A DNA stretch of 64,000 nucleotides from Hymenobacter oligotrophus. GTDB taxonomy: Bacteria; Bacteroidota; Bacteroidia; Cytophagales; Hymenobacteraceae. This document shows, piece after piece, positions 1 to 64,000 of the stretch. Below the pieces are notes generated by a model, which was not told the origin of the DNA, did not search any database, and saw only the letters and a list, made by a program, of their open reading frames with translations. Both the position numbers and the translations under genes were made by a program. Positions within the stretch are counted from its first letter, which is position 1; every line of letters begins with the position of its first letter. The DNA lies in NCBI RefSeq assembly GCF_003574965.1, contig NZ_CP032317.1, forward strand, positions 1,922,001 through 1,986,000. Direction: 5' to 3'.

Positions 1-82
1 CGGCTTGCATATAATTAGGGCTATATACGCGCCCGACGGTAGCGCGGCTACCTAGGGGCGGCACGCCGCCTGCCTGCAGGGG

Positions 83-628
83 CTAAAAATCGTCGAGGCC
101 GCCTTTGCGCAGCTCGTCCACGGTGCGCATCACCTTGTCGCGCAGGGCGGCGCGGTATTTTTCCAGCGCATCGGCCAGGCGGGCATTGCCGATGGCCAGC
201 ATTTGCACGGCAAGAATGGCGGCGTTGGCGGCGTTGTCGAGGGCCACGGTAGCCACGGGCACGCCCGCGGGCATTTGCAGCATCGACAGCACCGAATCGA
301 GCCCGGCAATGCTGGTGGCCGCGTTGATGGGCACGCCAATTACCGGCAGCGTGGTGAAGGCCGCCACCATGCCGGGCAAGTGGGCCGCGCCGCCCCCGCC
401 GGCAATTACCACGCGCAGCCCCCGCTTGCGCGCCGACTCGGCGTACTCCACCAAGCGGTGCGGCGTGCGGTGCGGCGACACCAGCGTAATCTCGAAGGGC
501 ACCTGAAACTGGCGCAGCACCTCGGCCGCCACGTTCATCACGCGCAGGTCGGATTGGCTGCCCATAATGATGCCCACCACCGGCGTGGAGGCATCGGGGG
601 CGTTGTGGTCGGGAGGAAGCGTTGTCAT
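83..628 (-). CDS. purE: N5-carboxyaminoimidazole ribonucleotide mutase PurE
   Basis: Class I PurE of 181 aa, which moves the carboxyl group of N5-CAIR to C4 to give CAIR in de novo purine synthesis in the cytoplasm. The sequence has the N-terminal phosphate-binding stretch GIIMGSQSDL, the SPHRTPHRL segment carrying the catalytic His, and the glycine-rich GGGGAAHLPGM loop, in the family order. The length fits PurE with a short N-terminal extension. I chose the ATG at 628 because the reading frame upstream of it has no family similarity. It is divergent from the MarC-type gene. No purK follows within the window, so PurK must be elsewhere. Assignment is firm. Confidence 0.95.
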   Translation of the reverse strand: MTTLPPDHNAPDASTPVVGIIMGSQSDLRVMNVAAEVLRQFQVPFEITLVSPHRTPHRLVEYAESARKRGLRVVIAGGGGAAHLPGMVAAFTTLPVIGVPINAATSIAGLDSVLSMLQMPAGVPVATVALDNAANAAILAVQMLAIGNARLADALEKYRAALRDKVMRTVDELRKGGLDDF

Positions 629-737
629 GGCAGTGGCTGGGAGAGGCAATGGGCACCAAGCGGCAAGCCCGGCAGTATGCATACGCAGATGCGCCCCGCC
701 GGAGCCAACAAAATCGGTACTGTATGCGCTGCTCCGC

Positions 738-745
738 TACCTTTA
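738..745 (+). promoter_or_regulatory. -7 box TACCTTTA upstream of the MarC-type gene
   Basis: Matches the Bacteroidota primary sigma -7 consensus TAnnTTTG at 7 of 8 positions, and lies 22 nt before the ATG at 768. No convincing -33 element is visible. Confidence 0.5.
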
Positions 746-767
746 GCCAGAATATATTGCCCGCTGC

Positions 768-1385
768 ATGGAGATACTGCTCGCCACCTTCACTACGCTG
801 TTTTCGGTTGTCAACCCGTTCGGGGCCATGCCCGTGTTTCTGACCCTTACGCAAGCCGACACCGCACACCAACGCGCCGCCACCGCCCTGCGCGCCTGCA
901 CCTACATGGTGGGCGTGCTGGCCGTGTCGTTTTTTGCGGGGCAGTACGTGCTCAATTTTTTCGGCATCAACATCCATCACCTGCGCATTGCGGGCGGTAT
1001 TTTGCTTATGCGCTCGGCCTTCGACCTGCTCACGCCCGGCGCCAACCGCGACCGGGTAGGCCCCGCCGTGCTCGAAGAAAGCCTGCACAAAGACGATATC
1101 AGCTTTACCCCGCTGGCCATGCCCATGCTCTCGGGCCCGGGCTCCATCGCGGTGTGCATCAGCCTGTTTACCGAGCGGCTCAGCTACTTCGATATCAGCC
1201 TGATCGTGCTGGGCTTTGTACTGGTAGCGCTGGCCAGCTACCTTATTCTGCTGTCGTCGTTGCGGCTTACGCGCTTCCTAGGTCGGCCGGGCTTGGCGGC
1301 GCTGGCACGGGTAATGGGGTTTATCACGCTGGCTATTGGCGTCAATTTTCTGGCCTCGGCCATTAAAGCGCTGTTTCAGGAGTAA
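768..1385 (+). CDS. MarC family integral membrane protein
   Basis: A 205 aa protein with about six hydrophobic segments covering the whole length. The N-terminal FSVVNPFGAMPVFLTLT and the central ISFTPLAMPMLSGPGSIA are hallmarks of the MarC/UPF0056 family of inner-membrane proteins. The biochemical function of this family is unsettled; the old link to antibiotic resistance in E. coli was not confirmed. The gene stands alone, divergent from purE, with a -7 box 22 nt upstream of the ATG. Family assignment is strong; the role is unknown. Confidence 0.9.
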   Translation: MEILLATFTTLFSVVNPFGAMPVFLTLTQADTAHQRAATALRACTYMVGVLAVSFFAGQYVLNFFGINIHHLRIAGGILLMRSAFDLLTPGANRDRVGPAVLEESLHKDDISFTPLAMPMLSGPGSIAVCISLFTERLSYFDISLIVLGFVLVALASYLILLSSLRLTRFLGRPGLAALARVMGFITLAIGVNFLASAIKALFQE

Positions 1386-1466
1386 GTGTTTTCGTTCGGA
1401 TAGCGCAGCAGGTGCTAGGCCAAGCCGGTTGATAATTATCACCCAACAGCACAACCATCCGTAGGC

Positions 1467-1474
1467 TATCTTTG
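1467..1474 (+). promoter_or_regulatory. -7 box TATCTTTG upstream of hemE
   Basis: Perfect match to TAnnTTTG, 21 nt before the ATG at 1496. It overlaps the upstream in-frame TTG at 1472, so that TTG would lie at or before the transcription start, which supports the ATG as the true start. Confidence 0.7.
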
Positions 1475-1495
1475 CGGCCCGAAACCGCTTATCTG

Positions 1496-2542
1496 ATGCT
1501 GAAGAACGACCTGATCCTGCGTGCCGCCCGCGGCGAACAAACCGAACGTACTCCTGTATGGCTGATGCGCCAGGCCGGCCGCATTTTGCCCGAGTACCGC
1601 GCGTTGCGCGCCAAGCTGAGCGGTTTTAAGGAACTGGTTGAAACACCCGACCTCGCGGCCGAGGTAACCATTCAGCCCATTGATGCGCTCGATGTTGACG
1701 CGGCTATCATCTTCTCCGACATTTTGGTGGTGCCCGAGGCCATGGGCCTCACCTACGAAATGGTGGAGGCCCGCGGCCCGCTTTTCCCGGAAACGGTGAA
1801 GTCGGCGGCCGATGTGGCGCGCCTGCGCGTAGCCGACCCCGAGGAGCACCTCGGCTACGTGCTCGAGGCCCTGCGCGTCACCAAAAAAGCCCTAGGTGGC
1901 CGCGTGCCGCTGATTGGTTTTGCCGGCGCCCCCTGGACGATTCTGGCCTACATGGTGGAGGGCCACGGCTCCAAAACCTTCAGCAAAGCGCGCCGCATGC
2001 TGTTTCAGGACCCCGAGCTTTCGCACCAGCTGCTCCGTAAGATTACCGACACCACCATTGCCTACCTGCGCGCCCAAGTAGAGGCCGGTGCCAATATGTT
2101 GCAGGTGTTCGACTCGTGGGCGGGCATCCTGAACCCACAGCACTACCACGAGTTTTCGGCCCGTTACATCGGCGAAATTTGCGCCGCGATGCCCGCCGAC
2201 GTACCCGTAACGGTGTTTGCCAAAGGAGCTTTCTTCGCCCACCACGACTTCGCCCAGATGCCCTGCCGCACCATTGGCCTCGACTGGAACGAAGACCCCA
2301 GGGCTGTGCGCCAACTAGTAGGCGACAAAACCCTGCAAGGCAACCTCGACCCCTGCGCCCTCTACGGCACGCCCGAGCAAGTGCGCGCGGCCACTATCGA
2401 AATGCTGGAGCGCTTCGGCCCGCAACGCCACATTGCCAACCTAGGCCACGGCGTGTACCCCGACACCAACCCCGAGCGCGTGAAGGTATTCGTGGAAACG
2501 GTGAAAGAGCACAGCACCCGCATGCGCCAGGATTTGGCCTAG
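1496..2542 (+). CDS. hemE: Uroporphyrinogen decarboxylase HemE
   Basis: A 348 aa enzyme that removes four carboxyl groups from uroporphyrinogen III to give coproporphyrinogen III in haem synthesis. The family signature [17 protein letters not shown] lies near residue 20, the catalytic Asp region [14 protein letters not shown] follows, and the C-terminal [15 protein letters not shown] is typical. The length is that of the family. The ATG at 1496 was chosen over the in-frame TTG at 1472 because a perfect -7 box covers that TTG. The stop codon TAG is itself inside a CCTAGG hexamer. No other haem genes are adjacent. Confidence 0.96.
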
Positions 2543-2553
2543 GTGCATAAAAT

Positions 2554-2656
2554 CTGTCATCCTTCATCTGGCGTACGCGCAGCGAAGGACCTTGTCACGT
2601 GGGATAGTAATTTCTATCTGGCGAGAGAAGGTCCTTTGCTGCGCTCAGGATGACAG
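2554..2656. repeat. REP-like inverted repeat between convergent genes
   Basis: The left arm begins CTGTCATCCT and contains GCGCAGCGAAGGACCTTGTC; the right arm contains GAGAAGGTCCTTTGCTGCGC and ends AGGATGACAG, so the two arms are reverse complements except for a 13-nt stretch (TCATCTGGCGTAC) present only on the left. A second copy of that left-arm variant is at about 4778. This type of CTGTCATCCTGAGCG...GAAGGACCTT repeat is common between genes in Bacteroidota. It separates hemE from the convergent sugar-kinase gene and may act as a terminator. Confidence 0.8.
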
Positions 2657-2668
2657 CTTTTTACTAGC

Positions 2669-3679
2669 CTACAGCACCTCGGCCGCTTCGGCTTCCTGCA
2701 GCAGGCGGGCTTTTTCAATCGGTACTACGCCTACTTGCTCGCACACCAATCCGCCGCCTAGGTTGGCCAGGGCCGCCATGGCCTCGGGGCTGGTGCCCAG
2801 GGCTACGCACAGCGCAGCAATGCTGATTACCGTATCGCCGGCTCCCGATACATCGGAAATGGCGCGCACGTGGGCCGGCAGGTACACCGGGCCGGCGGCA
2901 GCATCGCAGAAAACGCCGCGCTCTGATAAAGTTACCAGCACCATTTCGGGCGCTAGGTACTGGCGCAGCACGGTTACGGCATTTTCGAGGCCGGCATTGT
3001 CGCCATCGGCAAATTCCAGTTTCAGGCCTTCGCGCAGCTCCTTCAGATTGGGTTTGAAAAGTGTGCAACCGCGGTAAGCCAGGAAGTTGCGCTTCTTGGG
3101 GTCGACTACCGTGGGCACACCTTTTCGGCGTGCCAGGGCAATGAAGTGGGCAATGCGCTCGGCATTCAGCACCCCTTTGTCGTAATCTTCGAAAATGACC
3201 ACATCGGCGCGGTCGAGTAGCTGCTCGTAGGCTTCGGTCAGGGCAGCATCTTCGGTTGCGGCCAGGTCGGTTTCCACTTCCGAATCGATGCGGAGCAGGT
3301 GCTGGCCGTGGGCCAAAATGCGCTGCTTTACCGTGGTGGGGCGCTCGGCGCTGCGCACCAGCCCGTCGGCGGGCAGGTGCCGCTCGTGCAGCAGGTGCAG
3401 CAACTGGTCGCCGCCGGCGTCGTCGCCAATTACGGCGCACAGCAGCGGCGTGGCACCTAGGGCTTGCACATTCAGGGCCACGTTGGCCGCGCCACCTAGG
3501 CGCTGCTCGGTGCGCGTTACGTTCACGATGGGCACCGGCGCCTCCGGCGACAAACGCCCCGCTTTGCCCCACACGTAGGCGTCCACCATCACGTCGCCCA
3601 CGATGAGCACGGTCAGGTTGTTGAAAGCGGCAAAAAGATCGGTTAGCGTGGCGGACGACGACAAAGCGGCTGCAGGCAT
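2669..3679 (-). CDS. PfkB-family sugar kinase, heptose-7-phosphate kinase type
   Basis: A 336 aa ribokinase-fold protein closest in layout to the kinase half of HldE/RfaE, which phosphorylates D-glycero-D-manno-heptose 7-phosphate for LPS core. Visible motifs are VLIVGDVMVDAYVWGK at the N-terminus, LGGAANVALNVQALG (PfkB signature 1), and DVSGAGDTV (signature 2, with the catalytic Asp). The adenylyltransferase half of bifunctional HldE is absent, so that step would need a separate gene. The start at 3679 is supported by a -7 box 27 nt upstream. Other sugar kinases of the PfkB family remain possible substrates, but the APVPIVNVTR segment favours the heptose type. Confidence 0.85.
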   Translation of the reverse strand: MPAAALSSSATLTDLFAAFNNLTVLIVGDVMVDAYVWGKAGRLSPEAPVPIVNVTRTEQRLGGAANVALNVQALGATPLLCAVIGDDAGGDQLLHLLHERHLPADGLVRSAERPTTVKQRILAHGQHLLRIDSEVETDLAATEDAALTEAYEQLLDRADVVIFEDYDKGVLNAERIAHFIALARRKGVPTVVDPKKRNFLAYRGCTLFKPNLKELREGLKLEFADGDNAGLENAVTVLRQYLAPEMVLVTLSERGVFCDAAAGPVYLPAHVRAISDVSGAGDTVISIAALCVALGTSPEAMAALANLGGGLVCEQVGVVPIEKARLLQEAEAAEVL

Positions 3680-3706
3680 CGGAAAGCAGAATGGCGAATG
3701 AAGCCG

Positions 3707-3714
3707 CAAAGGTA
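3707..3714 (-). promoter_or_regulatory. -7 box TACCTTTG upstream of the sugar kinase
   Basis: Perfect TAnnTTTG on the minus strand, 27 nt before the ATG at 3679. Confidence 0.65.
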
Positions 3715-3925
3715 GCGTTCGGCGCAGAGTTATGGGCCCATCGGCCGCGCCCAACCACGCGCCGCGCCAACCCGCTTCCGCGGACTTTGCTCCGTTGTGC
3801 GCCGGCGGCCCCACCCCACCGGCTCGAACTTGCGCGGGCCGGCCGGGTTATCATCACGTTTTACGGTGGCCGATGCCCCCGGGGCCCCGCTCCTGCCGTT
3901 TACCCAACCGTACCCAACAACTCCC

Positions 3926-4705
3926 ATGAAGCACTACCTCGCTCTTGCCGCGGCCCTGGCCCTCGGCGCTTACCGGGCGCAGGCCCAGCCGGCGGCCCCG
4001 GCGCGCCCCGCCCCCGACCAAATTCCGACCAAAAAAGGCCCGCTGGCGGTGCAGCCCATTACGCACGGCAGCGTGGTGCTCACCTGGAACGGCAAAACCA
4101 TTTACGTGGACCCCTACGGTGGCGCCGACGCCTACGCCGGCCTGGCCGCGCCCAACGTTATTCTGATTACGGACATTCACGGCGACCACCTCGCCCCCCA
4201 AACCCTAGGTGCTTTGGCGGCCGGCAAGGCGCTGATGGTGGTGCCGCAAGCGGTGGCCGATAAGCTGCCGGCCGAGTACAAGCCGCAGGTGCGCATTTTG
4301 CGCAACGGGCAGCGCCTAGACACGCTGGGCCTCACGATTTCGGCCATTCCGATGTACAACCTGCCCGAAGCCCCCGACGCCATGCACACCAAAGGCCGCG
4401 GCAACGGCTACGTGCTGGGCCTGGGCGGCAAAAACGTGTACCTCTCCGGCGATACGGAGGATATCCCCGAGATGCGCGCCCTCAAAAACATCGACGTGGC
4501 TTTTGTGTGCATGAACCTGCCCTACACCATGGATGTGCAGCAGGCCGCGCAAGGCGTGCTGGCTTTCCGGCCCAGCATCGTGTACCCGTACCACTACCGG
4601 GGCCAAAACGGCCTGAGCGACGTGGCCGCCTTTAAACAAACCGTAAACCAGGCCAACAAGAAAATCGACGTGCGGCTGCGCAACTGGTATCCGGCGGCCA
4701 AGTAA
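3926..4705 (+). CDS. Secreted MBL-fold metallohydrolase
   Basis: A 259 aa protein with a signal peptide (about residues 1-21, ending AQAQ) and a metallo-beta-lactamase fold. The metal motif is D-I-H-G-D-H at residues 83-88, with the first His of the usual HxHxDH replaced by Asp, and later metal ligands YLSGDTED and VYPYHYRG. The pattern is that of the UlaG-like or 'beta-lactamase superfamily domain' group, which often acts on phosphoesters or lactones; the substrate is not predictable. The ATG at 3926 was chosen because it begins the signal peptide. It is divergent from the sugar kinase gene. Confidence 0.85.
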   Translation: MKHYLALAAALALGAYRAQAQPAAPARPAPDQIPTKKGPLAVQPITHGSVVLTWNGKTIYVDPYGGADAYAGLAAPNVILITDIHGDHLAPQTLGALAAGKALMVVPQAVADKLPAEYKPQVRILRNGQRLDTLGLTISAIPMYNLPEAPDAMHTKGRGNGYVLGLGGKNVYLSGDTEDIPEMRALKNIDVAFVCMNLPYTMDVQQAAQGVLAFRPSIVYPYHYRGQNGLSDVAAFKQTVNQANKKIDVRLRNWYPAAK

Positions 4706-5073
4706 GCAGTCGGAAAGAGCTGTGTTCTTTACACCGTCGTACTGAACTCGTCGAAGCATCTCGCCGGATAGTATTGTCATCCCTCACCTGGCGTACGCAA
4801 AGCGAAGGACCTTCTCACGCCCGAACAGCTTTCCTAGGTCGTGTCATGTTGAGCAGAGCGAAACATCTGGCGGCTGAATTCAGATAGCACCCGCTCCCCT
4901 CTCTTTTGGAGAGGGGCTGGGGGTGAGGTTTCGGTACGATGCTTGGCTCTGCCAACCTGCGGTTCGGCTTTGCTCAGCATGAGGCTCCTGTTGCTAGCTG
5001 TCCGCACGCCCTAGGTAACCGGCTGCGCCCTGCCCGGGTGTGGCTTGCTACCTAGGGCGCTTGTGCGGGCTGA
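4706..5073. repeat. Intergenic island of several repeat families
   Basis: No gene is seen in these 368 bases. They hold at least four unrelated repeat pieces in a row: about 4738-4760 (a CTGAACTCGTCGAAGCATCT-type piece), 4778-4817 (a second copy of the variant arm of the 2554 element, with GGCGTACGCAAAGCGAAGGA), 4844-4874 (TGTTGAGCAGAGCGAAACAT type) and 4890-4930 (CCCCTCTC...GAGAGGGG...GGGGGTGAGG hairpin). Two CCTAGG hexamers follow near 5011 and 5051. The last piece recurs in altered form at 39746. Confidence 0.65.
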
Positions 5074-6297
5074 TTAGGCCAGCTTGGCCAAGCTTACTTT
5101 GATGCGGCGAAAGGCCTCGCGCAGCTTTTCATCGGCAGCGGCGGTGCTCATGCGCAAGCACTGCGGGGCGCCAAATGCGCCGCCGTCTACGGTGGCTACG
5201 TGGCCGTCGTTGAGCAGGTAAATAGCCAGGTCGCAGGCGTTTTCGATAACCTGGCCCTCGGGCGTGGCTTTGCCGAAATACGACGACACTTCGGGGAATA
5301 CGTAGAAAGCGCCGCTTGGCGTAGGCGTTTTCAGGCCCGGAATCTCGCGCACCATTTCCAGCACCAGGTCGCGGCGGCGGCGGTAGGCTTCCACCATTTC
5401 GTCGGCCGAGGTGCGGCCGCCTTGCAGGGCTGCCAGTGCTGCGCGCTGCGCAATGGAGCAGGTGCCCGAGGTAATCTGGCTTTGCATCTTTTCGCAAGCG
5501 GCGGCAATTTCCTTGCGGGCCGCCAGGTAGCCAATGCGCCAGCCCGTCATGGCGTAGCCCTTGGAGAAACCGTTGATGGTGATTACCTGGTCCTTCACCT
5601 CGGCAAACTGCGCCAGGCTTACGTGCTCACCCACAAAGTTGATGTACTCGTAAATCTCGTCGGCAATGACGTGCACGTGGGGGTTGCGGGCCACTACCTC
5701 GGCAATGGCGGCCAGCTCCTCGCGCGAGAACACCGAGCCCGTGGGGTTGCACGGCGACGAGTACATCACCAGCTTGGTGCGGGGCGTAATGGCTTCTTCG
5801 AGCTGCTCGGCGGTTACCTTGTAGTCGTTTTCGAGGGTGCCCACCAGCTTAATGGGCGTGCCCTCGGCCAGTTTCACAATCTCCTCGTAGCTAACCCAGT
5901 AGGGCGAAAAAATGAGCACTTCGTCGCCGGGGTTTACCAAGCTCATCACGGCGTTGGCAATGCTTTGCTTGGCGCCGGTGCTTACTACAATGTTTTCGGG
6001 CTTGTAATCGAGGTTGTTGTCACGCTTGAATTTCTCGGCAATGGCGGCGCGCAGCTCGGGGTAGCCGGGCACGGGTGTATAAAACGTGTAGCCGTCGTCG
6101 ATGGCTTTCTTGGCCGCGTCCTTAACGTACTGCGGGGTCTGAAAATCGGGTTCGCCGAAGCTCAGGCTAATCACGTCGACGCCTTTGGCCGCCAGCTCGC
6201 GGGCCTTTTTGGCCATGCCAATGGTTTGCGACTCTTCCAGCGCGTTGATGCGGTCGGATAAGAACGAGGTGGCTAGCGTGTCGGCAGCGTTCGACAT
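5074..6297 (-). CDS. Class I pyridoxal-phosphate aminotransferase, aspartate type
   Basis: A 407 aa fold-type I aminotransferase of the aspartate aminotransferase I-gamma group. Visible are SFGEPDFQTPQYV near the N-terminus, YSSPCNPTGS (the Asn that contacts PLP), ADEIYEYI (Asp to pyridine nitrogen), the lysine motif NGFSKGYAMTGWRIGY, and the substrate Arg in LRMSTAA near the C-terminus. It probably interconverts aspartate and oxaloacetate with glutamate, though related enzymes also use prephenate or other amino acids. The start at 6297 is supported by a -7 box 39 nt upstream. It stands alone. Confidence 0.93.
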   Translation of the reverse strand: MSNAADTLATSFLSDRINALEESQTIGMAKKARELAAKGVDVISLSFGEPDFQTPQYVKDAAKKAIDDGYTFYTPVPGYPELRAAIAEKFKRDNNLDYKPENIVVSTGAKQSIANAVMSLVNPGDEVLIFSPYWVSYEEIVKLAEGTPIKLVGTLENDYKVTAEQLEEAITPRTKLVMYSSPCNPTGSVFSREELAAIAEVVARNPHVHVIADEIYEYINFVGEHVSLAQFAEVKDQVITINGFSKGYAMTGWRIGYLAARKEIAAACEKMQSQITSGTCSIAQRAALAALQGGRTSADEMVEAYRRRRDLVLEMVREIPGLKTPTPSGAFYVFPEVSSYFGKATPEGQVIENACDLAIYLLNDGHVATVDGGAFGAPQCLRMSTAAADEKLREAFRRIKVSLAKLA

Positions 6298-6336
6298 GGA
6301 GAGAATGCGGGCTTGGGGTGGGAAATGGGGAAAGTG

Positions 6337-6344
6337 CAAAGGTA
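6337..6344 (-). promoter_or_regulatory. -7 box TACCTTTG upstream of the aminotransferase
   Basis: Perfect TAnnTTTG on the minus strand, 39 nt before the ATG at 6297. Confidence 0.65.
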
Positions 6345-6439
6345 CGCAGATAGGCGCTGCGTGCAGTATGGGCCGGCGCCCCGCGCTGCACAAACCCCTG
6401 CGGCACAACCCGCTGCCGTTTGCCTAGGTTTCGCCCTGG

Positions 6440-8431
6440 CTACTCCTGCCCCAGCACCTGAAAATTGCGCAGCACCAACCGCAAGTCGTCGGCCGGCGAA
6501 TAGTCGCGGGCGTAGATGAGCTCCAGGCGGCGGCGCGTGGCATCGTTCATGGCGAAGTTGGCGTGCACGGCCTCATCGGCCGGCGAAAACACGGCGCGCG
6601 GCGTGCCCGTGCGGGGCGCCATGTAGCGCAAGCCCACCCACGTGCGCCGGCCCAGCAGCACCCGCAGCACGTTGCGCAAAAAACCACCTAGGGCGGCGCG
6701 CTGCCGCAGCAGCACCAGCGGCGTACCCACCAGCACGGCCAGGCTGATGCCGATATCGAGCAGGCGTTTGGCCCGCCGTTGCTGGGGCTTGTAAAGGTTC
6801 AGCTCAATCTCGAGGGCGTAGTAGTCGCCGGGCGCATCCTTCGACGAGCTTCCGATGATGTAGTCGCTGTCTTCGGGCAATATCTTGAAAGCCACCTCGG
6901 GGTGCGTGTCCTGCAGCTGCACCATGTTGCCCATAATCTGACTGGCTGTCAGGTCTTTGCCGCAGAATACCAGCTCCGTCACGTCGTAAATGCGCAACAC
7001 CTCGTCAAGTTGGCGCAACGAGCCCAGTTGGTCGGCCGGCGTGTCGGCCGACGAGCCTTCGTCGGCGGGGCTGATGAAACCCAGAATACGGGCCTGCACG
7101 GCCGCGGCGCCCAACAGCCGACGCACGCGTTGGCTTTCGGCCTCGGAGCCCACAATGGCAATGTTCTTGGGCGGCTGCTCGGAGAGGCGCAAATCGCGGT
7201 AGCGAATGAAATGCTGCACTACCCGCCGCGCTACCATGGCCCCCACAGCCCACACGCCACCTAGGATGATCAGCGCTTTGGAGAAACGCCAGGCATCCAG
7301 GAAGTTCGAAATGGCCGAAATCAGCACCGTGCCGATAAGGATGCCGTGCGCAATGCGCGAGGTTTTGGCTGGCTCGTCGTAGGAGCCGCTGAGGTAGGCC
7401 GAGCTGAGCCACACCACAATGTAGGCCGGCACGGCCACCAGCATGTACTGCGGCGGGTAGGGCGTGGGCACAAACTTGTGGTTCTGCTCCCAGTAATCCT
7501 TCAGGAAGTACATGCCCCCCAGGATAATGAGCGCATCGAGCAGCACGGGCCAGCCCTTGTCCCAGAAGCGCCGACCTAGGGCCACCCCAGCGCGCAGCCA
7601 AATGGCAAAGTTGATGAGCAGCGAAAACGCGCCGGCCTGCTTGGGCGCAAAGTGCTTCTGGGCGAAAATGACCATGGCCCGGTAAAACACGAACACGTAG
7701 TTTACCGAGGTGCGCTTGGTGCTTTCGCCCTTGTAATGGATGATGCGGGTGCCGGGGAAGTAGTAATTCTTCCAGCCGCCCTGCGTAAGCCGGTACGAGA
7801 GGTCAATGTCCTCGCCGTACATAAAGTAATCTTCGTCGAGCAGGCCTACTTGGTCGAGGGCGGCTTTGCGCATTAGCATAAACGCACCGCTCAGCACTTC
7901 TATCTCATGCGTCTGGTCTTGGTCGAGGAAACCTAGGTGGTAACGGCCAAACGTGCGCGACTTCGGAAACAGCGCTGCCAAGCCGAACACTTTGTAAAAG
8001 GCAATCCAGGGCGTGGGCAGGCTGCGCTTGCTTTCGGGCAGAAACTTGCCCTGCCCGTCGAGCATCTTCACCCCCAGGCCGCCGGCTTTGGGGTGCGCAT
8101 CCATAAACGCGCAACACGCCCGGAAGGTATCTTCCTCCACCACGGTGTCGGGGTTCAGCAGCAGCAGGTACTCGCCCTTGGCTTGGCGCAGGGCTTGGTT
8201 GTTGGCCTTGCTGAAGCCGGGGTTATCCTGGTTTTCAATGAGGATAACCTCCGGAAAGCGCTGCCGCACCATGGCCACCGAGCGGTCGACGGAGTTGTTA
8301 TCGACCACAAACACCTCCACCGGCTCGCCCAGCTTTTCAACAGCACGGCGCACCGACAACAGCGTCTGCTCCAGGAAGTAGCAGACGTTGTAATTAACGA
8401 TTACGACAGAGAGCTTGGGGTAAGCCGGCAC
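6440..8431 (-). CDS. Family 2 glycosyltransferase fused to a decayed sugar-phosphate transferase module
   Basis: A 663 aa membrane protein. Residues 1 to about 250 form a GT2 domain of the rhamnosyltransferase type (LSVVIVNYNV, VDNNSVDRS, LLLNPDTVV, YGEDIDLSYRL). Then come about five hydrophobic segments (roughly 265-410), a Rossmann-like domain starting PPKNIAIVGSEAES, and a C-terminal piece that opens like a polyprenyl-phosphate glycosylphosphotransferase (AKRLLDIGISLAVL) but lacks that enzyme's catalytic core. It likely adds a sugar in surface-polysaccharide synthesis at the inner membrane. The start is a GTG at 8431; no ATG fits, and a -7 box lies 20 nt upstream. Confidence 0.85.
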   Translation of the reverse strand: MPAYPKLSVVIVNYNVCYFLEQTLLSVRRAVEKLGEPVEVFVVDNNSVDRSVAMVRQRFPEVILIENQDNPGFSKANNQALRQAKGEYLLLLNPDTVVEEDTFRACCAFMDAHPKAGGLGVKMLDGQGKFLPESKRSLPTPWIAFYKVFGLAALFPKSRTFGRYHLGFLDQDQTHEIEVLSGAFMLMRKAALDQVGLLDEDYFMYGEDIDLSYRLTQGGWKNYYFPGTRIIHYKGESTKRTSVNYVFVFYRAMVIFAQKHFAPKQAGAFSLLINFAIWLRAGVALGRRFWDKGWPVLLDALIILGGMYFLKDYWEQNHKFVPTPYPPQYMLVAVPAYIVVWLSSAYLSGSYDEPAKTSRIAHGILIGTVLISAISNFLDAWRFSKALIILGGVWAVGAMVARRVVQHFIRYRDLRLSEQPPKNIAIVGSEAESQRVRRLLGAAAVQARILGFISPADEGSSADTPADQLGSLRQLDEVLRIYDVTELVFCGKDLTASQIMGNMVQLQDTHPEVAFKILPEDSDYIIGSSSKDAPGDYYALEIELNLYKPQQRRAKRLLDIGISLAVLVGTPLVLLRQRAALGGFLRNVLRVLLGRRTWVGLRYMAPRTGTPRAVFSPADEAVHANFAMNDATRRRLELIYARDYSPADDLRLVLRNFQVLGQE

Positions 8432-8451
8432 GGGTGGAAAAGCAATACACC

Positions 8452-8459
8452 GAAAGTTA
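8452..8459 (-). promoter_or_regulatory. -7 box TAACTTTC upstream of the glycosyltransferase
   Basis: Seven of eight matches to TAnnTTTG on the minus strand, 20 nt before the GTG at 8431. It limits how far upstream the start codon can be. Confidence 0.5.
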
Positions 8460-8587
8460 GCGACTTTGCTAATGCCCTACCTACGGACGAGCCGCATCTT
8501 ATAGATTTCTTAACTGCTAGGTTTTGATTCTTTAATATCCTGCTTGCCACAACCCTCCCCTGCAATTGCACCAATGCCCAAAATAAA

Positions 8588-8617
8588 AACCGCCTCAACT
8601 GCATAGCTGAGGCGGTT
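8588..8617 (-). terminator. Intrinsic terminator of recR
   Basis: Stem AACCGCCTCA / TGAGGCGGTT with a 10-nt loop, followed on the minus strand by a T-rich run (complement of 8578-8588). It lies 20 nt past the recR stop. Confidence 0.85.
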
Positions 8618-8636
8618 TAGCTTGTGTGGCGCTGCT

Positions 8637-9251
8637 TTACCGGGCCTGCCGTTGGCGCTCCACAATGGAGCGACCTAGGGTAATCTCGTCGGCGTACTCC
8701 AGCTCGCCGCCCACCGGAATACCGCGGGCAATGGAGCTGATGTGCACCTCGGGGAACTCGCGCAGGCGGCGCGTAAGGTAAAAGGCCGTGGTGTCGCCTT
8801 CCATCGTGGGGCTGATGGCCAGAATAACTTCCTTTACCTCGCCTTCCTCCCCTTGCATACGGTCCATCAGCGGTTCGATGTGCAGGTCGCTGGGGCCGAT
8901 GCCCTCGATGGGCGAGATGACGCCGCCCAACACGTGGTACACGCCCTGGTATTGGCCGGTGTTTTCGATGGCAATTACGTCGCGGATGTCCGACACGACG
9001 CACACGGTGCTATGATCGCGCAGCGGGTTGGCGCAAATCGAGCACTGCTCCGTGTCGGAGATATTGAAGCAGGAATTGCAGTACCGAATATCGAAGCGCA
9101 TTTTAGCCAATGCCTCGGCCAACGAGCTGGTCGTTTCCGTTTCGGCTTTCAGCAAGTGCAGCGCCAGGCGCAAAGCCGTTTTGCGGCCAATGCCGGGCAG
9201 CTTCGAGAGTTCCGCTACCGCGTTTTCGATCAGTTTAGAGGGAAATTCCAT
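8637..9251 (-). CDS. recR: Recombination mediator protein RecR
   Basis: RecR of 204 aa, which with RecO/RecF loads RecA at gaps. The order of elements is complete: helix-hairpin-helix [20 protein letters not shown], a C4 zinc finger with Cys58, Cys61, Cys70 and Cys73, a Toprim domain starting [14 protein letters not shown] and a C-terminal Walker-B-like piece. Length is typical. It follows clpS on the same strand but a 91-bp repeat element separates them, so they are probably not one operon. A strong terminator follows. Confidence 0.96.
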
Positions 9252-9254
9252 TCG

Positions 9255-9342
9255 GGTTAGTTGTCGGTTGTCAGCTCTTAGTTGTCAGTTAGCCACCACC
9301 CACCTAGGGCCCTGACAACTGACAACGGGTAACTGGCAACGC
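9255..9342. repeat. Heptad-repeat hairpin element A
   Basis: The left arm reads in 7-nt steps GTTAGTT, GTCGGTT, GTCAGCT, CTTAGTT, GTCAGTT; the right arm reads CTGACAA, CTGACAA, CGGGTAA, CTGGCAA, so the arms are complementary. A CCTAGG hexamer sits in the loop at about 9302. It fills the space between clpS and recR and could form a long imperfect hairpin. Confidence 0.8.
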
Positions 9343-9624
9343 TTATACTACGTCGGCCGAAATGCCGCGGTCGTGAATGGCCGTGCACATGGGTTCCAGC
9401 TCTTCGTACGAGCCTACCTTCACGGTGCACTGGCCTTTGTAATGGATCAGAAGCGTGCATTGCTCGGCCTGCATAGGCTCGTGGCCGCACACGTCGATTA
9501 GCGTCTTGATGACGTGGTCGAAGGTATTTACGTCGTCGTTGTATACCACAAGGTCGCGCAGGTCGGTGCTTTCTTCCAGCACCAAAACCTCTTCGTCCGG
9601 GGCAATCAGCGGTTTGGTGTTCAT
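9343..9624 (-). CDS. clpS: ATP-dependent Clp protease adaptor ClpS
   Basis: A 93 aa ClpS, the adaptor that delivers N-end-rule substrates to ClpA/ClpC-ClpP. The conserved LVVYNDDVNTFDHVI segment, the HEPMQAEQCTLLIHYKGQ middle and the RGISADVV end match the family. The ATG at 9624 is chosen because a -7 box lies only 4 nt upstream, so longer forms would start upstream of the promoter; this would make the mRNA leaderless. Divergent from the S9 peptidase gene. No clpA/clpC is nearby. Confidence 0.94.
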   Translation of the reverse strand: MNTKPLIAPDEEVLVLEESTDLRDLVVYNDDVNTFDHVIKTLIDVCGHEPMQAEQCTLLIHYKGQCTVKVGSYEELEPMCTAIHDRGISADVV

Positions 9625-9628
9625 GGCG

Positions 9629-9636
9629 TAAAGGTA
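9629..9636 (-). promoter_or_regulatory. -7 box TACCTTTA, 4 nt before clpS
   Basis: Seven of eight matches to TAnnTTTG on the minus strand; only CGCC separates it from the clpS ATG. The expected transcription start would be at or next to the A of ATG. Confidence 0.55.
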
Positions 9637-9798
9637 CAGCTTCAGGTGGTAGGTTGTGGGCCGGCGGATGGTACAGCATAACACCCTGCGCCGTGGTATA
9701 GTTGCCGCCGAACCGGAATTTGTAGGGCGGCCATTTCTGTTGATTCTGCTGTAATTTCCCGGCACAATCGTTCGGCCCTCACCCACTTCTCGCCCTTT

Positions 9799-12018
9799 AT
9801 GCACGTTATTTTGCGGCGGCTTTCGCTGCCCCTAGTACTGCTGGCCTTGGCCGGCTCGCCCGCGCTGGCGCAGCAGCAACTCCTTACCGTGGAAGACGCC
9901 TTCCGCAACACCGCCCTCAACCCCGCCAACCTCCGGCAACTGGGCTGGATACCCAACTCGACAGACGAATACAGCTTTGTGCGCACCGAAAACGGGCAAG
10001 ACGAGCTGGTGCGCGGCCGCGTGGGCGGCACCCTGCAATCCGTGGTAACGCTCGGCAACCTAGGGCAAGCCTTGCAAGCCGCTGGTGCCCCGGCCGTAAA
10101 AGCCATGGGCTTTCCGCAGGTGCAGTGGACGGGCCCCGACGCCTTTTTGGTAGCCATGCCCAGCCGCGAGGTATTCCGCTACTCCACGGCCGAGGGCAAA
10201 GCCACCAAGCTGTTCGGCTACCAGGCTGGCGCCGACAACGTGGAGTTTGACCCGACCAAAACGCGGGTAGCCTACACCAAAGAGCAGAACCTGTTCATCA
10301 GCCAAGCAGGCAAGGAGAACGTGGCCGTTACCTCGGAAGCTAACCCGGCCATCGTGAACGGCCAAGCGGCTCATCGCTCCGAGTTCGGCATTACCAAGGG
10401 CACGTTTTGGAGCCCCAAAGGCAACAAGATGGCTTACTACCGCATGGACCAAACCATGGTAACGGACTATCCGCTGATTAACACCGCGGAAGTACCGGCC
10501 AAGGCCGAGCCCATTAAATACCCCATGGCCGGCGACAAAAGCCACCACGTAACCGTGGGCGTGTACGACGTGGCTACGGGCAAAACCGTGTTTTTGCAAA
10601 CCGGCGAGCCCAAGGAGCAATACCTCACCAACATCAGCTGGAGCCCCGACGAGAAATCGGTGTACGTGGCCGTGCTCAACCGCGAGCAAAACCACATGTG
10701 GCTGCGCCAGTTCGATGCTGCTACCGGTGCGTTGGTGAAAACCTTGTTTGAGGAAACCGATAAGGAGTACGTGGAGCCGCAGCACCCGCTGCAGTTTGTG
10801 CCGGGCCAGCCCGATCAATTTGTGTGGCAAAGCCAGCGCGACGGCTACAACCACCTGTACCTCTACAACACCGCGGGCAAGCTGCTGCGCCAGCTCACCC
10901 AAGGCCCGTGGCTGGTAACCGATGTGCTCGGCTTCGATGGCAAGGGCAAAACGGTGTACTTCGCCAGCAACCAAGAGGGCACCATTCAGCGCCAGCTCTA
11001 CGCGTTGCCCCTAGGTGGCGGCAAGCCGCGCCGCATCAGCAGCGGGGCCGGCACCCACACCGGCACGCTTAGCCCCTCGGGCGAGCGGCTGCTCGATTCG
11101 TACAGCAGCCAAACCACGCCGCGCACCGTTGCCGTGCTGGGCACCAAGGATGGCAAAAGCCAAGCGCAGCTGCTGAACGCGCCCAACCCGCTGGCCAACT
11201 ACCGCCTAGGTGCTACCAAGGTGTTCCCGATTAAGGCAGCCGATGGACAAACCGACCTGTACGCTCGCCTTATTACCCCGCCCAACTTCGACCCAAATAA
11301 GAAGTACCCGGCGGTGATTTACGTGTACGGCGGCCCACACGTGCAGCTCGTAACCGACTCGTGGCTGGGCGGCGGCAACCTCTGGATGCAGATGATGGCC
11401 GAGAAAGGGTACGTGGTGTTCACCGTCGACTCGCGCGGCTCGGGCAACCGCGGCTTGCCCTTCGAGCAGGCCACGCACCGGCAGTTGGGCACGCAGGAGC
11501 TGGCCGACCAGCTTAAAGGCGTCGATTACCTGAAGTCCTTGCCCTACGTGGACGCCCAGCGCATTGGCGTGCACGGCTGGAGCTACGGCGGTTTCATGAC
11601 GACGACCATGCTTACGCGCGCTCCGCAAGGCACTTTTAAGGTGGGCGTGGCCGGCGGCCCCGTTATCGACTGGCGCCTGTACGAGGTGATGTACACCGAG
11701 CGCTACATGGACACTCCGCAAGAAAACCCCGAGGGCTACCAGAAAGCCAACCTGCTCAATTACGTGGAGAACCTGAAGGCGCCGCTGCTGATGATCCACG
11801 GCACCATCGACGACGTGGTGGTGTGGCAGCACAGCCAGGCCTACCTTAAAAACGCCGTTGATAAGGGTGTGCAGCTCGATTACTTTGTGTACCCCGGCCA
11901 CCCGCACAACGTGGGCGGCAAAGACCGGGTGCACCTCTACACCAAAATCACGAACTACCTCGACATGTACCTGAAGCCGGAGGCTCCGGCTGCGGGCACC
12001 AACACGAGCGGACAGTAA
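9799..12018 (+). CDS. Secreted S9 family peptidase, dipeptidyl peptidase IV type
   Basis: A 739 aa serine peptidase with a signal peptide (residues 1-24, ending ALA-QQ), an N-terminal beta-propeller typical of DPP4 and a C-terminal alpha/beta-hydrolase. The nucleophile is Ser595 in HGWSYGGFM; the charge relay is completed by Asp671 or Asp672 in HGTIDDVV and His703 in GHPHNV. Such enzymes clip Xaa-Pro dipeptides from peptides in the periplasm or at the surface and are common in Bacteroidota peptide users. Complete length; stands alone; divergent from clpS. Confidence 0.94.
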   Translation: MHVILRRLSLPLVLLALAGSPALAQQQLLTVEDAFRNTALNPANLRQLGWIPNSTDEYSFVRTENGQDELVRGRVGGTLQSVVTLGNLGQALQAAGAPAVKAMGFPQVQWTGPDAFLVAMPSREVFRYSTAEGKATKLFGYQAGADNVEFDPTKTRVAYTKEQNLFISQAGKENVAVTSEANPAIVNGQAAHRSEFGITKGTFWSPKGNKMAYYRMDQTMVTDYPLINTAEVPAKAEPIKYPMAGDKSHHVTVGVYDVATGKTVFLQTGEPKEQYLTNISWSPDEKSVYVAVLNREQNHMWLRQFDAATGALVKTLFEETDKEYVEPQHPLQFVPGQPDQFVWQSQRDGYNHLYLYNTAGKLLRQLTQGPWLVTDVLGFDGKGKTVYFASNQEGTIQRQLYALPLGGGKPRRISSGAGTHTGTLSPSGERLLDSYSSQTTPRTVAVLGTKDGKSQAQLLNAPNPLANYRLGATKVFPIKAADGQTDLYARLITPPNFDPNKKYPAVIYVYGGPHVQLVTDSWLGGGNLWMQMMAEKGYVVFTVDSRGSGNRGLPFEQATHRQLGTQELADQLKGVDYLKSLPYVDAQRIGVHGWSYGGFMTTTMLTRAPQGTFKVGVAGGPVIDWRLYEVMYTERYMDTPQENPEGYQKANLLNYVENLKAPLLMIHGTIDDVVVWQHSQAYLKNAVDKGVQLDYFVYPGHPHNVGGKDRVHLYTKITNYLDMYLKPEAPAAGTNTSGQ

Positions 12019-12048
12019 TTTTGCTGCCTGCCACACTGGGTTAGAAGC

Positions 12049-12118
12049 AGGACCTTGTCACCGTGGAGGGCGTTTAGCCGTTCACGCGTGATGAGGTCCT
12101 CTCTTTAGCAAGAAGGTC
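12049..12118. repeat. Degenerate REP-like repeat
   Basis: Contains AGGACCTTGTCAC followed 40 nt later by GTGATGAGGTCCT, an imperfect inverted pair related to the AAGGACCTT core of the repeat at 2554. It is the only recognisable thing between the S9 peptidase and the next gene. Confidence 0.5.
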
Positions 12119-12162
12119 ACTGTCGAACCTGCTCCATCTTACCTGCTCACCGTTGTTCTAGA

Positions 12163-12714
12163 ATGCCCGCTCCTTCTACCGACTTCAAGCGTGCCCTGCG
12201 CCAACTTTCCGATAAAGAAAAAGAAGACCTGCTGCTGAAAGCCGTACGTCGCGACGCCGAGCTTTATGATTTGCTGCGCTACGAAATTCTGCCTGAGGTA
12301 GACTTGCGCGTAATTCAGGACGAGCACGCCGAGCGCATTGCCGAGCTGCTGCAAAAAGCCAACGGCCGCGTAATGAACCGCGCCCTCTCGCGGGCCCTAG
12401 GTAAAGCGGCCAAGGAAATTGCCCGGGCCAAGCGCATCACCAAAGACAAACGCCTGGAGGTGGAGCTGAGCCTTTACACCTTGCGCCTGGTGCAGGAAGA
12501 GTATAGCCAATACTTCGACGGGTACTTTCAATCGTTTTACGTGGCCACGGTACGAATGCTGCTGCGCACGGCCAAGCTAGTGCCCAAACTGCACGAAGAT
12601 TTGTGGCTGGAATACAAGCCCGAAATCGACGAAATCCTGACCACGCTGCGCGGCCACGAGAAGCACCGCCAACTGCGCTACGCGTTGCCCAAAGAGCTGG
12701 AGCTGCCGCACTAA
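12163..12714 (+). CDS. Conserved hypothetical cytoplasmic helical protein
   Basis: A 183 aa, highly charged and probably all-helical protein without signal peptide or membrane segment. The sequence starts FKRALRQLSDKEKEDLLLKAVRRDAELYDLL-like (a run of helices with Lys/Glu pairs) and has a second helical half with RMLLRTAKLVPKLHEDLW. No catalytic motif is visible. I do not recognise a characterised family; it looks like a conserved Cytophagales protein. Codon use matches its neighbours and contains a CCTAGG (Leu-Gly) at 12396, so it is a genuine resident gene. Confidence 0.75.
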   Translation: MPAPSTDFKRALRQLSDKEKEDLLLKAVRRDAELYDLLRYEILPEVDLRVIQDEHAERIAELLQKANGRVMNRALSRALGKAAKEIARAKRITKDKRLEVELSLYTLRLVQEEYSQYFDGYFQSFYVATVRMLLRTAKLVPKLHEDLWLEYKPEIDEILTTLRGHEKHRQLRYALPKELELPH

Positions 12715-12812
12715 ACGGCCCATTGAGGCGCAGCCTTTTGCGCTTAAACTACAATGGTTATAACAAAAGAATTATTATATAAAATAAATAAGAGCGAATG
12801 CAAAAACGGATT

Positions 12813-12820
12813 TAGATTTG
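12813..12820 (+). promoter_or_regulatory. -7 box TAGATTTG in an AT-rich leader
   Basis: Perfect TAnnTTTG, 52 nt before the ATG at 12873. The 60 bases before it (12755-12812) are strikingly AT-rich for this genome, as expected for a strong promoter. Confidence 0.6.
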
Positions 12821-12872
12821 GAGGCTGCGCATAACGCATTTAACTGCTCCACTCCTTCTCTTCATCCGTTTT

Positions 12873-13604
12873 ATGCAGAAAAACATTACCCGTATCCTTA
12901 CCGGTTGTGCATTCCTGGGCCTAACGAGCTGCGCGGGCAGCTATTCTCCCATTCGTCCGGCGCGCATTGCCACGTACCAATCGGTAGCCGCAGCCAACGC
13001 CCCCGTTGAGTTCGGCTACAAGTACAGCGCCCTGATTACCAACGGCCCCAACAAAAAGTACGTTAAGAAAGAGCGCAAGCAAGGCTACCAAATTGTGGCC
13101 GTTAGCGTGAAAAACAACACCAGCGCCGACATCAACTTCTCGCGCGACCTGGAGCTGTACTTCGGCGAGCGTCCGGTGCAGGCTGTGCCGTCGGTGCAAG
13201 CCGCCAACGACCTGAAGCAGGGCGTGGCTATTTACCTGCTCTACGTGCTCGGCATTGGCCGCCTAGGTGGCTCTACCGACCCCATGACCGGCCAGACCTC
13301 GGGCGGTGTGCTGTTTCCGTGGGGCCCGGCCGTAGCCGTAGGCAACATGCTGGGTGCCAGCGGCGCCAACAAAAACCTGCGCAACGAGTTTGCTACCTAC
13401 GACCTCACCAACAAGGTAATTAAGCCCGGCGAAACGGTACACGGCATTCTGCCCCTGCGCGAAACCAACGTGGCTCCGCTGCGCGTGGTACTGCGCAGCA
13501 GCACGGCCGCCACGCCGGCTACCCCGGCCGCCGAGCCCCAAGCCGCCCCGGCTGCGGCCCCCGCGGCCAGCCCTGCCCCCGCCAACAACGGCGGCCAGCG
13601 CTAG
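12873..13604 (+). CDS. Putative lipoprotein with Ala/Pro-rich tail
   Basis: A 243 aa protein with a lipobox (GLTSC, Cys20), so probably anchored in a membrane. The middle (about 55-105) reads like a small beta domain (QGYQIVAVSVKNNTSADINF) followed by two hydrophobic or glycine-rich stretches (AIYLLYVLGIGRLGG; LFPWGPAVAVGNML). The last 35 residues are almost only Ala, Pro and Gln. I do not recognise the family. The gene has its own promoter in an AT-rich stretch and ends before a strong bidirectional terminator. Confidence 0.75.
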   Translation: MQKNITRILTGCAFLGLTSCAGSYSPIRPARIATYQSVAAANAPVEFGYKYSALITNGPNKKYVKKERKQGYQIVAVSVKNNTSADINFSRDLELYFGERPVQAVPSVQAANDLKQGVAIYLLYVLGIGRLGGSTDPMTGQTSGGVLFPWGPAVAVGNMLGASGANKNLRNEFATYDLTNKVIKPGETVHGILPLRETNVAPLRVVLRSSTAATPATPAAEPQAAPAAAPAASPAPANNGGQR

Positions 13605-13626
13605 GCCCCCCTAGGTGCCTTGGGTA

Positions 13627-13681
13627 CCAAAAGCGAGAACGGCCCCACCTGCAATGCAGGTGGGGCCGTTCTCGCTTTTGG
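13627..13681. terminator. Perfect 27-bp palindrome, bidirectional terminator
   Basis: Arms 13627-13653 and 13655-13681 are exact reverse complements around one central base; the outer ends are AAAAG/CTTTT, so a T run follows in both directions. It lies between the convergent lipoprotein and YceI genes and would end transcription from both. Confidence 0.9.
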
Positions 13682-13702
13682 GCCTACTGGGTAGGAGGTT
13701 GA

Positions 13703-14359
13703 TTACTGAGCTTGCTGCTTGGCAATTACGTTGAAGCTCAGCGTGAAATTGTCGTCGATGGCCTTATCGGCGGCGGCGCCGAACAGGGTCGAGCCGTACT
13801 TCACGTCGTACTTGGTGCGGTCGACGGTAGCTACGCCCGAGGCCGAAGCCACGCCGTCCTTCACGCCTACTTTAGCCGGGAAGCTTACCACGCCGGTTTT
13901 GCCTTTGATGGTGAGGTTGCCGGTTACCAGGGCGTTGTTGCCGTTGGCATCGCCTTTCAGTGGCTTCAGATTCGTGATTACGAAAGTAGCGGTCGGAAAT
14001 TTCTCCGAGCTGAAGAAGTCGTCGTTCTTCAGGTGGCCCACCAATTTGCCGTTGTAGTCGGCGTCTTTGATGTCGTCCACCTTAATCGAGTTCATATCGA
14101 AGGTGAAGGTGCCGCCCGTTACTTGGTTGCCGCGCACCAGCATCTGGCCGTCTTTCAGAGCCACGGTGCCGTTGTGCTGGCCACCTACTTTTTTGCCCAC
14201 CCAACCTAGGGTGCTCAGCTGCGGCTGCGCGGCGTAGGCGTTGTTGTTGGCCTTGGCGGTACCGGGGGTGGTTTTCTTAACACCAAACTTCTCCTGAGCG
14301 TGGGCCGGAGCGGTAAACAGAGCGCCTACGAGCAGCAGGGGCAGAACAAACTTTTTCAT
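13703..14359 (-). CDS. YceI family secreted protein
   Basis: A 218 aa protein with a signal peptide (residues 1-21, ending AHA-QE) and a YceI lipocalin-like domain: STLGWVGKKVGGQHNGTV, TFDMNSIKVDDI, FFSSEKFPTATFVIT, and FTLSFNVIAKQ at the end. YceI proteins bind isoprenoid-type lipids in the periplasm. It is the second gene of a probable operon with the MarR regulator (50 bp gap, same strand), an arrangement frequent in Bacteroidota, so it is likely under MarR control. Confidence 0.92.
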   Translation of the reverse strand: MKKFVLPLLLVGALFTAPAHAQEKFGVKKTTPGTAKANNNAYAAQPQLSTLGWVGKKVGGQHNGTVALKDGQMLVRGNQVTGGTFTFDMNSIKVDDIKDADYNGKLVGHLKNDDFFSSEKFPTATFVITNLKPLKGDANGNNALVTGNLTIKGKTGVVSFPAKVGVKDGVASASGVATVDRTKYDVKYGSTLFGAAADKAIDDNFTLSFNVIAKQQAQ

Positions 14360-14409
14360 GATTTAAGAGAAGTGAGAGAACAGTTGTTGTGTTGCTAGCA
14401 GCGTGGTGT

Positions 14410-14859
14410 TTAGCTGCGGATTTTATCAAGTAAGTCGCTGAGCAGCGCGGCTTCTTCGTTGCTGAGGTTTTCGAGGCCGCTGTGCTTGGCGTTGGCCAGC
14501 TCCTCGGTTTGCTGCAGCAGCTCGAGGCCGGCGTCAGTAATGCGGATATCCACGGCCCGGCGGTTGCTGGGGCACACCTGCCGCGTTACCAAGCCCTTGG
14601 CCTCCAGCTTATCCACAATGCGCGAAGCGTTGCTGGTTTTATCGAGCATGCGCTCGATGAGCAGGTTCACGGTGGCAGGCTTAGGATGCTGCCCCCGCAA
14701 AATGCGCAGCACGTTGTATTGCGGCAGCGTGATGCCGTAGGGCTTGAAGGCCGCAGCCAGGCGTTGTTGCAGCCAGCCTGCCGTAAAAACCACGTTCAAG
14801 TGGGCTTTTTGGTAGGCGCTCTTGAACACCCGCTGTTGGATTTCGTCTTCGAGCTTCAT
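14410..14859 (-). CDS. MarR family transcriptional regulator
   Basis: A 149 aa winged-helix regulator. The dimer-DNA core is visible: LPQYNVLRILRGQHPKPATV, recognition helix region ERMLDKTSNASRIVDKL, the wing GLVTRQVCPSNRRAVDIRITDAG and the C-terminal dimer helices. It is transcribed first, followed by the YceI gene. Two overlapping palindromes at its promoter (14886-14907) suggest autoregulation. Ligand unknown; a lipid or phenolic signal would fit the YceI partner, but that is inference. Confidence 0.92.
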   Translation of the reverse strand: MKLEDEIQQRVFKSAYQKAHLNVVFTAGWLQQRLAAAFKPYGITLPQYNVLRILRGQHPKPATVNLLIERMLDKTSNASRIVDKLEAKGLVTRQVCPSNRRAVDIRITDAGLELLQQTEELANAKHSGLENLSNEEAALLSDLLDKIRS

Positions 14860-14879
14860 GCGTCATCTAGAATACGTTG

Positions 14880-14907
14880 CAAATATATGTACATACATTA
14901 TATGTAT
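14880..14907 (-). promoter_or_regulatory. -7 box TATATTTG with two overlapping palindromes (probable MarR operator)
   Basis: The -7 box is at 14880-14887 on the minus strand. Next to it lie TATGTACATA (14886-14895, perfect palindrome) and ATACAT-TAT-ATGTAT (14893-14907, perfect 6-bp arms). MarR proteins bind such palindromes between or over promoter elements. Confidence 0.65.
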
Positions 14908-15017
14908 CAACATCGTTCCAATATTTTTTTCACAAACCGACTAATCCACCTTTGCTTAGCCTTTGCCGTATGGAGGGCGTGCGGTAACAGCACAAACCAG
15001 ACCACACTCCTTCCTTT

Positions 15018-15608
15018 ATGAAAAAGCTGACCTCCCTCCTGCTTGTGATTGGCGCTTGCCTTACCACGGCCGCTGCCGCGCAAGCCCAAAACGCACCCGC
15101 CCAAGCTGCCCAGCAAGATAACCAGCGCGAACTTCAAAGCACCGATCAGTTTGTAATGCAAAACGGCTCGGTGGTAAAGCGCCGCGGCAACCAAACCGTT
15201 GGGCTAAGCCAAAACGTGCGCCTGCCCAACGGCACCAAGGTAAACGTGAAGAGCGGTATTGTGGAGCTGCCCGGCGGTAAGATTACTACGCTGAAAGAAG
15301 GCGACTACGTGCGCGCCGACGGCAGCATTGTATACGCCACGCCGCAAAGCGCCGCGGCCGCCCGCGGCGAAACCGCCCCGGCCGATGCCAAGTTTGGCGG
15401 CGTCGACCAGGGCGCGGTGCCCAGCACGGCCGAGGCCGACCAGCGCATTGCCGACCTAGGCCGCCGCGTTGATTTGATGGCGCAGAAGTTGCAACTGCTC
15501 AACCAGAAGATTTCGCTGCTCAGCCAAGGCCACCCCAAATTGCCCGACACCAGCCAGCTCGACAGCCAGATCAAGGCCCTCGACGAGCAACTGCGAAGCG
15601 TGAAGTAG
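15018..15608 (+). CDS. Secreted hypothetical protein with DUF6799-like repeats and coiled coil
   Basis: A 196 aa protein with a signal peptide (residues 1-23, ending AQAQ). Residues 43-105 contain short beta motifs (DQFVMQNGSVVKRRG; NVRLPNGTKVNVKSG; KEGDYVRADGSIVY) like those of the DUF6799 proteins frequent in Hymenobacter; this family name is from memory and uncertain. Residues 138-196 form a coiled coil (IADLGRRVDLMAQKLQLLNQ). Function unknown. It ends at a heptad-repeat element. Confidence 0.75.
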   Translation: MKKLTSLLLVIGACLTTAAAAQAQNAPAQAAQQDNQRELQSTDQFVMQNGSVVKRRGNQTVGLSQNVRLPNGTKVNVKSGIVELPGGKITTLKEGDYVRADGSIVYATPQSAAAARGETAPADAKFGGVDQGAVPSTAEADQRIADLGRRVDLMAQKLQLLNQKISLLSQGHPKLPDTSQLDSQIKALDEQLRSVK

Positions 15609-15715
15609 GTTGGTAGTTGATAGTTGTCAGTTGTCAGTTGACAGTTGTTAGTTGTCAGCCCTAGGTCGGAAGCCGTCAGCTAGCAACTAACAACTGTCAA
15701 CTAACAACTGACAGC
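15609..15715. repeat. Heptad-repeat hairpin element B
   Basis: Left arm in 7-nt steps: TTGGTAG, TTGATAG, TTGTCAG, TTGTCAG, TTGACAG, TTGTTAG, TTGTCAG. Right arm: CTAGCAA, CTAACAA, CTGTCAA, CTAACAA, CTGACAG. The arms are complementary and a CCTAGG sits in the loop at about 15660. It fills the gap between convergent genes. Confidence 0.85.
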
Positions 15716-16738
15716 TTATAAAACGGGCACCTGCGCTTGAGCGGTCAGGTGCCCGTTTGTTTCGTGCACCAAGCCGTAAGGCTCGTCGCGCACAATCAGG
15801 AAACCGTCTAGGTCGCACACTTCGGCCAGGCCACTGACCTGCAGCGCCGACCATATACCTAGGCTGGTTTCAACCATGCAGCCAATCATGGTGCGCAGAC
15901 CGTGCGCCTGAGCTTGGCGCAGCAGCCGTACGCCGTTGAGGTAGCCACCGGCTTTCATCAATTTCATGTTCAGCACGTGAAATTGCTCGGCAATGGCGGC
16001 GAAATCGGCAGTATCGGTCACCGATTCGTCGGCGATGAGCGGCCAGGGGCTGCGGCGGTGCAGGTGGCGGTAATCGTCGGTGCAGGTGGCGGGCAACGGC
16101 TGCTCTAGCAGTTGCACGTTCAGGCCGGGTAAGTCGCGTACTGCTTCCACGAAGCGCAACAGGCCATCGGCGTCGTGCCAGGCTTCGTTGCCGTCGACGA
16201 GCAAAGGGTGGCCGGGCAGCAACCGGGTTAGCTCGCGCAGCAAATCGGCGCCGCCCTCCTGGTTTACTTTCACCTTCAGCAGCGGAAAACGCGCCATGCC
16301 TTGCGCCTGCACAAAACCGGCCACCGCGCCTGGCTCCATAATGGGCAGGGTAAAGGCCGTGGGCACCGCCGCGGCGGGTGTGGGCACTTGCAGCAGCTCG
16401 GGCACGCTCAGGCCTTGCTTGCGGGCCTGGTGGTGCACGTAGGCCGACTCTACCGCGAAGCGTAGCGCGTGGGCGGGATTGGCGGCATCGAGCAGGGCCG
16501 TTAGGTCATGGAGGTGCTGCACGCTACCTAGCCCGGCTTGTTGCAGGGCGGCAAATTGTGCCAGCAGCAGCTCGGGCGTTTCGGCGTAGCGCACGTTGGG
16601 CGCAGCTTCGCCCCAGCCGGCCTGCGCGCCTTCGCCCGCCCGCACCAACAGGTTGGTTTTGGCGTCGGAGGCGTTGCGCGAAATTTTCCAGGTAAAGCGA
16701 AGCGGCAGCTCGAGCGAGCCGATGGACCAGTGCAGCAT
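15716..16738 (-). CDS. Dipeptide epimerase (L-Ala-D/L-Glu epimerase type), enolase superfamily
   Basis: A 340 aa enolase-superfamily protein. Active-site residues appear in order: Lys155-x-Lys157 (LLKVKVN), Asp182 (VDGNEAW), Glu212 (LEQPL), Asp237 (ADESV) and Lys262 (NMKLMKAGG). The Asp309-x-Asp311 pair (CDLDG) is the substrate-ammonium motif of dipeptide epimerases, favouring L-Ala-D/L-Glu epimerase, used in recycling murein peptides, over other members. Start at 16738 is the first Met in conserved sequence. Its last codons are part of a hairpin terminator. Divergent from the symporter gene, which could take up glutamate; that link is inference. Confidence 0.88.
   Translation of the reverse strand: MLHWSIGSLELPLRFTWKISRNASDAKTNLLVRAGEGAQAGWGEAAPNVRYAETPELLLAQFAALQQAGLGSVQHLHDLTALLDAANPAHALRFAVESAYVHHQARKQGLSVPELLQVPTPAAAVPTAFTLPIMEPGAVAGFVQAQGMARFPLLKVKVNQEGGADLLRELTRLLPGHPLLVDGNEAWHDADGLLRFVEAVRDLPGLNVQLLEQPLPATCTDDYRHLHRRSPWPLIADESVTDTADFAAIAEQFHVLNMKLMKAGGYLNGVRLLRQAQAHGLRTMIGCMVETSLGIWSALQVSGLAEVCDLDGFLIVRDEPYGLVHETNGHLTAQAQVPVL
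15721..15758. terminator. Hairpin terminator overlapping the 3' end of the epimerase gene
   Basis: Perfect 13-bp arms AAACGGGCACCTG / CAGGTGCCCGTTT with a 12-nt loop. It encodes the last residues of the epimerase (stop at 15716-15718) and also faces the end of the gene at 15018, so it can stop both. Confidence 0.75.
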
Positions 16739-16818
16739 ACGGGAGCAATACGAGCCCACTCGGGCAGGGGTGCAAATTAAGCCAGCGGCGCACATCAGCG
16801 GACTGCCGCCCAAACGTC

Positions 16819-16826
16819 TATCTTTG
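16819..16826 (+). promoter_or_regulatory. -7 box TATCTTTG upstream of the symporter
   Basis: Perfect TAnnTTTG, 50 nt before the ATG at 16877, in the 138-bp divergent region shared with the epimerase gene. Confidence 0.65.
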
Positions 16827-16876
16827 TCCACCTTCGGTACCCCCATCCGAGCCGAAGACTGGACTTACTGCTATTT

Positions 16877-18301
16877 ATGAAGCTTACGCGCGTTGCCGTG
16901 CCGGCCATAGCCTTGCTGCTGCTGGCTGCCCTCCTCACCGCCCTGTCGCATTACGGCGTGGTTGCCCTGCCACCCGCCGTACCCATGGCTGCCCGCTGGA
17001 TAGCCTTGCTGGCCATCGTTGTTTGGGCCTCGGCCCGCCGCTCCCTCACATTCTGGATTGTGGTGAGCATGCTGGTGGGTGCCGAAGCCGGTGCCGATTT
17101 CCCGCAAGCGGCTCAAAACCTAAAGGTGCTGTCGGATGTATTCCTGCGCCTGGTTAAAACCATTATTGCTCCGCTGGTATTTGCTACGCTGGTGGTAGGT
17201 ATTGCCGGCCACTCCGACCTCAAGAAGGTGGGCCGCATGGGCGTTAAGGCCCTTATCTACTTCGAAGTGGTTACCACCTTCGCGCTGTTCATTGGTTTGG
17301 CGGCCATCAACCTCACACGGGCCGGCGTGGGCATTAGCCAAGCCGGCAACGCCGAAACCGAAACGCTGCAAACCGTGAAGCAAACCACGGCCGACATCAT
17401 TCTGCACATCTTCCCCGAGAACATTGCCAAATCGGTGGCCGAAGGGCAAGTACTGCAGGTGGTGGTGTTTGCCATCATCTTCGCCATTGGCCTGGCCATG
17501 GTGAAAGAGCAGCACCGCAAACCCATTCTGGAGTGGTCGGAGAGCTTGTCGGAGGTGATGTTCAAATTCACCAACGTGGTAATGTTCTTCGCGCCCCTAG
17601 GTGTGGGCGGTGCCATTGCCTACACAGTAGGCAAAATGGGCTTTGCACCGCTGCTGAACGCGCTGCAATTGCTCCTTACGCTCTACGCCGCGCTCATCGC
17701 CTTTGTGGTGCTGATTTTGCTGCCCATGGCCCTGATTGCGCGCATTCCGCTTAAGCGTTTTGTGCAAGCCATTGCCGAGCCGGTAAGTATTGCCTTCGCC
17801 ACTACCTCGTCGGAAGCGGCCCTGCCCCGCGCCATGGAGGCCATGGAAAGCATTGGCGTACCGCGCCGCGTTGTAGCCTTTGTAATGCCCACGGGCTACT
17901 CCTTCAACCTCGACGGTACCACGCTGTACCTCTCGTTGGCGGCCGTGTTCGTGGCCCAAGCAGCCGGCATCGAGCTAACCCTGGGCCAGCAGCTGGTAAT
18001 GGTGTTTACGCTGATGCTCACCTCGAAAGGCGTTGCCGGTGTGCCGCGCGCTTCGCTCGTGATTCTGCTGGCTACGGTGGCGTCGTTCAACCTGCCTTCG
18101 TGGCCGGTGTTCATCATCCTGGGCATCGACGCCCTGATGGACATGGCCCGCACCGCTGTAAACGTAATGGGCAACTGCCTGGCCACGGCCGTAATTGCCC
18201 GCTGGGAAGGCGAGTTTGTCGACAACTACCAGGGCGAACCAGTCGACGACTTGTTTGAGGAAGAAACCACGGCGCCGGTGGCCGCTACGCGCAACCACTA
18301 A
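16877..18301 (+). CDS. Dicarboxylate/amino acid:cation symporter (DAACS family)
   Basis: A 474 aa inner-membrane symporter of the GltP/DctA family. The diagnostic motifs are the serine-rich hairpin ATTSSEAALPRAM, the TM7 region MPTGYSFNLDGTTLYLS, the second hairpin SKGVAGVPRASLVIL, and the TM8 DALMDMARTAVNVMGN that binds substrate. Likely substrates are glutamate, aspartate or C4-dicarboxylates with H+ or Na+. It has its own promoter and a strong terminator. The adjacent dipeptide epimerase could yield L-Ala-L-Glu and then glutamate, consistent with, but not proof of, a glutamate role. Confidence 0.93.
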   Translation: MKLTRVAVPAIALLLLAALLTALSHYGVVALPPAVPMAARWIALLAIVVWASARRSLTFWIVVSMLVGAEAGADFPQAAQNLKVLSDVFLRLVKTIIAPLVFATLVVGIAGHSDLKKVGRMGVKALIYFEVVTTFALFIGLAAINLTRAGVGISQAGNAETETLQTVKQTTADIILHIFPENIAKSVAEGQVLQVVVFAIIFAIGLAMVKEQHRKPILEWSESLSEVMFKFTNVVMFFAPLGVGGAIAYTVGKMGFAPLLNALQLLLTLYAALIAFVVLILLPMALIARIPLKRFVQAIAEPVSIAFATTSSEAALPRAMEAMESIGVPRRVVAFVMPTGYSFNLDGTTLYLSLAAVFVAQAAGIELTLGQQLVMVFTLMLTSKGVAGVPRASLVILLATVASFNLPSWPVFIILGIDALMDMARTAVNVMGNCLATAVIARWEGEFVDNYQGEPVDDLFEEETTAPVAATRNH

Positions 18302-18343
18302 GCCCTAGGGGCCCGGCGGCCAACGGCCGCTTAGCACCCCCAA

Positions 18344-18390
18344 CAGCAGCCCGGGTTCCGCACAGCGCGGGGCCCGGGCTGCTGCTTTTA
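18344..18390 (+). terminator. Intrinsic terminator of the symporter gene
   Basis: Stem CAGCAGCCCGGG / CCCGGGCTGCTG followed by CTTTTA on the plus strand, 43 nt after the stop codon. Confidence 0.85.
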
Positions 18391-18678
18391 CCCGGCAGCG
18401 GAAATGGGCATGTGCTTACCAAAGGAGCAAGGCTGTTGGGTTGGCTGCCTGCAAGGCTTGGCCCTACCAGTGGCCGGGTTTGCCAATTACCAAGCCTCGC
18501 CGGCAATTGCTTGCCTGGTAACAGGCCAGTAGCTACAACAACTTTTTTGTACTATTCCGTAGCACTTGCACTGAACAATAAATATTTTCATATATTATAA
18601 TTACTTAATTATATTTGACTACTGCTCAGGTGCAGCCCTTCATAGGATTCCAACCGTATTTATTCGATTGCTACAACC
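18391..18678. other. Gene-free stretch with AT-rich promoter region
   Basis: No convincing gene. The first ~150 bases have normal GC; 18540-18625 becomes AT-rich (AATAAATATTTTCATATATT) and carries the -7 box of the next gene. Nothing else recognised. Confidence 0.6.
18610..18617 (+). promoter_or_regulatory. -7 box TATATTTG
   Basis: Perfect TAnnTTTG in the AT-rich stretch, 61 nt before the ATG at 18679. Confidence 0.6.
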
Positions 18679-19335
18679 ATGCAACAGTGGTACCGCGCGG
18701 CGTTGGTTTGGAGCACGCTGGTGTTGCTGGCTTCGGGGTGCCAATCGGTCGATCGAATTTTGTGGCAACCATCGCGCCTGTCGCTAAACAACCGGTTGCC
18801 TTCGCTGGAAATACGGGTTGACAACGGCGCCCTGGCCCAAACCGACGTCAGCCTGCCCGACGACGCCGAGAAGCTGTTCGAGCGCGAAGTGCGCATGAAC
18901 CTGAGCGACCCCGAAGACACCCTGCGCTACGGTTATGCCCTCCTGCAGGTAACCCACGCGGCCATCGAACGCAGCAGCAAAGGCCTGCAGGTGTTGCAGT
19001 TGGTTACGTTTATGCTGCCCTCGCTGGTGGGCGTGCCCCTCGAGCACTACCAAAGCCAGCTTACGGCCCAAGTGCAAATTGCCAACGCCCGCGGCCAGGT
19101 GCTGGCCACCTACACGGCCACCGGCGCATCGCGCGTGAAGGTGGCCATGTACCACGGCTACTCGCAAAGCGAAGCCCCCCGGCTGGCCGAGGTAGCGGCC
19201 CTGCGCGGCGCCTTGGCTCAGATTAAGCCCCAGCTCGAGCAAGATGCCAGCCGCTTGCGGCTGGCCTTGTTGGGCGCTGGCCCCGTAGCGGCCAAGCGCA
19301 CGCCGCCTACGCCTGCCGCAGCTGCAGGGCAGTAA
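18679..19335 (+). CDS. Putative lipoprotein of unknown function
   Basis: A 218 aa protein with an N-terminal hydrophobic segment and lipobox LASGC (Cys21), so probably membrane-anchored. The mature part begins SLEIRVDNGA and alternates beta-like segments (QSQLTAQVQIANARGQVLATYTA-type) with an amphipathic helix near the C-terminus, and ends in a short Ala/Pro-rich tail. It resembles small outer-membrane lipoproteins in general layout but I recognise no named family. It has its own promoter; the next gene follows 66 bp later on the same strand. Confidence 0.75.
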   Translation: MQQWYRAALVWSTLVLLASGCQSVDRILWQPSRLSLNNRLPSLEIRVDNGALAQTDVSLPDDAEKLFEREVRMNLSDPEDTLRYGYALLQVTHAAIERSSKGLQVLQLVTFMLPSLVGVPLEHYQSQLTAQVQIANARGQVLATYTATGASRVKVAMYHGYSQSEAPRLAEVAALRGALAQIKPQLEQDASRLRLALLGAGPVAAKRTPPTPAAAAGQ

Positions 19336-19401
19336 CTGCGCCCAGGCGCACCTAGGCGTAGGTTTTAGGTTTCGTTGCTCACTGCCAAAATCCTCCAGCT
19401 T

Positions 19402-19908
19402 ATGAACGCATCTGTACTCGCCCGGGTAGCAGCGCCGGCTTTGCTGCTTACCGTGTTTGGCTTTCGGCCGGCGCCGCCTGCTGCGGCCAACACTTTCAGC
19501 GTGAAGGTAAACGGCAAGGCCCTGACGGGGAAGCCGGGTTTCAACACCTGCCTGCTGATGATGAACGCCCTGAACCTAGGCGGCAACCTTAGCGACGGCA
19601 GCCACGTGATGCTCGAAATTATGCCCGCGGCTTTTCCGAAACTGCCCGCCACCTTGCCGCTGGGCGTGCAAAGCACCGAAAAATACGTGAAGGTGTTTTA
19701 CTACCCCAAGGGCACCAAAGACGCCCTGAACTACTACACCTCGGTGGAGGGCGGCACGCTCACCGTTACGAGCTACAACGCAACCGCGCGCACCATTGCC
19801 GGCAGCTTCAGCGGCAAGGTGGTGCGCGTAAAGAACTTGGGCCAAGTGCCTTCCGATGCCTTGCAGCTCACCGACGGCCGCTTCGAGGTGACCTTCACCA
19901 AAATGTAA
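19402..19908 (+). CDS. Secreted hypothetical beta-rich protein
   Basis: A 168 aa protein with an N-terminal hydrophobic signal (VAAPALLLTVFGFRPAPPAA). The mature part has repeated short beta motifs (TFSVKVNGKALTG; EGGTLTVTSYNATARTIAGS; DGRFEVTFTKM), like small Bacteroidota secreted proteins with immunoglobulin- or lipocalin-like folds. Function unknown. I chose the ATG at 19402 over the in-frame TTG at 19375 because the signal peptide n-region is then of normal length. The stop codon lies inside a tandemly duplicated 14-mer. Confidence 0.75.
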   Translation: MNASVLARVAAPALLLTVFGFRPAPPAAANTFSVKVNGKALTGKPGFNTCLLMMNALNLGGNLSDGSHVMLEIMPAAFPKLPATLPLGVQSTEKYVKVFYYPKGTKDALNYYTSVEGGTLTVTSYNATARTIAGSFSGKVVRVKNLGQVPSDALQLTDGRFEVTFTKM

Positions 19909-19932
19909 CTGCCCTAGGGTAACTGCCCTAGG
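19905..19932. repeat. Tandem 14-bp duplication carrying CCTAGG at a stop codon
   Basis: GTAACTGCCCTAGG occurs twice back to back (19905-19918, 19919-19932). The first copy includes the TAA stop of the upstream gene. Both copies end in CCTAGG. Confidence 0.85.
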
Positions 19933-20122
19933 TGCCGCGTTGGCCGCCTTTTACAAGTAGCCCTGCGCAGACAGTGGCCAAGCCGCGCCCAATTTCTAGC
20001 CAAGCAACCCGCGCAAGATCCGTCGCAAACAATCTTTTTTGGTCGGGCTTTAAACCTGAGGCCGGCGGCACCATCTATGGGAGTAGAAACAGGAAACAAC
20101 AACGTCCCCTACTCACATAAGC

Positions 20123-21058
20123 ATGAAAACCAATTCTTGGCTCAAAGCGCTGGCTTTTTCGTTCGCCCTGCTTCCCACTACTGCCGCCGTTAGCACGGCT
20201 TGGGCCCAGGTGCCTGGCACCCAACAAAACGCGCAAGGTTTTGGCAAGCACGGCCACCGCGGCGGCCAGCGCAAAGGCAACCCCGAAGTGCGCGCTTACC
20301 TCCGCGACAACGTGATGCCCGTGGTGCGCCAGCAGCGCCAAAAGCTGGATGCCCAAATGAGCGCCTCCGACAAAACGCAGCTCGAAACCTACCGCGGCCA
20401 GCTGAAAAGCCTGCGCGAGCGGCAAGCCACGCTGCGCAAGAGCTTCCGCCCCGAGGGCACGCCCAAAGGCCAGCGCGTGCAGCTAACCGATGCACAAAAG
20501 CAGCAAGTGCAGGAGTTGCGCGCCGAGCGCAAAGCCGTGCTGGAAAACGTAGCTCGCCTGGCCCAGAAATACGACGCGCAGATCAACCGCTTGGCCGAAG
20601 AGGTAAAGCCGCAACGCGAAAAGTGGGCCGCCGACCTGAAAGCGTTGTCGCAGAAAAACCTGACGCCCGAGCAGCAGCAAAAGCGTGCGCAGTGGCAGCA
20701 AAAACGCGGCACGGGCCCCGGCACCCGCCAAAACTTCTTCGGTCCCTCGCGCTTTCTGCTGATGAACCCCAACGCCCAAGCCAAAGCCGAGCGCAACGCC
20801 GGCAACGGCCGCGCCGCCTTGTACCCCAACCCGGCCAGCAACTCGCAACGCCTCGAGTACGAGGTAAAGAAGGATGGCAACGTGAAAGTGGAGCTGATGG
20901 ATGAGCGTGGCAAAACCCTGCGCACCCTCTTCGATGGCAAGCAAAACAAAGGCACCCACTCACTCGACGTGAACCTTGCCGACCTAGGCCGCGGTACTTA
21001 CCTCTACAAAATCAGCAGCAAGGGCAACACCGAAACCCGACGGTTTGTGAAGGAGTAA
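20123..21058 (+). CDS. T9SS-sorted secreted protein with helical repeat domain
   Basis: A 311 aa protein with a signal peptide (residues 1-28, ending AWA-QV). Residues 50-205 form a long, Gln/Lys/Arg-rich helical region (LRDNVMPVVRQQRQKLDAQM; AQKQQVQELRAERKAV) that resembles Spy/CpxP-type periplasmic helical proteins in composition. The last 80 residues are a type IX secretion C-terminal domain, starting ALYPNPASNSQRLEYEV and ending with TYLYKISSKGNTETRRFVKE. It is therefore exported across the outer membrane. Cargo role unknown; T9SS machinery is not in the window. Confidence 0.88.
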   Translation: MKTNSWLKALAFSFALLPTTAAVSTAWAQVPGTQQNAQGFGKHGHRGGQRKGNPEVRAYLRDNVMPVVRQQRQKLDAQMSASDKTQLETYRGQLKSLRERQATLRKSFRPEGTPKGQRVQLTDAQKQQVQELRAERKAVLENVARLAQKYDAQINRLAEEVKPQREKWAADLKALSQKNLTPEQQQKRAQWQQKRGTGPGTRQNFFGPSRFLLMNPNAQAKAERNAGNGRAALYPNPASNSQRLEYEVKKDGNVKVELMDERGKTLRTLFDGKQNKGTHSLDVNLADLGRGTYLYKISSKGNTETRRFVKE

Positions 21059-21089
21059 ACACCGCAAAGCACCTCCCATATTCCGGCAC

Positions 21090-21120
21090 AGGCCGCCCCA
21101 CCTAGGGGCGGCCTGTTGCT
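21090..21120 (+). terminator. Intrinsic terminator with CCTAGG in the loop
   Basis: Stem AGGCCGCCCC / GGGGCGGCCT (21090-21099, 21105-21114) followed by GTTGCTTT. The loop and stem edge contain a CCTAGG. Confidence 0.75.
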
Positions 21121-21170
21121 TTGGGGCACTGTTTGCTGGGCCCCAGGTACTAGCCGTGGCTTGGGTACGT

Positions 21171-21178
21171 TACCTTCG
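21171..21178 (+). promoter_or_regulatory. -7 box TACCTTCG, 4 nt before an ATG
   Basis: Seven of eight matches to TAnnTTTG; only CGCT separates it from the ATG at 21183, which suggests a leaderless mRNA. Confidence 0.5.
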
Positions 21179-21182
21179 CGCT

Positions 21183-21755
21183 ATGCTTCGTCGTTTGCTT
21201 TTGCTGTTTGTGCTGCCGCTGCTAGGTGCGGTCTTATTTGCCGGCTGCTGCGGCTCGGTGGCCTGCGACTGCCAAAACTACCGCACCGATGCGCTCATCT
21301 TTCAATTCAGTGCCGATTCGGTAAGTGGGCGCGGCTTTCGGGCTTCGGAACTGGCCAACATCGCACTGGTGCGCTACAACACCATTTACCCCGAGGACTC
21401 GGCCAACGTGCAAAAAACCGACACCGTGCGCCTAACGCGCACCCGTGCCACGGCTTTTGCCCCGGTAGTAATCGACAATACCGAGCCGTTTGCTCAGCGT
21501 TTCGGCCGCAAACTTGGCTCGCCCAACCCGCGCGAGTCGCACCGCTACGCCATTTTGCTCACGGGTGCGCAGCGCAACTCGCCGGTGCGCAAGCGTTATT
21601 TCATTGGCGGCCTAACCCTGCGGGGCAAGGTAGAAGCCGACGGCTGCTGCACCTGCTACGAAAACATTGAAAAGTCTTTTTACCTCAACAACACGTTTGT
21701 AGAGGCCACTACCGGCGCGGGGGCGCCGCCCGCCGTTACCACGCTCGTGCGCTAG
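21183..21755 (+). CDS. Cys-rich putative lipoprotein
   Basis: A 190 aa protein with a strong hydrophobic N-terminus and lipobox LFAGC. Just after it come more cysteines (CCGSVACDCQ), and another cluster near the C-terminus (DGCCTCYEN), which could form disulphides or bind a metal. The middle is beta-like. I do not recognise the family. The ATG at 21183 fits both the signal peptide and the -7 box directly upstream. Confidence 0.7.
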   Translation: MLRRLLLLFVLPLLGAVLFAGCCGSVACDCQNYRTDALIFQFSADSVSGRGFRASELANIALVRYNTIYPEDSANVQKTDTVRLTRTRATAFAPVVIDNTEPFAQRFGRKLGSPNPRESHRYAILLTGAQRNSPVRKRYFIGGLTLRGKVEADGCCTCYENIEKSFYLNNTFVEATTGAGAPPAVTTLVR

Positions 21756-21852
21756 GCGGGCGGGGCCACGTCCAGGGGCCCGGCAACTGCGTATAGTACT
21801 TAGTACTACCGCAAACCGTTCCGGTTTGCCACCCGGCAGTTGCCTCCCCCCT

Positions 21853-24186
21853 ATGCCTCAGTCTTCCGACGTAACTACGGCGCCCGCGCCGATATTCTTT
21901 TTTCAAACCACCCTTAGCCTCGAGCCCATAATTGCGTGGTGGCAGGCCCGCACCGACGATGCCAACCCCGGCATTGCCCTGTTGGCCCGCGGCATCATGC
22001 GCGAGGTAGAGCGCGTGCCCGAGCTGCGCGGCAACATCACCGAGCCTAGTGTGCTCGATACGCACCAAACTTTGGTGCAGGCCCTTATGGTGGCCGTGTT
22101 TCCGCCCGCCTCGTTCGACACCGAAATCAGCGGAGCCATACCGCCTTTTCAGCGCTACAGCTTTTACCATACGCCTAGGTTTGCCGAGGTGCTGCTGGCC
22201 CCCGACAAGCGCGTAAAGCAGCCGCTCAACATCGATTCGGCTACCATGGAGCGCCACATGGTGCACATGGTGTACGCCCAAATTCTGGAGAAGCTCTACG
22301 GCGTGGACTTGCCCGACATCAACGGCTCGGTCATCTTCACGGTGCCCGATTACCACATCGGCCTGTACCGCCACTACAGCGTGTCGTTCAACTCGGCTTT
22401 CCTCGATATTCGGGTGGTAGGCCAGCGGCCCGAGTTGTCGGTGGAGCAATTAGAGCAGCTGCGCCGCAATCCGTTCAACATTGAGTTGTTGCGCGAGTTG
22501 CTGCCTCCAGACAATTTTGCGCTGGAAGGATTCAATGTGCTGCACCTCGGCGACGTAACCAATCAAGAAATTCTGTCGGAGCTGAAGTACGATTTGCTCG
22601 AGCGCGACGTGCTGCAAGCCTCCGACCGCCTCGAGCAAATTCAGGAGAAGCTGCGCGTGCTGTTTGGCCGCCCGTTTTTGCAGTTGGGCATTGCCGCCTA
22701 CGACGAGAAGAAGAAAGCTTTCGTCGACTTCGGCCGCAAAATCAACCACAGCTTTTTGATGAAGCAGCTGCAGCGGCAGGATGCTAATTCCGGTTTTCGG
22801 CGCATCTACGCCCAGGTAACGCAGCAGCGTCGGCCCTTGGTGCTCGAAGATGTGCAAACCGCCGATATTCCGGAGGACTTGCGCGAGCAGCTGCTGAGCA
22901 TTGGTATTCGCTCGGCCATTTTGGCGCTGCTGCCCTACGGCGACGACGCCGTGGGCTTGCTGGAGCTAGGCTCGCCCAAACCCGGCGACCTAGACGAGTT
23001 TGCCCTCGACAACGTGAATGCCTTTTTGCCGCTGTTTGCGGTGGCCGTAAAGCGCAACGCCGAGGAAATCCAAACACGGGTGCAATCCATTATCAAAGAG
23101 AAGTTTACGGCCATTCACCCGAGCCTGGAGTGGCGCTTTACCGACGCGGCCATCAATTTGCTCGAGAAGCTCGACGAAGGCAATAAAAACGCCGAAATGG
23201 AGCCCATCGTGTTCCATGATGTGTACCCGCTCTACGGCTCTTCCGACGTGCGCGGCTCCAGCACGGCCCGCAACGAGGCTATACAAGGCGACTTGGTGGA
23301 GCACCTCACGCTGGCCAACCGCGTGCTCAAAAAGGCCACCGAGTACCAGGCGCTACCTATTCTCGACGAACTGAAGTTTTACGTCACCAAAAACCTGCGC
23401 CGCCTGCGCCAGGGCATTCTTTCGGGCGACGAGGTGAACATTCTAGAATCGGTAAAAACCGAGGTGGAGCCGCTGTTTGAGTACCTGGCCCAGCACACCC
23501 CCGAGCTACGGCCCGTCATCAGCGACTATTGGTCGAACATCGACCCCGAATTGGGCATTTTGTACAAGCGCCGCAAAGCTTTCGAGCAAAGCATTACGCA
23601 GCTGAACGATGCCGTAAGCGACTACCTCGACGAGGAAAATCGGCGGGCGCAACAGATGTTTCCGCATTACTTCCAGCGCTTCAAAACCGACGGCGTGGAG
23701 TACAACATCTACATCGGCGCCTCGTTGGTGCACGACAAAACCTTCGACCTCATCTTCCTGAAGAACCTGCGTTTGTGGCAGTTGCTGGTAAGCTGCGAGG
23801 TTACCCGCCTCACGCACCGGCTTAAGCCCACCCTGCCGGTGCCACTCGAAACCACCCAGCTGATCCTCATTCATAGCCAGGCCCTGAGCATCCGCTTCCG
23901 CACCGATGAACGGCAGTTCGATGTGGACGGCGCCTACAACATCCGCTACGAAATCATCAAAAAGCGCATCGACAAGGCCACGGTAGCCGGCACGGGCGAG
24001 CGGCTAACGCAGCCCGGGCACATTGCCTTGGTGTATGCCCAAGCCCGCGAAGCCGCCGAATACCAGGAGTACATCGACTACCTGCAAGACCGTAGCATGC
24101 TGGAGCCAGAAGTAGAGGAACTTGAACTGGAAGAGTTGCAGGGTGTAAAGGGTTTAATGGCCCTGCGCGTAAAGGTGAAGATGTAG
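21853..24186 (+). CDS. Large GAF-domain protein of unknown function
   Basis: A 777 aa cytoplasmic protein. About residues 260-410 look like a GAF domain (RVLFGRPFLQLGIAAYDEKK; RRPLVLEDVQTADIPEDL; SILALLPYGDDAVGLLELG-like order). The N-terminal ~250 and C-terminal ~370 residues are helical and not recognised. No kinase, cyclase or output domain is visible, so it may be a stand-alone sensor or scaffold. The upstream region has TAGTACTTAGTACTA (21794-21808), a near-palindrome that could bind a regulator. The stop codon TAG is the first repeat unit of a heptad array. Confidence 0.8.
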   Translation: MPQSSDVTTAPAPIFFFQTTLSLEPIIAWWQARTDDANPGIALLARGIMREVERVPELRGNITEPSVLDTHQTLVQALMVAVFPPASFDTEISGAIPPFQRYSFYHTPRFAEVLLAPDKRVKQPLNIDSATMERHMVHMVYAQILEKLYGVDLPDINGSVIFTVPDYHIGLYRHYSVSFNSAFLDIRVVGQRPELSVEQLEQLRRNPFNIELLRELLPPDNFALEGFNVLHLGDVTNQEILSELKYDLLERDVLQASDRLEQIQEKLRVLFGRPFLQLGIAAYDEKKKAFVDFGRKINHSFLMKQLQRQDANSGFRRIYAQVTQQRRPLVLEDVQTADIPEDLREQLLSIGIRSAILALLPYGDDAVGLLELGSPKPGDLDEFALDNVNAFLPLFAVAVKRNAEEIQTRVQSIIKEKFTAIHPSLEWRFTDAAINLLEKLDEGNKNAEMEPIVFHDVYPLYGSSDVRGSSTARNEAIQGDLVEHLTLANRVLKKATEYQALPILDELKFYVTKNLRRLRQGILSGDEVNILESVKTEVEPLFEYLAQHTPELRPVISDYWSNIDPELGILYKRRKAFEQSITQLNDAVSDYLDEENRRAQQMFPHYFQRFKTDGVEYNIYIGASLVHDKTFDLIFLKNLRLWQLLVSCEVTRLTHRLKPTLPVPLETTQLILIHSQALSIRFRTDERQFDVDGAYNIRYEIIKKRIDKATVAGTGERLTQPGHIALVYAQAREAAEYQEYIDYLQDRSMLEPEVEELELEELQGVKGLMALRVKVKM

Positions 24187-24366
24187 GTATTAGGTATTAG
24201 GTATTAGGTATTAGGTATTAGGTATTAGGTATTAGGTATTAGGTATTAGGGTGTATGACCGTTCGGGCATTGGGTTGTGCCCTTTGGCTTCTTTTCCTTG
24301 TTTTAATTCATTACCCAGTACTTACCTCCCAATACCTAATACTCAGTACCGAGTACTCAGCACTAC
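24185..24366. repeat. Heptad-repeat hairpin element C, nine AGGTATT units
   Basis: 24185-24247 holds nine perfect tandem copies of AGGTATT, starting inside the stop codon of the GAF gene. After a 62-bp spacer, 24310-24366 runs in complementary, decayed heptads (ATACCTA, ATACTCA, GTACCGA, GTACTCA) up to the stop codon of the PAP2 gene. A CCTAGG follows at 24370. Confidence 0.9.
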
Positions 24367-25019
24367 CTTCCTAGGCGCTGCCGTATGGTTGTGCGCACCA
24401 ATATCAACCAAGCCACTGCAGCCGCGAAGCCGGCGAGTACATCGGTGGCGTAATGCACGTGCAGGTACACCCGCGACAAGCCGATCAGTATGGCCCACAG
24501 CAGCAGCAATGCGGCCCATACCGGGTGGTGGCGGTAGCGCCAAAGTTGCCAGGCGAGCATGCCGTACATGGCCAAGCCAATCATGGCATGGCCGCTCGGG
24601 AAACTCAGGCCGGGCTGGTAAATGAGTGCCGTGAGGGGCCGTACGCGCCCGAATGTGGTTTTGAGCAATTGATTGAGCAATGCCGAACCGGCTATGGCTG
24701 CAAATAACTCCACGGCCTCGCGGCGGTGCTTGCGCCACCACAGCCAAGCCGGCAACACCAACGCCACCGCCACAAACCACAACGCCGAGCCGAAGAACGT
24801 AAGGCGCAGCACCCAAGGTGTGAGCCCCGGCATGGCTATCCGCAACTGATCGAACGCGTTGAAAGCGGCTTGGTCGAACTGCTCGGGGCCGGCTACAAAA
24901 ACCAGGCGCGTAAGCAGCACAAAACAAAGAAAGCTGCCGCTGAAAGCCCCAACCAGCACGAGCAGCTCGGCGGTGAGCTGGCCGGTAAGGCGGAGCAGAA
25001 ATTGCGAGAGGCGGTTCAT
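24363..25019 (-). CDS. PAP2 superfamily membrane phosphatase
   Basis: A 218 aa protein with about five membrane segments and all three PAP2 motifs: LLKTTFGRVRP (Lys...Arg-Pro), PSGHAM, and SRVYLHVHYATDV (Ser-Arg-x5-His-x3-Asp). Such enzymes dephosphorylate lipid phosphates such as undecaprenyl diphosphate or phosphatidate at the outer face of the inner membrane. The start at 25019 lies next to the tRNA terminator. A paralogue lies on the other side of tRNA-Leu. Confidence 0.92.
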   Translation of the reverse strand: MNRLSQFLLRLTGQLTAELLVLVGAFSGSFLCFVLLTRLVFVAGPEQFDQAAFNAFDQLRIAMPGLTPWVLRLTFFGSALWFVAVALVLPAWLWWRKHRREAVELFAAIAGSALLNQLLKTTFGRVRPLTALIYQPGLSFPSGHAMIGLAMYGMLAWQLWRYRHHPVWAALLLLWAILIGLSRVYLHVHYATDVLAGFAAAVAWLILVRTTIRQRLGR

Positions 25020-25089
25020 GGCAGGAAGAGCAGCGGCTTTTGGCGCCCTAGGTGCAACAAAGCAAACGAAGCGGCCGAAGCAAAAACAA

Positions 25090-25118
25090 GAAAGCCGGCC
25101 CTTTCGGAACCGGCTTTC
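25090..25118 (-). terminator. Intrinsic terminator of tRNA-Leu
   Basis: Stem GAAAGCCGG / CCGGCTTTC with loop, followed on the minus strand by a T-rich run (complement of 25080-25090). It lies 6 nt past the tRNA 3' end. Confidence 0.85.
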
Positions 25119-25123
25119 TGTTG

Positions 25124-25205
25124 TGCGGTCGGAGAGACTCGAACTCTCACACCTTTCGGAACTGCCGCCTGAAGACAGCGCGTCTACCAATTTCGCCACA
25201 ACCGC
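25124..25205 (-). tRNA. tRNA-Leu (CAG)
   Basis: The minus strand folds into a class II tRNA: acceptor GCGGTTG / CGACCGC with discriminator A, D-arm with AAATTGGTAGACGC typical of tRNA-Leu, anticodon stem CTGTC / GGCAG with loop TTCAGGC giving anticodon CAG, a long variable arm, and T-arm GAGAGTTCGAGTCTCTC. CCA is not encoded. Length 82 nt. It reads codon CUG, the main Leu codon here. It has its own promoter and terminator between two PAP2 genes. Confidence 0.95.
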
Positions 25206-25254
25206 AGCTTTCAAAAACTCGCCGCTGTTGGTAGGGCAGCGGCGAATTGTAATA

Positions 25255-25262
25255 CAAAAGTA
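25255..25262 (-). promoter_or_regulatory. Promoter of tRNA-Leu (TACTTTTG)
   Basis: Perfect TAnnTTTG on the minus strand, 49 nt before the mature 5' end. A CTTG lies 21 nt further upstream (about 25283-25286), near the expected -33 element. Confidence 0.65.
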
Positions 25263-25346
25263 GAGCAAGCTTGCCGTTGTTGTCAAGCACCTGCCTAAAG
25301 TTTTTTACCCCAACGTTACCTAGGGGCTGATTGTCAGGCACAAATT

Positions 25347-26063
25347 TTATTTGTTTAGCGCACTATCAGCCGCCATAGCCGTGCGCACACGCCGCTTAAT
25401 GGTGTGCTCGAGGCGGTTGAGCAGCGGTATGGCTATCAGCAACCACAGGCCGCCGGCTGCAAACCCAGCCAACACATCGGAAGCGTAGTGCACGCGCAGG
25501 TATACCCGCGTGAGGCCGATAAGCAGGATGAGCACTGCCAAGCCCGCCATCAACAGCCAGCGCCACGTGCGGCTCCGCACGTGGCGCCACGTTACGTAAA
25601 TCAGCAAGCCATAAAACGATGCCGAAATCATGGCGTGCCCACTCGGAAAGCTAAGCCCCGAGGCCGAGGTAAGCGGCAACACGGGCCTAGGTCGGTTGTA
25701 AAAAGTTTTGAGCAGCAGGTTAAGCGTGATGCTGCCCAAGGCCACTACGGGTACCTTAAGCGAATACCACCTGTGCTGCCTTACTACCAAGAAGTACCCA
25801 ATGAGAGCCAGCGCGGCGACAATAATGAAGTTGCGCGAGGCCAGAAAGGTAAAAAACTCGACCCAAGAGCGGTTGTCTTCGCCCAACAAGCGGTGCGACC
25901 ACGCAAACGCCCCCTCATCAAAATCGAGCTGACCATCGCCGAGCACCTGCCGGCCGAGCAACAAAAACAACACCACCCCTACCGTGCCGATCAGCAGAAT
26001 GAGGGCAAACTCGGTGGCAAACAGCGCAGCACCGGCCAGCAGCCGTCGGAGAAAGCCAGTCAT
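25347..26063 (-). CDS. PAP2 superfamily membrane phosphatase (second copy)
   Basis: A 238 aa protein with about six membrane segments and the PAP2 motifs LLKTFYNRPRP, PSGHAM and TRVYLRVHYASDV. It is clearly related to the PAP2 gene at 24363, especially at motif 3 and the following VLAGFAA, so the pair is probably an old tandem duplication with tRNA-Leu in between. Likely substrate is a lipid phosphate of the envelope. The ATG at 26063 was chosen because it starts the first hydrophobic region. Confidence 0.92.
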   Translation of the reverse strand: MTGFLRRLLAGAALFATEFALILLIGTVGVVLFLLLGRQVLGDGQLDFDEGAFAWSHRLLGEDNRSWVEFFTFLASRNFIIVAALALIGYFLVVRQHRWYSLKVPVVALGSITLNLLLKTFYNRPRPVLPLTSASGLSFPSGHAMISASFYGLLIYVTWRHVRSRTWRWLLMAGLAVLILLIGLTRVYLRVHYASDVLAGFAAGGLWLLIAIPLLNRLEHTIKRRVRTAMAADSALNK

Positions 26064-26170
26064 GCAGAGGGAGTGTTGGTGGATGCTGCAAAAACGCAAA
26101 CCGTTGGGCTTAGGATGTGCCTACCTGGTATTGCTTACGTAAGTTGCCGTATTACCAGCCTTGCCGCCCC

Positions 26171-26815
26171 GTGCCCGCTCCCAACTTCGATCGTGTAGCT
26201 CGTTTCTACGACCCGCTGGCGCAGTTGGTGTTTGGCGGCACGCTGCTGCAGGCCCAGCGCCAGGCCTTGGCCGAGGGCCTGCCCGCCGGCGCACCTAGGG
26301 TATTGTTTATTGGCGGCGGCACCGGCCAGGTACTTCCCGATTTAGTTGCGCTACGTCCCATGGCCGAGGTGCTGTACCTCGAGGCATCGGCCAACATGCT
26401 GGCGCAGGCGCAAGCATTGGTGCGCGAGCAGCTCAACAGTGCGGGGCGGCGCATCAGCTTTCGGCACGGCACCGAAACGAGCTTGCGCGCCAACGAGCAG
26501 TTCGACGCCGTAATAGCCTTTTTCCTGTTCGATTTGTTTCCGGAAGCCGAGTTGGCAGCCATGCTAAACCAGCTGCGCCGCCATACCCACGCCGGTACGC
26601 AGTGGCTGGTAGCCGAGTTTGCCCCGCCGAGCCGCTGGTGGCAACGCTGCTTGCACGGGCTGATGTATTTCTTTTTTGGGCTGACCGCCAATGTGCGTGG
26701 GCGCCGCCTGCCCAACATTGCCGCGGCCATGGCTACCCTGGGCTTGGCGCCTAGGTGGCAACGGCACTGGCGCGGCGGTTTGGTGGAGGCTAGCGTGTAC
26801 GGCACACCTGGCTGA
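26171..26815 (+). CDS. Class I SAM-dependent methyltransferase
   Basis: A 214 aa Rossmann-fold methyltransferase: NFDRVARFYDPLAQLVFGG at the N-terminus, SAM motif VLFIGGGTGQVLPDL, acidic strand end VLYLEASANML, and FDAVIAFFLFDLFP as motif IV-like. The layout is UbiE-like, but the substrate cannot be told. The start is probably the GTG at 26171, which begins conserved sequence; an in-frame GTG at 26117 would add 18 residues of poor quality. Followed 64 bp later by the M61 peptidase gene. Confidence 0.85.
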   Translation: MPAPNFDRVARFYDPLAQLVFGGTLLQAQRQALAEGLPAGAPRVLFIGGGTGQVLPDLVALRPMAEVLYLEASANMLAQAQALVREQLNSAGRRISFRHGTETSLRANEQFDAVIAFFLFDLFPEAELAAMLNQLRRHTHAGTQWLVAEFAPPSRWWQRCLHGLMYFFFGLTANVRGRRLPNIAAAMATLGLAPRWQRHWRGGLVEASVYGTPG

Positions 26816-26879
26816 ATGCGCCGGCATATGCAACGTGTGGCGGCGGCGGTGTACATTGGGGCCACTCCTTGCTCCACGT

Positions 26880-28775
26880 ATGCTTCAATTATCAGCTGCC
26901 CGGTTTGTGCTGGGCTTGGGTATGCTTTCGGCTCCGCTAACGGGGGCCGCCCAAAACACCGCAACCCGCACCGCCACCACCGATGCACCGGTGCAGTACA
27001 GCATTCAGTTTCCGAACGCTGTGCACCACGAGGCGCAGGTAGTAGCCACCTTCCAGAAAGTGCCCGCCGGCCGGCCGTTGCAGGTACGCATGGCCCGCTC
27101 CTCGCCGGGGCGCTACGCCCTGCACGAGTTTGCCAAAAACGTGTACAACGTGCGCGCCACCGACGGCCAGGGCAAACCGCTGCCCATTCATCGGCCCGAC
27201 CCTTACGGTTGGGACGTAACGCCCGGCCCCGACGGTACCGTACGGTTCAGCTACACCCTCTACGGCGACCGTACCGATGGCACCTACGCCGGCATCGACG
27301 CCCAGCACGCCCACCTGAACATTCCGGCCACGTTTGCTTACGCCCGCGGGCTGGAGCAGCGCCCGGTATACGTGAACTTTGAGCAACTGCCCGCCGATTG
27401 GAAAGTGGCTACGCAACTGCTGGAGGTAAACGAAAACGGTCAGAAGGTGTCCGGCCGCTACTTTGCGCCGCACCTGCAGTATTTCATGGACTCGCCGACC
27501 TCGCTGGGCGCCCAAAAACTCCGGGCCTGGCAGGTAAACGGGCAGCAAATAGAAATGCAGGTGCTGCACGCCGGCTCCGATGCCGACCTCGACCGCTACG
27601 CCGACCTCACCAAAAACGTGGTGCGCGAAGCCCAAGCCGTGTTTGGCGAGCTACCCACCTTCGATTTTGGCCGCTACACCTTTGTAGCCAACTACCTGCC
27701 CCAAGCCAGCGGCGACGGCATGGAGCACCGCAACTCTACCTCGGTTACCAGCTCGCGCCCCCTGGGTGGCCCCAACATGCTCGATAACCTAGGCACCGTG
27801 TCGCACGAGTTTGTGCACAGCTGGAACGTGGAGCGCATTCGCCCCAACGACCTGGAGCCGTTCGATTTCGACCGCGCCAACATGAGCGACATGCTGTGGT
27901 TTGCGGAGGGCTTTACGCAGTACTATGGCGAGCTGCTGCTGCGCCGCTCGGGCGCTTACACCACCGATGCGCAGTATTGCCAAGAGGCGCTCAACGGCTT
28001 CGTCAACTCCATGCAAGTGCCCGGCGCGCAGCGCTACGGCGCCATTTACATGAGCCAGCAGGCACCGTTTGTGGATGCGGCCAAATCCATCGACCCCACC
28101 AACCGCGGCAACAATTTTCAGTCGTACTACTACGTGGGCGGGGCCAATGCTTTGGCGCTCGACTTGATGCTGCGCCAACGCTTCCGCACCGACCTCGACA
28201 CCTACATGCGCGCGGTGTGGCAGCAGCAAGGCAAACCCCAGAAGAACCACGCCCCCGAGCGGCCCTATGCCGTAGCCGATTTGCAGCGCATTTTGGGCGA
28301 GGTAAGCAAAGACACGGCTTTTGCCGGCCAGTTCTTCCGCCAGCACATTTACAACGCCACCGCGCACGACTACGCCGCCCTGCTCGCCCCCGCTGGCATT
28401 GTGGTGCGGCAGGCTAAGCCCAACGAGCCAACCCTCGACGCCGCTTTCGCCAACGGGCGCTGGGCAATTACTACCAACACCGTTATCGGCTCGCCGCTTT
28501 ACCAAGCCGGCCTCGACCGCGACGACGAACTGTTGAAGCTCGACGGCAAGGCGCTGAAGGACGAAAAGTCGCTGCCCGCTATTCTGAAGAAGCACAAAGT
28601 AGGCGACACGGTGCCGCTGGAGTACCGCTCGCGGGGGCAAGTGCGCACCGTGCAGGTTGTTCTGGCAGCCGACCCGCGGTTGGAGGTAACTCCGGCCGAG
28701 CAAGCAGGCCAGCAGCCCACACCCGAGCAACTGGCTTTCCGGAAGGCCTGGCTGGGCAGCAAAACCCAGCAGTAG
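26880..28775 (+). CDS. M61 family metallopeptidase with C-terminal PDZ domain
   Basis: A 631 aa secreted protein: signal peptide (residues 1-24, ending GAA-QN), beta-rich N-domain, then the gluzincin motif His309-Glu-Phe-Val-His313 in SHEFVHSWNVER with the second Glu in the downstream ML-WFAEGFTQYY segment, and a C-terminal PDZ-like domain (GSPLYQAGLDRDDELLKLDG). M61 enzymes are glycyl aminopeptidases. A weak -7 box (TACATTGG, 26852-26859) lies 20 nt before the ATG. Complete; ends at a bidirectional terminator. Confidence 0.93.
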   Translation: MLQLSAARFVLGLGMLSAPLTGAAQNTATRTATTDAPVQYSIQFPNAVHHEAQVVATFQKVPAGRPLQVRMARSSPGRYALHEFAKNVYNVRATDGQGKPLPIHRPDPYGWDVTPGPDGTVRFSYTLYGDRTDGTYAGIDAQHAHLNIPATFAYARGLEQRPVYVNFEQLPADWKVATQLLEVNENGQKVSGRYFAPHLQYFMDSPTSLGAQKLRAWQVNGQQIEMQVLHAGSDADLDRYADLTKNVVREAQAVFGELPTFDFGRYTFVANYLPQASGDGMEHRNSTSVTSSRPLGGPNMLDNLGTVSHEFVHSWNVERIRPNDLEPFDFDRANMSDMLWFAEGFTQYYGELLLRRSGAYTTDAQYCQEALNGFVNSMQVPGAQRYGAIYMSQQAPFVDAAKSIDPTNRGNNFQSYYYVGGANALALDLMLRQRFRTDLDTYMRAVWQQQGKPQKNHAPERPYAVADLQRILGEVSKDTAFAGQFFRQHIYNATAHDYAALLAPAGIVVRQAKPNEPTLDAAFANGRWAITTNTVIGSPLYQAGLDRDDELLKLDGKALKDEKSLPAILKKHKVGDTVPLEYRSRGQVRTVQVVLAADPRLEVTPAEQAGQQPTPEQLAFRKAWLGSKTQQ

Positions 28776-28780
28776 CAAAA

Positions 28781-28807
28781 ACAGCGCCCGGCTTAGCCGG
28801 GCGCTGT
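28781..28807. terminator. Bidirectional intrinsic terminator
   Basis: Perfect 12-bp arms ACAGCGCCCGGC / GCCGGGCGCTGT with loop TTA. The minus strand has TTTTTG next to it, so it is best as terminator of the cyanophycinase-like gene, but also lies 5 nt past the M61 stop. Confidence 0.85.
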
Positions 28808-28863
28808 TGTATGCCTAGGTACGGCGGAGGCTGCAGCCATTAGGAGCAATTCCAATACGCGCC

Positions 28864-29916
28864 TCAATACGACAACCCAAACGCGCCGCGGTCGGCGTAG
28901 TAGTACTGCCAACTGCCCCCGCTACCGCTGCTCCAGGTGCTCAGGTTAAAGGTATTGCTGCCGGTGCTGTTGCCCGGCACTTTGTATACCCGCACGGCCT
29001 GGCGCGCGCGGTACCAATCGAGCGGCGAGCCGCTGAGGCAACGCTCGGGCGTGTAGCCGCTGCCGTTTTGGCGGCAGAAGAACGCATAGCCGCTCCCGAA
29101 CACCTTGCCGGTGCCGTTGGGCTCGATGCACACGGCCGTTTGCTCATCCACCCCAATGCCTTGCGGCAGCACCCCGTTGTCGGTGCTCATACGCGCCATA
29201 AACGTTATCAGGCGCCCACGCCGGTCGGGGTTGTTGAAGTGGGTATCGGTGATGGTATTCGAGAGGTAGGGGTTCGACAGGAAATCGTTGCGGCCAAGCG
29301 TAAGCTTGCTGTTGTAGGGGTTAGCCAGGGCTTCGCTGCTGGTAATGGTGCCACTGATGGCGGAGAAGTAGTAACTGCCCTGTATGGCACAGCCCGCCGA
29401 CGTACCGCCGATGGGCACCTGCTTGGTGTTGCGCAGGTAATTCAGGGCCGATTCCACGCGGGTGTCCTTCCAAAAGTTCACGTAATTGGCCTGGTCGCCG
29501 CCCGCGATGAACACAGCCTCCGCGCCCCGGATTTTGGCTTCCACTTCGGGGTCGTTGGCGAGGGTCCGAGAGTTAATCAGCAGCGTTTCTACTGAATTAA
29601 CGCCGCCAAGGCCGTAGATGTAGCTGTTGTAGGCGTTGGTGCCGGTGGCGCGCAGCACCAAAAAGTCGCCGCCGCCCGATTTGCTTACCATCCAGCGCAT
29701 GGCTGCATCTACGTCGGTGCCGCCGCCCATGAGTACGGTACCGCCGCTGGTGGTGGTGGTTACGTCGGCGGCGTCGCCCACAAGGCCAAGCGTGCCGGTG
29801 GCGTCCTGCACCAGCGCGGCGGTGGGCCGGGGCGCTATTGTTTCTGCTGGCTGGCCGCAGGCGGCTAGCAATACGAGCATGGCGGCTAACAGCCGCGGCG
29901 TAAAGCGGTGCAACAT
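28864..29916 (-). CDS. Cyanophycinase-like lipoprotein (peptidase S51)
   Basis: A 350 aa protein with lipobox LLAAC (Cys20). The fold matches cyanophycinase/peptidase E: VLMGGGTDVDAAMRW, AVFIAGGDQANYVNFW, and the nucleophile elbow GGTSAGCAI with Ser173. THFNNPDRRGRL and GIGVDEQTAVCIEP are further family motifs. True cyanophycinase releases Asp-Arg dipeptides from cyanophycin; extracellular Bacteroidota forms probably use other Asp-containing peptides. The last ~50 residues (GSNTFNLSTWSSGSGGSW) look like an added small domain. Stands alone. Confidence 0.9.
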   Translation of the reverse strand: MLHRFTPRLLAAMLVLLAACGQPAETIAPRPTAALVQDATGTLGLVGDAADVTTTTSGGTVLMGGGTDVDAAMRWMVSKSGGGDFLVLRATGTNAYNSYIYGLGGVNSVETLLINSRTLANDPEVEAKIRGAEAVFIAGGDQANYVNFWKDTRVESALNYLRNTKQVPIGGTSAGCAIQGSYYFSAISGTITSSEALANPYNSKLTLGRNDFLSNPYLSNTITDTHFNNPDRRGRLITFMARMSTDNGVLPQGIGVDEQTAVCIEPNGTGKVFGSGYAFFCRQNGSGYTPERCLSGSPLDWYRARQAVRVYKVPGNSTGSNTFNLSTWSSGSGGSWQYYYADRGAFGLSY

Positions 29917-30059
29917 AGAACAGGGTTTTGGTTAACGGAAAAAGAACGAAGCTCCCGGGCAGCAAGGCTGTAAGCTGAGCCGGGACATTACTCCCTACTC
30001 CCCGCGTGGCCCGGTGGTTGCCCGCAACGCCTTTGCTCTCGGCACGTTATAATTTTTCC

Positions 30060-31307
30060 ATGCCCCGCTCCGACCACCGTCTCCGCCTTATCTACGCCAT
30101 TATCCTCATCGATGTGGTAGCCGGTGCGGCCCTAGGTCCGGTAATGCCCGAGTTTGTGCGGGGGCTGCCACGGCCGCAGTTGTGGCTGTCGTTGGGCGTT
30201 GGGTTGTTCCTGGGCATTCAGCTGTTTTCGGCGCCGCTGCTCGGTAAGCTTTCCGATGGGTACGGCAGGCGACCCGTGCTGATTTTGTCGGCCATTGGTA
30301 CGCTGGCGGCCAACTGCCTGCTGTGGCCGGTGCGGGCGGGCTTGTACTTTGCCAACCGCGTGTCGGATGGGCTTACCAACGGCATGTACGCCACCATCCG
30401 CTCGGCCATTACCGACCTCTCCCCGCCCGAGCGTCTCTTCCGCAACCTAGGGTTCGAAGGCGCCATTGTGTCGTTGGGCTTCGTGCTAGGTCCCATGGCC
30501 TCGGGGCTGCTGCTGACGACGTTTGATGTGGAGCCCGCGCGGCAAGTGCAGGTAGTGGTGGGCTTGGGCATTGGGCTAGCCCTGCTAAACGTGGGTTTGA
30601 GCTGCATTTTGCGCGAGCCGCACCCGCAGCACACCGGCGTAAGCCGCAGCGCCCTAGGTGCCGCCGTGGCCGAGGCCCTGCACTTGCCTTCACTTTGGCA
30701 CCGCCTCAAGGCCAAAAACCAATTGCACCCCGGCTTGCTGCAGCTGGTAGCTACGCAGGCTTTGTTCACGCTGAGCATCGGCTGCTACTACTACTTTGTG
30801 CCCTACATCAGTTTGGGCGAGCTGCGCATGGATGCCCGCGCCATTTCGTACTTCTTCATGTTTTTCGGGGCGCTCAGCATTGCCATCAACTACGGCTTTT
30901 TCGGGCTGGTTGCCGACCGCATCAACCAGCGGCGGGCCGTACAATGGTTTGCTACCCTAGGTGTGCCGGTGCTGCTGGCCTACGGGTTGGTGGGCAGTTC
31001 GCGGCTGGCCTTGTACAGCATCGTGGTGTTCGACTGCCTCACTCTTTCCCTTATTCAGGGCTTACTCGAGGGCCTGATTGCCCGGCGCACCACCTCCGCC
31101 GACCGCGGCGAAATATTCGGCCTCAACCAAGCCGTGCAAGGCTTGGCCAGCTTTGCCTCTACTTTGGTGTTTGCCGCACTTTCGGCCTTCGATCTGCGCT
31201 TGCCGTGGTTGTGGTTTGCGCTGTGCCTGGCGGGCGTAGCCTGGCTGATGAGCCGGCACGTCAACACCCCCGAACCTGATCCGGAGCCCGCCAACGCCCT
31301 CAGCTGA
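30060..31307 (+). CDS. MFS transporter (TetA/tetracycline-efflux-like)
   Basis: A 415 aa protein with about 12 membrane segments. The motif after TM2, GKLSDGYGRRPVLI, is the MFS motif A; the N-terminus LIYAIILIDVVAGAALGPVMP and the motif C-like GFVLGPMASGLLL place it near the drug:H+ antiporter DHA1 group such as TetA. Substrate unknown. The ATG at 30060 follows TATAATTT with 4 nt between, another candidate short-leader start. Ends at an imperfect hairpin. Confidence 0.88.
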   Translation: MPRSDHRLRLIYAIILIDVVAGAALGPVMPEFVRGLPRPQLWLSLGVGLFLGIQLFSAPLLGKLSDGYGRRPVLILSAIGTLAANCLLWPVRAGLYFANRVSDGLTNGMYATIRSAITDLSPPERLFRNLGFEGAIVSLGFVLGPMASGLLLTTFDVEPARQVQVVVGLGIGLALLNVGLSCILREPHPQHTGVSRSALGAAVAEALHLPSLWHRLKAKNQLHPGLLQLVATQALFTLSIGCYYYFVPYISLGELRMDARAISYFFMFFGALSIAINYGFFGLVADRINQRRAVQWFATLGVPVLLAYGLVGSSRLALYSIVVFDCLTLSLIQGLLEGLIARRTTSADRGEIFGLNQAVQGLASFASTLVFAALSAFDLRLPWLWFALCLAGVAWLMSRHVNTPEPDPEPANALS

Positions 31308-31320
31308 TTGTTATCAAACA

Positions 31321-31361
31321 GCAACCCCGGCTAGTGCCTTGCACCAGCCGGCGTTGCTTTA
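31321..31361 (+). terminator. Intrinsic terminator of the MFS gene
   Basis: Arms GCAACCCCGGCTAGTGC / GCACCAGCCGGCGTTGC pair at 15 of 17 positions, followed by TTTATTA. Confidence 0.65.
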
Positions 31362-31389
31362 TTAGCGAGTTTAGCGCGTTCGGCCTCGC

Positions 31390-32124
31390 TTAAATAGAAA
31401 TGCCCGTGAAGCTCAGCAAGCTCAGGAACAGGCACAGCAAATTGAAGTACAAGCCAAAGGCGCTGCGCACCGCTACTTTGCGGTCGGTGTTTTCGTCGCC
31501 CAAACCAATAAAGGTTTTGTTCTTTAGCTTGTGCGCATCGTAAGCTATCAGGGGCACAAACAACAGCACGCCGGCAAAGCTGCTCAGGCCTGCGGCGTAG
31601 GTGCTTGGCCACAGCAAGTTGGTACCTGCCGCTAAGCCCAATGCAACCAGCAGCACCAGCAGCGTACTTGCCCAATTACTCATCCGAACGCGGGCAAAGT
31701 AGCCGTACAGCATCATGGCGCCCGCGGCAGCCGAAGCCAGGAAGAAGGTTTTGCCCAACGAATACGCCGAGTACTCCCGAAACACCACGCCCAAAGCCAA
31801 GCCACCAGCCAACACGCAAGCCGCAAAAGCGGTTACCACCGCAACGGAATTTCGGTTGGCCGACCGGCGCGCTACCACCAACCCTGCTATGAACAACACC
31901 GCTACCACCACCACAAACACCCAGGCCGTGCCAAACAACAACACCTGCAACTCGGGCGAGGCAGCCACCACCATGGCCAAACCGCCCGATAAGGCGAGGG
32001 CGCCGGTTAGCCAGCCAAGTACCTGCGTCATGAAGTAAGCTTGCAAATCGGCTACTTGCTCGGCCGTTAGGGTTGCTAGTGCGGGTTGTAGCTCCTGACC
32101 TTCTTGGGGTACAATTTCTTGCAT
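31390..32124 (-). CDS. Bax inhibitor-1/YccA family membrane protein
   Basis: A 244 aa protein with seven hydrophobic segments and the BI-1 end motif LIAYDAHKLKNK. Family members (BsYetJ, YccA) conduct Ca2+ or modulate FtsH. The N-terminal ~40 residues are cytoplasmic (QPALATLTAEQVADLQAYF). The ATG at 32124 begins conserved sequence. Alone on the minus strand, divergent from the NAPE-PLD-like gene. Confidence 0.9.
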   Translation of the reverse strand: MQEIVPQEGQELQPALATLTAEQVADLQAYFMTQVLGWLTGALALSGGLAMVVAASPELQVLLFGTAWVFVVVVAVLFIAGLVVARRSANRNSVAVVTAFAACVLAGGLALGVVFREYSAYSLGKTFFLASAAAGAMMLYGYFARVRMSNWASTLLVLLVALGLAAGTNLLWPSTYAAGLSSFAGVLLFVPLIAYDAHKLKNKTFIGLGDENTDRKVAVRSAFGLYFNLLCLFLSLLSFTGISI

Positions 32125-32256
32125 ACGCAGCGGCGGAATGGCAACAGTTAAAGCGGTTGGCAAGCAATACTGATCCTAAAGTAGTTGATTGCACAGCACG
32201 TTATATGCACTTTTCAGTGTATTGCATAATTTTCTTACTTAAACCATAATTTTTGC

Positions 32257-33285
32257 ATGCCTACAAGTCGTCGCGTCCGCAACGAGAAGCTGCGTATCGT
32301 GCGCCCCCGCTACGAGGGCAACCTGATGATCGGGCGCGCGTTCACCAACGCCAACGAGGAGCTGTACGAACCAACGTTTTCGAACGTGTTGCGCTGGAAG
32401 CTGCTGACCAAAAACCCGCAGGCCGAGGAAAAGAAACGCGACACCTGGGCGCCCGCCGTGCAGCCTTGCGCCGATGTAATAAGCCAGCGCCGCCCCGATA
32501 CACTCGTGTGGCTGGGCCACGCCTCGTTTTGGTTGTGCTGGAATGGCCTCACGTTTCTGTTCGATCCGGTGTTGTTCGATTTACCGCTCATCAAGCGCCG
32601 CCACCCGCTGCCTTGCGCCCCCACCGACCTTACCGGCATCGATTACCTGCTGCTTTCGCACGGCCACCGCGACCACCTCGACGATGGCTCCATTCGGCTG
32701 TTGGCGCGGCAGAACCCCAAAATGCAAGTGCTCGGCCCGCTCGGCGCGGCCAAGTTGCTCAAGCGCACCGCCGGCACGCTGCCCCCCACGCAAGAGGCCG
32801 GCTGGTGGCAGCAGTTCGACCTAGGGCCCGCGGCGCCCATCGAGGTGTTTTACTTGCCGGCTGCGCACTGGCACCGCCGCGGCATCGGCGACCTGAACAC
32901 CGTGCTGTGGGGCTCATTTTTGCTGCGCGAAGCGGCCACGGGCCGCACGCTGTACTTCGGCGGCGACTCGGCCGAGGGCCCGCACTTTTACCAAATCGAG
33001 GAGCAGTTTGGGCCCCTGGATATTGTGTTGCTGCCAATTGGGGCTTACAAACCGGCTTTCATGATGAGCCGCTCGCACATGAACCCTCACGAAGCGGCCA
33101 AAGTGTGCAACCAGCTCCGGGCCGGCCACCTCATCCCCATGCACTACGGCACCTACGACCTCTCCGACGAGCCCGCATCGGAGCCGCTGCGCTTGCTCGA
33201 GCAGATAGTAGGCGAAGGTTGGCTGAATGCCCAGCTGCACGCGCCGGCCGTAGGCGAGCCGCTTGCTATTGCCGGCATGGAGTAG
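32257..33285 (+). CDS. NAPE-PLD-like MBL-fold hydrolase
   Basis: A 342 aa metallo-beta-lactamase fold protein: VWLGHASFWLCWNG, metal site SHGHRDHLD (His135, His137, Asp139, His140), LPAAHWHRRG, YFGGDSAEG and PMHYGTYDLSDEP, all in the order of the NAPE-hydrolysing phospholipase D and UlaG-like group. No signal peptide, so cytoplasmic. Probable substrate is a phospholipid or another phosphodiester. TAATTTTTG just before the ATG could be its -7 box. Stands alone. Confidence 0.88.
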   Translation: MPTSRRVRNEKLRIVRPRYEGNLMIGRAFTNANEELYEPTFSNVLRWKLLTKNPQAEEKKRDTWAPAVQPCADVISQRRPDTLVWLGHASFWLCWNGLTFLFDPVLFDLPLIKRRHPLPCAPTDLTGIDYLLLSHGHRDHLDDGSIRLLARQNPKMQVLGPLGAAKLLKRTAGTLPPTQEAGWWQQFDLGPAAPIEVFYLPAAHWHRRGIGDLNTVLWGSFLLREAATGRTLYFGGDSAEGPHFYQIEEQFGPLDIVLLPIGAYKPAFMMSRSHMNPHEAAKVCNQLRAGHLIPMHYGTYDLSDEPASEPLRLLEQIVGEGWLNAQLHAPAVGEPLAIAGME

Positions 33286-33478
33286 CTGCCCGTGCCGTTT
33301 GTCGCAACCTGCACCTAGGGCGCCCGTGCCAACCGCCCCAGCCACGCGCCGGCGGCGCAGCCGTGGCGCAAAGCGCCGGCCGCAGAGCGCAGCGCCCCAA
33401 CCCGCCCCGGCCCGGCCATTGCCTGCCGCATCCCAGAGCCAGACAAAATACCTAGGGCCCAATGCCTTAGCCAACTTC

Positions 33479-33514
33479 AAGCCCCGGCCGCTCGCGCGGT
33501 TGGGGCTTTTGTTT
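33479..33514 (+). terminator. Intrinsic terminator
   Basis: Stem AAGCCCC / GGGGCTT with an inner CCGC / GCGG pair, followed by TTTGTTT. It would end any long transcript of the NAPE-PLD-like gene. Confidence 0.7.
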
Positions 33515-33556
33515 GAGCACCCGCCACCGACACCGGGCGCACATTCGCCGGAGCGT

Positions 33557-33564
33557 TATCTTTA
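33557..33564 (+). promoter_or_regulatory. -7 box TATCTTTA upstream of the symporter
   Basis: Seven of eight matches to TAnnTTTG, 18 nt before the ATG at 33583. Confidence 0.55.
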
Positions 33565-33582
33565 CAACCTACTTTCCCGCCT

Positions 33583-35103
33583 ATGTCGCCCTCCCTCGTC
33601 CTGAGTTTGATAGCCGGCTACTTCGTCGTGCTTATCATCATTGCCTTGCTCACCTCGCGCAAGGCCACCAGCGCCTCCTTCTTCGTGGCCAACCGCAACG
33701 CCCCGTGGTACATGGTGGCCTTCGCCATGATCGGCACCTCCTTGTCGGGGGTTACGTTCGTGTCGGTGCCAGGGCAAGTGCTTTCGGGCCAGTGGAGTTA
33801 CATGGGCATGGTGCTGGGCTACGTGGCCGGCTACGCGGTAATTGCCACGGTGCTGCTGCCGCTGTACTACCGCCTCAACCTCATCAGCATTTACACCTAC
33901 CTGGAGCAGCGCTTTGGGTTTTGGAGCTACAAAACCGGGGCGTTTTTCTTTCTGCTTTCGCGGGCAATCGGCGCGGCGTTCCGGTTGTTTCTGGTGGCGG
34001 GCGTGCTGCAGGTTATCGTGTTCGAGCAGATGGGCGTGCCTTTCGCCGTTACCGTCACCGTTAGCATTCTGCTGATTTACCTCTACACCTTCCGCGGCGG
34101 CCTCAAAACCATTCTCTGGACCGACACTTTCCAGACCTTGGCCATGCTGCTGTGCGTCATCGTCAGCATCGGGCTGATTGGCAACGAACTAAACCTAGGG
34201 TGGGCGGGCCTGGTGCAAACCGTGCGCGAGTCGCCGCTATCGGAAACGTTCTTCTTCGCCGATGCCAACGACAAGAAGTACTTCTGGAAGCTGTTCGCGG
34301 CCGGCATGTTCATCACCATCACCATGACGGGCCTCGACCAGGACCTGATGCAGAAGAACCTCAGCTGCCGTAACCTGCGCGACGCCCAGAAGAACATGTT
34401 CTGGTTTACGCTCACGCTGGTGTTCGTCAACCTGCTGTTCCTTTCCCTAGGTGTGCTGCTGTACAAGTTTGCCGAGGTGAAGGGCATTGCCCTCGACCAG
34501 ATTCCTAGCTTGCTCAACGCCAAGGGCAACCTCGATACCGACAAGGTTTTTCCCTACTTGGCTACCACGCATTTCTCGCTGTTTGCGGGCGTAGTGTTCG
34601 TGCTGGGCATCATTGCCGTAACCTACGCCTCGGCCGACTCGGCCCTTACGGCCCTTACCACCTCCTTTTGCGTCGACTTCCTCAACATCAGCCGCTACCC
34701 CGAGGCCAAGCAAAAAACCATGCGCCAGGCCGCGCATTTGGCCTTCACGGTGGTGCTGATCGTGATTATCCTCATCTTCCGCGCCCTCAACGACCAGAAC
34801 GTGGTATCGGCCGTGTTCGATGCGGCGGGCTACACCTACGGGCCGCTGCTGGGCCTCTACGCCTTTGGCCTGTACACCCGCCGCCGGCCGCAGGATACCT
34901 GGGTACCCATCATCTGCGTGCTGTCGCCCATTATCACGTGGGCCCTGGTAAAGAACTCGGCAGCGTGGTTTGGCGGCTACGAAATCGGCTTCGAAAAACT
35001 CATTTACAACGGCCTGCTCACCTTTATGGGCCTGTGGCTGATTTCGCGCAAAGCAGAGGTTGAAGAGGCAGTGAACCCCATAGCCCGCGAATTGGTTAGC
35101 TAG
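33583..35103 (+). CDS. Sodium:solute symporter (SSS family)
   Basis: A 506 aa protein with about 13 membrane segments. The N-terminal SASFFVANRNAPWYMVAFAM (residues ~28-47) and SLSGVTFVSVPG are typical of SSS TM1-TM2, and TFRGGLKTILWTDTFQ of the TM5 region. It probably imports a sugar, carboxylate or other small solute with Na+; substrate cannot be told. Unlike the second SSS in the window (39809) it has no coiled-coil insert and no small ORF upstream. Its own promoter precedes it. Confidence 0.92.
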   Translation: MSPSLVLSLIAGYFVVLIIIALLTSRKATSASFFVANRNAPWYMVAFAMIGTSLSGVTFVSVPGQVLSGQWSYMGMVLGYVAGYAVIATVLLPLYYRLNLISIYTYLEQRFGFWSYKTGAFFFLLSRAIGAAFRLFLVAGVLQVIVFEQMGVPFAVTVTVSILLIYLYTFRGGLKTILWTDTFQTLAMLLCVIVSIGLIGNELNLGWAGLVQTVRESPLSETFFFADANDKKYFWKLFAAGMFITITMTGLDQDLMQKNLSCRNLRDAQKNMFWFTLTLVFVNLLFLSLGVLLYKFAEVKGIALDQIPSLLNAKGNLDTDKVFPYLATTHFSLFAGVVFVLGIIAVTYASADSALTALTTSFCVDFLNISRYPEAKQKTMRQAAHLAFTVVLIVIILIFRALNDQNVVSAVFDAAGYTYGPLLGLYAFGLYTRRRPQDTWVPIICVLSPIITWALVKNSAAWFGGYEIGFEKLIYNGLLTFMGLWLISRKAEVEEAVNPIARELVS

Positions 35104-35107
35104 GGCG

Positions 35108-35115
35108 TACCTTTG
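35108..35115 (+). promoter_or_regulatory. -7 box TACCTTTG
   Basis: Perfect TAnnTTTG, 131 nt before the GTG at 35247. The inverted repeat at 35130 would lie in the leader. A nearer box is at 35230. Confidence 0.35.
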
Positions 35116-35129
35116 CGCCCGCAGCGCGG

Positions 35130-35202
35130 AGCTCCCGCTTCGCGTATTGCTGCATCGGTACCGTTAATGCGTTATCGTTCAGCCATACGCGAAGCGGGAG
35201 CT
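35130..35202. repeat. Inverted repeat with perfect 18-bp arms
   Basis: AGCTCCCGCTTCGCGTAT (35130-35147) and its exact reverse complement (35185-35202) are separated by 37 bp. It lies between the SSS gene and the TonB-domain gene. It has the shape of a small mobile inverted-repeat element or a regulatory hairpin. Confidence 0.85.
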
Positions 35203-35229
35203 TGCCTTTGCCAACCCTGCGGTTCGCGC

Positions 35230-35238
35230 TACCTTTTG
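35230..35238 (+). promoter_or_regulatory. -7-like box TACCTTTTG close to the GTG start
   Basis: TAnnTTTG with one extra T, 8 nt before the GTG at 35247. It argues against the in-frame TTG at 35202 as the start. Confidence 0.4.
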
Positions 35239-35246
35239 CCTTGCCC

Positions 35247-35726
35247 GTGAGATATCACCTACTCTTCCTCTTCTCGCTGCTCGCTTGCGCCGCCTCGGCG
35301 CAAACTACCCCGGCGGCCTCGGCCAAGCAGCCCACGGTGCTGCGCCCGGGTCACATGCAGGCGCAAGCGCGCCCGGCGGCCAACCGCCCCGATGTGGCGC
35401 CGCAGTTTCCGGGCGGCCAGCGGGCCCTAGGTCAGTTTGTGCAAGAGCAGGTGCAGTACCCCGAGGCAGCGCGCAGCAAGCAGCTCAGCGGCAACGTGCT
35501 CACTACCTTTGTGATAGCCGCCGATGGCAAAGTAACCCAACCCAAAGTGGTGCAGGGCCTCTCGCCCGAATGCGACGCCGAAGCCCTGCGGGTGCTAAGC
35601 CTGATGCCCGCTTGGAAGCCTGCCACCCGCAAAGGCCAGCCCGTAGCCGTGCAAGTGCAGGTGCCCATCCCGTTCGGCAACTCTGCCACGCTGCAGGTAC
35701 AGAAGAGTAAAGTAAAGTTTGAATAG
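35247..35726 (+). CDS. Periplasmic TonB-domain protein
   Basis: A 159 aa protein with a signal peptide (RYHLLFLFSLLACAASAQ) and a TonB C-terminal domain: PQFPGGQRALGQFVQEQVQY, YPEAARSKQLSGNVLTTFVI, DGKVTQPKVVQGLSPECD and MPAWKPATRKGQPV. It lacks the membrane anchor and proline-rich linker of a true energy transducer, so it is probably a soluble periplasmic relative, a type frequent in Bacteroidota. Start GTG at 35247 gives a normal signal peptide. Followed by a heptad-repeat element and the ABC exporter gene. Confidence 0.85.
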   Translation: MRYHLLFLFSLLACAASAQTTPAASAKQPTVLRPGHMQAQARPAANRPDVAPQFPGGQRALGQFVQEQVQYPEAARSKQLSGNVLTTFVIAADGKVTQPKVVQGLSPECDAEALRVLSLMPAWKPATRKGQPVAVQVQVPIPFGNSATLQVQKSKVKFE

Positions 35727-35729
35727 AAG

Positions 35730-35818
35730 GAGTTAGGAGCTGGGAGTTAGAAGCTAGAAGCTAGGTTACGGACCCGCTAATAGCTCCTCACTCCTGACTC
35801 CTAGCTCCTAGCTCCTGA
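35730..35818. repeat. Heptad-repeat hairpin element D
   Basis: Left arm: AGTTAGG, AGCTGGG, AGTTAGA, AGCTAGA, AGCTAGG. Right arm: TAGCTCC, TCACTCC, TGACTCC, TAGCTCC, TAGCTCC. Period 7 on both sides, arms complementary. It fills the space between the TonB-domain gene and the ABC exporter gene, starting 4 nt past the stop codon. Confidence 0.85.
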
Positions 35819-35822
35819 ATAC

Positions 35823-37673
35823 ATGGCAGCCAGAAGCGGATTGAATACGAGCGGTACAGCAGATGCCGAAGTACCCAAAGTCAAGCTTACTAAAGAGAGC
35901 TTCAAGCGCGGCCTGCGGATCTTCCGCTTTGTGCTGCCTTACAAGGCGCCGTTTATAGCGGGCCTGCTGCTGCTGCTGCTCAGCAGCGTATCCACGATGG
36001 TAATGCCCAAAATGCTGGGCTACCTCGTCAACATTGCCAATCACCAAACCAATTCGCTGCCGGCGTTTCTGCCCAAAACCATTACCGGCATTGCGCTGGT
36101 GCTGTTTGGGGTAGTGCTGCTGCAGGGCGTGTTTTCCTTTTTCCGCATCTTCTTCTTTGCGCGGGTAAGCGAGTTTACCGTGCGCGATATTCGTCGCACG
36201 CTCTACCAAAAGCTCGTTACGCTGCCCATCCCGTTTTTCGAGCAGCGCCGCGTGGGCGAAATCACTTCCCGTCTGACCTCTGACGTGGCCAACATTCAGG
36301 ACACGTTTACGCTGACGCTGGCCGAGTTTATGCGCCAGATTCTGACGCTGCTCGCGGGCGTGGCCTTCATCATGTGGGAGTCGTGGCGGTTGTCGCTGTT
36401 TATGCTGGCTACATTTCCGCCGTTGGTGCTGCTGGCTTTTTTGTTTGGCCGCAGCATCCGCAAGTTGTCCAAGCAAACCCAGGACGAGCTGGCCAAGACC
36501 AACGTCATCGTGGAGGAAACGATGCAGGGCATCAACTCGGTAAAGGCATTTACGAGCGAGCAGCACGAAGTAAACCGCTACGGCGCCGGCCTCAACCGCA
36601 CCGTGCAAGCGGCCCTGAAAGCCAGCGTGTTCCGCGGGGGCTTTGTGTCGTTCATCATCGTGGCCATTTTTGGCGGCATTTTCCTGGTGCTGTGGCGCGG
36701 TGCCACCTACGTGGAGCTGCCGAGCACCGATCCGCGCCACCTCGACATGGGCGACCTGGTGTCGTTTATTCTCTACACCATGTTCATCGGCGCCTCGGTG
36801 GCGGGTTTGGGCGAGATGTACGGCAAAATCCAGAGCAGCCTAGGTGCTTCGGAGCGTATTTTGGAAATCCTCGACGAGCAGTCGGAGCCGGTGCACGCCA
36901 CCAAGCCGGCCGGCGTAGCCCCGGTGCAACTGCGCGGCGACATTGAGTACGCCAACGTGCAGTTCCGCTACCCCACGCGCCCCGATTTGGCCGTGCTCAA
37001 GGACATCAACTTCCGCATCGAAGCCGGCGAAAAGGTGGCGTTGGTAGGCCCGTCGGGAGCAGGCAAAAGCACCATCGTGCAATTGCTCATGCATTTCTAC
37101 AAGCTCAGCGGCGGACACATCCGCATCGATGGCTACGATCTGAATCAGATCGACTTGACCGACCTGCGCCGCAACATCGGCATCGTGCCGCAGGAAACCC
37201 TGTTGTTCGGCGGCACCATTCGCGAAAACATCCTCTACGGCCGCCCCGATGCTGCCGAGGCCGATGTGGTTGACGCCGCACGCCGCGCCAACGCCTGGCA
37301 GTTCATTCAGTCGTTCCCAGAAGGGCTCGACACCGTGGTGGGCGAACGAGGCATTAAACTTTCGGGTGGGCAGCGCCAGCGCATTGCCATTGCCCGCGCC
37401 ATCCTGAAAAACCCGGCCATTCTGCTCCTCGACGAAGCCACCTCGGCCCTCGACTCGGAAAGCGAGAAGCTGGTGCAGCAGGCTATGGACGAGCTGATGC
37501 AGAACCGCACCAGCATCATCATCGCGCACCGCCTCAGCACAATTCGCAAGGTTGATAAGATTCTGGTTATCGACGGCGGCCGCATCGTTGAGCAAGGTTC
37601 GCACGAAGAGCTAAGCGAAAACGAGAACGGCCTGTACGCCAACCTGCTGAAGTTGCAGTTTGAGCTGACCTAG
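35823..37673 (+). CDS. ABC exporter, fused permease-ATPase (ABCB/MsbA type)
   Basis: A 616 aa half-transporter. Residues ~30-340 form the six-helix permease domain; the nucleotide-binding domain has Walker A VGPSGAGKST (from about 408), the Q-loop IVPQETLLFGG, the signature KLSGGQRQRIAIAR, Walker B AILLLDEATSAL and the H-loop IIAHRLST. It works as a dimer in the inner membrane, exporting lipids, drugs or peptides; the substrate cannot be told from sequence. The stop codon TAG lies in a CCTAGG. Confidence 0.93.
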   Translation: MAARSGLNTSGTADAEVPKVKLTKESFKRGLRIFRFVLPYKAPFIAGLLLLLLSSVSTMVMPKMLGYLVNIANHQTNSLPAFLPKTITGIALVLFGVVLLQGVFSFFRIFFFARVSEFTVRDIRRTLYQKLVTLPIPFFEQRRVGEITSRLTSDVANIQDTFTLTLAEFMRQILTLLAGVAFIMWESWRLSLFMLATFPPLVLLAFLFGRSIRKLSKQTQDELAKTNVIVEETMQGINSVKAFTSEQHEVNRYGAGLNRTVQAALKASVFRGGFVSFIIVAIFGGIFLVLWRGATYVELPSTDPRHLDMGDLVSFILYTMFIGASVAGLGEMYGKIQSSLGASERILEILDEQSEPVHATKPAGVAPVQLRGDIEYANVQFRYPTRPDLAVLKDINFRIEAGEKVALVGPSGAGKSTIVQLLMHFYKLSGGHIRIDGYDLNQIDLTDLRRNIGIVPQETLLFGGTIRENILYGRPDAAEADVVDAARRANAWQFIQSFPEGLDTVVGERGIKLSGGQRQRIAIARAILKNPAILLLDEATSALDSESEKLVQQAMDELMQNRTSIIIAHRLSTIRKVDKILVIDGGRIVEQGSHEELSENENGLYANLLKLQFELT

Positions 37674-37717
37674 GGTTAGCATTTACCTGTCATCAGCCCA
37701 AATCGGCTGCCTGTGGC

Positions 37718-37725
37718 TAACTTGG
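37718..37725 (+). promoter_or_regulatory. -7 box TAACTTGG, 4 nt before an ATG
   Basis: Seven of eight matches to TAnnTTTG; CCGC separates it from the ATG at 37730. Same spacing as at clpS, 21183 and the MOSC gene. Confidence 0.45.
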
Positions 37726-37729
37726 CCGC

Positions 37730-38233
37730 ATGCAGCCGATTGTTGTTTCTGGAGTGCGGGTACCATTTGCCGATTACCGCCGGCTTTACTTCTCGCTTAC
37801 ATACCGCTCGATGATGTATTTCGCGGTGCCGCTGGTTATTGTGGTGGGCATCATCATTGCCCTGGCCAACGTGAAATACCTCGCTACGCCTTGGTTCTAC
37901 GGGCCGCCGTTGGTGCTGGTGCTGGCTCTGGTTACGGCGGGGCTGGTGTACTACCTAGGGCAAATCAGAAAAAGCTACGAGGACTCGGGCTTGGCCAACG
38001 ACGCGCTCGATTACACCTTCGAGCCGAAGCGCATAACCGTAACCGGCCGGCACAGCAATCCGCTCGAAGTGCGCTGGGACACCATCAGCGAAGCCCAGCG
38101 GCGCAACAATTGGTTGCTGCTTACCACCACCGCGCCGGCCACGCACCTCATCGACCTAGGCCGCCTGCAAGCCCCGGCTACCGAGGCCGCGCTGCTGCAA
38201 CTGCTGGCCGACAAAGGCATAGCCCTGAAGTAA
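37730..38233 (+). CDS. YcxB-like membrane protein
   Basis: A 167 aa protein with two adjacent membrane segments (about residues 30-46 and 58-76) and a C-terminal soluble domain with DYTFEPKRITVTGRHSN, EVRWDTISEAQRRNNWLLL and a last helix, the layout of YcxB-domain proteins. Role unknown. A -7 box 4 nt upstream suggests its own, possibly leaderless, transcript rather than read-through from the ABC gene. Confidence 0.7.
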   Translation: MQPIVVSGVRVPFADYRRLYFSLTYRSMMYFAVPLVIVVGIIIALANVKYLATPWFYGPPLVLVLALVTAGLVYYLGQIRKSYEDSGLANDALDYTFEPKRITVTGRHSNPLEVRWDTISEAQRRNNWLLLTTTAPATHLIDLGRLQAPATEAALLQLLADKGIALK

Positions 38234-38254
38234 GTTCGGTTGGCACCCAAGCCC

Positions 38255-38503
38255 ATGCAAACCCGCGTAACGGCCACTTTCAACGAAAACTACCTCGACG
38301 TTGAAACCGTGCGCCGCCTGTTTTACGAGTGCCTCGATGCCGATGCCCGCGTAAGCCGCGGCCGCAACCTAGGGCGCAACACGGTGTCGTTTGTGGTGTA
38401 TGGCTACCACACCGAGCAGTCGTTGTTCCGGTTTCACCGCCTGCTGCACCACCACGACCCGTTTGCCCGCTTGCTGGTGGATGGCCGGGTGTACGCGGTC
38501 TGA
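38255..38503 (+). CDS. Small conserved hypothetical protein
   Basis: An 82 aa protein without signal or membrane segment: TATFNENYLDVETVRRLFYE, NTVSFVVYGYHTEQSLFRF and HHHDPFARLLVDGRVYAV. Balanced charges and a predicted alpha-beta-alpha pattern; no recognised family. It follows the YcxB-like gene by 21 bp on the same strand and could be co-transcribed with it. It carries a CCTAGG and the codon use of its neighbours, which supports it as a real gene. Confidence 0.6.
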   Translation: MQTRVTATFNENYLDVETVRRLFYECLDADARVSRGRNLGRNTVSFVVYGYHTEQSLFRFHRLLHHHDPFARLLVDGRVYAV

Positions 38504-38559
38504 AACCACCTAGGCCAACAGCGTTAGCAAAAACCCCGCGCCGCATTGCGCGAAAACCG

Positions 38560-38567
38560 TACTTTTA
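38560..38567 (+). promoter_or_regulatory. -7 box TACTTTTA
   Basis: Seven of eight matches to TAnnTTTG, 32 nt before the ATG at 38600. Confidence 0.5.
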
Positions 38568-38599
38568 CCGCAGCTAATCAACCCTCTCTACCCATCCCT

Positions 38600-39484
38600 A
38601 TGTTGCTAAAGAACCGGACTTCGCTCCTGGCGGGCACCGCACTGGCAGGCGCAATCCTTTTCTCGGCTCCGGCCGCTCAAGCCCAGCTCAGCACCCCCGC
38701 TGCCAGCCCCAAAAGCACCGTGCAGCAGCGCGTGGGCCTCACCGATGTAACCCTGACCTACTCGCGTCCCAGCGCCAAAGGCCGCACGGTGTTCGGTACG
38801 CTGGTACCTTTCGGCCGCCGCTGGCGCACGGGTGCCAACCAAACCACCACCATCAAGTTTTCCGACGAGGTAACGGTGGAGGGCAAAAAGGTGCCGGCCG
38901 GCGAGTACGGCATCTACACCATCCCGAACAAAACGGAGTGGCTGGTTGTGCTGAACAAAGACACCAAGCGCGGCGCCGACGTGGAGAACTTCAAGGACGA
39001 CCAGGACGTGGCGCGCTTCTCCATTAAGCCTTACAAAGTGCCCTCGAAGGTGGAAACCTTCACCATGAACTTCACCGACCTCACCCCCGCCACCGCCAAC
39101 GTGGACATGCAGTGGGAAATGACCGGTGCCAAGTTCAAAATCACCTCCGACGTGGAGCCCAAAGTAATGGCCCAGATCGAGGAGAAGGTACTCAAGAACG
39201 CCAACCCGAGCGCCAACGACATGGCCGCCGCGGCCGTGTACTACTACGACAACAACAAGGACCAGAAGCAGGCCTTGGAGTGGATGCAGAAGGTAAACGC
39301 CAACGAGCCGAAGTTTTGGAACGTGCACACCGAAGCCAAAATCCGGATGAAAATGAAGGATTACAAAGGTGCCGTTACGGCCGCTGAGCAGTCGCGCAAA
39401 CTCGCCCTCGACGCCAAGAACGCCGACTACGTGAAAATGAACGAAGACCTGATTGTAGAAGCCAAGAAAGTTGGCAAGCTGTAA
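38600..39484 (+). CDS. Secreted DUF2911 domain protein
   Basis: A 294 aa protein with a signal peptide (residues 1-29, ending AQA-QL) and a DUF2911 domain: QRVGLTDVTLTYSRPSAKGR, GTLVPFGRRWRTGANQTTTI, VPAGEYGIYTIPNKTEWLV and MNFTDLTPATANVDMQWE. The last ~95 residues form a helical TPR-like tail (AAAVYYYDNNKDQKQALEWM). DUF2911 proteins are widespread in Bacteroidota; role unknown. Ends at a clear terminator. Confidence 0.9.
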   Translation: MLLKNRTSLLAGTALAGAILFSAPAAQAQLSTPAASPKSTVQQRVGLTDVTLTYSRPSAKGRTVFGTLVPFGRRWRTGANQTTTIKFSDEVTVEGKKVPAGEYGIYTIPNKTEWLVVLNKDTKRGADVENFKDDQDVARFSIKPYKVPSKVETFTMNFTDLTPATANVDMQWEMTGAKFKITSDVEPKVMAQIEEKVLKNANPSANDMAAAAVYYYDNNKDQKQALEWMQKVNANEPKFWNVHTEAKIRMKMKDYKGAVTAAEQSRKLALDAKNADYVKMNEDLIVEAKKVGKL

Positions 39485-39510
39485 TCGGTAATTTCGCTGA
39501 AGCTCAATAC

Positions 39511-39553
39511 AACGGCCCGGCTGCTATGGCAGCCGGGCCGTTGTGCGTTTTTA
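39511..39553 (+). terminator. Intrinsic terminator of the DUF2911 gene
   Basis: Perfect 14-bp stem AACGGCCCGGCTGC / GCAGCCGGGCCGTT with loop TATG, followed by GTGCGTTTTTA. Confidence 0.9.
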
Positions 39554-39554
39554 T

Positions 39555-39678
39555 GTAGCGCGGAAATCCGTTCCGCGACGCGCCCTGGGCGCGTATGTTC
39601 TCATGCGCTGTACCGGATACGCGCCTGCAGCGCGTCGCGGAACCGAAGGTCGGCGTAGCCAACGGATTTCCGCGCTAC
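39555..39678. repeat. Nested inverted-repeat element
   Basis: Outer arms GTAGCGCGGAAATCCGTT (39555-39572) and its exact complement (39661-39678); inner arms GTTCCGCGACGCGC (39570-39583) and its complement (39630-39643). Two stems of one element about 124 bp long. It looks like a non-coding mobile or REP-type unit. Confidence 0.85.
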
Positions 39679-39745
39679 ACCGGCGCGGCGGCTAAGGCGC
39701 GAGCCGCAGCCGCCGCAATCGTTGCTGACGGCCGCGCCGCCGTGG

Positions 39746-39803
39746 CTCCCCCTCTCTACGATGTCGCGCATCGAGCGAGGGAAGGGGGCTGGGGGGTGAG
39801 GCC
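39746..39803. repeat. Copy of the CTCCC...GGGGGTGAGG intergenic repeat
   Basis: CTCCCCCTCTCTACG ... GAAGGGGGCTGGGGGGTGAG resembles the element at 4890-4930 but has a different loop (GCGCATCGAGCG). Confidence 0.6.
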
Positions 39804-39808
39804 ATGCC

Positions 39809-41533
39809 CTAGGTCGCCAAACTGGGCTGGGCGTCCGGCACCGGCTCAGGCCGCAATTTCTGCAGTAGCTCGGCCAGCAGCATCACGGCAAAGCACCCCA
39901 GAATGTTGTACCACAGGTAGGCGATGTCCGTCAGCCAAAAGGCCAGCACCGTAGCTATTTGGGTAAGCACGGCCGCCCAAAACACGGCCCGGCCGTGTAC
40001 GTGCTTCTGAAAAAACGCCACCGCAAAAATGCCCAGGATGGTACCGTAGAACAACGACCCCAGGATGTTGACGGCCTGAATGAGGTTTTCCATGCGGCTG
40101 GCAAACAGCGCGAAACCCACGCCCAAGGTGCCCCACGCCACCGTGGCCCAGCGCGAAACCCGCACCAAGTGCGCTTCGGTGCAGTGCTGCCGGCGCGTAA
40201 ATGGTCGGTACAGGTCGATGAGGGTGGTTGAACCTAGGGAGTTGAGCCCCCCGGCGGCACTGCTCATGGCGGCGCTTAGCACCACGGCCACCAGCAGCCC
40301 CACCAGCCCACGCGGCAAGTAGCGCAGCACAAACGAGATGAACACGTAGTCGGTATCCTTGCTATCGGCCGCCGGATCGGCTTGTTTCACCAGCTCCTGC
40401 CACGATTTCCGCAGGCCGCCGGCAGCGGCTTGGGTGGTTTGCAGCCGCTGCTGGGCGGCAACCTGCAGCTGCGCATCGTTGCTTTGGCGAGCGGCTACCA
40501 AGGCCGTGGCTGCCTCTTGCTGTGCTATTTGCACCTCAGCGTGCTTGCTTTCGAGCTGGCGCGCCTCCGCCGAAAGGGCCGGGTTGCTCATCACCTTCTC
40601 GTACACAGGCCGGTTGAAGGTGAGCGGCGCTGGCTGAAACAAGTAAAACACGAACAGCAGTACCCCAATCAGCAAAATGCCAAACTGCATGGGCACCTTA
40701 ATGAGCCCGTTCATCAGCAAACCTAGGCGGCTTTGCGTGATGCTTTGGCCCGAGAGGTAACGCTGCACCTGGCTTTGGTCGGTACCGAAGTACGACAAGG
40801 CGAGGAACAAGCCGCCCGTCATGCCCGTCCAGAAGTTGTAGCGGTTCTGCCAGTCGAAGCTGAAATCGACGAGGTTGAGCTTGCCCATGCGGCCGGCCAC
40901 GTGCATGGCATCGGCAAAACCTACCTGCGGCGGCAGGTAGTGCACCAGCAAATAGCCCGCAATGGCCATTCCGCTGAAAATAACCGCCACTTGCCCCTGC
41001 TGCGTTACCGTTACGGCCCGGGTGCCCCCGCTCACGGTGTAACCAATGATGGCGGCACCTAGGAGACACACCGTAACGGTGGTGTTCCAGCCCAAAATGG
41101 CCGACAGCACCAAGGCCGGCGCGTACAACGAAAGGCCATTGCTAAGCCCCCGTTGCAGCAAAAAAAGCCCCGCCGCCAAGGTGCGCGTGCGTTTATCGAA
41201 GCGACGCTGCAGGTACTCGTAGGCCGTGTACACGCGCAGCCGGTGATAAATGGGCACCGCCACAATGGCAATAAGCACCATGGCCACCGGCAGGCCGAAA
41301 TAGAACTGGATAAAGCGCATGCCATCGGCAAAGGCTTGGCCCGGCGTGCTCAGGAACGTGATGGCCGAAGCCTGCGTGGCAATAATGCTGAGGCCCACGC
41401 CCCACCAGCGCGTTTGCCGCCCGCCCAGCAGGTAGCCATCGAGCGAGGAGCCAGCCGTGCGGGTGCGCCACGTGCCGTAGCCGATAATAAACGCCAAGGT
41501 GCCCGTAAGCACCAGCCAATCGAGCGCACTCAC
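39809..41533 (-). CDS. Sodium:solute symporter with a coiled-coil insert
   Basis: A 574 aa SSS transporter: SSLDGYLLGGRQTRWWGVGLS and ATQASAITFLSTPGQAF at TM1-TM2, GTRAVTVTQQGQVAVIFSG at the TM5 region, and AMSSAAGGLNSLGSTTLIDL at TM8 typical of the Na+ site. Residues about 308-395, between two membrane segments, form a long Gln/Ala-rich coiled coil (AEVQIAQQEAATALVAARQS) that usual SSS proteins lack. The start is a GTG at 41533 that overlaps by 4 nt (GTGA) with a 46-codon membrane ORF, pointing to translational coupling. Substrate unknown. Confidence 0.9.
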   Translation of the reverse strand: MSALDWLVLTGTLAFIIGYGTWRTRTAGSSLDGYLLGGRQTRWWGVGLSIIATQASAITFLSTPGQAFADGMRFIQFYFGLPVAMVLIAIVAVPIYHRLRVYTAYEYLQRRFDKRTRTLAAGLFLLQRGLSNGLSLYAPALVLSAILGWNTTVTVCLLGAAIIGYTVSGGTRAVTVTQQGQVAVIFSGMAIAGYLLVHYLPPQVGFADAMHVAGRMGKLNLVDFSFDWQNRYNFWTGMTGGLFLALSYFGTDQSQVQRYLSGQSITQSRLGLLMNGLIKVPMQFGILLIGVLLFVFYLFQPAPLTFNRPVYEKVMSNPALSAEARQLESKHAEVQIAQQEAATALVAARQSNDAQLQVAAQQRLQTTQAAAGGLRKSWQELVKQADPAADSKDTDYVFISFVLRYLPRGLVGLLVAVVLSAAMSSAAGGLNSLGSTTLIDLYRPFTRRQHCTEAHLVRVSRWATVAWGTLGVGFALFASRMENLIQAVNILGSLFYGTILGIFAVAFFQKHVHGRAVFWAAVLTQIATVLAFWLTDIAYLWYNILGCFAVMLLAELLQKLRPEPVPDAQPSLAT

Positions 41534-41670
41534 GTTGCAAACCAGCGGCTAAGCCACACAAACACCCCAATTTCGGCAGCCAATGCTCCCAGCACCAGCC
41601 AGTACCACGCCCGCCACGAGGGTAGCAGCGGTGGTTGGGTATCGGAGTGCGATTGAGTGGAATGCGGCAT
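41530..41670 (-). CDS. Small single-pass membrane protein overlapping the symporter gene
   Basis: A 46 aa ORF from ATG at 41670 to TGA at 41530-41532. The N-terminal ~18 residues are polar (PHSTQSHSDTQPPLLPSW), then one membrane helix follows (WYWLVLGALAAEIGVFVWLS). Its stop codon overlaps the GTG start of the SSS symporter (GTGA), so the two are probably translated together. It could be an accessory subunit of the transporter, in analogy with small partners of other SSS proteins (such as YhdT with PanF). It is too short for ordinary gene finding, hence easily missed. Confidence 0.65.
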   Translation of the reverse strand: MPHSTQSHSDTQPPLLPSWRAWYWLVLGALAAEIGVFVWLSRWFAT

Positions 41671-41846
41671 GAGTGGAAATTAAAACTCCTCGAAGAACGG
41701 TAACAACGGCCAAAAGCTACGCAATAGCCGAACGGCGTGTAACGCTGAGCGGCGCTCGGCGCGGCCAACTCCGGCGACCATCTGGGGCTGGGCGGTTTTG
41801 GGCGGCACCGCCAAGGTGGCTACGCCGCCTACACGCGGTTCGGCGG
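41671..41846. other. Intergenic space, nothing recognised
   Basis: Between the small membrane ORF and the PIG-L gene, both on the minus strand. GC-rich, no hairpin terminator and no good -7 box found. Confidence 0.5.
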
Positions 41847-44387
41847 CTACTTTTTGCCTAGCTCAATCATATTCGTCAGCAGCCGGTAGGCGCCCGGCAC
41901 GCCGGCCGGCAGCTCGCGGAAAAACGACAAACCCGTATAGATGTAGTGGCCTTTGCCGTACTCGGCTACCAAAATGGCGCCTTCCTTGGCCGATTCGCCG
42001 GGGTCGTTGCTGCTGATGATGGTTTGGTACTTGGCATCCCAGGAGTTAGGATAGTACAAGCCCTGCTCCTGTACCCAGCCCTGAAAATCGCGCTCCGTAA
42101 TCTTGTTCGGGGTGTTTAGCAGCGCATGCTCGGGCTTCAGAAACTTCACCGGAGCGTTTTCAACTGTTACGCGCTCCGAGGATAACTTAAGCGGATACGG
42201 GCCGATTTCGGGCAGCACGGTGCCGCGGTTCACGGTGTACTGCACCACCAGGTTGCCGCCTTTCTCTACGTAGTCGAGCAGCACGGGCTGCAGGTAGCGC
42301 AGGCGCTCCACGGTGTTGTAGGCCCGCACCCCCAGCACTACCGCATCGAAGCGGCGCAGGCTTTGGGCCGAAATGTCTTCGGGTTTGAGCAGCGTTACCG
42401 CGTAGCCAATCTGGCGCAGGGCATCGGGCACTTCGTCGCCGGCGCCCATGAGGTAGCCAATGTTGTTGGCCTTGCGCTTCAGATCGAGCTTTACGAGCGG
42501 TGCAAAGGCTTCGGGGAACAGCGTTTGGGCCGGAATGTGAGTGTAGTTGATGTTCTGGATGCCGCGCGAATATTGCTGACCATCAACGGTAGCCACGGCG
42601 CGCAGCTGATTGGCGCTTTCCTGGTTGCCCGTGGGCTGCACCTGAAACTCCACCGTGCGCTCCTCGTCCTTGTTCTTCAGCTCGAACGGAATGCTGGCGG
42701 GCTCTACTTTCCAACCGGCCGGTACCTGAAGAGCAACCGTGCCTTTGGCATTGGCGCGGCCAGCTTTCAGCGTTACCGGCACTGTTTTGGGCTGGTTTTC
42801 GGCAAACACATAGGCGTGGCCGATGAGGTTTACGGCTACTGGCGGCACTACCGTGAGCGGCCGGTACAGCTCGCCGTATACAGGGTCGGTGCGCTTGTAT
42901 TGAGCGGAGAGCAAGAATGGGATAGTGTTCTTACCTATTTTCACACTAACCGCCACATTTACTGCTTCTCCATTTTCAGCGTCACCGCGTTGTACCTGAT
43001 CGGCAACAACGTACATGCCAGTAGTACCAGGTTGGCGTAACCAGTAAGGCTGCGAGACGGTGTAAGTAACTGGCACTGTATACTTCAACTGAAGGCGCAT
43101 TGCTTCTTCGGCCCTCAGCAATTTGCGCAACACAGTGTCTAATTTCGCCTCATTTAGACGTCCGATATGCACAGATTGAACTTCAATAGGAGATGCGGAG
43201 CGATTAACTGCTTCAACATTGAAGCGCAATACCTGACCCGGAACGACCGATGCCTCGGCAGCCGTTACCTCCAAATGCAACCCCAAGCAGGCACGTATTA
43301 AATCATTGACGGATTGCAACTTGGTCCCTAACAAATAATTACCCTTTGCATCACTTCCATCGCCAGTTAGCTTCATAAGAAGCTCGCGTATCTCCATCAA
43401 CCCGGCGATTGAGGCGGCAGGATTGTTCGGGTCGTATTTGCGAATAACCTCGCTAGTGAGTTTATCCATGTTATAACCGCCCAACGATTGTTTGCCTTGC
43501 AAGCGCCGCCAAGTCACATCTATGCCCTCAAATGGGTCTTTGCTAACCTTCTCCCCCTTTATCTGCTGCAGGTACTCAATAGCCTCGCCGCGTGAAGCGC
43601 TGGCGCCCATGCCCTGGCTTTGGTGCTGCGAGCGGCTGCGGGCGGCAATTTCACCGTAGCTCTGGCCTAGGAGGGCGTTGTAACCACCGGCATCTACCTT
43701 CAGGTAGCCGCTCATGTCCTCGCCGGGTTTCACGAAAAACGAGCCGGTGTTCCAGAACAAGCGCTTGGGTTGCCAGGGCTGCACGTATTGCAGCTGCTCC
43801 GGAAAGCGCTTCGGGTCGCCGGCAGCATCGAAGGCTTCGAGGGCGAGCATAGCCGAGGCGGTGTGGTGGCCGTGGCCGGCGCGGCTGTCGGGCGGAAAGC
43901 GGGTGATGAGCACATCGGGGCGGCGCTGCCGGATAACCCACACCATATCGGCCAGCACCTGCTCCTTATCCCAAATGGTAAAGGTTTCTTCGGCGGTTTT
44001 GCTGAAGCCGAAATCGTTGGCGCGCGAGAAAAACTGCCGGCCGCCATCGATGCGGCGGGCTGCCAGCAGCTCCTGCGTCCGGATTACACCTAGGGCTTCG
44101 CGCAGCTCGGGCCCGATTAGGTTCTGGCCGCCGTCGCCGCGGGTGCAGCTGAAATAGCCGGTTTCCAGGAGGCGGCCGTTGGCGAGGTAGGCAATCATGC
44201 GGGTGTTCTCATCGTCGGGGTGCGCGGCGATGTAGAGCACCGAGCCCAGCACGTTGAGCTTTTTCAGGCCCAGCAGGATTTCCGACGACGAATATGTTTT
44301 GGGTGCTTGGGCACTTGCTTCAAGGAAGAAGGAAGAATGAAGCAGGACGAGGGCCGACAGCGCGGCGCGGAGGCGAGTCAGGAGCAT
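41847..44387 (-). CDS. Secreted PIG-L family deacetylase with C-terminal extension
   Basis: An 846 aa protein with a signal peptide (ending ASA-QA, about 27), then a PIG-L/LmbE zinc deacetylase domain: AHPDDE at residues 55-60, DSRAGHGHHTAS near 167-178. The rest is a beta-rich middle (NEW3-like: AGWKVEPASIPFELKNKDEE) and a C-terminal class I amidotransferase-like domain (RFDAVVLGVRAYNT). It likely removes N-acyl groups from sugars in the periplasm. Residues about 276-496 are encoded by a block of much lower GC (about 42,900-43,560), unlike both flanks. A -7 box supports the start. Confidence 0.88.
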   Translation of the reverse strand: MLLTRLRAALSALVLLHSSFFLEASAQAPKTYSSSEILLGLKKLNVLGSVLYIAAHPDDENTRMIAYLANGRLLETGYFSCTRGDGGQNLIGPELREALGVIRTQELLAARRIDGGRQFFSRANDFGFSKTAEETFTIWDKEQVLADMVWVIRQRRPDVLITRFPPDSRAGHGHHTASAMLALEAFDAAGDPKRFPEQLQYVQPWQPKRLFWNTGSFFVKPGEDMSGYLKVDAGGYNALLGQSYGEIAARSRSQHQSQGMGASASRGEAIEYLQQIKGEKVSKDPFEGIDVTWRRLQGKQSLGGYNMDKLTSEVIRKYDPNNPAASIAGLMEIRELLMKLTGDGSDAKGNYLLGTKLQSVNDLIRACLGLHLEVTAAEASVVPGQVLRFNVEAVNRSASPIEVQSVHIGRLNEAKLDTVLRKLLRAEEAMRLQLKYTVPVTYTVSQPYWLRQPGTTGMYVVADQVQRGDAENGEAVNVAVSVKIGKNTIPFLLSAQYKRTDPVYGELYRPLTVVPPVAVNLIGHAYVFAENQPKTVPVTLKAGRANAKGTVALQVPAGWKVEPASIPFELKNKDEERTVEFQVQPTGNQESANQLRAVATVDGQQYSRGIQNINYTHIPAQTLFPEAFAPLVKLDLKRKANNIGYLMGAGDEVPDALRQIGYAVTLLKPEDISAQSLRRFDAVVLGVRAYNTVERLRYLQPVLLDYVEKGGNLVVQYTVNRGTVLPEIGPYPLKLSSERVTVENAPVKFLKPEHALLNTPNKITERDFQGWVQEQGLYYPNSWDAKYQTIISSNDPGESAKEGAILVAEYGKGHYIYTGLSFFRELPAGVPGAYRLLTNMIELGKK

Positions 44388-44414
44388 TCGGGAAAGCGAA
44401 TGGAACGAGGGGCG

Positions 44415-44422
44415 TAAAGGTA
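44415..44422 (-). promoter_or_regulatory. -7 box TACCTTTA upstream of the PIG-L gene
   Basis: Seven of eight matches to TAnnTTTG on the minus strand, 27 nt before the ATG at 44387. Confidence 0.55.
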
Positions 44423-44545
44423 TTGGTTTAGGTAGCCGGGATAAAAACCCGACTTTGCCGCAACGGTTGCGGCCCGGCCGCCGTCGGTGGCATAACTTAC
44501 CGCGCATTCGGGGGCGCACCTCCCCTTTTCAACCGCATTTTCTGC

Positions 44546-46219
44546 ATGAGCTTATCTTCTCGTTCCTGGTTATCGGCCCTGGGTTTGGCGCTGCTGTTGC
44601 AGCCCGCTGCCTCGTTTGCCCAAACCGCCCCGCCTGCTGCTAAGCCCGCCGCCGCTGCGCAGCAATGGACGCACCTCGACCCCAAAGCCGACCGGGTAAT
44701 GGGCATCAGTACCGAACGCACCTACGCCGAGCTGCTGAAAAACCGCCAACCCACGCCCGTAATCGTGGCCGTGATTGACGCAGGCATCGACACTACCCAC
44801 GAAGACCTGAAGCGCGTGCTGTGGCGCAACACCAAGGAAATTGTGGGCAACGGCAAAGACGACGACCAGAACGGCTACGTCGACGACGTGTACGGCTGGA
44901 ACTTCCTGGGTGGCAAGGACGGCCGCAACGTGGACGTGGACACCTACGAGGAAACCCGCCTGCTGGCCAAGCTGCAGCCGCTGTACGAGGGCAAATCGCG
45001 CACCAGCGTACCCAAGGCCAAACAAGCCGAGTACGACCTGTACCTGCGCGTGAAAAAGGACTACGAGAAAAAACTGCAGGACGACACCGAGCAGTACAAA
45101 GAGCTTGGCCCGCTGGCCGAGCAGCTCGACGGCATCACGGGCCAGCTCAAGCAAGTGTTGGGCGTGGAGCGCCTCGATACGGCCGTGCTGCGCCGCCCGC
45201 CTACCAAGGAGGCCGGCATTCTGCAAATCACTTCGCAGCTCTACGGCAGCCTGATGCAGTCGGGCGCGCCCGATATGGAGTCGGTGGTGGTGCAGCTGCG
45301 CGAGGCCTCGGCCGAAGCCAAAAAGCGCGTGGAGTACTCGCTGAACCTGAAGTTTAACCCGCGGGCCGAAATTGTGCAGGACAACGAGGAAAACGTGCAG
45401 GAGCGCGGCCATGGCAACCCCGATGTGATGGGCCCCGACCCCACGCACGGCACGCACGTATCGGGCATTATTGCCGCCGACCGCCGCAACAACCTAGGGA
45501 TTTTGGGCGTGGCCGATGCGCCCGTGCGCATCATGACGCTGCGGGCCGTGCCCAACGGCGACGAGCACGACAAGGACATTGCCCACGCCATCCGTTACGC
45601 CGTGGACAACGGCGCGCAAATCATCAACATGAGCTTCGGCAAGTACTACTCGCCGCAGCGCCCCGCCGTGGATGAGGCCATTAAGTACGCCGGCCAAAAA
45701 GGCGTGCTGCTGGTGCACGCCGCCGGCAACGAGTCGAAGAACATCGACCTGGTAACGCACTTTCCGTCGCCGGTGGCCAAGGATGGCAAAACCGCCCACC
45801 CCAACTTGCTGACGGTGGGCGCCTCGGCCAGCAAAAACAACGAGCAGCTGGTGGCCGAGTTCAGCAACTTTGGCAAGCGCGTGGATGTATTTGCGCCCGG
45901 CGTAAACATCTACTCCACCCTGCCCGGCAGCAAGTACGGCAACGAAAGCGGCACCAGCATGGCAGCGCCCACCGCGGCGGGCGTAGCGGCCGTGCTGAAA
46001 GCGTACTACCCGCAGCTTACCGCCACCGACCTCAAGCGCATCATTATGCAATCGGCCGAGCCGGTGCGCACCAAGGTGCAAAAGCCCGGCGACAAGAAGA
46101 CGATCGACTTCACGCAGCTCTCGAGCACCGGCGGTGTCATCAACCTGTACCGTGCCGTGCAATTGGCCGGCCAACAGGGCGCCAAAGCCGCCGCTACGCC
46201 GGGGCCTACGGGGCGCTAA
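44546..46219 (+). CDS. Secreted S8 family serine peptidase (subtilase)
   Basis: A 557 aa subtilase: signal peptide (residues 1-26, ending SFA-QT), catalytic Asp78 (VIAVIDAGIDTTHEDL), His301 (DPTHGTHVSGII), oxyanion Asn395 (HAAGNES) and Ser471 (GTSMAAPTAAGVAA). About 220 residues lie between Asp and His, far more than in simple subtilisins, with a charged helical insert (KQAEYDLYLRVKKDYEKKLQ). This layout is common in Bacteroidota secreted subtilases. No T9SS tail. Divergent from the PIG-L gene. Confidence 0.94.
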   Translation: MSLSSRSWLSALGLALLLQPAASFAQTAPPAAKPAAAAQQWTHLDPKADRVMGISTERTYAELLKNRQPTPVIVAVIDAGIDTTHEDLKRVLWRNTKEIVGNGKDDDQNGYVDDVYGWNFLGGKDGRNVDVDTYEETRLLAKLQPLYEGKSRTSVPKAKQAEYDLYLRVKKDYEKKLQDDTEQYKELGPLAEQLDGITGQLKQVLGVERLDTAVLRRPPTKEAGILQITSQLYGSLMQSGAPDMESVVVQLREASAEAKKRVEYSLNLKFNPRAEIVQDNEENVQERGHGNPDVMGPDPTHGTHVSGIIAADRRNNLGILGVADAPVRIMTLRAVPNGDEHDKDIAHAIRYAVDNGAQIINMSFGKYYSPQRPAVDEAIKYAGQKGVLLVHAAGNESKNIDLVTHFPSPVAKDGKTAHPNLLTVGASASKNNEQLVAEFSNFGKRVDVFAPGVNIYSTLPGSKYGNESGTSMAAPTAAGVAAVLKAYYPQLTATDLKRIIMQSAEPVRTKVQKPGDKKTIDFTQLSSTGGVINLYRAVQLAGQQGAKAAATPGPTGR

Positions 46220-46241
46220 GCACCTAGGGCCAATGCAGGCC

Positions 46242-46276
46242 AACGGGCAACGGCAAACGCCGTTGCCCGTTTTTGT
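46242..46276 (+). terminator. Intrinsic terminator of the subtilase gene
   Basis: Perfect 13-bp stem AACGGGCAACGGC / GCCGTTGCCCGTT followed by TTTTG. Confidence 0.9.
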
Positions 46277-46344
46277 TAGTAGCCGCCGCGGCCGCCGGGC
46301 TTTGTGCAGCGCGTGGCCGTATTTCCTTCCAACCTCCTGCCCGC

Positions 46345-47307
46345 ATGTTGTTACAGCAGCTTATTGTTCGCAGCGTTCTGCGCAAAAAATACCCGCAAGG
46401 CTTGCCGCCCCGCTACAAGGGCGGCGGGCCCATTTGGCGCTTTGCGCTGCGCCTGCTGCGGCGGCAGCTTACCAACACGGCCTTGGTGGTAGCCGGCATT
46501 TTTTCGGCGGCCCTGGGCCTGAAGGGATTTTTGCTGCCCAACGGCTTCATCGACGGCGGCGTAACGGGCATTTCCCTGCTCACGGCGCAGGTTACCGGCC
46601 TGCCGCTTTCGGTGCTGATTCTGATCATCAACGCGCCGTTTGTGGTGCTGGCCTACTTTCACCTCGACCGCGTGGTGGCCGTGAAAACCCTGCTGGCCAT
46701 TACCGGGCTGGCCGTGGTGCTGTGGCTGGTGTCCTTCCCGGTGCTCACACACGATAAGCTCCTGATTTCGGTGTTCGGCGGGTTTTTCCTAGGTGCCGGC
46801 ATCGGCCTTACCATCCGGGGCGGTGGCGTGCTCGATGGCACCGAAATCCTGTCGGTGTTCGTCAGCCGCAAAAGCCCCTTAAGCGTCGGCGACGTAATTC
46901 TGGTCATCAACATTTTCATCTTCGGGGTAGCGGCGCTGCTGCTCTCGGTGGAGGCGGCCATGTACTCCATTCTGGCCTACCTGGCGGCTGCCAAAACCGT
47001 CGATTTCATGATTGATGGCCTTGAGGAGTACACCGGCGTCACCATCATCTCGAAGCGCAGCGAGGCCATCCGGCGCGTGCTCACCGAAGACCTCGGCCAC
47101 GGGGTTACCATTTACAGCGGCCGCACCGGTTACAGCGCCAACGGCGTGCAGCGCCAGTCGCTCGACATCGTGTTCACGGCCGTAACCCGCCTCGAGCTCA
47201 CGCGGCTCAAGGCCGAAGTAGAAGCCATCGACCACCAGGCCTTTATCCTGATGCACAGCATCAAGGACACCCACGGCGGCGTCATCAAGAAGAAGCCGCT
47301 GCACTAA
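46345..47307 (+). CDS. YitT family membrane protein
   Basis: A 320 aa protein with about five membrane segments and the YitT pattern: IFSAALGLKGFLLPNGFIDG, GVTGISLLTAQVTGLPLS, GGFFLGAGIGLTIRGGGVLDG, and the C-terminal DUF2179 domain (HGVTIYSGRTGYSANGVQRQ) that is cytoplasmic. Function of the family is not settled. The ATG at 46345 lies after the terminator of the subtilase and starts conserved sequence. Confidence 0.92.
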   Translation: MLLQQLIVRSVLRKKYPQGLPPRYKGGGPIWRFALRLLRRQLTNTALVVAGIFSAALGLKGFLLPNGFIDGGVTGISLLTAQVTGLPLSVLILIINAPFVVLAYFHLDRVVAVKTLLAITGLAVVLWLVSFPVLTHDKLLISVFGGFFLGAGIGLTIRGGGVLDGTEILSVFVSRKSPLSVGDVILVINIFIFGVAALLLSVEAAMYSILAYLAAAKTVDFMIDGLEEYTGVTIISKRSEAIRRVLTEDLGHGVTIYSGRTGYSANGVQRQSLDIVFTAVTRLELTRLKAEVEAIDHQAFILMHSIKDTHGGVIKKKPLH

Positions 47308-47375
47308 GCAGGACAAGCAAGCAGCGGCGGCGTACTCTGTAAATCAATCACAACCGATTGGTGGTATTGCCCCGG

Positions 47376-47399
47376 GGCAGTCGGCAGTCGGCAGTCAGC
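47376..47399. repeat. Short heptad array GGCAGTC x3
   Basis: Three perfect tandem GGCAGTC units followed by AGCC, in the gap between the convergent YitT and DUF3667 genes. No complementary arm seen; two CCTAGG hexamers follow at 47419 and 47443. Confidence 0.75.
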
Positions 47400-47458
47400 C
47401 GCTCACCCAACCCGGTGCCCTAGGTGCCGCACGTGGCTACCGCCCTAGGCAGCAAGCC

Positions 47459-48295
47459 TCAGGCAAACACGTACCACCTGAAAATAAGCATGTTGGTGCC
47501 GTAGTTGATGCAGCCGCCAACTACGCTTACAGCCAACGCGCTGGCTATGGCCGCGGGCCAGCTAAGGCCGAGGCCCCGGCGCCCGATCCAGGTGAGGTAC
47601 ACCACGTAAACGCCGGCCTGCATGAAGGCCGTGCTGCTGCCCGGCTCGCGCCCCGCCACCAAAAACACCGAAACCAGCGCCGCCAGCAGCAACAGCTGAA
47701 AGGCGCACCCCACCAGCACCAGCAGCAGAAACGCCTCGGCGTAGTTGAGGCGCCGCCGATAAACCGCCCACGCCGCCAGCGCGTGCACCGGTACCAACGA
47801 CAACCACCACACGTTGAAGTACTTGCCCACTGCCGCAAAATACTCGCCCACGCGGCGCACTTGCTCGGCCGAGGCTCCGCGCAGCTGAAAGCCGCGCTGC
47901 ACGTTTTCGCCGATCAGTTCGTAATAGTGCAGCTTCACCGAGAGCAGCGTGGCCAAGCCGGCCGCCAGCAGCAAAAACTGAAACGGACTGAAATACCGCT
48001 TGCGGCGCCCCGCCGCGTAATCGGCAAACACCCGGCCCGGCGCAAGCAGTACTTGCCTGGCAAACCCAAAAATGCTTTTGTCGGCGTGCGTGAACACGTG
48101 CACCAGCTCGTGCAGCACATGGGCGGTGCTCAGGCGGTGGGGCCGCGGCTGGCCGCAACCGGGGCAAAAATTACCCGCGGCCATTGGTTGCTCGCAGTTG
48201 AGGCACCGCTCGGCGGCCGCAGGGGCCGCTTGGGCAGGCGGGAGCACCGCCGGTTGAGTATTGGTAGCGGCAGCAGATATACCAGGCAACAACAT
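47459..48295 (-). CDS. DUF3667 membrane protein with zinc-ribbon N-terminus
   Basis: A 278 aa protein. The N-terminal CLNCEQPMAAGNFCPGCGQ has four cysteines in a zinc-ribbon arrangement; then come the DUF3667 helix (VLHELVHVFTHADKSIFGFA) and the RKRYFSPFQFLLLAAG motif, followed by about five membrane segments. The family is typical of Bacteroidota; function unknown. The gene faces YitT and is divergent from MOSC. Confidence 0.9.
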   Translation of the reverse strand: MLLPGISAAATNTQPAVLPPAQAAPAAAERCLNCEQPMAAGNFCPGCGQPRPHRLSTAHVLHELVHVFTHADKSIFGFARQVLLAPGRVFADYAAGRRKRYFSPFQFLLLAAGLATLLSVKLHYYELIGENVQRGFQLRGASAEQVRRVGEYFAAVGKYFNVWWLSLVPVHALAAWAVYRRRLNYAEAFLLLVLVGCAFQLLLLAALVSVFLVAGREPGSSTAFMQAGVYVVYLTWIGRRGLGLSWPAAIASALAVSVVGGCINYGTNMLIFRWYVFA

Positions 48296-48373
48296 AGGCT
48301 CGGCGGGGTTTAGCAGGCATGTATTAGGCCCGCGCTATGCAGTTTACCTGCTTTCCGACTGCCGCGCAAGCCT

Positions 48374-48381
48374 TACCTTCG
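48374..48381 (+). promoter_or_regulatory. -7 box TACCTTCG, 4 nt before the MOSC ATG
   Basis: Seven of eight matches to TAnnTTTG; only TAGC lies between it and the ATG at 48386. Confidence 0.5.
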
Positions 48382-48385
48382 TAGC

Positions 48386-49210
48386 ATGGCTGATACCCAC
48401 GCTGCGCTTACGCTTTCCGATCTTTATCTATACCCCGTCAAATCCCTAGGTGGCTTTCGCGTGCCCGAAGCGGCCGTTGAGTTGCGCGGCCTGCGCCACG
48501 ACCGCCGCTGGCTGCTGGTTGATGCGCGCGGCCGCTTTCTGACGCAGCGCACCCTGCCGGCCATGGCCTTGCTGCACCTCGAGTACGCCCACAACGGCTT
48601 CATTGTGCGCCACATTCAGCGCCCCGAGTTAAAACCCCTGCTGGTACCTTTCGAGGCCGAGCACAAAGGCACGCAGTTCGTAACCGTGTGGGACGACATG
48701 GTGTTTGCTTACCGCGGCCTGCGCGAGCACGACGAATGGTTTTCCGAAGCCCTAGGCCAGCCTTGCCGCCTGGTGCACATGCCCGACGCCGCTCTGCGCG
48801 CCGCCGACGGCGGCGACGCCCGCGGCCTCGTCAGCTTTGCCGATGCCTACCCCTTCCTGCTTATCGGCCAAGCCTCGCTCGACGACCTCAACAGCCGCCT
48901 TGCCGAGCCCGTGCCCATGAACCGCTTTCGGCCCAATTTGGTGGTGCACGGCGCCGAGGCCTACGCCGAGGATGCTTGGGGCAGCTTTGCCATTGGCGGC
49001 AACGCCTTCGAGGGCATACGCACCTGCGGCCGCTGCGTGCTCATCACCACCAATCAGCAAACGGCCGAGCGCACCCCCGAGCCGCTGCGCACGCTGGCGC
49101 AGTACCGCACCGTGGGCAACCACGTGATGTTTGGCCTGAACGTGGTAGGCCCCGAAGCCGGCCTGTTGCGCGTGGGCGATGCCCTCGAGGTGTTCAGCCG
49201 CCGCAATTAG
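48386..49210 (+). CDS. MOSC domain protein
   Basis: A 274 aa protein with an N-terminal MOSC beta-barrel (LSDLYLYPVKSLGGFRVPEA, GLRHDRRWLLVDARGRFLTQ) and a C-terminal MOSC domain (RFRPNLVVHG, FEGIRTCGRCVLITTNQQT, with the Mo-cofactor-type Cys). Related to mARC/YcbX, which reduce N-hydroxylated compounds with a molybdenum cofactor. YcbX-like function is plausible but the C-terminal 2Fe-2S domain of YcbX is absent, so a separate partner would be needed. Short-leader promoter directly upstream; strong terminator downstream. Confidence 0.9.
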   Translation: MADTHAALTLSDLYLYPVKSLGGFRVPEAAVELRGLRHDRRWLLVDARGRFLTQRTLPAMALLHLEYAHNGFIVRHIQRPELKPLLVPFEAEHKGTQFVTVWDDMVFAYRGLREHDEWFSEALGQPCRLVHMPDAALRAADGGDARGLVSFADAYPFLLIGQASLDDLNSRLAEPVPMNRFRPNLVVHGAEAYAEDAWGSFAIGGNAFEGIRTCGRCVLITTNQQTAERTPEPLRTLAQYRTVGNHVMFGLNVVGPEAGLLRVGDALEVFSRRN

Positions 49211-49230
49211 CTGTCCACCTAGGGCAACGT

Positions 49231-49277
49231 AGGCGCCGCCCGCAGCAACGGGGTGCTGCGGGCGGCGCCTGTTTTTT
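49231..49277 (+). terminator. Intrinsic terminator of the MOSC gene
   Basis: Perfect 17-bp stem AGGCGCCGCCCGCAGCA / TGCTGCGGGCGGCGCCT followed by GTTTTTT. Confidence 0.95.
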
Positions 49278-49440
49278 GTGCCAGCAGGCCAAGCTGCGCC
49301 CAGCACCTCTCCGTGCGGTTTTGGGCGTTTGCAGCCGCGCCGGGGCTATTTAGCAATAATGCCCGCTCGCTTAAGGATTTAGATTGTAAAATATTTCCCG
49401 GAAAAAGGTAATTGCCATTGATAGAGTGCTGTTTACCGAG

Positions 49441-49448
49441 TATTTTTG
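49441..49448 (+). promoter_or_regulatory. -7 box TATTTTTG
   Basis: Perfect TAnnTTTG; a TTG about 21 nt upstream (near 49418) fits a -33 element. It lies 74 nt before the chosen ATG at 49523 and 14 nt before the alternative ATG at 49463. Confidence 0.6.
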
Positions 49449-49522
49449 AGCACCCACGCGCTATGCCCAAAAGCCAAAAGCAGCCGGCTGCGGGTGGGTC
49501 TGCCCCGCCCCACCTTCACCTA

Positions 49523-50317
49523 ATGCAGCACAACTACTTTTTTCGGCAGCTCCTGCTTTTGCTGGCGCTACTCGTTTCCACCGTGGCCTGGGCTCACCGG
49601 CCGGCGCTAGTAGCCGATCAGCCCGCCTACGAGGCCTTGCTCAAACGCCACGTATTGCCCGATGGCCGCGTGAACTACGAGGGCCTAGCCGACGACGAAG
49701 AAGTGCTGATGGCCTACCTGCAAAGCCTGAGCAGCCGGCCGCCCTTGCCCAGCTGGAGCCGCTACGACCAGGCCGCGTTCTGGCTGAATACTTACAACGC
49801 CTACACCCTGTACCTAGCCGCACAGTACTACCCCGTAGAGCGTCTAAGCGACATTAAGATCAAAAGCGTGGGCGGCTACCGCTCCCTGTGGGACGCGCCC
49901 GAAGTCAACATTGGCGGCAAGCAGTACACCCTGAAGCAGATTGAGCGCGAAATTTTGCCCGAGTTGCTGCCCAACGACCCGCGCCGCCACTTTGCGTTGC
50001 ACTGCGGGGCAGCCTCGTCGCCGAAGCTCTTGCCCGAGGCTTACGAAGGCAACCGCCTCGATGCCCAATTGTCGTTGCAGGCGTCGCGTTTCATCAACGA
50101 CCCGGTGCTGAACGTGCTGGCTCCCGACAGCGCCCAGCTTTCCAGCCTGTTCGATTGGTACGCGGCCGACTTTGGCACCCCGGCTCAACTGCTCGAGTTC
50201 ATCAACCGCTACGCCGCCACCGGCCTCAGCTCCAGCACCGCCGTCAGCTACGTGCCCTACGACTGGACGCTCAACGATTCGCGCGGACCCGGCGTAGTAG
50301 CCCAACGCAAGCGCTAA
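49523..50317 (+). CDS. Secreted DUF547 domain protein
   Basis: A 264 aa protein with a hydrophobic signal (FFRQLLLLLALLVSTVAWA) and a DUF547 domain: RYDQAAFWLNTYNAYTLYL, LWDAPEVNIGGKQYTLKQIE, PRRHFALHCGAASSPKL, and YVPYDWTLND at the end. DUF547 has a transglutaminase-like fold with a conserved Cys (HCGA here). The ATG at 49523 gives a normal signal peptide; 49463 would add 20 polar residues. Role unknown. Confidence 0.88.
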   Translation: MQHNYFFRQLLLLLALLVSTVAWAHRPALVADQPAYEALLKRHVLPDGRVNYEGLADDEEVLMAYLQSLSSRPPLPSWSRYDQAAFWLNTYNAYTLYLAAQYYPVERLSDIKIKSVGGYRSLWDAPEVNIGGKQYTLKQIEREILPELLPNDPRRHFALHCGAASSPKLLPEAYEGNRLDAQLSLQASRFINDPVLNVLAPDSAQLSSLFDWYAADFGTPAQLLEFINRYAATGLSSSTAVSYVPYDWTLNDSRGPGVVAQRKR

Positions 50318-50330
50318 GCCCTAACCAGTA

Positions 50331-50367
50331 CCGCAGCCGCTTCCGCCGAAGCGGCTGCGGCGTTTTT
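50331..50367 (+). terminator. Intrinsic terminator of the DUF547 gene
   Basis: Stem CCGCAGCCGCTT / AAGCGGCTGCGG followed by CGTTTTT. Confidence 0.9.
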
Positions 50368-50414
50368 GGGCGGCCCGGTTGCGTTTTTTCGTACCTCCTA
50401 CCCGCTTCAGTGCT

Positions 50415-51089
50415 TTGAAGGACCTAGCCTTTTTGCTCGAGTTTTTGGGCCAGCTGGCCCAGAACAACAACAAACCCTGGATGGATGCGCACCGCGCCGA
50501 TTACCAGCAAGCCCGCAAGGTGTTTACGGCGTTGGTAACCGAGTTGCTGGCCCGCGCGCAGCGGTTTGAGCCGGCTTTGCTGGCGCTTTCGCCCTCCGAT
50601 GTGATGTACCGCATCAACAAAAACGACCGATTTCAGCAAAGCGACGAGCCCTACAAGCGCCACATGGGCGCCGGCCTGAAGCGCGACGGGCGGCAATCGC
50701 CGTGGGCAGGCTACTTTGTGGCCATCGAGCCCGGCGGCGAAACCTACGTGGGGGCCGGCCGGTGGCAGCCCGAGCCGCAACAACTGGCCCGCATCCGGCA
50801 AGAAATTCACTACAACCCCGATGCGTTTCATGGCGTGCGCCAAAATGCGGGCTTGCTGCGCGAGTTTCCGCAGGGGCTTGATATGAGCCAAGCGCTGCGC
50901 ACCGCTCCCAAGGGCTACGACCGCCACGACCCCGACATTGAGTGGCTGCGGCTCAAGAGCTACTTTGTGTGGCGCACGTTTCCGGACAAAGAAGTACTTC
51001 GCGCTGATTTTCCCGACCGCGTGCTGGCTGCCTGGCAAGCGGCACAACCGCTCGTAACGTTCCTCAACGAAGCCATGCAGCAAGATTAG
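50415..51089 (+). CDS. DUF2461 family protein
   Basis: A 224 aa protein starting at a probable TTG (KDLAFLLEFLGQLAQNNNKP), the usual N-terminus of this family. Further marks are WMDAHRADYQQARKVF, DVMYRINKNDRFQQSDEPYK, KRDGRQSPWAGYFVAIEPGG and LKSYFVWRTFPDKEVL. Family function is unknown. Starting upstream at the TTG 50379 would add 12 residues without family support. The stop codon TAG is part of the first unit of a heptad array. Confidence 0.88.
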   Translation: MKDLAFLLEFLGQLAQNNNKPWMDAHRADYQQARKVFTALVTELLARAQRFEPALLALSPSDVMYRINKNDRFQQSDEPYKRHMGAGLKRDGRQSPWAGYFVAIEPGGETYVGAGRWQPEPQQLARIRQEIHYNPDAFHGVRQNAGLLREFPQGLDMSQALRTAPKGYDRHDPDIEWLRLKSYFVWRTFPDKEVLRADFPDRVLAAWQAAQPLVTFLNEAMQQD

Positions 51090-51250
51090 GTATTAGGTAT
51101 TAGGTATTAGATATTAGGTATTAGGTATTAGGTATTAGGTATTAGGGTGTATGCTGGCCTGGCCCAAGGGTTATAAAAAAGAGGCGCAACTGACGTTGCG
51201 CCTCTTTTTTGTATCGGTTCGCCCTAGGTCCTAACACCTAAGCCCTAATT
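51085..51250. repeat. Heptad-repeat hairpin element E, nine ATTAGGT units
   Basis: 51085-51147 holds nine ATTAGGT units (one is ATTAGAT, the last ATTAGGG), beginning in the DUF2461 stop codon; the same unit, in shifted register, as at 24185, and both arrays end ATTAGGGTGTATG. The opposite arm, 51223-51250, reads CCTAGGT, CCTAACA, CCTAAGC, CCTAATT and reaches the stop codon of the next gene. A terminator hairpin sits between the arms. Confidence 0.9.
51175..51210. terminator. Bidirectional intrinsic terminator
   Basis: Perfect 16-bp arms AAAAAAGAGGCGCAAC / GTTGCGCCTCTTTTTT with a 4-nt loop, between convergent genes; T runs on both strands. Confidence 0.95.
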
Positions 51251-51872
51251 AAAACAACCCGAACAGGTTGGCCTGAATCTTCTCGATGATGGTGCCTAGG
51301 TCTTCGGGGCGGCTAACGTAGTCGAGCTGGCTTACGTCTACGATCAGCAGCTTGCCCGCTTTGTAGTTGCCAATCCAGCGTTCGTAGTGCTCGTTGAGGT
51401 TGCGCAGGTACTCGATGCGCATGTTGTTTTCGTAGTCGCGGCCGCGCTTCTCAATCTGGTGAATGAGCTTGGGCAAATCGGCTTTGAGGTACAGCAGCAG
51501 ATCGGGCGGATCGACCATGCTGATCATCGACTCGAACAGCCCTAGGTAGTTTTCGTAGTCGCGCTCGATCATCAGGCCCGACTCGTGCAGGTTGGCCGCG
51601 AAGATGTGGGCATCCTCGTAAATCGTGCGGTCCTGAATCACGCCCTTGCCGATAGCCTTCATCTCCTTGATGCGCTGGGTTTGGCGGAATCGGCTGTTGA
51701 GAAAGTACACCTGCAGGTGAAACGACCAGCGGGGCATGTCGTCGTAAAAATCCTTGAGGTAAGGATTGTGGTCGACGTCTTCCAGAAACACTTCCCAATT
51801 GAAGTGGTGGGCCAGCTTGTGGGCGAGCGTGGTTTTGCCGGCGCCTATATTGCCAACGATGGCGATGTGCAT
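51249..51872 (-). CDS. Deoxynucleoside kinase
   Basis: A 207 aa P-loop enzyme of the dNK/dCK family: P-loop GNIGAGKTT at residues 7-15, FLEDVDHNPYLKDFYDD, SFHLQVYFLNSRFRQTQRI, catalytic DRTIYEDAHIFA (Glu-Arg region), and the lid segment IEKRGRDYENNMRIEYL. It phosphorylates deoxynucleosides with ATP in salvage. The exact base specificity (often dA/dG or broad) is not predictable. -7 box TACTTTTG lies 30 nt upstream. Confidence 0.92.
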   Translation of the reverse strand: MHIAIVGNIGAGKTTLAHKLAHHFNWEVFLEDVDHNPYLKDFYDDMPRWSFHLQVYFLNSRFRQTQRIKEMKAIGKGVIQDRTIYEDAHIFAANLHESGLMIERDYENYLGLFESMISMVDPPDLLLYLKADLPKLIHQIEKRGRDYENNMRIEYLRNLNEHYERWIGNYKAGKLLIVDVSQLDYVSRPEDLGTIIEKIQANLFGLF

Positions 51873-51902
51873 GAGCAGGGGGCGAAATCAGAAATGAGCG
51901 CA

Positions 51903-51910
51903 CAAAAGTA
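51903..51910 (-). promoter_or_regulatory. -7 box TACTTTTG of the deoxynucleoside kinase
   Basis: Perfect TAnnTTTG on the minus strand, 30 nt before the ATG at 51872. Confidence 0.65.
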
Positions 51911-51971
51911 ACGCAAACCCATCAGCCGATTATCGTTGTTGTTGTGCATTGGCTGCTGTTTCAAATTATTG

Positions 51972-51979
51972 TAACTTAT
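51972..51979 (+). promoter_or_regulatory. -7-like box TAACTTAT, 5 nt before an ATG
   Basis: Six of eight matches to TAnnTTTG; GTCAT separates it from the ATG at 51985, similar to the short spacing at four other genes here. Confidence 0.35.
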
Positions 51980-51984
51980 GTCAT

Positions 51985-52476
51985 ATGCCGCAACCCTTTA
52001 GCCCGCATCCGGGGGGCCCCAGAGCCCACTCGGCCGCCGAATTGGTGCATCGCGTAAGCGACCCATTTGGCGCCATCATAGCTGAATTCAACTACTTCGT
52101 GGCTGAGCGCGTGTTGTACGTGTGTTGGCACGGGCACCTCACCGGCGAGCTGGTTATTCGGGTGGCCGAAGCCAGCCTGCCGTGGATTGAGCAGCTGCAC
52201 CCGCTCGGGCTCGTGAACGACAAGCGCGGCACCACCGGCGACTGGGGCGACTCCATCGACTGGATTCAGTTTGAGTGGCTGCCGCGCGCCAAGCAAAACG
52301 GCTTGTTTGCCTTTGCCTACGTGATGGACCCGGACACGCCCATGTCGTTGGAAAACACGAGCGTGGCCGATGCCATTGGCGAAGAGCTAGACTTGCGCCT
52401 GTTTTACAGCTTGCCGGTGGCCTGGAAGTGGCTGCGGCAGCGGGTTCAGAAAACGAGTAATACCTCGGCCGCCTAG
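51985..52476 (+). CDS. Hypothetical protein, possibly STAS/SpoIIAA-like
   Basis: A 163 aa cytoplasmic protein. Residues 40-150 alternate strands and helices (AEFNYFVAERVLYVCWHGHL; WIEQLHPLGLVNDKRGTTGD; LPRAKQNGLFAFAYVMDPDT) in a way that resembles SpoIIAA-like STAS domains, which bind lipids or act as anti-sigma antagonists. This is a guess from pattern only. No signal or membrane segment. Start ATG 51985. The stop TAG lies in a CCTAGG. Confidence 0.65.
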   Translation: MPQPFSPHPGGPRAHSAAELVHRVSDPFGAIIAEFNYFVAERVLYVCWHGHLTGELVIRVAEASLPWIEQLHPLGLVNDKRGTTGDWGDSIDWIQFEWLPRAKQNGLFAFAYVMDPDTPMSLENTSVADAIGEELDLRLFYSLPVAWKWLRQRVQKTSNTSAA

Positions 52477-52492
52477 GGGCGGCAATACGACA

Positions 52493-52532
52493 GCGGGCGG
52501 CCCCACCCTGTTGCCAAGGTCGGACCGCCCGC
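52493..52532. terminator. Possible terminator hairpin between convergent genes
   Basis: Stem GCGGGCGG / CCGCCCGC with a 24-nt loop; an outer GGGGC / GCCCC pair may extend it. No clear T run, so weak. Confidence 0.4.
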
Positions 52533-52558
52533 GGTGCAATTGCCCCAAGGAGGCGGCT

Positions 52559-53311
52559 CTATTCGTCGAGGGCCTTCTTGGTTTGTTTGGCTTTTTCGAG
52601 CGTGCGGAACTCGGCCTGCCACGAGCGAATGCGCAGGCGCTCCTCCATCGGGATTTGCTCGCGCACTTTCTCGTAGCGCGTGTTCAGTTTGGTGAGCACG
52701 TTGCTGGCCACGGCCCATTCCTCGGGTTCCCAGTCGTGGCGGTTTACGCGCACGTAGTCGATAAAGCGGCCGTACAGGTCGTGCATTTCGGACGCCCGCA
52801 CCGTAGCCAGGTTCACGTTTTCGCCCAGTATCTGGGCTTGGGCCTGCTGCTGGGTTTGGGGCTGGCCGGCTTCTTCCTGCAAGCGGCGCTGCGTGGCCTC
52901 CCAGTTGTGGTAGCGGCTTTTGAGGTTGCCGTACTCGCGTTTGCCTTGCGCCGAAAGGCTATCCACGGCCTTATCGATGCGCTTGCTTTGGTAGTCGAAC
53001 TCGTCCATCACGCGCGGCAAATCGCGGCGGGCGCCGGTTTCGGCGCGCTCGAGCTTGTCGTTTACCCAGTCGCGGAAAATGCCCAGGTCGCGTTCAACGG
53101 ACGTAGCCGCCTGCCGCACCTCCGTGCTCGTGGAGCTGGTAGCGGGGCGCTGGGCAGGCTTTTGCGCGGGCGGGGTCTGCTGCTGAGGCTTTTTGGCCTG
53201 CTGCGAGGCCGGGGCCGGCGTACCGGCCGGCCGCGTTTGGGCCGCGGCACCGGGCGCCAAGCAAGCCAGCAACGAAGCGGCAAACAAGCTGGAAAGAACG
53301 GTGGATTTCAT
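52559..53311 (-). CDS. Secreted hypothetical helical protein
   Basis: A 250 aa protein with a signal peptide (residues 1-25, ending AAA-QT), a low-complexity Pro/Gln/Ala/Lys linker (about 26-65) and a long helical part rich in Arg/Glu/Gln (SVERDLGIFRDWVNDKLERA; NLKSRYHNWEATQRRLQEEA). It looks like a periplasmic coiled-coil protein. No known family recognised. The ATG at 53311 starts the signal peptide. Faces the STAS-like gene and is divergent from GNAT. Confidence 0.75.
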   Translation of the reverse strand: MKSTVLSSLFAASLLACLAPGAAAQTRPAGTPAPASQQAKKPQQQTPPAQKPAQRPATSSTSTEVRQAATSVERDLGIFRDWVNDKLERAETGARRDLPRVMDEFDYQSKRIDKAVDSLSAQGKREYGNLKSRYHNWEATQRRLQEEAGQPQTQQQAQAQILGENVNLATVRASEMHDLYGRFIDYVRVNRHDWEPEEWAVASNVLTKLNTRYEKVREQIPMEERLRIRSWQAEFRTLEKAKQTKKALDE

Positions 53312-53433
53312 ATTGGAGGAGTGTGGTTGCAAAGTAAAACCGGGCCCAAGGCCCAGGCCATAGGTACGTACTATCTAAAATTCGGGCCAAACATGCGCCG
53401 CCAACCCTCAAACGTTCGTTTTTTACCGAAATT

Positions 53434-53991
53434 ATGCCCTTTTTGCGCCCTATGCCCGATTCAGCCGCTGCTGCCGTAGCTATACAACCCGCCACGCTGG
53501 CCGATATCCCGACGATTATTGCGCTGGCCGAAGCCACCTGGGAGCCCACGTACCGCTTCATCATCTCGAAGGAGCAGATCGAGTACATGTACCGCGTGAT
53601 CTACACGCCGGCTTCGCTGCAACGGCAAATGACCGACGACGGCCACCGCTTTCTGGTGCTGCACTACGAGGGGCACCCGGCAGGCTACGCCTCGTTCAGC
53701 GAACGGGCTACCGAGCCAGGCACCTTTAAGCTGCACAAGCTGTACGTGCTGCCCTCGCACCAGGGCCGGCGCCTAGGTCAGCAGCTGGTAGCGGCCGTGG
53801 AGGAGGCCGCCTGCGAGGCGGGCGGCCAGTGGCTCGAGCTGAACGTAAATCGCCACAACCCGGCCCTGGGCTTCTACGAGCACCTGGGCTTTCAGCAGCA
53901 CCGCGAGGAGGACATCCCGATTGGCCCGTACTGGATGAACGACTTTGTGATGCGCAAGCCGCTGCAAGCCAAAATATTGCCCTTCGCCTAG
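53434..53991 (+). CDS. GNAT family N-acetyltransferase
   Basis: A 185 aa acetyltransferase: IQPATLADIPTIIALAEATW at the N-terminus, FKLHKLYVLPSHQGRRLGQQ with the acetyl-CoA pyrophosphate motif (QGRRLG), and LNVNRHNPALGFYEHLGFQ at the end, in the RimI-like order. Substrate unknown. The stop codon TAG lies in a CCTAGG. Followed 66 bp later by the CDGSH gene on the same strand; they may be co-transcribed. Confidence 0.92.
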   Translation: MPFLRPMPDSAAAAVAIQPATLADIPTIIALAEATWEPTYRFIISKEQIEYMYRVIYTPASLQRQMTDDGHRFLVLHYEGHPAGYASFSERATEPGTFKLHKLYVLPSHQGRRLGQQLVAAVEEAACEAGGQWLELNVNRHNPALGFYEHLGFQQHREEDIPIGPYWMNDFVMRKPLQAKILPFA

Positions 53992-54057
53992 GTGCCTGGC
54001 ACTGCCGGCACCCCAGGCACCTAGGGCTTCACCGCTTTTTCCTACACACTTTTTCCT

Positions 54058-54282
54058 ATGCCCACGAAACTCACCGTCAACAACAACGGCTCTTTGCGCG
54101 TCGAAGGCGAAGACTTCATCATCGTTGATGCCCAGGGCAACGAGTACGGCCTGCAGGGCCGCACCCTGGTTAGCATCTGCCGCTGCGGCCTCTCGAGCCA
54201 AAAACCCTTCTGCGACGGTTCGCACAAAGGTCACTTCGAGCACAACGCCGTAGCCTTCGATTTGCCCCCCAAAAAAGTATAG
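54058..54282 (+). CDS. CDGSH iron-sulfur domain protein
   Basis: A 74 aa protein with the CDGSH signature: Cys41-x-Cys43-x2-Ser-x3-Pro-x-Cys52-Asp-Gly-Ser-His56 (CRCGLSSQKPFCDGSH). Three Cys and one His bind a redox-active, pH-labile 2Fe-2S cluster. Bacterial single-CDGSH proteins are cytoplasmic; role in Fe-S or redox transfer is inferred from mitoNEET homologues. Terminator follows. Confidence 0.93.
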   Translation: MPTKLTVNNNGSLRVEGEDFIIVDAQGNEYGLQGRTLVSICRCGLSSQKPFCDGSHKGHFEHNAVAFDLPPKKV

Positions 54283-54301
54283 CTGCTTTTTCGGCCACAA
54301 C

Positions 54302-54335
54302 AAAGCCCGCCCTGGTTTGCACCTAGGCGGGCTTT
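54302..54335. terminator. Bidirectional intrinsic terminator
   Basis: Arms AAAGCCCGCC / GGCGGGCTTT with a 14-nt loop that contains part of a CCTAGG; between the convergent CDGSH and acyl-CoA-binding genes. Confidence 0.8.
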
Positions 54336-54356
54336 GCCGTTAGGAGGAGCCGCTGC

Positions 54357-54617
54357 TTACGCTTGCTGAAAAAGCTGGTTTACCAACGCTACGTACTCCT
54401 GCCGAGCTTCGTCCTGGCTTTTGCCGTTGAGGCCGGCCCAGGCGTCGTACTTGGCAATGGCTTTGAAGTCGAACCCGCCCGGCCGGTCGCCGCTCACGTC
54501 GCCTTCCGAAGCTTGCTTGTACAAAGCGTAGAGCTTCAGCAGCGTCATGTTGTCGGGTTTTTTGGGCAGTTGCTGCGCGCGTTGGGCGGCTTGTTCAAAT
54601 TCTTCTGGGGTGGCCAT
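54357..54617 (-). CDS. Acyl-CoA-binding protein (ACBP)
   Basis: An 86 aa four-helix protein with full ACBP signature: EEFEQAAQRAQQLPKKPDN, MTLLKLYALYKQASEGDVSG, FDFKAIAKYDAWAGLNGKSQ and EARQEYVALVNQLF. It binds medium- and long-chain acyl-CoA in the cytosol and buffers or delivers it. ACBPs are eukaryotic in most textbooks but occur in some Bacteroidota and Proteobacteria. Stands alone, divergent from the amidohydrolase gene. Confidence 0.93.
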   Translation of the reverse strand: MATPEEFEQAAQRAQQLPKKPDNMTLLKLYALYKQASEGDVSGDRPGGFDFKAIAKYDAWAGLNGKSQDEARQEYVALVNQLFQQA

Positions 54618-54731
54618 GGAGCTGATTGTGGGTTAGATATGCTGCCGAATATTCGGCACGCCTAACATACGCATTCATCCGATGCCGCGCATACCTTACC
54701 TTGGGCCGCAACTCACCGAATCACCTCCTCC

Positions 54732-56036
54732 ATGCCCCTTTCCACTCCTGCCAAACACTTGTTTAGTACGGCGTTGCTGCTCGGCCTGAGCACCGCCGCC
54801 TTTGCGCAAAAAACTTACCTGCACTGCGGCCGCCTGCTCGATGTGCGCGCCGGCAAGCTGCTCACCGAGCAAACGCTGGTAATCGAAAACGGCCGCGTGC
54901 AGGCCCTGCAAGCCGGCTACGCTACGCCCGGCGGCGCCGCCGATAAAGTGGTTGACCTGAAAAACCGCACCGTGCTGCCCGGCCTCATCGACTGCCACGT
55001 GCACGTGGAGGGCGAAACCAGCAAGGACAACTTCCTGAAAGAATTCACCGAAAACCCCGGCGACGTGGCCTACGCAGCCGAAGCCCACGCCCGCACCACC
55101 CTGCTGGCCGGCTTTACCACCGTGCGCGACCTAGGCGGCTCGGGCATCAACATTTCGTTGCGCAACGCCATCAACCGCGGGCAAGTGGCCGGGCCTAGGA
55201 TCTTCACGGTAGGCAAGGCTATTAGCGGTACGGGCGGCCACATGGACCCCACCAACGGCTACCGCCTCGATTTGATGGGCGTGCCCGGCCCGGCCGACGG
55301 CGTGGCAAACGGCCCCGACCAATGCCGCCAGGCCGTGCGCGAGCAGTACAAACGCGGCGCCGACCTCATCAAAATTGCCTCCACGGGCGGCGTACTGTCG
55401 GTAGCCAAGGATGGCTCGGCCCCGCAGTTTACCGAGGAGGAAATCAAAGCGGTGGTGGAAACCGCCCGCGACCTGGGCCTGAACGTGGCCTGCCACGCCC
55501 ACGGCGCCGAGGGCATGAAGCGCGCCATTCGGGCCGGGGTAACGAGCATCGAGCACGGCACCCTGATGGACGACGAGACCATCAGGCTGATGAAGAAGTA
55601 CGGCACCTGGTACGTGCCCACCATCACGGCCGGCAAATCCGTGGCCGACTCGGCCGCTAAGTACCCCAACTACTACCCGCCGCTGGTTACGCCCAAAGCA
55701 CTGGCCATCGGGCCCAAGTTGCAAGGCACCTTCGGCAAGGCCTACAAAGCCGGCGTCAAAATCGCCTTCGGCACCGATGCTTCGGTATTTCGGCACGGCG
55801 TAAACGCCATGGAGTTTCAGTACATGGTAGAGGCCGGCATGCCCGCTTTGGAGGCCCTGCGCGCCGCCACCCTCAACGCTGCCGAGCTGCTGGGCCAAAC
55901 GCCCAACCTAGGCTCCCTCGAGCCCGGCAAGCTGGCCGATGTGGTAGCCGTGGAGGGCGACCCGCTGCAAGACATCCGCACCATGCAGCGGGTGCGCTTT
56001 GTGATGAAGCAAGGCGTGGTGTACCGGCAGGAGTAA
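54732..56036 (+). CDS. Secreted amidohydrolase (imidazolonepropionase/prolidase-like)
   Basis: A 434 aa amidohydrolase-superfamily enzyme with a signal peptide (residues 1-25, ending AFA-QK). Metal ligands: LPGLIDCHVHVEG (His-x-His), Lys in DLIKIASTGG, ACHAHGAEG, SIEHGTLMD and FGTDASVFRHG (Asp). The order matches the Xaa-Pro dipeptidase/Sgx9260b group that hydrolyses Xaa-Pro or Xaa-His dipeptides. With the S9 peptidase and other peptidases in the window it suggests extracellular peptide use; that is inference. Confidence 0.92.
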   Translation: MPLSTPAKHLFSTALLLGLSTAAFAQKTYLHCGRLLDVRAGKLLTEQTLVIENGRVQALQAGYATPGGAADKVVDLKNRTVLPGLIDCHVHVEGETSKDNFLKEFTENPGDVAYAAEAHARTTLLAGFTTVRDLGGSGINISLRNAINRGQVAGPRIFTVGKAISGTGGHMDPTNGYRLDLMGVPGPADGVANGPDQCRQAVREQYKRGADLIKIASTGGVLSVAKDGSAPQFTEEEIKAVVETARDLGLNVACHAHGAEGMKRAIRAGVTSIEHGTLMDDETIRLMKKYGTWYVPTITAGKSVADSAAKYPNYYPPLVTPKALAIGPKLQGTFGKAYKAGVKIAFGTDASVFRHGVNAMEFQYMVEAGMPALEALRAATLNAAELLGQTPNLGSLEPGKLADVVAVEGDPLQDIRTMQRVRFVMKQGVVYRQE

Positions 56037-56140
56037 AAGCGTGGCGGCGCGGCCTGCTGGTTCTGGCGCTCAACTTTTGCCCTTGCGGTTAACTCCGCAG
56101 TGCAAGTGCGCGTAAGGCAACAGGCCGCGCCCCTACTGCT

Positions 56141-56656
56141 ATGAAAGCTCCCGACGTCGATTCCCTCATCAAGAAATTCCTGCAACACAAGCTCACCTTG
56201 GCGCTGGCCGAAAGCTGCACCTGCGGCTGGGTGGCTGCCCAGCTGGCCCCGGCCCAGGGCGTGAGCAATGTGCTGCTCGGCTCGGTGGTTACCTACCACG
56301 GCGAGGCCAAGCAACGCCTCCTAGGTGTCAAGAAGAAAACCTTGGAGGAATACTCGGCCGAAAGCCAGCAAACCACCAACGAAATGGTGGAAGGCCTGCA
56401 CAAACAGCTGCCCGCCGATGTGTGCGTGGCCATTACGGGCCTGTTTGGCCCCGGCGCTTCCGAAACGCCCGACAAACCATCGGGCACCATCTTCGTCACG
56501 GTTTTGCTTGAAGGCCGTGCCCACGAGTACCGCGAGGTGTTGAAAGCCCCCACCGACAAGCTCCGCGACTTAGCTGCTGATTTTATTTACAGCAAGCTAG
56601 CGGAGCTGCTCGATCGGCGCCAAAACAGCCCGAGCGAAAGCGTAAAGGGCAGCTAG
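56141..56656 (+). CDS. CinA C-terminal domain protein (nicotinamide-nucleotide amidase type)
   Basis: A 171 aa stand-alone CinA C-terminal domain: LALAESCTCGWVAAQLAP with the catalytic Ser, VLLGSVVTYHGEAKQRLLGV, and AITGLFGPGASETPDKPSGTI. Such proteins (PncC) deamidate NMN to nicotinate mononucleotide in NAD recycling. The N-terminal MoCF/ADP-ribose-pyrophosphatase half of full CinA is absent. Terminator directly after the stop. Confidence 0.9.
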   Translation: MKAPDVDSLIKKFLQHKLTLALAESCTCGWVAAQLAPAQGVSNVLLGSVVTYHGEAKQRLLGVKKKTLEEYSAESQQTTNEMVEGLHKQLPADVCVAITGLFGPGASETPDKPSGTIFVTVLLEGRAHEYREVLKAPTDKLRDLAADFIYSKLAELLDRRQNSPSESVKGS

Positions 56657-56677
56657 AAAATAATGCCACCGAACTCC

Positions 56678-56718
56678 CGCGAAAGCAGCCGAATCCGGCT
56701 GCTTTCGCGCATTTTTGT
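56678..56718 (+). terminator. Intrinsic terminator of the cinA-like gene
   Basis: Perfect 14-bp stem CGCGAAAGCAGCCG / CGGCTGCTTTCGCG followed by CATTTTTG; it ends 5 nt before the next ATG. Confidence 0.9.
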
Positions 56719-56722
56719 GGCA

Positions 56723-57385
56723 ATGGCAAACTCTACCGTTAGTACTATCGTGGCCGCTTTCAGCTTGGCCGCATTGGCAACGCTGCCGGCACAAGCGCAG
56801 TCGGAACTAAGCGCCAAGCCCGATACCACTAGGCTTCCGGCGCGGCCGCTGTCGCTGCCGCCCGCCAACGCTGCGCCCGCAAGCCAGCGGCCGCTTTACC
56901 CTGCTAGCTCGCTGGGCCTGAGCCTGGGCTGGGGCGCTCCGTATGGTTTGGGCTTCGAGTACAGCATGCTGATGACGGACAAGTTGGAGGTGAATGGCGG
57001 GCTGGGCCTAGGCATTGGCGGAAAAATTGGCGTGGGCGTGCGGTATTACGTCGAGCCCAGCAAGCGCGTGTCGCCGTTCTTCGGGGCCAACCTTGTCCGC
57101 TCCGGCCGCTTCTCCAACGTTACCCTTACCCTCGACGACGAAGAAGTACAGTACTCGCTCCGGCCGAGCGGCGTATTGCATTTGCGCACCGGTTTGCGGT
57201 GGCAGCCCGGCCGCTTTGCCATGCTGGGCACGTTTGGCTACGGCTTGGTTTTTACCGGCGACCCAGCCACTTACCACTACGCCACCTACGGCCGCCCCAG
57301 CAGGGACATGCGCGCCCTTATGCGGTTTTTCGGCCCGGGTGGGCCCGAGGTGTCGCTGACTTTTCTGCTCGGCCGAGGGTACTAA
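56723..57385 (+). CDS. Probable outer-membrane beta-barrel protein
   Basis: A 220 aa protein with a signal peptide (about residues 1-26, ending AQA-QS) and a C-terminal half with alternating short beta strands typical of small barrels (LGLSLGWGAPYGLGFEYSML; GLGLGIGGKIGVGVRYYVEP; GVLHLRTGLRWQPGRFAMLG), ending in an aromatic-rich end (SLTFLLGRGY). Probably an outer-membrane or surface protein; function unknown. The ATG at 56723 follows immediately after a terminator hairpin. Confidence 0.75.
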   Translation: MANSTVSTIVAAFSLAALATLPAQAQSELSAKPDTTRLPARPLSLPPANAAPASQRPLYPASSLGLSLGWGAPYGLGFEYSMLMTDKLEVNGGLGLGIGGKIGVGVRYYVEPSKRVSPFFGANLVRSGRFSNVTLTLDDEEVQYSLRPSGVLHLRTGLRWQPGRFAMLGTFGYGLVFTGDPATYHYATYGRPSRDMRALMRFFGPGGPEVSLTFLLGRGY

Positions 57386-57410
57386 GCCCTGGCTCTAATT
57401 AACTATGCCC

Positions 57411-57433
57411 CTACCGGTGCCGCGCACCGGTAG
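57411..57433. terminator. Hairpin between convergent genes
   Basis: Perfect 10-bp arms CTACCGGTGC / GCACCGGTAG with a 3-nt loop; no T run on either side, so termination is uncertain. Confidence 0.5.
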
Positions 57434-57436
57434 CAT

Positions 57437-58471
57437 CTAGGCCATTCGGGGCCGGCCGAGCACAAGGCGCAGGTTCATGCGCACCACATCGCCCACGGAG
57501 TCGCAGCGGTCGAACTCGGCGGTTTGGTGGTGCAGGTTCAACTCCTTTTTCAGCTGCGCAATTTTTTCGGCCGACGAAAGCTCCTCCTGCCGCATGCAGT
57601 CCACTAAGTCTTTGAGGCGGTAACGCTCGGCGCGGGCGCGGCGGGCCATCAGGGTGCGCTCTTCGGTTTGGTATTGCCTGATGGTTTCGGGCGAAAGCAG
57701 CTGGCGCACCAACTCCACCACGGGGCGGTTGTCGCGAAAATACTGCGGCAGGTACATGGCCTTGTGGCCCTCGTAGCTCTGCTGGTCGAAGTCGATGGCC
57801 CGCACGCGGTATTGTTCGTCCTCGAAATCGGGCGTTACGTCGATAACGTAGTTGTAAGAGCGCATATCGCCGAGCAAGCGCGCAAAGCACCGCTCGTTGA
57901 ACTTCACGAACTCCTTGGCAATGCGTACTTGGTTGAGGTGCGGCCGATCGAGGCGCGTCCGAATAAAGTCGTCGCCCGGAATGCCCGCAATGTGCTCCTC
58001 GATGAGCGTGTCGCCGGCCACCAAAAAGTTGATGCTGTTCGGCGACAACAGGTGCTCCAGCTCCAGCCCGTACACGCGCGAGGCATCGGCCCGCTTCACG
58101 TAGAAGTAGTCGTAGTTGTCGTTGAACTGGTTGACGATGCGCACCCGAAACGGGTTGGAGTTGCCGAACCGGCAGTAATCCACGCGGTCGGCAATGAGGT
58201 GCTCCGTAAACGACAGGTCGCCGTCGGTTTTCAGCAGCGCGTACACCTGCGTGAGGCCCGCGCTCAGCTCCAGCAGCGTGTGCGGCTCGTAGTGCACGGT
58301 TTCCCAGAGCGTGTCGGTGCCCTGGCGGTCGAGCAGCGGAAACGAACCGGTGGAGCGCAGCAAGTCGCCGTATGTCACCGGCAGGCGTGTTTCGCGGTCG
58401 TAAAGGTGCAGGTATTCGCGCAGCGGCTGGCTGATGCGGTACGAAGGCTTCTTTTTGGATATTTCGTTCAA
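57437..58471 (-). CDS. Conserved hypothetical protein with kinase-like (APH/HipA-type) motifs
   Basis: A 344 aa cytoplasmic protein. Motifs in the order of a protein-kinase-like fold: Lys126 in YFYVKRADASRVYGLELEHL (possible beta3 Lys and helix-C Glu), a hinge-like LIEEHIAG (156-163), the Brenner-type Asp202-x4-Asn207 in GDMRSYN, and Ile-Asp227-Phe-Asp229 in RAIDFDQQS as a possible DFG equivalent. This pattern is typical of aminoglycoside-phosphotransferase and HipA-like kinases, but no close family is recognised. The start appears to be a TTG at 58471; no ATG fits upstream. Confidence 0.6.
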   Translation of the reverse strand: MNEISKKKPSYRISQPLREYLHLYDRETRLPVTYGDLLRSTGSFPLLDRQGTDTLWETVHYEPHTLLELSAGLTQVYALLKTDGDLSFTEHLIADRVDYCRFGNSNPFRVRIVNQFNDNYDYFYVKRADASRVYGLELEHLLSPNSINFLVAGDTLIEEHIAGIPGDDFIRTRLDRPHLNQVRIAKEFVKFNERCFARLLGDMRSYNYVIDVTPDFEDEQYRVRAIDFDQQSYEGHKAMYLPQYFRDNRPVVELVRQLLSPETIRQYQTEERTLMARRARAERYRLKDLVDCMRQEELSSAEKIAQLKKELNLHHQTAEFDRCDSVGDVVRMNLRLVLGRPRMA

Positions 58472-58725
58472 GGCAGGTGGCGGGCAAGGTGATGCTGCAA
58501 GAACGTAAAAACGCCCCTAGGTGGCGGTAACGCCGGGTGGTACTCGGCACTGGGGCGGCACGTCCCCATCAAGGGTCGGGCTGCTGCCGCGCAATTCCGC
58601 TTGGCCGCTGTGGGCGGCCGCGCCGAGTGCCGCTCAACACTACACCGAGAGTAAGATTTCCCGAGCTTCAATTGTGCGCTAACGCGCTGCTACTCGGGCT
58701 AGTACGCACCCTGCTGGTCCGTTCC
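58472..58725. other. Gene-free stretch next to a decayed gene
   Basis: 254 bases with no gene. A CCTAGG lies at 58515. The sequence does not resemble the missing C-terminal part of the neighbouring receiver remnant. Confidence 0.5.
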
Positions 58726-58960
58726 CTAGGTGTTGCGCTCGGCGTAGGCTTGCAGAAACTCAATGCCGTTCATGCGCGGCATTTTCAGGTAAAGCAAAAT
58801 CAAAACCGGGCAGGCGGCAGCGGCGGGTTCGCGCGCAGTGGGCGTGCAGCAGGTCGAGGGCTACCAGCACTTGGTCGGCCACGGCCATGCACCGCAGCAA
58901 CTACTGGTTGAGGAAGTTGTTGGTATCGTCGTTGAGCAGCACGCAGGGCGGAGCCCCCAT
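58726..58960 (-). pseudogene. Decayed response-regulator receiver domain
   Basis: From an ATG at 58960, 28 nt after the stop of the histidine kinase, the minus strand reads PPCVLLNDDTNNFLNQ, then an in-frame TAG, then VADQVLVALD, i.e. a CheY-like receiver start with the acidic pair DD. Further on, in another frame, CPVLILLYLKMPRMNGIEFL appears: the third strand of a receiver, with the phosphate-accepting Asp replaced by Tyr. It stops at a TAG inside CCTAGG, before the Lys strand. So it has a nonsense codon, a frameshift, loss of the key Asp and truncation. Probably the former partner of the kinase. Confidence 0.8.
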
Positions 58961-58987
58961 GAACGGAGCGTTGAAAGGGAAAAACAA

Positions 58988-61900
58988 TCAGGCGACTACC
59001 GCCGGGCCGGGCGCGTGGGGCAGGTGTACAAAAAACGTGGTGCCGGCGCCGGGCTGGCTGTGCACCTCAATGCGCCCGCCGGCGTTTTCAACCATGCGCT
59101 TCACCATAAACAAGCCAATGCCCGTGCCCTCCACGTGGCTGTGGAAGCGCTGAAACATGGCAAACAAGCGCGGCAGCTGGGCGGCATCGAGGCCTAGGCC
59201 GTTGTCGTGCACCTCCAGCACGGTGTAGCCGGTGCGCACGTGGGCGCGCACATCCACGTGGGGGCGGCGAGCCGGGTGGCGGTACTTCAGGGCGTTGCTG
59301 AGCAGGTTGAACACCACCGAGCGCAGGTTTTTTTCGGAAAACAACACGGCCGGAAAATTGGCCACCGCCACCGTCAGGCGGGCGTTGGTTTCGCGCAGCA
59401 GCGGGGCCAGGTCCTGGCATACGTCGTCTACCACGGCGGCCAGGTCCACGGCCACCGCGGCCGGAGAGTGTTCTTTTTGCAGCCTCGATACATCGGTGAG
59501 CTGGTCGATGGTGCGCTTAAAGCGCTCCACGGCGTCGCGCATGTGGCTCAGCGTGGGTGCCACGTACTCGCTCTGGGCCACTTCGGCGGGCAGCTCGTGG
59601 CGCAGCAGCGCCAACAGGCCGTCGAGGTTGCTGATGGGGGCTTTCAGGTCGTGCGAGGCCGTGTACACAAAGTTGTCGAGGTCGATGTTGGTGCGCGTGA
59701 GCTGCTGGTTGGCGGCGGCCAGCTCGGCGTTGGCGCCCTTCAATTCCTCGTTCAGGTTTAGCACCTGCTGGCGGGCCTGCACCTGCTCGGTAACCTCAAA
59801 CACAAACACGAGTAGGCCGTCTACCTGGTTGTGCTCGTTGCGGCGGGGTTGGTACACAAAGCTGAAGTAGCGGTTTTCCGGCTCGCCCTCCAGGGTACGT
59901 GCCACCGGAATCAGCAACTCCCGCTCTTCGTGAGCTTGCCCCGTGGCGTATACGTTGCGCATAATGCTTGTCACCGGGTTGTCGGCTAGCTCGGGCAGGG
60001 CCTCCAGAAAAGGCAGCCCCAGCAACGCCCGGTTGGGCACCAGCCGTTGGTAACTGGGATTGATGAACTCGTATGCCATGCTGGGGCCGGCCAGGATAGC
60101 AATGCCAGCCGGGGCCTGCTCAAACAAATTGAGCAGCTGGCGGCGCTGCGCCTCGCGCTCTTTTCGGGCACGCACGCGCTCGGTTACATCGAAAGCGAAA
60201 ATGGAAATGCCCGTGATTTGCTCGCCCTCCCGAATGGCCTGGTAGGTAATGTCGTAGTACGTGTCTTGGGGCGGCAGGCCGACGGCTGGCGCGGCCGTAA
60301 ATTTTGCCTCTTGGCCCACATAGGTTTGCCCGGTTTGGTACACGCCATCGAGCCAGGCCAAAAAGCCCTGCTCCACGGTTTCCGGAAACGCCTCGGCCAC
60401 GGTACGCCCCAGCAGCGGCCGATCGGGAAACAGGGCCTGGTAGGCGGGGTTGGCGTACTCGTAGCGGAACTCGGGGCCGCGCAGCAACGCGATGCAGGCC
60501 GGGGTTTGCTCGAACACGCGGTAAAACGACTCGCGCTGGGCGGCAGCCTGCTCGGCAGCGGCCAGCGCCTGCGCCTGGGCCTCGTCGGCGCGCTGGCGGG
60601 CCTGCACGCGCTCGGTGGCATCCACAATAAACGCCAGCACGCCGGTTGTCTGGCCCTGGGCATCGGGCAGGGGCTGGTACGTGAAATCGAAGTAGTGGGG
60701 CGCCGGCCCGCTGCCGGCCGACTCCAGTACCACCAGCGCCTCGCGGCCTATGTGCGGCTGGCCGGTGCGATACACCTCGTCGAGCAGCTCCACAAAGCCC
60801 TGCGCCGCCAGCTCGGGCAGGCACTCGGCCACCGTGGCGCCGGGGCGGGCGCGCTGGCCCACCATGGCATCGTAGCCGGGGTTGGTAAAGGCAAAGCGGT
60901 GGTTGGGGCCTTCCACGGAGGCAATCATGGCCGGGCTTTGCCGCAAAATTTCGCGCAGGCGCTGGTCTTGCAGCTCCAGCTCGTGCTGGGCGCGCTTCAG
61001 GTCGTCGATGTCGAGGTTGGAGCCGAACCACTGGCGGGGGCGGCCGGCGGCACGGGCGTCTTCGAGCGGCTCGGGCACGCCCTGGCTGGCAAACCAGCGG
61101 TAGCGGCCGTCGGCGCCGCGCAGCCGAAACTCGTAGCGCCAGCCGTGGCCCTGCGCCAGGGCGCCGCCGTACTCGCGGGCCACCAAGGGCAGGTCGTCCG
61201 GGTGAATCAGCTCGGGCCAGCCTTGCCCAACAGGCCCTAGGTGCGCGGGCTGGTCTTGGCCCATGGGTAGGCTGGGCGCCAAGCCGGTGTAGGCGTAGTA
61301 CTGCGGGCTGACGTAGAGAATCTGGCCGTGCTCGTCGACGGTGAAGGTGGTACTGGGCAGGCTCTCGGTGATGCGCTGCAGGCGGCGGGCCACGGCTTCG
61401 GCCTCGGCGCGGGCCGCCTCGGCCTCCTGGGTGCGCTGCAGCACGCGGCTTTCGAGCTCCTGGTTGAGCTGCTGCACCTGCCGGCGGGCCTGCACCTGCT
61501 CGGTAACGTCGTAAGCAAAGTTGAGCAGGCCATCCACGCGGCCCTCCGCATCGCGCAGGGCTTGCAACAACACGCTGAAGTAGCACTGCTCCAGCCGGCC
61601 CGTGCCCGTCCGGTCCACCCACGTTTCCAGCTCGGGGTCAACGTGCGGCTCGCCAGTTTGGTACACGCGGTCGAGCCGCTCAATAATGCCCTGGCCAGCC
61701 AGTTCCGGCAGGGCTTGGCGGATGGGCAGGCCCTGTACGGGGCGCGACGGAAACAATTGCTGGTAGCGCGGATTGACCAGCTCGTACACGTGCTCGGGCC
61801 CGTTAAAGGTCGACACTTGGGCGGGCAAGGCCATGAGCACGTCGTGCAGGCGCCGGCGCTGAGCCTCGGCCTCGGCCCGGGCCTGCTGCTCGCGCACCTG

Positions 61901-62317
61901 GCTTTGGCGCAGGGCTTCTTCCACGGCCGTGCGGGGTTGGTCGGCCGTGTCGGAAAAACAGACCACCAGTACCTCGCCGGCCCGGTGAGCGGCCAGCTGA
62001 AAGTAGTTGTCGAGGCCGTCGTGCTGGTAGTTGACGTCGTAGCGCCCCGGCCCGCCGGCCAGAAAGGTGTCGCGGTAAAACGCGAAAATGCCGGTTTCTA
62101 TCGTGTTGGGGTACAGCGTCAGAAACGTTTCGGCCGGGCGCTCGGGCCGCTGCAGCATGCGCTGGGCGGCCGGGTTCAGGTATTCGTACGCCAGGTCGAC
62201 AATGGTGGCCTGGTCGGCGGGGTCGTATACGGGCCGGAACACGATATAGCCCGACAGCGACACGTCGAGCACAACGGGCAGCAGTTCGGGCAGGGCAACA
62301 GAAGCGGGCAAAGGCAT
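58988..62317 (-). CDS. PAS-domain sensor histidine kinase
   Basis: A 1109 aa kinase with no signal peptide or membrane segment, so probably cytoplasmic. About six PAS domains follow each other between residues ~10 and 860 (repeated pattern FxFTNPGYDAMVG, FEYANPAYQALFPDR, YEFINPSYQRLVPN, each ending in ...VTERVQAR). Then HisKA with His889 (TASHDLKAPISN), N-box Asn1008 (NLLSNALKY), G1 DNGLGLD (about 1038) and G2 GTGIGLFMVKRM (1064). PAS4, PAS5 and PAS6 resemble each other, suggesting internal duplication. Its response regulator next door is decayed, and direct repeats lie in its promoter. Confidence 0.93.
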   Translation of the reverse strand: MPLPASVALPELLPVVLDVSLSGYIVFRPVYDPADQATIVDLAYEYLNPAAQRMLQRPERPAETFLTLYPNTIETGIFAFYRDTFLAGGPGRYDVNYQHDGLDNYFQLAAHRAGEVLVVCFSDTADQPRTAVEEALRQSQVREQQARAEAEAQRRRLHDVLMALPAQVSTFNGPEHVYELVNPRYQQLFPSRPVQGLPIRQALPELAGQGIIERLDRVYQTGEPHVDPELETWVDRTGTGRLEQCYFSVLLQALRDAEGRVDGLLNFAYDVTEQVQARRQVQQLNQELESRVLQRTQEAEAARAEAEAVARRLQRITESLPSTTFTVDEHGQILYVSPQYYAYTGLAPSLPMGQDQPAHLGPVGQGWPELIHPDDLPLVAREYGGALAQGHGWRYEFRLRGADGRYRWFASQGVPEPLEDARAAGRPRQWFGSNLDIDDLKRAQHELELQDQRLREILRQSPAMIASVEGPNHRFAFTNPGYDAMVGQRARPGATVAECLPELAAQGFVELLDEVYRTGQPHIGREALVVLESAGSGPAPHYFDFTYQPLPDAQGQTTGVLAFIVDATERVQARQRADEAQAQALAAAEQAAAQRESFYRVFEQTPACIALLRGPEFRYEYANPAYQALFPDRPLLGRTVAEAFPETVEQGFLAWLDGVYQTGQTYVGQEAKFTAAPAVGLPPQDTYYDITYQAIREGEQITGISIFAFDVTERVRARKEREAQRRQLLNLFEQAPAGIAILAGPSMAYEFINPSYQRLVPNRALLGLPFLEALPELADNPVTSIMRNVYATGQAHEERELLIPVARTLEGEPENRYFSFVYQPRRNEHNQVDGLLVFVFEVTEQVQARQQVLNLNEELKGANAELAAANQQLTRTNIDLDNFVYTASHDLKAPISNLDGLLALLRHELPAEVAQSEYVAPTLSHMRDAVERFKRTIDQLTDVSRLQKEHSPAAVAVDLAAVVDDVCQDLAPLLRETNARLTVAVANFPAVLFSEKNLRSVVFNLLSNALKYRHPARRPHVDVRAHVRTGYTVLEVHDNGLGLDAAQLPRLFAMFQRFHSHVEGTGIGLFMVKRMVENAGGRIEVHSQPGAGTTFFVHLPHAPGPAVVA

Positions 62318-62375
62318 GGTAGAGCTGGCAGCACAAGCGCTGAAGGCCCCGGCAATCCGGGGCGCGCTCTAGCAA

Positions 62376-62411
62376 AGTAAGACAAAGTACACTCAGAGTA
62401 AGACAAAGTAC
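62376..62411 (-). promoter_or_regulatory. Two 15-bp direct repeats with 21-bp period upstream of the histidine kinase
   Basis: GTACTTTGTCTTACT (minus strand) occurs perfectly at 62376-62390 and 62397-62411, start to start 21 bp, i.e. two helix turns. They lie 59-94 nt before the ATG at 62317. Each carries a TACTTTG that resembles a -7 box. The spacing is that of LytTR- or response-regulator-type direct-repeat sites. Confidence 0.6.
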
Positions 62412-62452
62412 CCTAAGAACAATGCAGCCATCAGCGCGGCAGCCGGCCCTAG

Positions 62453-62714
62453 GTGCGCGTGGGTGCCAGCCTGCCGGCAGCCGAGCAAGACGGCACAGCG
62501 TCTCTGCGCGTGCAGGATATTGACATTGGTATTCCGGAAGAGCTGCAGGAGCGGGTTTTTGATAAGTTTGGCGGCCCGGCCCGGGGTTGCCGGTATGGTC
62601 AGCACCGGCCTAAGTTTGTTTGTCACGAAGCAGATCGAGCAACTGCACCAAGGCAAAATTCGCCCGAAAAGTATCGGGGGCGCTGGCACCTGCTTGGTGG
62701 TAGGGCTGCCATAG
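62453..62714 (+). pseudogene. Decayed histidine-kinase ATPase (HATPase_c) fragment
   Basis: On the plus strand 62453 onward reads SLRVQDIDIGIPEELQERVF and then DKF, the G1/F-box part of a kinase ATPase domain. After about 62575 the continuation is in the +1 frame: STGLSLFVTKQIEQLHQGKI and then GTCLVVGLP with a stop at 62712-62714, the G2 box (normally GTGLGL) and end of the domain. No N-terminal kinase part is present and the frame is broken. It is on the strand opposite to the intact kinase. Confidence 0.8.
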
Positions 62715-62819
62715 GCCCTGGCCTGCTTGGCCCAGATCTCACCTAGGGAATGGTGAACAACCAACGCCAAAATTTCCCGAACTTTAAGTGCCTTTTCCCG
62801 CCATTTGGCACTCTTCCAT

Positions 62820-64000
62820 GAAAAAAGCTTTATTCTCCTTGGCGCTGGCCATGCTGGTGCCGGTGTTGTCGCCCGGCTGGGGCTTTTTTGGTCACCGCAC
62901 CATCACGCAGATAGCCGTGTACACGCTGCCCTCGAGCATGCAGGGCTTCTACTACCGCCACATGCCGCAGCTGGTGAAGCTGAGCACCGCCCCCGATGAG
63001 CGCCGCAACGACGACCCCACCGAGGCTACCAAACACTTCATCGACATGGACCACTTCGGCGACAACCCCTTTGGGATGATGCCGAAAGACTACGACAAGG
63101 CCGTAGCCAAGTACACCGCCGATACGCTGAAGAAATACGGTGTGGTGCCGTGGGTGGTGCTCGAAACCAAGGAAAAGCTCACCGAAGCCTTTAAGCAGCG
63201 CGATACCACCGCCATAATTGCCCTGTCGGCCGATTTGAACCACTACGTGGCCGATGCCTTTGTGCCGCTGCACACCACCGAGAACTACGACGGCCAGCTG
63301 ACCAAGCAACACGGCCTGCACTCGCTGTGGGAGTCGAAGCTGCCCGAAATGTTTATTGCCGATTACAAACTCGACTCGGAGAAAGCCGATTACCTAAAAG
63401 ACCCGAAGTCGGCCATCTGGAGAGTGGTGCAGGATTCGTACGGGTTCTTGGGTGCCACCTTCGACTACGAGATGGAGTTGAGCAAAAACTTCCCCACCGA
63501 GAAGAAGTATACCTACTCGCACAAATACGGAAAAACCCGCCGCTCCTACTCCGATGCGTTTGCCAAGGAGTACCACAAGAAAGTGGGCGGCATGGTGGCT
63601 TACCGCCTGAAAGGCGCACCCACCATGGTAGCCTCGATGTGGTACACGGCCTGGAAAGATGCCGGCAGCCCCGACCTAGGCGCCATGATGCGCCCCGGCA
63701 AGCTTAGCAAGGAAGAAAAGAAAGTGCTCGACGAGCAACTCGAAGCCTGGAAGGACAACCAACTGGTGCCCCTGAACATGCTGCTTTCGTTGCAGAAGGA
63801 GAAGTCGGAGGAAAAGCCCGACGTGGTGGGCTCGGCCGATGGCGCCGCCCCCGCGCCGGCCCCCGAAGCAGCAGCGCCCGCCGCTGCCCCCGCAGCTGCC
63901 CCCGAGGCCGACAAAGTAAAGACCAAGGAGAAGCGCGACAACGACAAGCAGAAAGAGAAAACCAAGGCCAAGAAGAAGGACGACAACAGCCCCTTCAACG
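62820..64000 (+). CDS. Zinc-dependent phospholipase C / S1-P1 nuclease-like protein (5' part)
   Basis: The first 393 codons of a gene that runs past the window end. Signal peptide about residues 1-20 (ALFSLALAMLVPVLSPG), mature start WGFFGHRTITQIAV, then HFIDMDHFGDNPFG, NHYVADAFVPLHTTENYDG, HGLHSLWESKLPEM, and WYTAWKDAGSP: the Trp1 and His/Asp zinc ligands of the zinc-dependent PLC/S1-P1 nuclease fold. An Ala/Pro and Lys-rich low-complexity tail (PAPAPEAAAPAAAPAAAPEA) then begins. It could be a phospholipase C or a nuclease; periplasmic or secreted. No stop in the window. Confidence 0.85.

Follow-up and report, generated by a model that had tools for sequence, protein, structure and literature searches.

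A directional, highly iterated word in Hymenobacter oligotrophus and differing words in its relatives: a possible uptake-type self-word

Background

The HIP1 palindrome of cyanobacteria and the alternate HIPs are short GC-rich words that occur about once per kb, with a patchy distribution among relatives and other words in some genomes, and Elhai has linked them to methyltransferases (PMC4390886). The origin of such highly iterated words is debated. The uptake sequences of Neisseriaceae (DUS) and Pasteurellaceae (USS) are also found about once per kb on both strands, are depleted in acquired DNA, and form clade dialects (PMC3630211, PMC7371117, PMC7811141); the density of DUS is quoted as one per 400-1100 bp and is lower in genomic islands (PMC7371117). 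Chi sites are an over-represented mark of self DNA, and their motifs vary between distant taxa (PMC8022716). Finally, transformation in Riemerella (Bacteroidota) uses ComEC, DprA, ComF, and RecA together with proteins that lack homologues in well-characterised machinery, among them a proposed beta-barrel; the passages on this process name no pilus gene among the transformation genes, and the term "uptake sequence" is absent from their main text (PMC8459023). The word described here, in a member of the same phylum that also codes for ComEC, shares with the HIPs its shortness, GC-rich make-up, density, and patchy distribution with other words in some relatives, with DUS/USS the density, presence on both strands, depletion in acquired DNA, and clade dialects, and with Chi the over-representation as a mark of self DNA.

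Abundance and shape of the word

The window (the whole stretch of DNA analysed, 64,000 nt of the H. oligotrophus chromosome) contains 96 copies of CCTAGG versus 21.0 expected from base composition, in agreement with the sequence-only reading (about 95 against about 21), and 96 of its 149 CTAG tetramers sit within CCTAGG. The sites are as follows.

51..63680, unstranded, all CCTAGG sites (n = 96), first bases: 51, 1277, 1891, 2440, 2538, 2757, 3456, 3495, 4204, 4833, 5010, 5051, 6423, 6687, 7260, 7575, 7932, 8674, 9303, 10059, 11010, 11205, 12396, 13262, 13610, 14205, 15455, 15660, 15858, 17596, 18304, 19351, 19575, 19913, 19927, 20983, 21101, 22174, 24370, 25047, 25319, 25686, 26294, 26750, 27788, 28814, 30131, 30446, 30653, 30956, 32820, 33314, 33451, 34194, 34446, 35426, 36839, 37669, 37954, 38155, 38368, 38509, 39808, 40233, 40722, 41058, 43666, 44089, 45493, 46223, 46788, 47419, 47444, 48445, 48751, 49218, 51223, 51295, 51541, 52472, 53772, 53987, 54020, 54322, 55130, 55194, 55907, 56320, 57007, 58516, 58725, 59193, 61236, 62448, 62742, 63675

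The whole genome (4.19 Mb) has 5678 copies, about one per 740 bp, where about 1374 would be expected from the composition of the window and the reversed control gives 67, confirming that the enrichment is real and bigger than had been claimed. In 384 kb of chromosome taken from 17 places, CCTAGG (554 copies) was the top over-represented palindromic hexamer at Markov orders 1, 2, and 3 (79.5, 69.4, and 118.2 expected), so that the Markov-corrected count proposed as a refutation leaves the excess standing at these orders; at order 4, in the same sample, it fell outside the four highest. A maximal-order model of the window expects 79 copies against the 96 observed, but this test is misleading for CCTAGG because the sub-words that feed the model occur mostly inside CCTAGG itself. 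The strongest evidence for the enrichment is the contrast between genomes, with 5325-6212 copies in three genomes of the genus and 123-249 in five.

This strong genome-wide excess of a single palindrome is what characterizes HIP1, and the likeness to HIP1 that had been proposed holds for density and for presence both inside and between genes. It does not hold for the bare palindrome, since an A flanks exactly one side of the hexamer at 85 of the 96 window sites, making the unit a directional ACCTAGG[G/C] that lacks the symmetric flanks expected of a HIP1-type palindrome. By orientation, 44 sites read ACCTAGG[CGA] on the plus strand and 41 on the minus strand, one is ACCTAGGT, and 10 have neither flank. 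In the relatives G023 and G065 the commonest forms are ACCTAGGT and CCCTAGGG. The sequence-only account mentioned neither the word's asymmetry nor its scarcity on small contigs, nor that relatives have different words.

Coding context, filling and spacing

The statement that nearly every gene has a copy proved too generous, with 38 of the 54 genes predicted in the window by a rough gene caller carrying CCTAGG. Words in coding DNA of the window fall almost only in the Leu-Gly frame (57/61), which would suit a plain mutation or codon bias. However, the Leu codon CTA outside Leu-Gly pairs stays at 2-6% in high and low genomes (those rich and poor in the word) alike, words run in both directions relative to genes, and their density in this genome (G000) is 2.32/kb outside predicted genes versus 1.24/kb inside. 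Together with the convergence of several base changes described below, this makes a plain bias, already disfavoured, very improbable. Codon pairs for Leu-Gly able to hold the word are 37-39% filled, while the corresponding share in three low congeners is at most 1-2%.

Neighbouring words in this genome repel each other below about 125 bp, as judged against within-gene shuffles, and the filling of Leu-Gly pairs goes from 0.39 to 0.46 at 150-1000 bp from the next word and reaches 0.58 above 1 kb (0.52 in shuffles). The repulsion is not general, because close words are in excess in the relative G166. The following close pairs, stem-like stretches and word-free gene occur in the window.

5010..5056, unstranded, close word pair facing apart (CCTAGGT ... 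ACCTAGG), outside predicted genes
19913..19932, unstranded, close word pair 14 bp apart, outside predicted genes
47419..47449, unstranded, close word pair 25 bp apart, outside predicted genes
53987..54025, unstranded, word pair, one at each end of an inverted repeat seen by eye
54302..54336, unstranded, stem-loop-like stretch seen by eye, AAAGCCCG ... CGGGCTTT, with the word at 54322 right before the second arm
57437..58471, minus strand, word-free predicted gene, strongly conserved

The last of these is one of five predicted genes longer than 900 bp without a word in the window; its DNA is about 85-88% identical in four of five low congeners, and a longer stretch aligned to the fifth gives 79%.

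Gain, loss and conservation between genomes

Sister genomes keep the words above the average hexamer (0.74 and 0.66, n = 65, versus 0.51 and 0.53). Alignments to congeners show one finished word arising through C to T and G to T substitutions as well as through changes in the flank; with several types of base change yielding the same product, the simple mutation bias offered as a cause was not borne out. Few word sites fall at alignment gaps, 2/44, 2/49, and 2/45 against three low congeners and 3-7 of 41-70 in six alignments of the high congeners G200 and G203; therefore, most arise by substitution, and an origin as scars of mobile elements was rejected. Deamination at CCWGG without Vsr was also discarded, as it would raise every CTAGG, yet among these CCTAGG alone is high.

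Small contigs and strand polarity

Three small contigs, probably plasmids, were counted in full (84.9 kb) and contain only 3 copies of CCTAGG. Similarly, AAGTATAA, the word of a relative, was found 3 times in 20 kb sampled from a 73.8-kb contig versus 365 times in 380 kb. Depletion in acquired DNA, as in uptake sequences, is thus seen as far as the small contigs can represent such DNA. This scarcity also favours the chromosomal signal suggested from the sequence, i.e., a binding site of chromosome biology such as a Chi-like recombination signal or the site of a nucleoid protein marking self DNA, for which conservation between sister genomes and the variation of Chi motifs among distant taxa count as well. 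The polarity along replichores expected of Chi is nevertheless missing: no strand polarity was seen in the sampled chromosome of this genome, whose origin was not located, the direction does not reverse between the halves of the main contig (97/117 and 93/102), and in G166, with GC skew as a guide, there are just 202 leading versus 163 lagging words. Moreover, the words turn over fast, whereas Chi is well conserved in Enterobacteriaceae (PMC8022716), and the filling of 37-39% of the synonymous opportunities seems beyond the need of such a function. We consider a binding site of this kind improbable.

Methyltransferases and repair genes

In the HIP1 proposal, words are marked by a methyltransferase once complete, and new ones are then preserved by strand-directed mismatch repair; this would require a suitable enzyme. 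A profile search of this genome gave no match to PF00145, PF01555, or PF02086, the three usual DNA-methylase families, which match 11, 20, and 5 of 34 genomes and 2, 4, and 0 of the nine high ones, respectively. Vsr has no match here either and matches 9 of the 34 genomes, two of them high. None of the four tracks the high genomes, and they were rejected as the cause; the Vsr-type repair gene suggested beforehand is therefore not borne out, and an ordinary methylation site, also suggested, is weakened. From a scan for the motif [DN]PP[YFW], two candidates remained in this genome, an MmeI-type enzyme and a type I enzyme. Relatives of MmeI-type (type IIG/IIL) enzymes read asymmetric words of 6-7 bp. 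A homologue of the gene here (C1:2003398-2007012) occupies the corresponding position in G203 (86.7% identical), and several words of the family are palindromic, both of which fit modification-guided repair with this enzyme as the candidate.

Other observations speak against it. The gene was sought in part of the relatives' sequence, in G200 in a minor part that includes the corresponding locus, and at that locus G200 lacks it, yet keeps CCTAGG at full density; in G116 the homologue lies on a word-poor contig. The words AAGTATAA and TGGCCTAG are non-palindromic. Filling changes little at 150-1000 bp and has not levelled off by 1 kb, whereas the HIP1 model expects a levelling-off near 1 kb (PMC4390886). 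In all these aspects, as in its directionality, the word differs from HIP1, and repair guided by modification seems rather unlikely. A word-specific mismatch correction enzyme acting without methylation, with a logic like that of Vsr but a new enzyme, would account for the site-by-site filling and for the finished-word product. Given the distribution of Vsr and the repulsion at about 125 bp, which is unexpected of a purely local enzyme, we regard it as quite improbable.

A possible uptake route without type IV pilus

Our best reading of these data, to which we give a probability of roughly 0.38, is that the word is an uptake-type self-word with dialects, near saturation, in a group that would take up DNA without a type IV pilus. 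Some factor would recognise ACCTAGG[G/C] as a finished sequence, and fixation would favour variants that create the word over those that destroy it. Words would accumulate over long periods in the resident chromosomal DNA, filling a large share of the positions that the proteins permit, and would be sparser where another word is already present within about 125 bp. A sequence-preferring uptake or transformation system would be the likeliest such factor: cells would import word-bearing DNA from their kin and the word would spread by molecular drive, as in Pasteurellaceae and Neisseriaceae, with changes in receptor specificity giving rise to the dialects. Our inferences are that uptake is this factor and that a single system underlies the words of the different clades.

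This reading is favoured by the density of the word, the filling of Leu-Gly pairs with repulsion between close words, the unreversed direction between the halves of the main contig, the conservation between sister genomes, and the convergence of several substitution types. Besides the depletion in small contigs, two features of uptake sequences are found here, namely, clade dialects and a non-palindromic word about once per kb on both strands (AAGTATAA, and the directional ACCTAGG[GC] round its palindromic core). A type IV pilus with a minor-pilin receptor is not. The type IV pilus/secretion ATPase PF00437 had no match in this genome or in the other eight high genomes, and across the family some match was found in 76 of 204, over the cut-off in 7 and strong in 4; therefore, the known type of DUS receptor cannot be at work. 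The words here are also shorter than DUS/USS (7-10 bp), and the TA step that they have in common is a far weaker shared element than the CTG that never varies in DUS. The route might instead resemble that of Riemerella. ComEC is present in 44 of 44 genomes tested, with or without the word, and for this reason discriminates nothing. Homologues of the uncharacterised Riemerella uptake proteins are found mainly in Flavobacteriaceae (PMC8459023), and hence this route may not exist here. A search of the methylase families, Vsr, PF00437, and ComEC found no receptor or gene covarying with the word.

Other points count against uptake. Several of the words are palindromic, which would be expected of methyltransferase sites and not of uptake sequences. 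Close words are disfavoured here, unlike in Haemophilus, where 23% of USS lie within 100 bp of another. In addition, single-mismatch forms of the words show little enrichment, and 18 of 55 named family loci have no dispersed word with z >7.

Congeners with 5000-6000 copies beside others with 100-250, and sisters that differ at many sites, make the process traceable and its cause mappable by gene content. If uptake is true, Bacteroidota would have their first uptake-sequence dialects, DNA dialects would be seen to isolate members of a group that lacks the known pilus machinery, and a handle on its DNA receptor would be gained; if repair is true, a new conversion process specific to the word would come to light. 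Under either, the density of words may be of use in dating foreign DNA in these genomes.

Words of relatives

The set of named relatives and the one-gene tree were based on the following gene of the window.

41847..44519, minus strand, PIG-L family protein

Samples of 17-384 kb per genome, with whole-genome counts for two words, gave different dispersed words by clade within the family: ACCTAGG[GC], ACCTAGGT, CCCTAGGG, TGGCCTAG, GGCTAGCC, and AAGTATAA. In genus g6, 23 of 50 genomes have more than 2000 copies of the last (both strands counted), which is true of none of the 154 other genomes. It is possible, although we hold this view tentatively, that Hymenobacteraceae have a fast-evolving self-word system in which many clades have their own word of 7-10 bp, read by a putative pilus-independent uptake receptor and occupying up to about 40% of the usable synonymous positions.

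Codon-type words (CAGCAG and similar) were left out of the word list by judgement, and word-like signals in the loci of H. rigui, H. psychrophilus, and H. aerophilus were dropped as tandem arrays. CCTACCC, found in several Hymenobacter, is provisional as a word and is not denser outside genes. All the family words except GGGGCCCC have in common a TA step next to G or C; GGGGCCCC, found in H. coccineus and H. caeli, may be something else.

Abundance of CCTAGG and its distribution in the family

The sequence-only reading had put about 95 copies of CCTAGG in the window (bases 1922001-1986000 of a 4.10-Mb contig), and we counted 96, against 21 expected from composition, with CTAG totalling 149. 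The whole genome of H. oligotrophus contains 5678 copies (reversed control, 67), at 1.0 to 1.8 per kb in sampled chromosome stretches. Over-representation was confirmed by Markov models of orders 1 to 3, in which CCTAGG was the top palindromic hexamer (observed/expected 7.0, 8.0, and 4.7; 384 kb of chromosome from 17 places). At order 4, it fell outside the four highest palindromic hexamers of the same 384 kb, and the maximal-order model of the window gave 79 expected for 96 observed, a weak excess because the sub-words of CCTAGG sit mostly within CCTAGG itself. The phenomenon itself is nearly certain.

Among 204 genomes of the Hymenobacteraceae, nine carry 5325 to 8806 copies (high genomes), four carry 1209 to 2331, and 191 carry 888 or fewer. 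Within the genus of the source genome, three are high (5678, 6212, and 5325 copies) and five are low (123 to 249), 20- to 50-fold apart. In a single-protein tree (60 rows, quick method, some forks open), which covers the named high genomes but not the other high ones of genus g4, the named ones fall into three groups. The source genome clusters with Solirubrum puertoriconensis and with G203, and H. crusticola clusters with H. cavernae (support 100 for both groups); the third group joins Hymenobacter sp. BT559 (L170) to H. setariae (support 91). Each group has low genomes branching next to it, therefore indicating either repeated gain or a single gain followed by many losses.

Form and codon setting

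The word had been described as a palindrome, which holds for the CCTAGG core; the sites are directional, with 44 ACCTAGG[CGA] on one strand of the window and 41 on the other, one site having A and T on both sides and ten having neither. Flanks of 609 sites in 424 kb of the source genome, counted on both strands with the palindromic form halved accordingly, were 324 ACCTAGGG, 180 ACCTAGGC, 39 ACCTAGGA, and 10 ACCTAGGT. They differ in other high genomes, the commonest being ACCTAGGT in G023 and CCCTAGGG in G065. A second word, ACCTAGCT, occurs alongside ACCTAGGT in G023 and in H. crusticola (L095, L096, L146), perhaps a dialect in transition. The direction does not reverse between the halves of the large contig (97/117 and 93/102; origin not located).

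A copy in nearly every gene, as had also been claimed, proved an overstatement, since 38 of the 54 genes predicted in the window have one. Density in the 424 kb was 2.32 per kb outside and 1.24 inside predicted genes, "outside" taking in genes missed by our rough caller. Words in coding DNA may point along the gene or against it, and nearly all are framed as ..C CTA GG., encoding Leu-Gly (in the window, 57 of 61). Eligible Leu-Gly pairs were written as CCTAGG in 57/155 cases in the source genome, 77/180 in S. puertoriconensis MC1A (G200), and 49/191 in G203 (346/893, 128/294, and 90/307 in a larger sample of the three), versus 1/154, 1/117, and 3/165 in three low congeners. Leu is CTA in 2 to 6% of cases not before Gly in all six genomes.

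Three small contigs of the source genome, 84.9 kb in total and read whole, hold three copies; their size suggests that they are plasmids. The first 20,000 bases of a word-poor, high-genome contig carrying an MmeI-type enzyme (L108, G116:C2:1-20000) have 1 site, and 20 kb of two other contigs have 21 and 10; word density may mark newly arrived DNA.

Origin, retention, and spacing of sites

In low congeners, aligned to the source genome at 77 to 79% identity, the counterparts of CCTAGG sites are CCCAGG, CCGAGG, CCCAGC, CCGAGC, and others, and gaps are rare; therefore, most sites arise by substitutions of several kinds that converge on a single product. In comparisons among the high genomes of the genus, 0.74 and 0.66 of 65 sites are retained (average hexamer, 0.51 and 0.53), although retention is still higher for CCTACG (0.73 and 0.82 of 22) and similar for TGGCCA (0.58 and 0.78 of 36). 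Where G203 lacks a CCTAGG shared by the other two in the orthologous region L076-L079, it mostly reads CCCAGG (9/13), a word about twice as common in G203. This genome has Vsr and C5-methylase matches. Vsr converts CTAGG to CCAGG, and may have eroded the word there.

With another word within 125 bp, eligible pairs are CCTAGG in 81/397 cases (ca. 20%; three high genomes pooled), versus 27 to 34% in within-gene shuffles over five bins, two of them weak alone (a fraction this low arose in 21 of 300 shuffles at 50-75 bp and in 18 of 300 at 100-125 bp). The filled fraction is 39 to 46% at 125 to 1000 bp and 58% beyond 1 kb (shuffles, 52%). Places therefore fill nearly independently, with redundancy over short distances. 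All sites in the sampled chromosome of the source genome are spaced near randomly, with a deficit below 20 bp.

Methyltransferases

In the METHYLTRANSFERASE test, PF00145, PF01555, and PF02086 had no match in the source genome; across the nine high genomes they matched in 2, 4, and 0. Our motif scan was limited to [DN]PPY and [DN]PP[FW] and misses other variants. The former occurs at 12 places in the whole source genome, all N-type, one in a protein that is PrmC-like by eye. For the latter, 42 distinct places in the retrieved sequence were examined, including every listed F or W place, of which 14 lie in open frames of at least 120 amino acids; four of these are methyltransferase-like, two RNA-type (by eye) and, by profile, a type I HsdM and an MmeI-type type IIG enzyme.

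Modification-guided repair could be the cause of the word, with the MmeI-type gene as its enzyme. This gene (open frame of 1204 codons) is old in the source genome, with seven words inside, and G203 has a homologue at the same locus (86.7% identity). However, it is missing at the corresponding locus of G200, where the matching flanks are 447 bp apart, and CCTAGG is at full density in that genome despite this. A recent loss, or a second copy elsewhere in G200, could account for it. We rate modification-guided repair as less likely than the uptake reading below.

Other dispersed words in relatives

We scanned k-mers in 55 named family loci (ca. 8 to 23 kb, hence of limited power) and sampled genomes, taking z above 7 as a dispersed word. 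Relatives without CCTAGG carry words of their own, namely TGGCCTAG (H. fodinae, H. wooponensis, G036, G122), GGCTAGCC (L171, L172), AAGTATAA with variants AAGTATGG and GGGTATAA (Pontibacter loci), and, provisionally, CTACCCC/CCTACCC (several relatives). L170 and L172, separate records both named Hymenobacter sp. BT559, differ in their words. No such word was found in 18 of the 55 loci, some others had codon-type words only, and 25 of 25 loci outside the family had none.

We counted AAGTATAA across all 204 genomes. By our own tally, 23 of the 50 in genus g6, probably Pontibacter judging from the named loci, have more than 2000 copies on the two strands together, and none of the 154 genomes outside g6 has more than 662; the reversed control in g6 is 35 to 183 per strand. 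G166 has 365 copies in 380 kb versus 11.9 expected (leading/lagging 202/163, guided by the sign of GC skew). Single-base variants of the word are strongly raised only at positions 7 and 8 (7.6- to 11.7-fold, versus 0.6- to 4-fold elsewhere), and close words are in excess, opposite to the source genome.

In L110, L143, and L148, two TGGCCTAG words that share CTAG overlap head to head and form the perfect inverted repeat GTGGCCTAGGCCAC. H. coccineus and H. caeli have an excess of GGGGCCCC, and a related MAG has an excess of AGGGCCCC (L164, L161, L168); tandem 7-bp arrays of the CTAAGCA, AGCTAAC, and CCCTAAG type occur in H. rigui, H. psychrophilus, and H. aerophilus (L145, L159, L160).

A possible role of DNA uptake

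The word would be recognized as a finished product and spread by molecular drive of the uptake-sequence kind, as described in PMC3630211, PMC7811141, and PMC7371117. We favor this reading, tentatively (probability roughly 0.38); it accommodates recognition of the product, dialects that differ by clade, words that are not palindromes, the scarcity of copies on small contigs, and the redundancy over short distances. Membership in the known family of DNA uptake sequences fails, since the type IV pilus ATPase had no match in the source genome and matched strongly in only 4 of the 204 family genomes (7 when all those above the cut-off are counted, 76 at any level). Riemerella, also Bacteroidota, transforms using ComEC and DprA together with proteins that are not homologous to well-characterized machinery; homologues of these proteins are mainly in Flavobacteriaceae, according to PMC8459023. 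ComEC is present in 44 of 44 genomes tested, and together with the Riemerella route it would permit uptake-driven spread rather than prove it.

Among the matches listed for CCTAGG over-representation or methyltransferase motifs, Hymenobacter motifs, and uptake sequences of Bacteroidota, Pontibacter, or Cytophagales, no report of these words in the family appeared; most subscription journals lie outside this coverage, making it weak evidence of absence. In another genome, GCCTAGGC is described as a palindrome that is under-represented and whose effect is unknown (PMC1939737). By our own count, GGATCC has 0 to 10 copies per genome in 32 g4 genomes, a pattern of strong avoidance, and GTGAC/GTCAC- and GGTCC/GGTCA-type hexamers are ca. 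2 to 5 times rarer in the high clade (window, G200, G203) than in the low congeners G197, G201, and G202.
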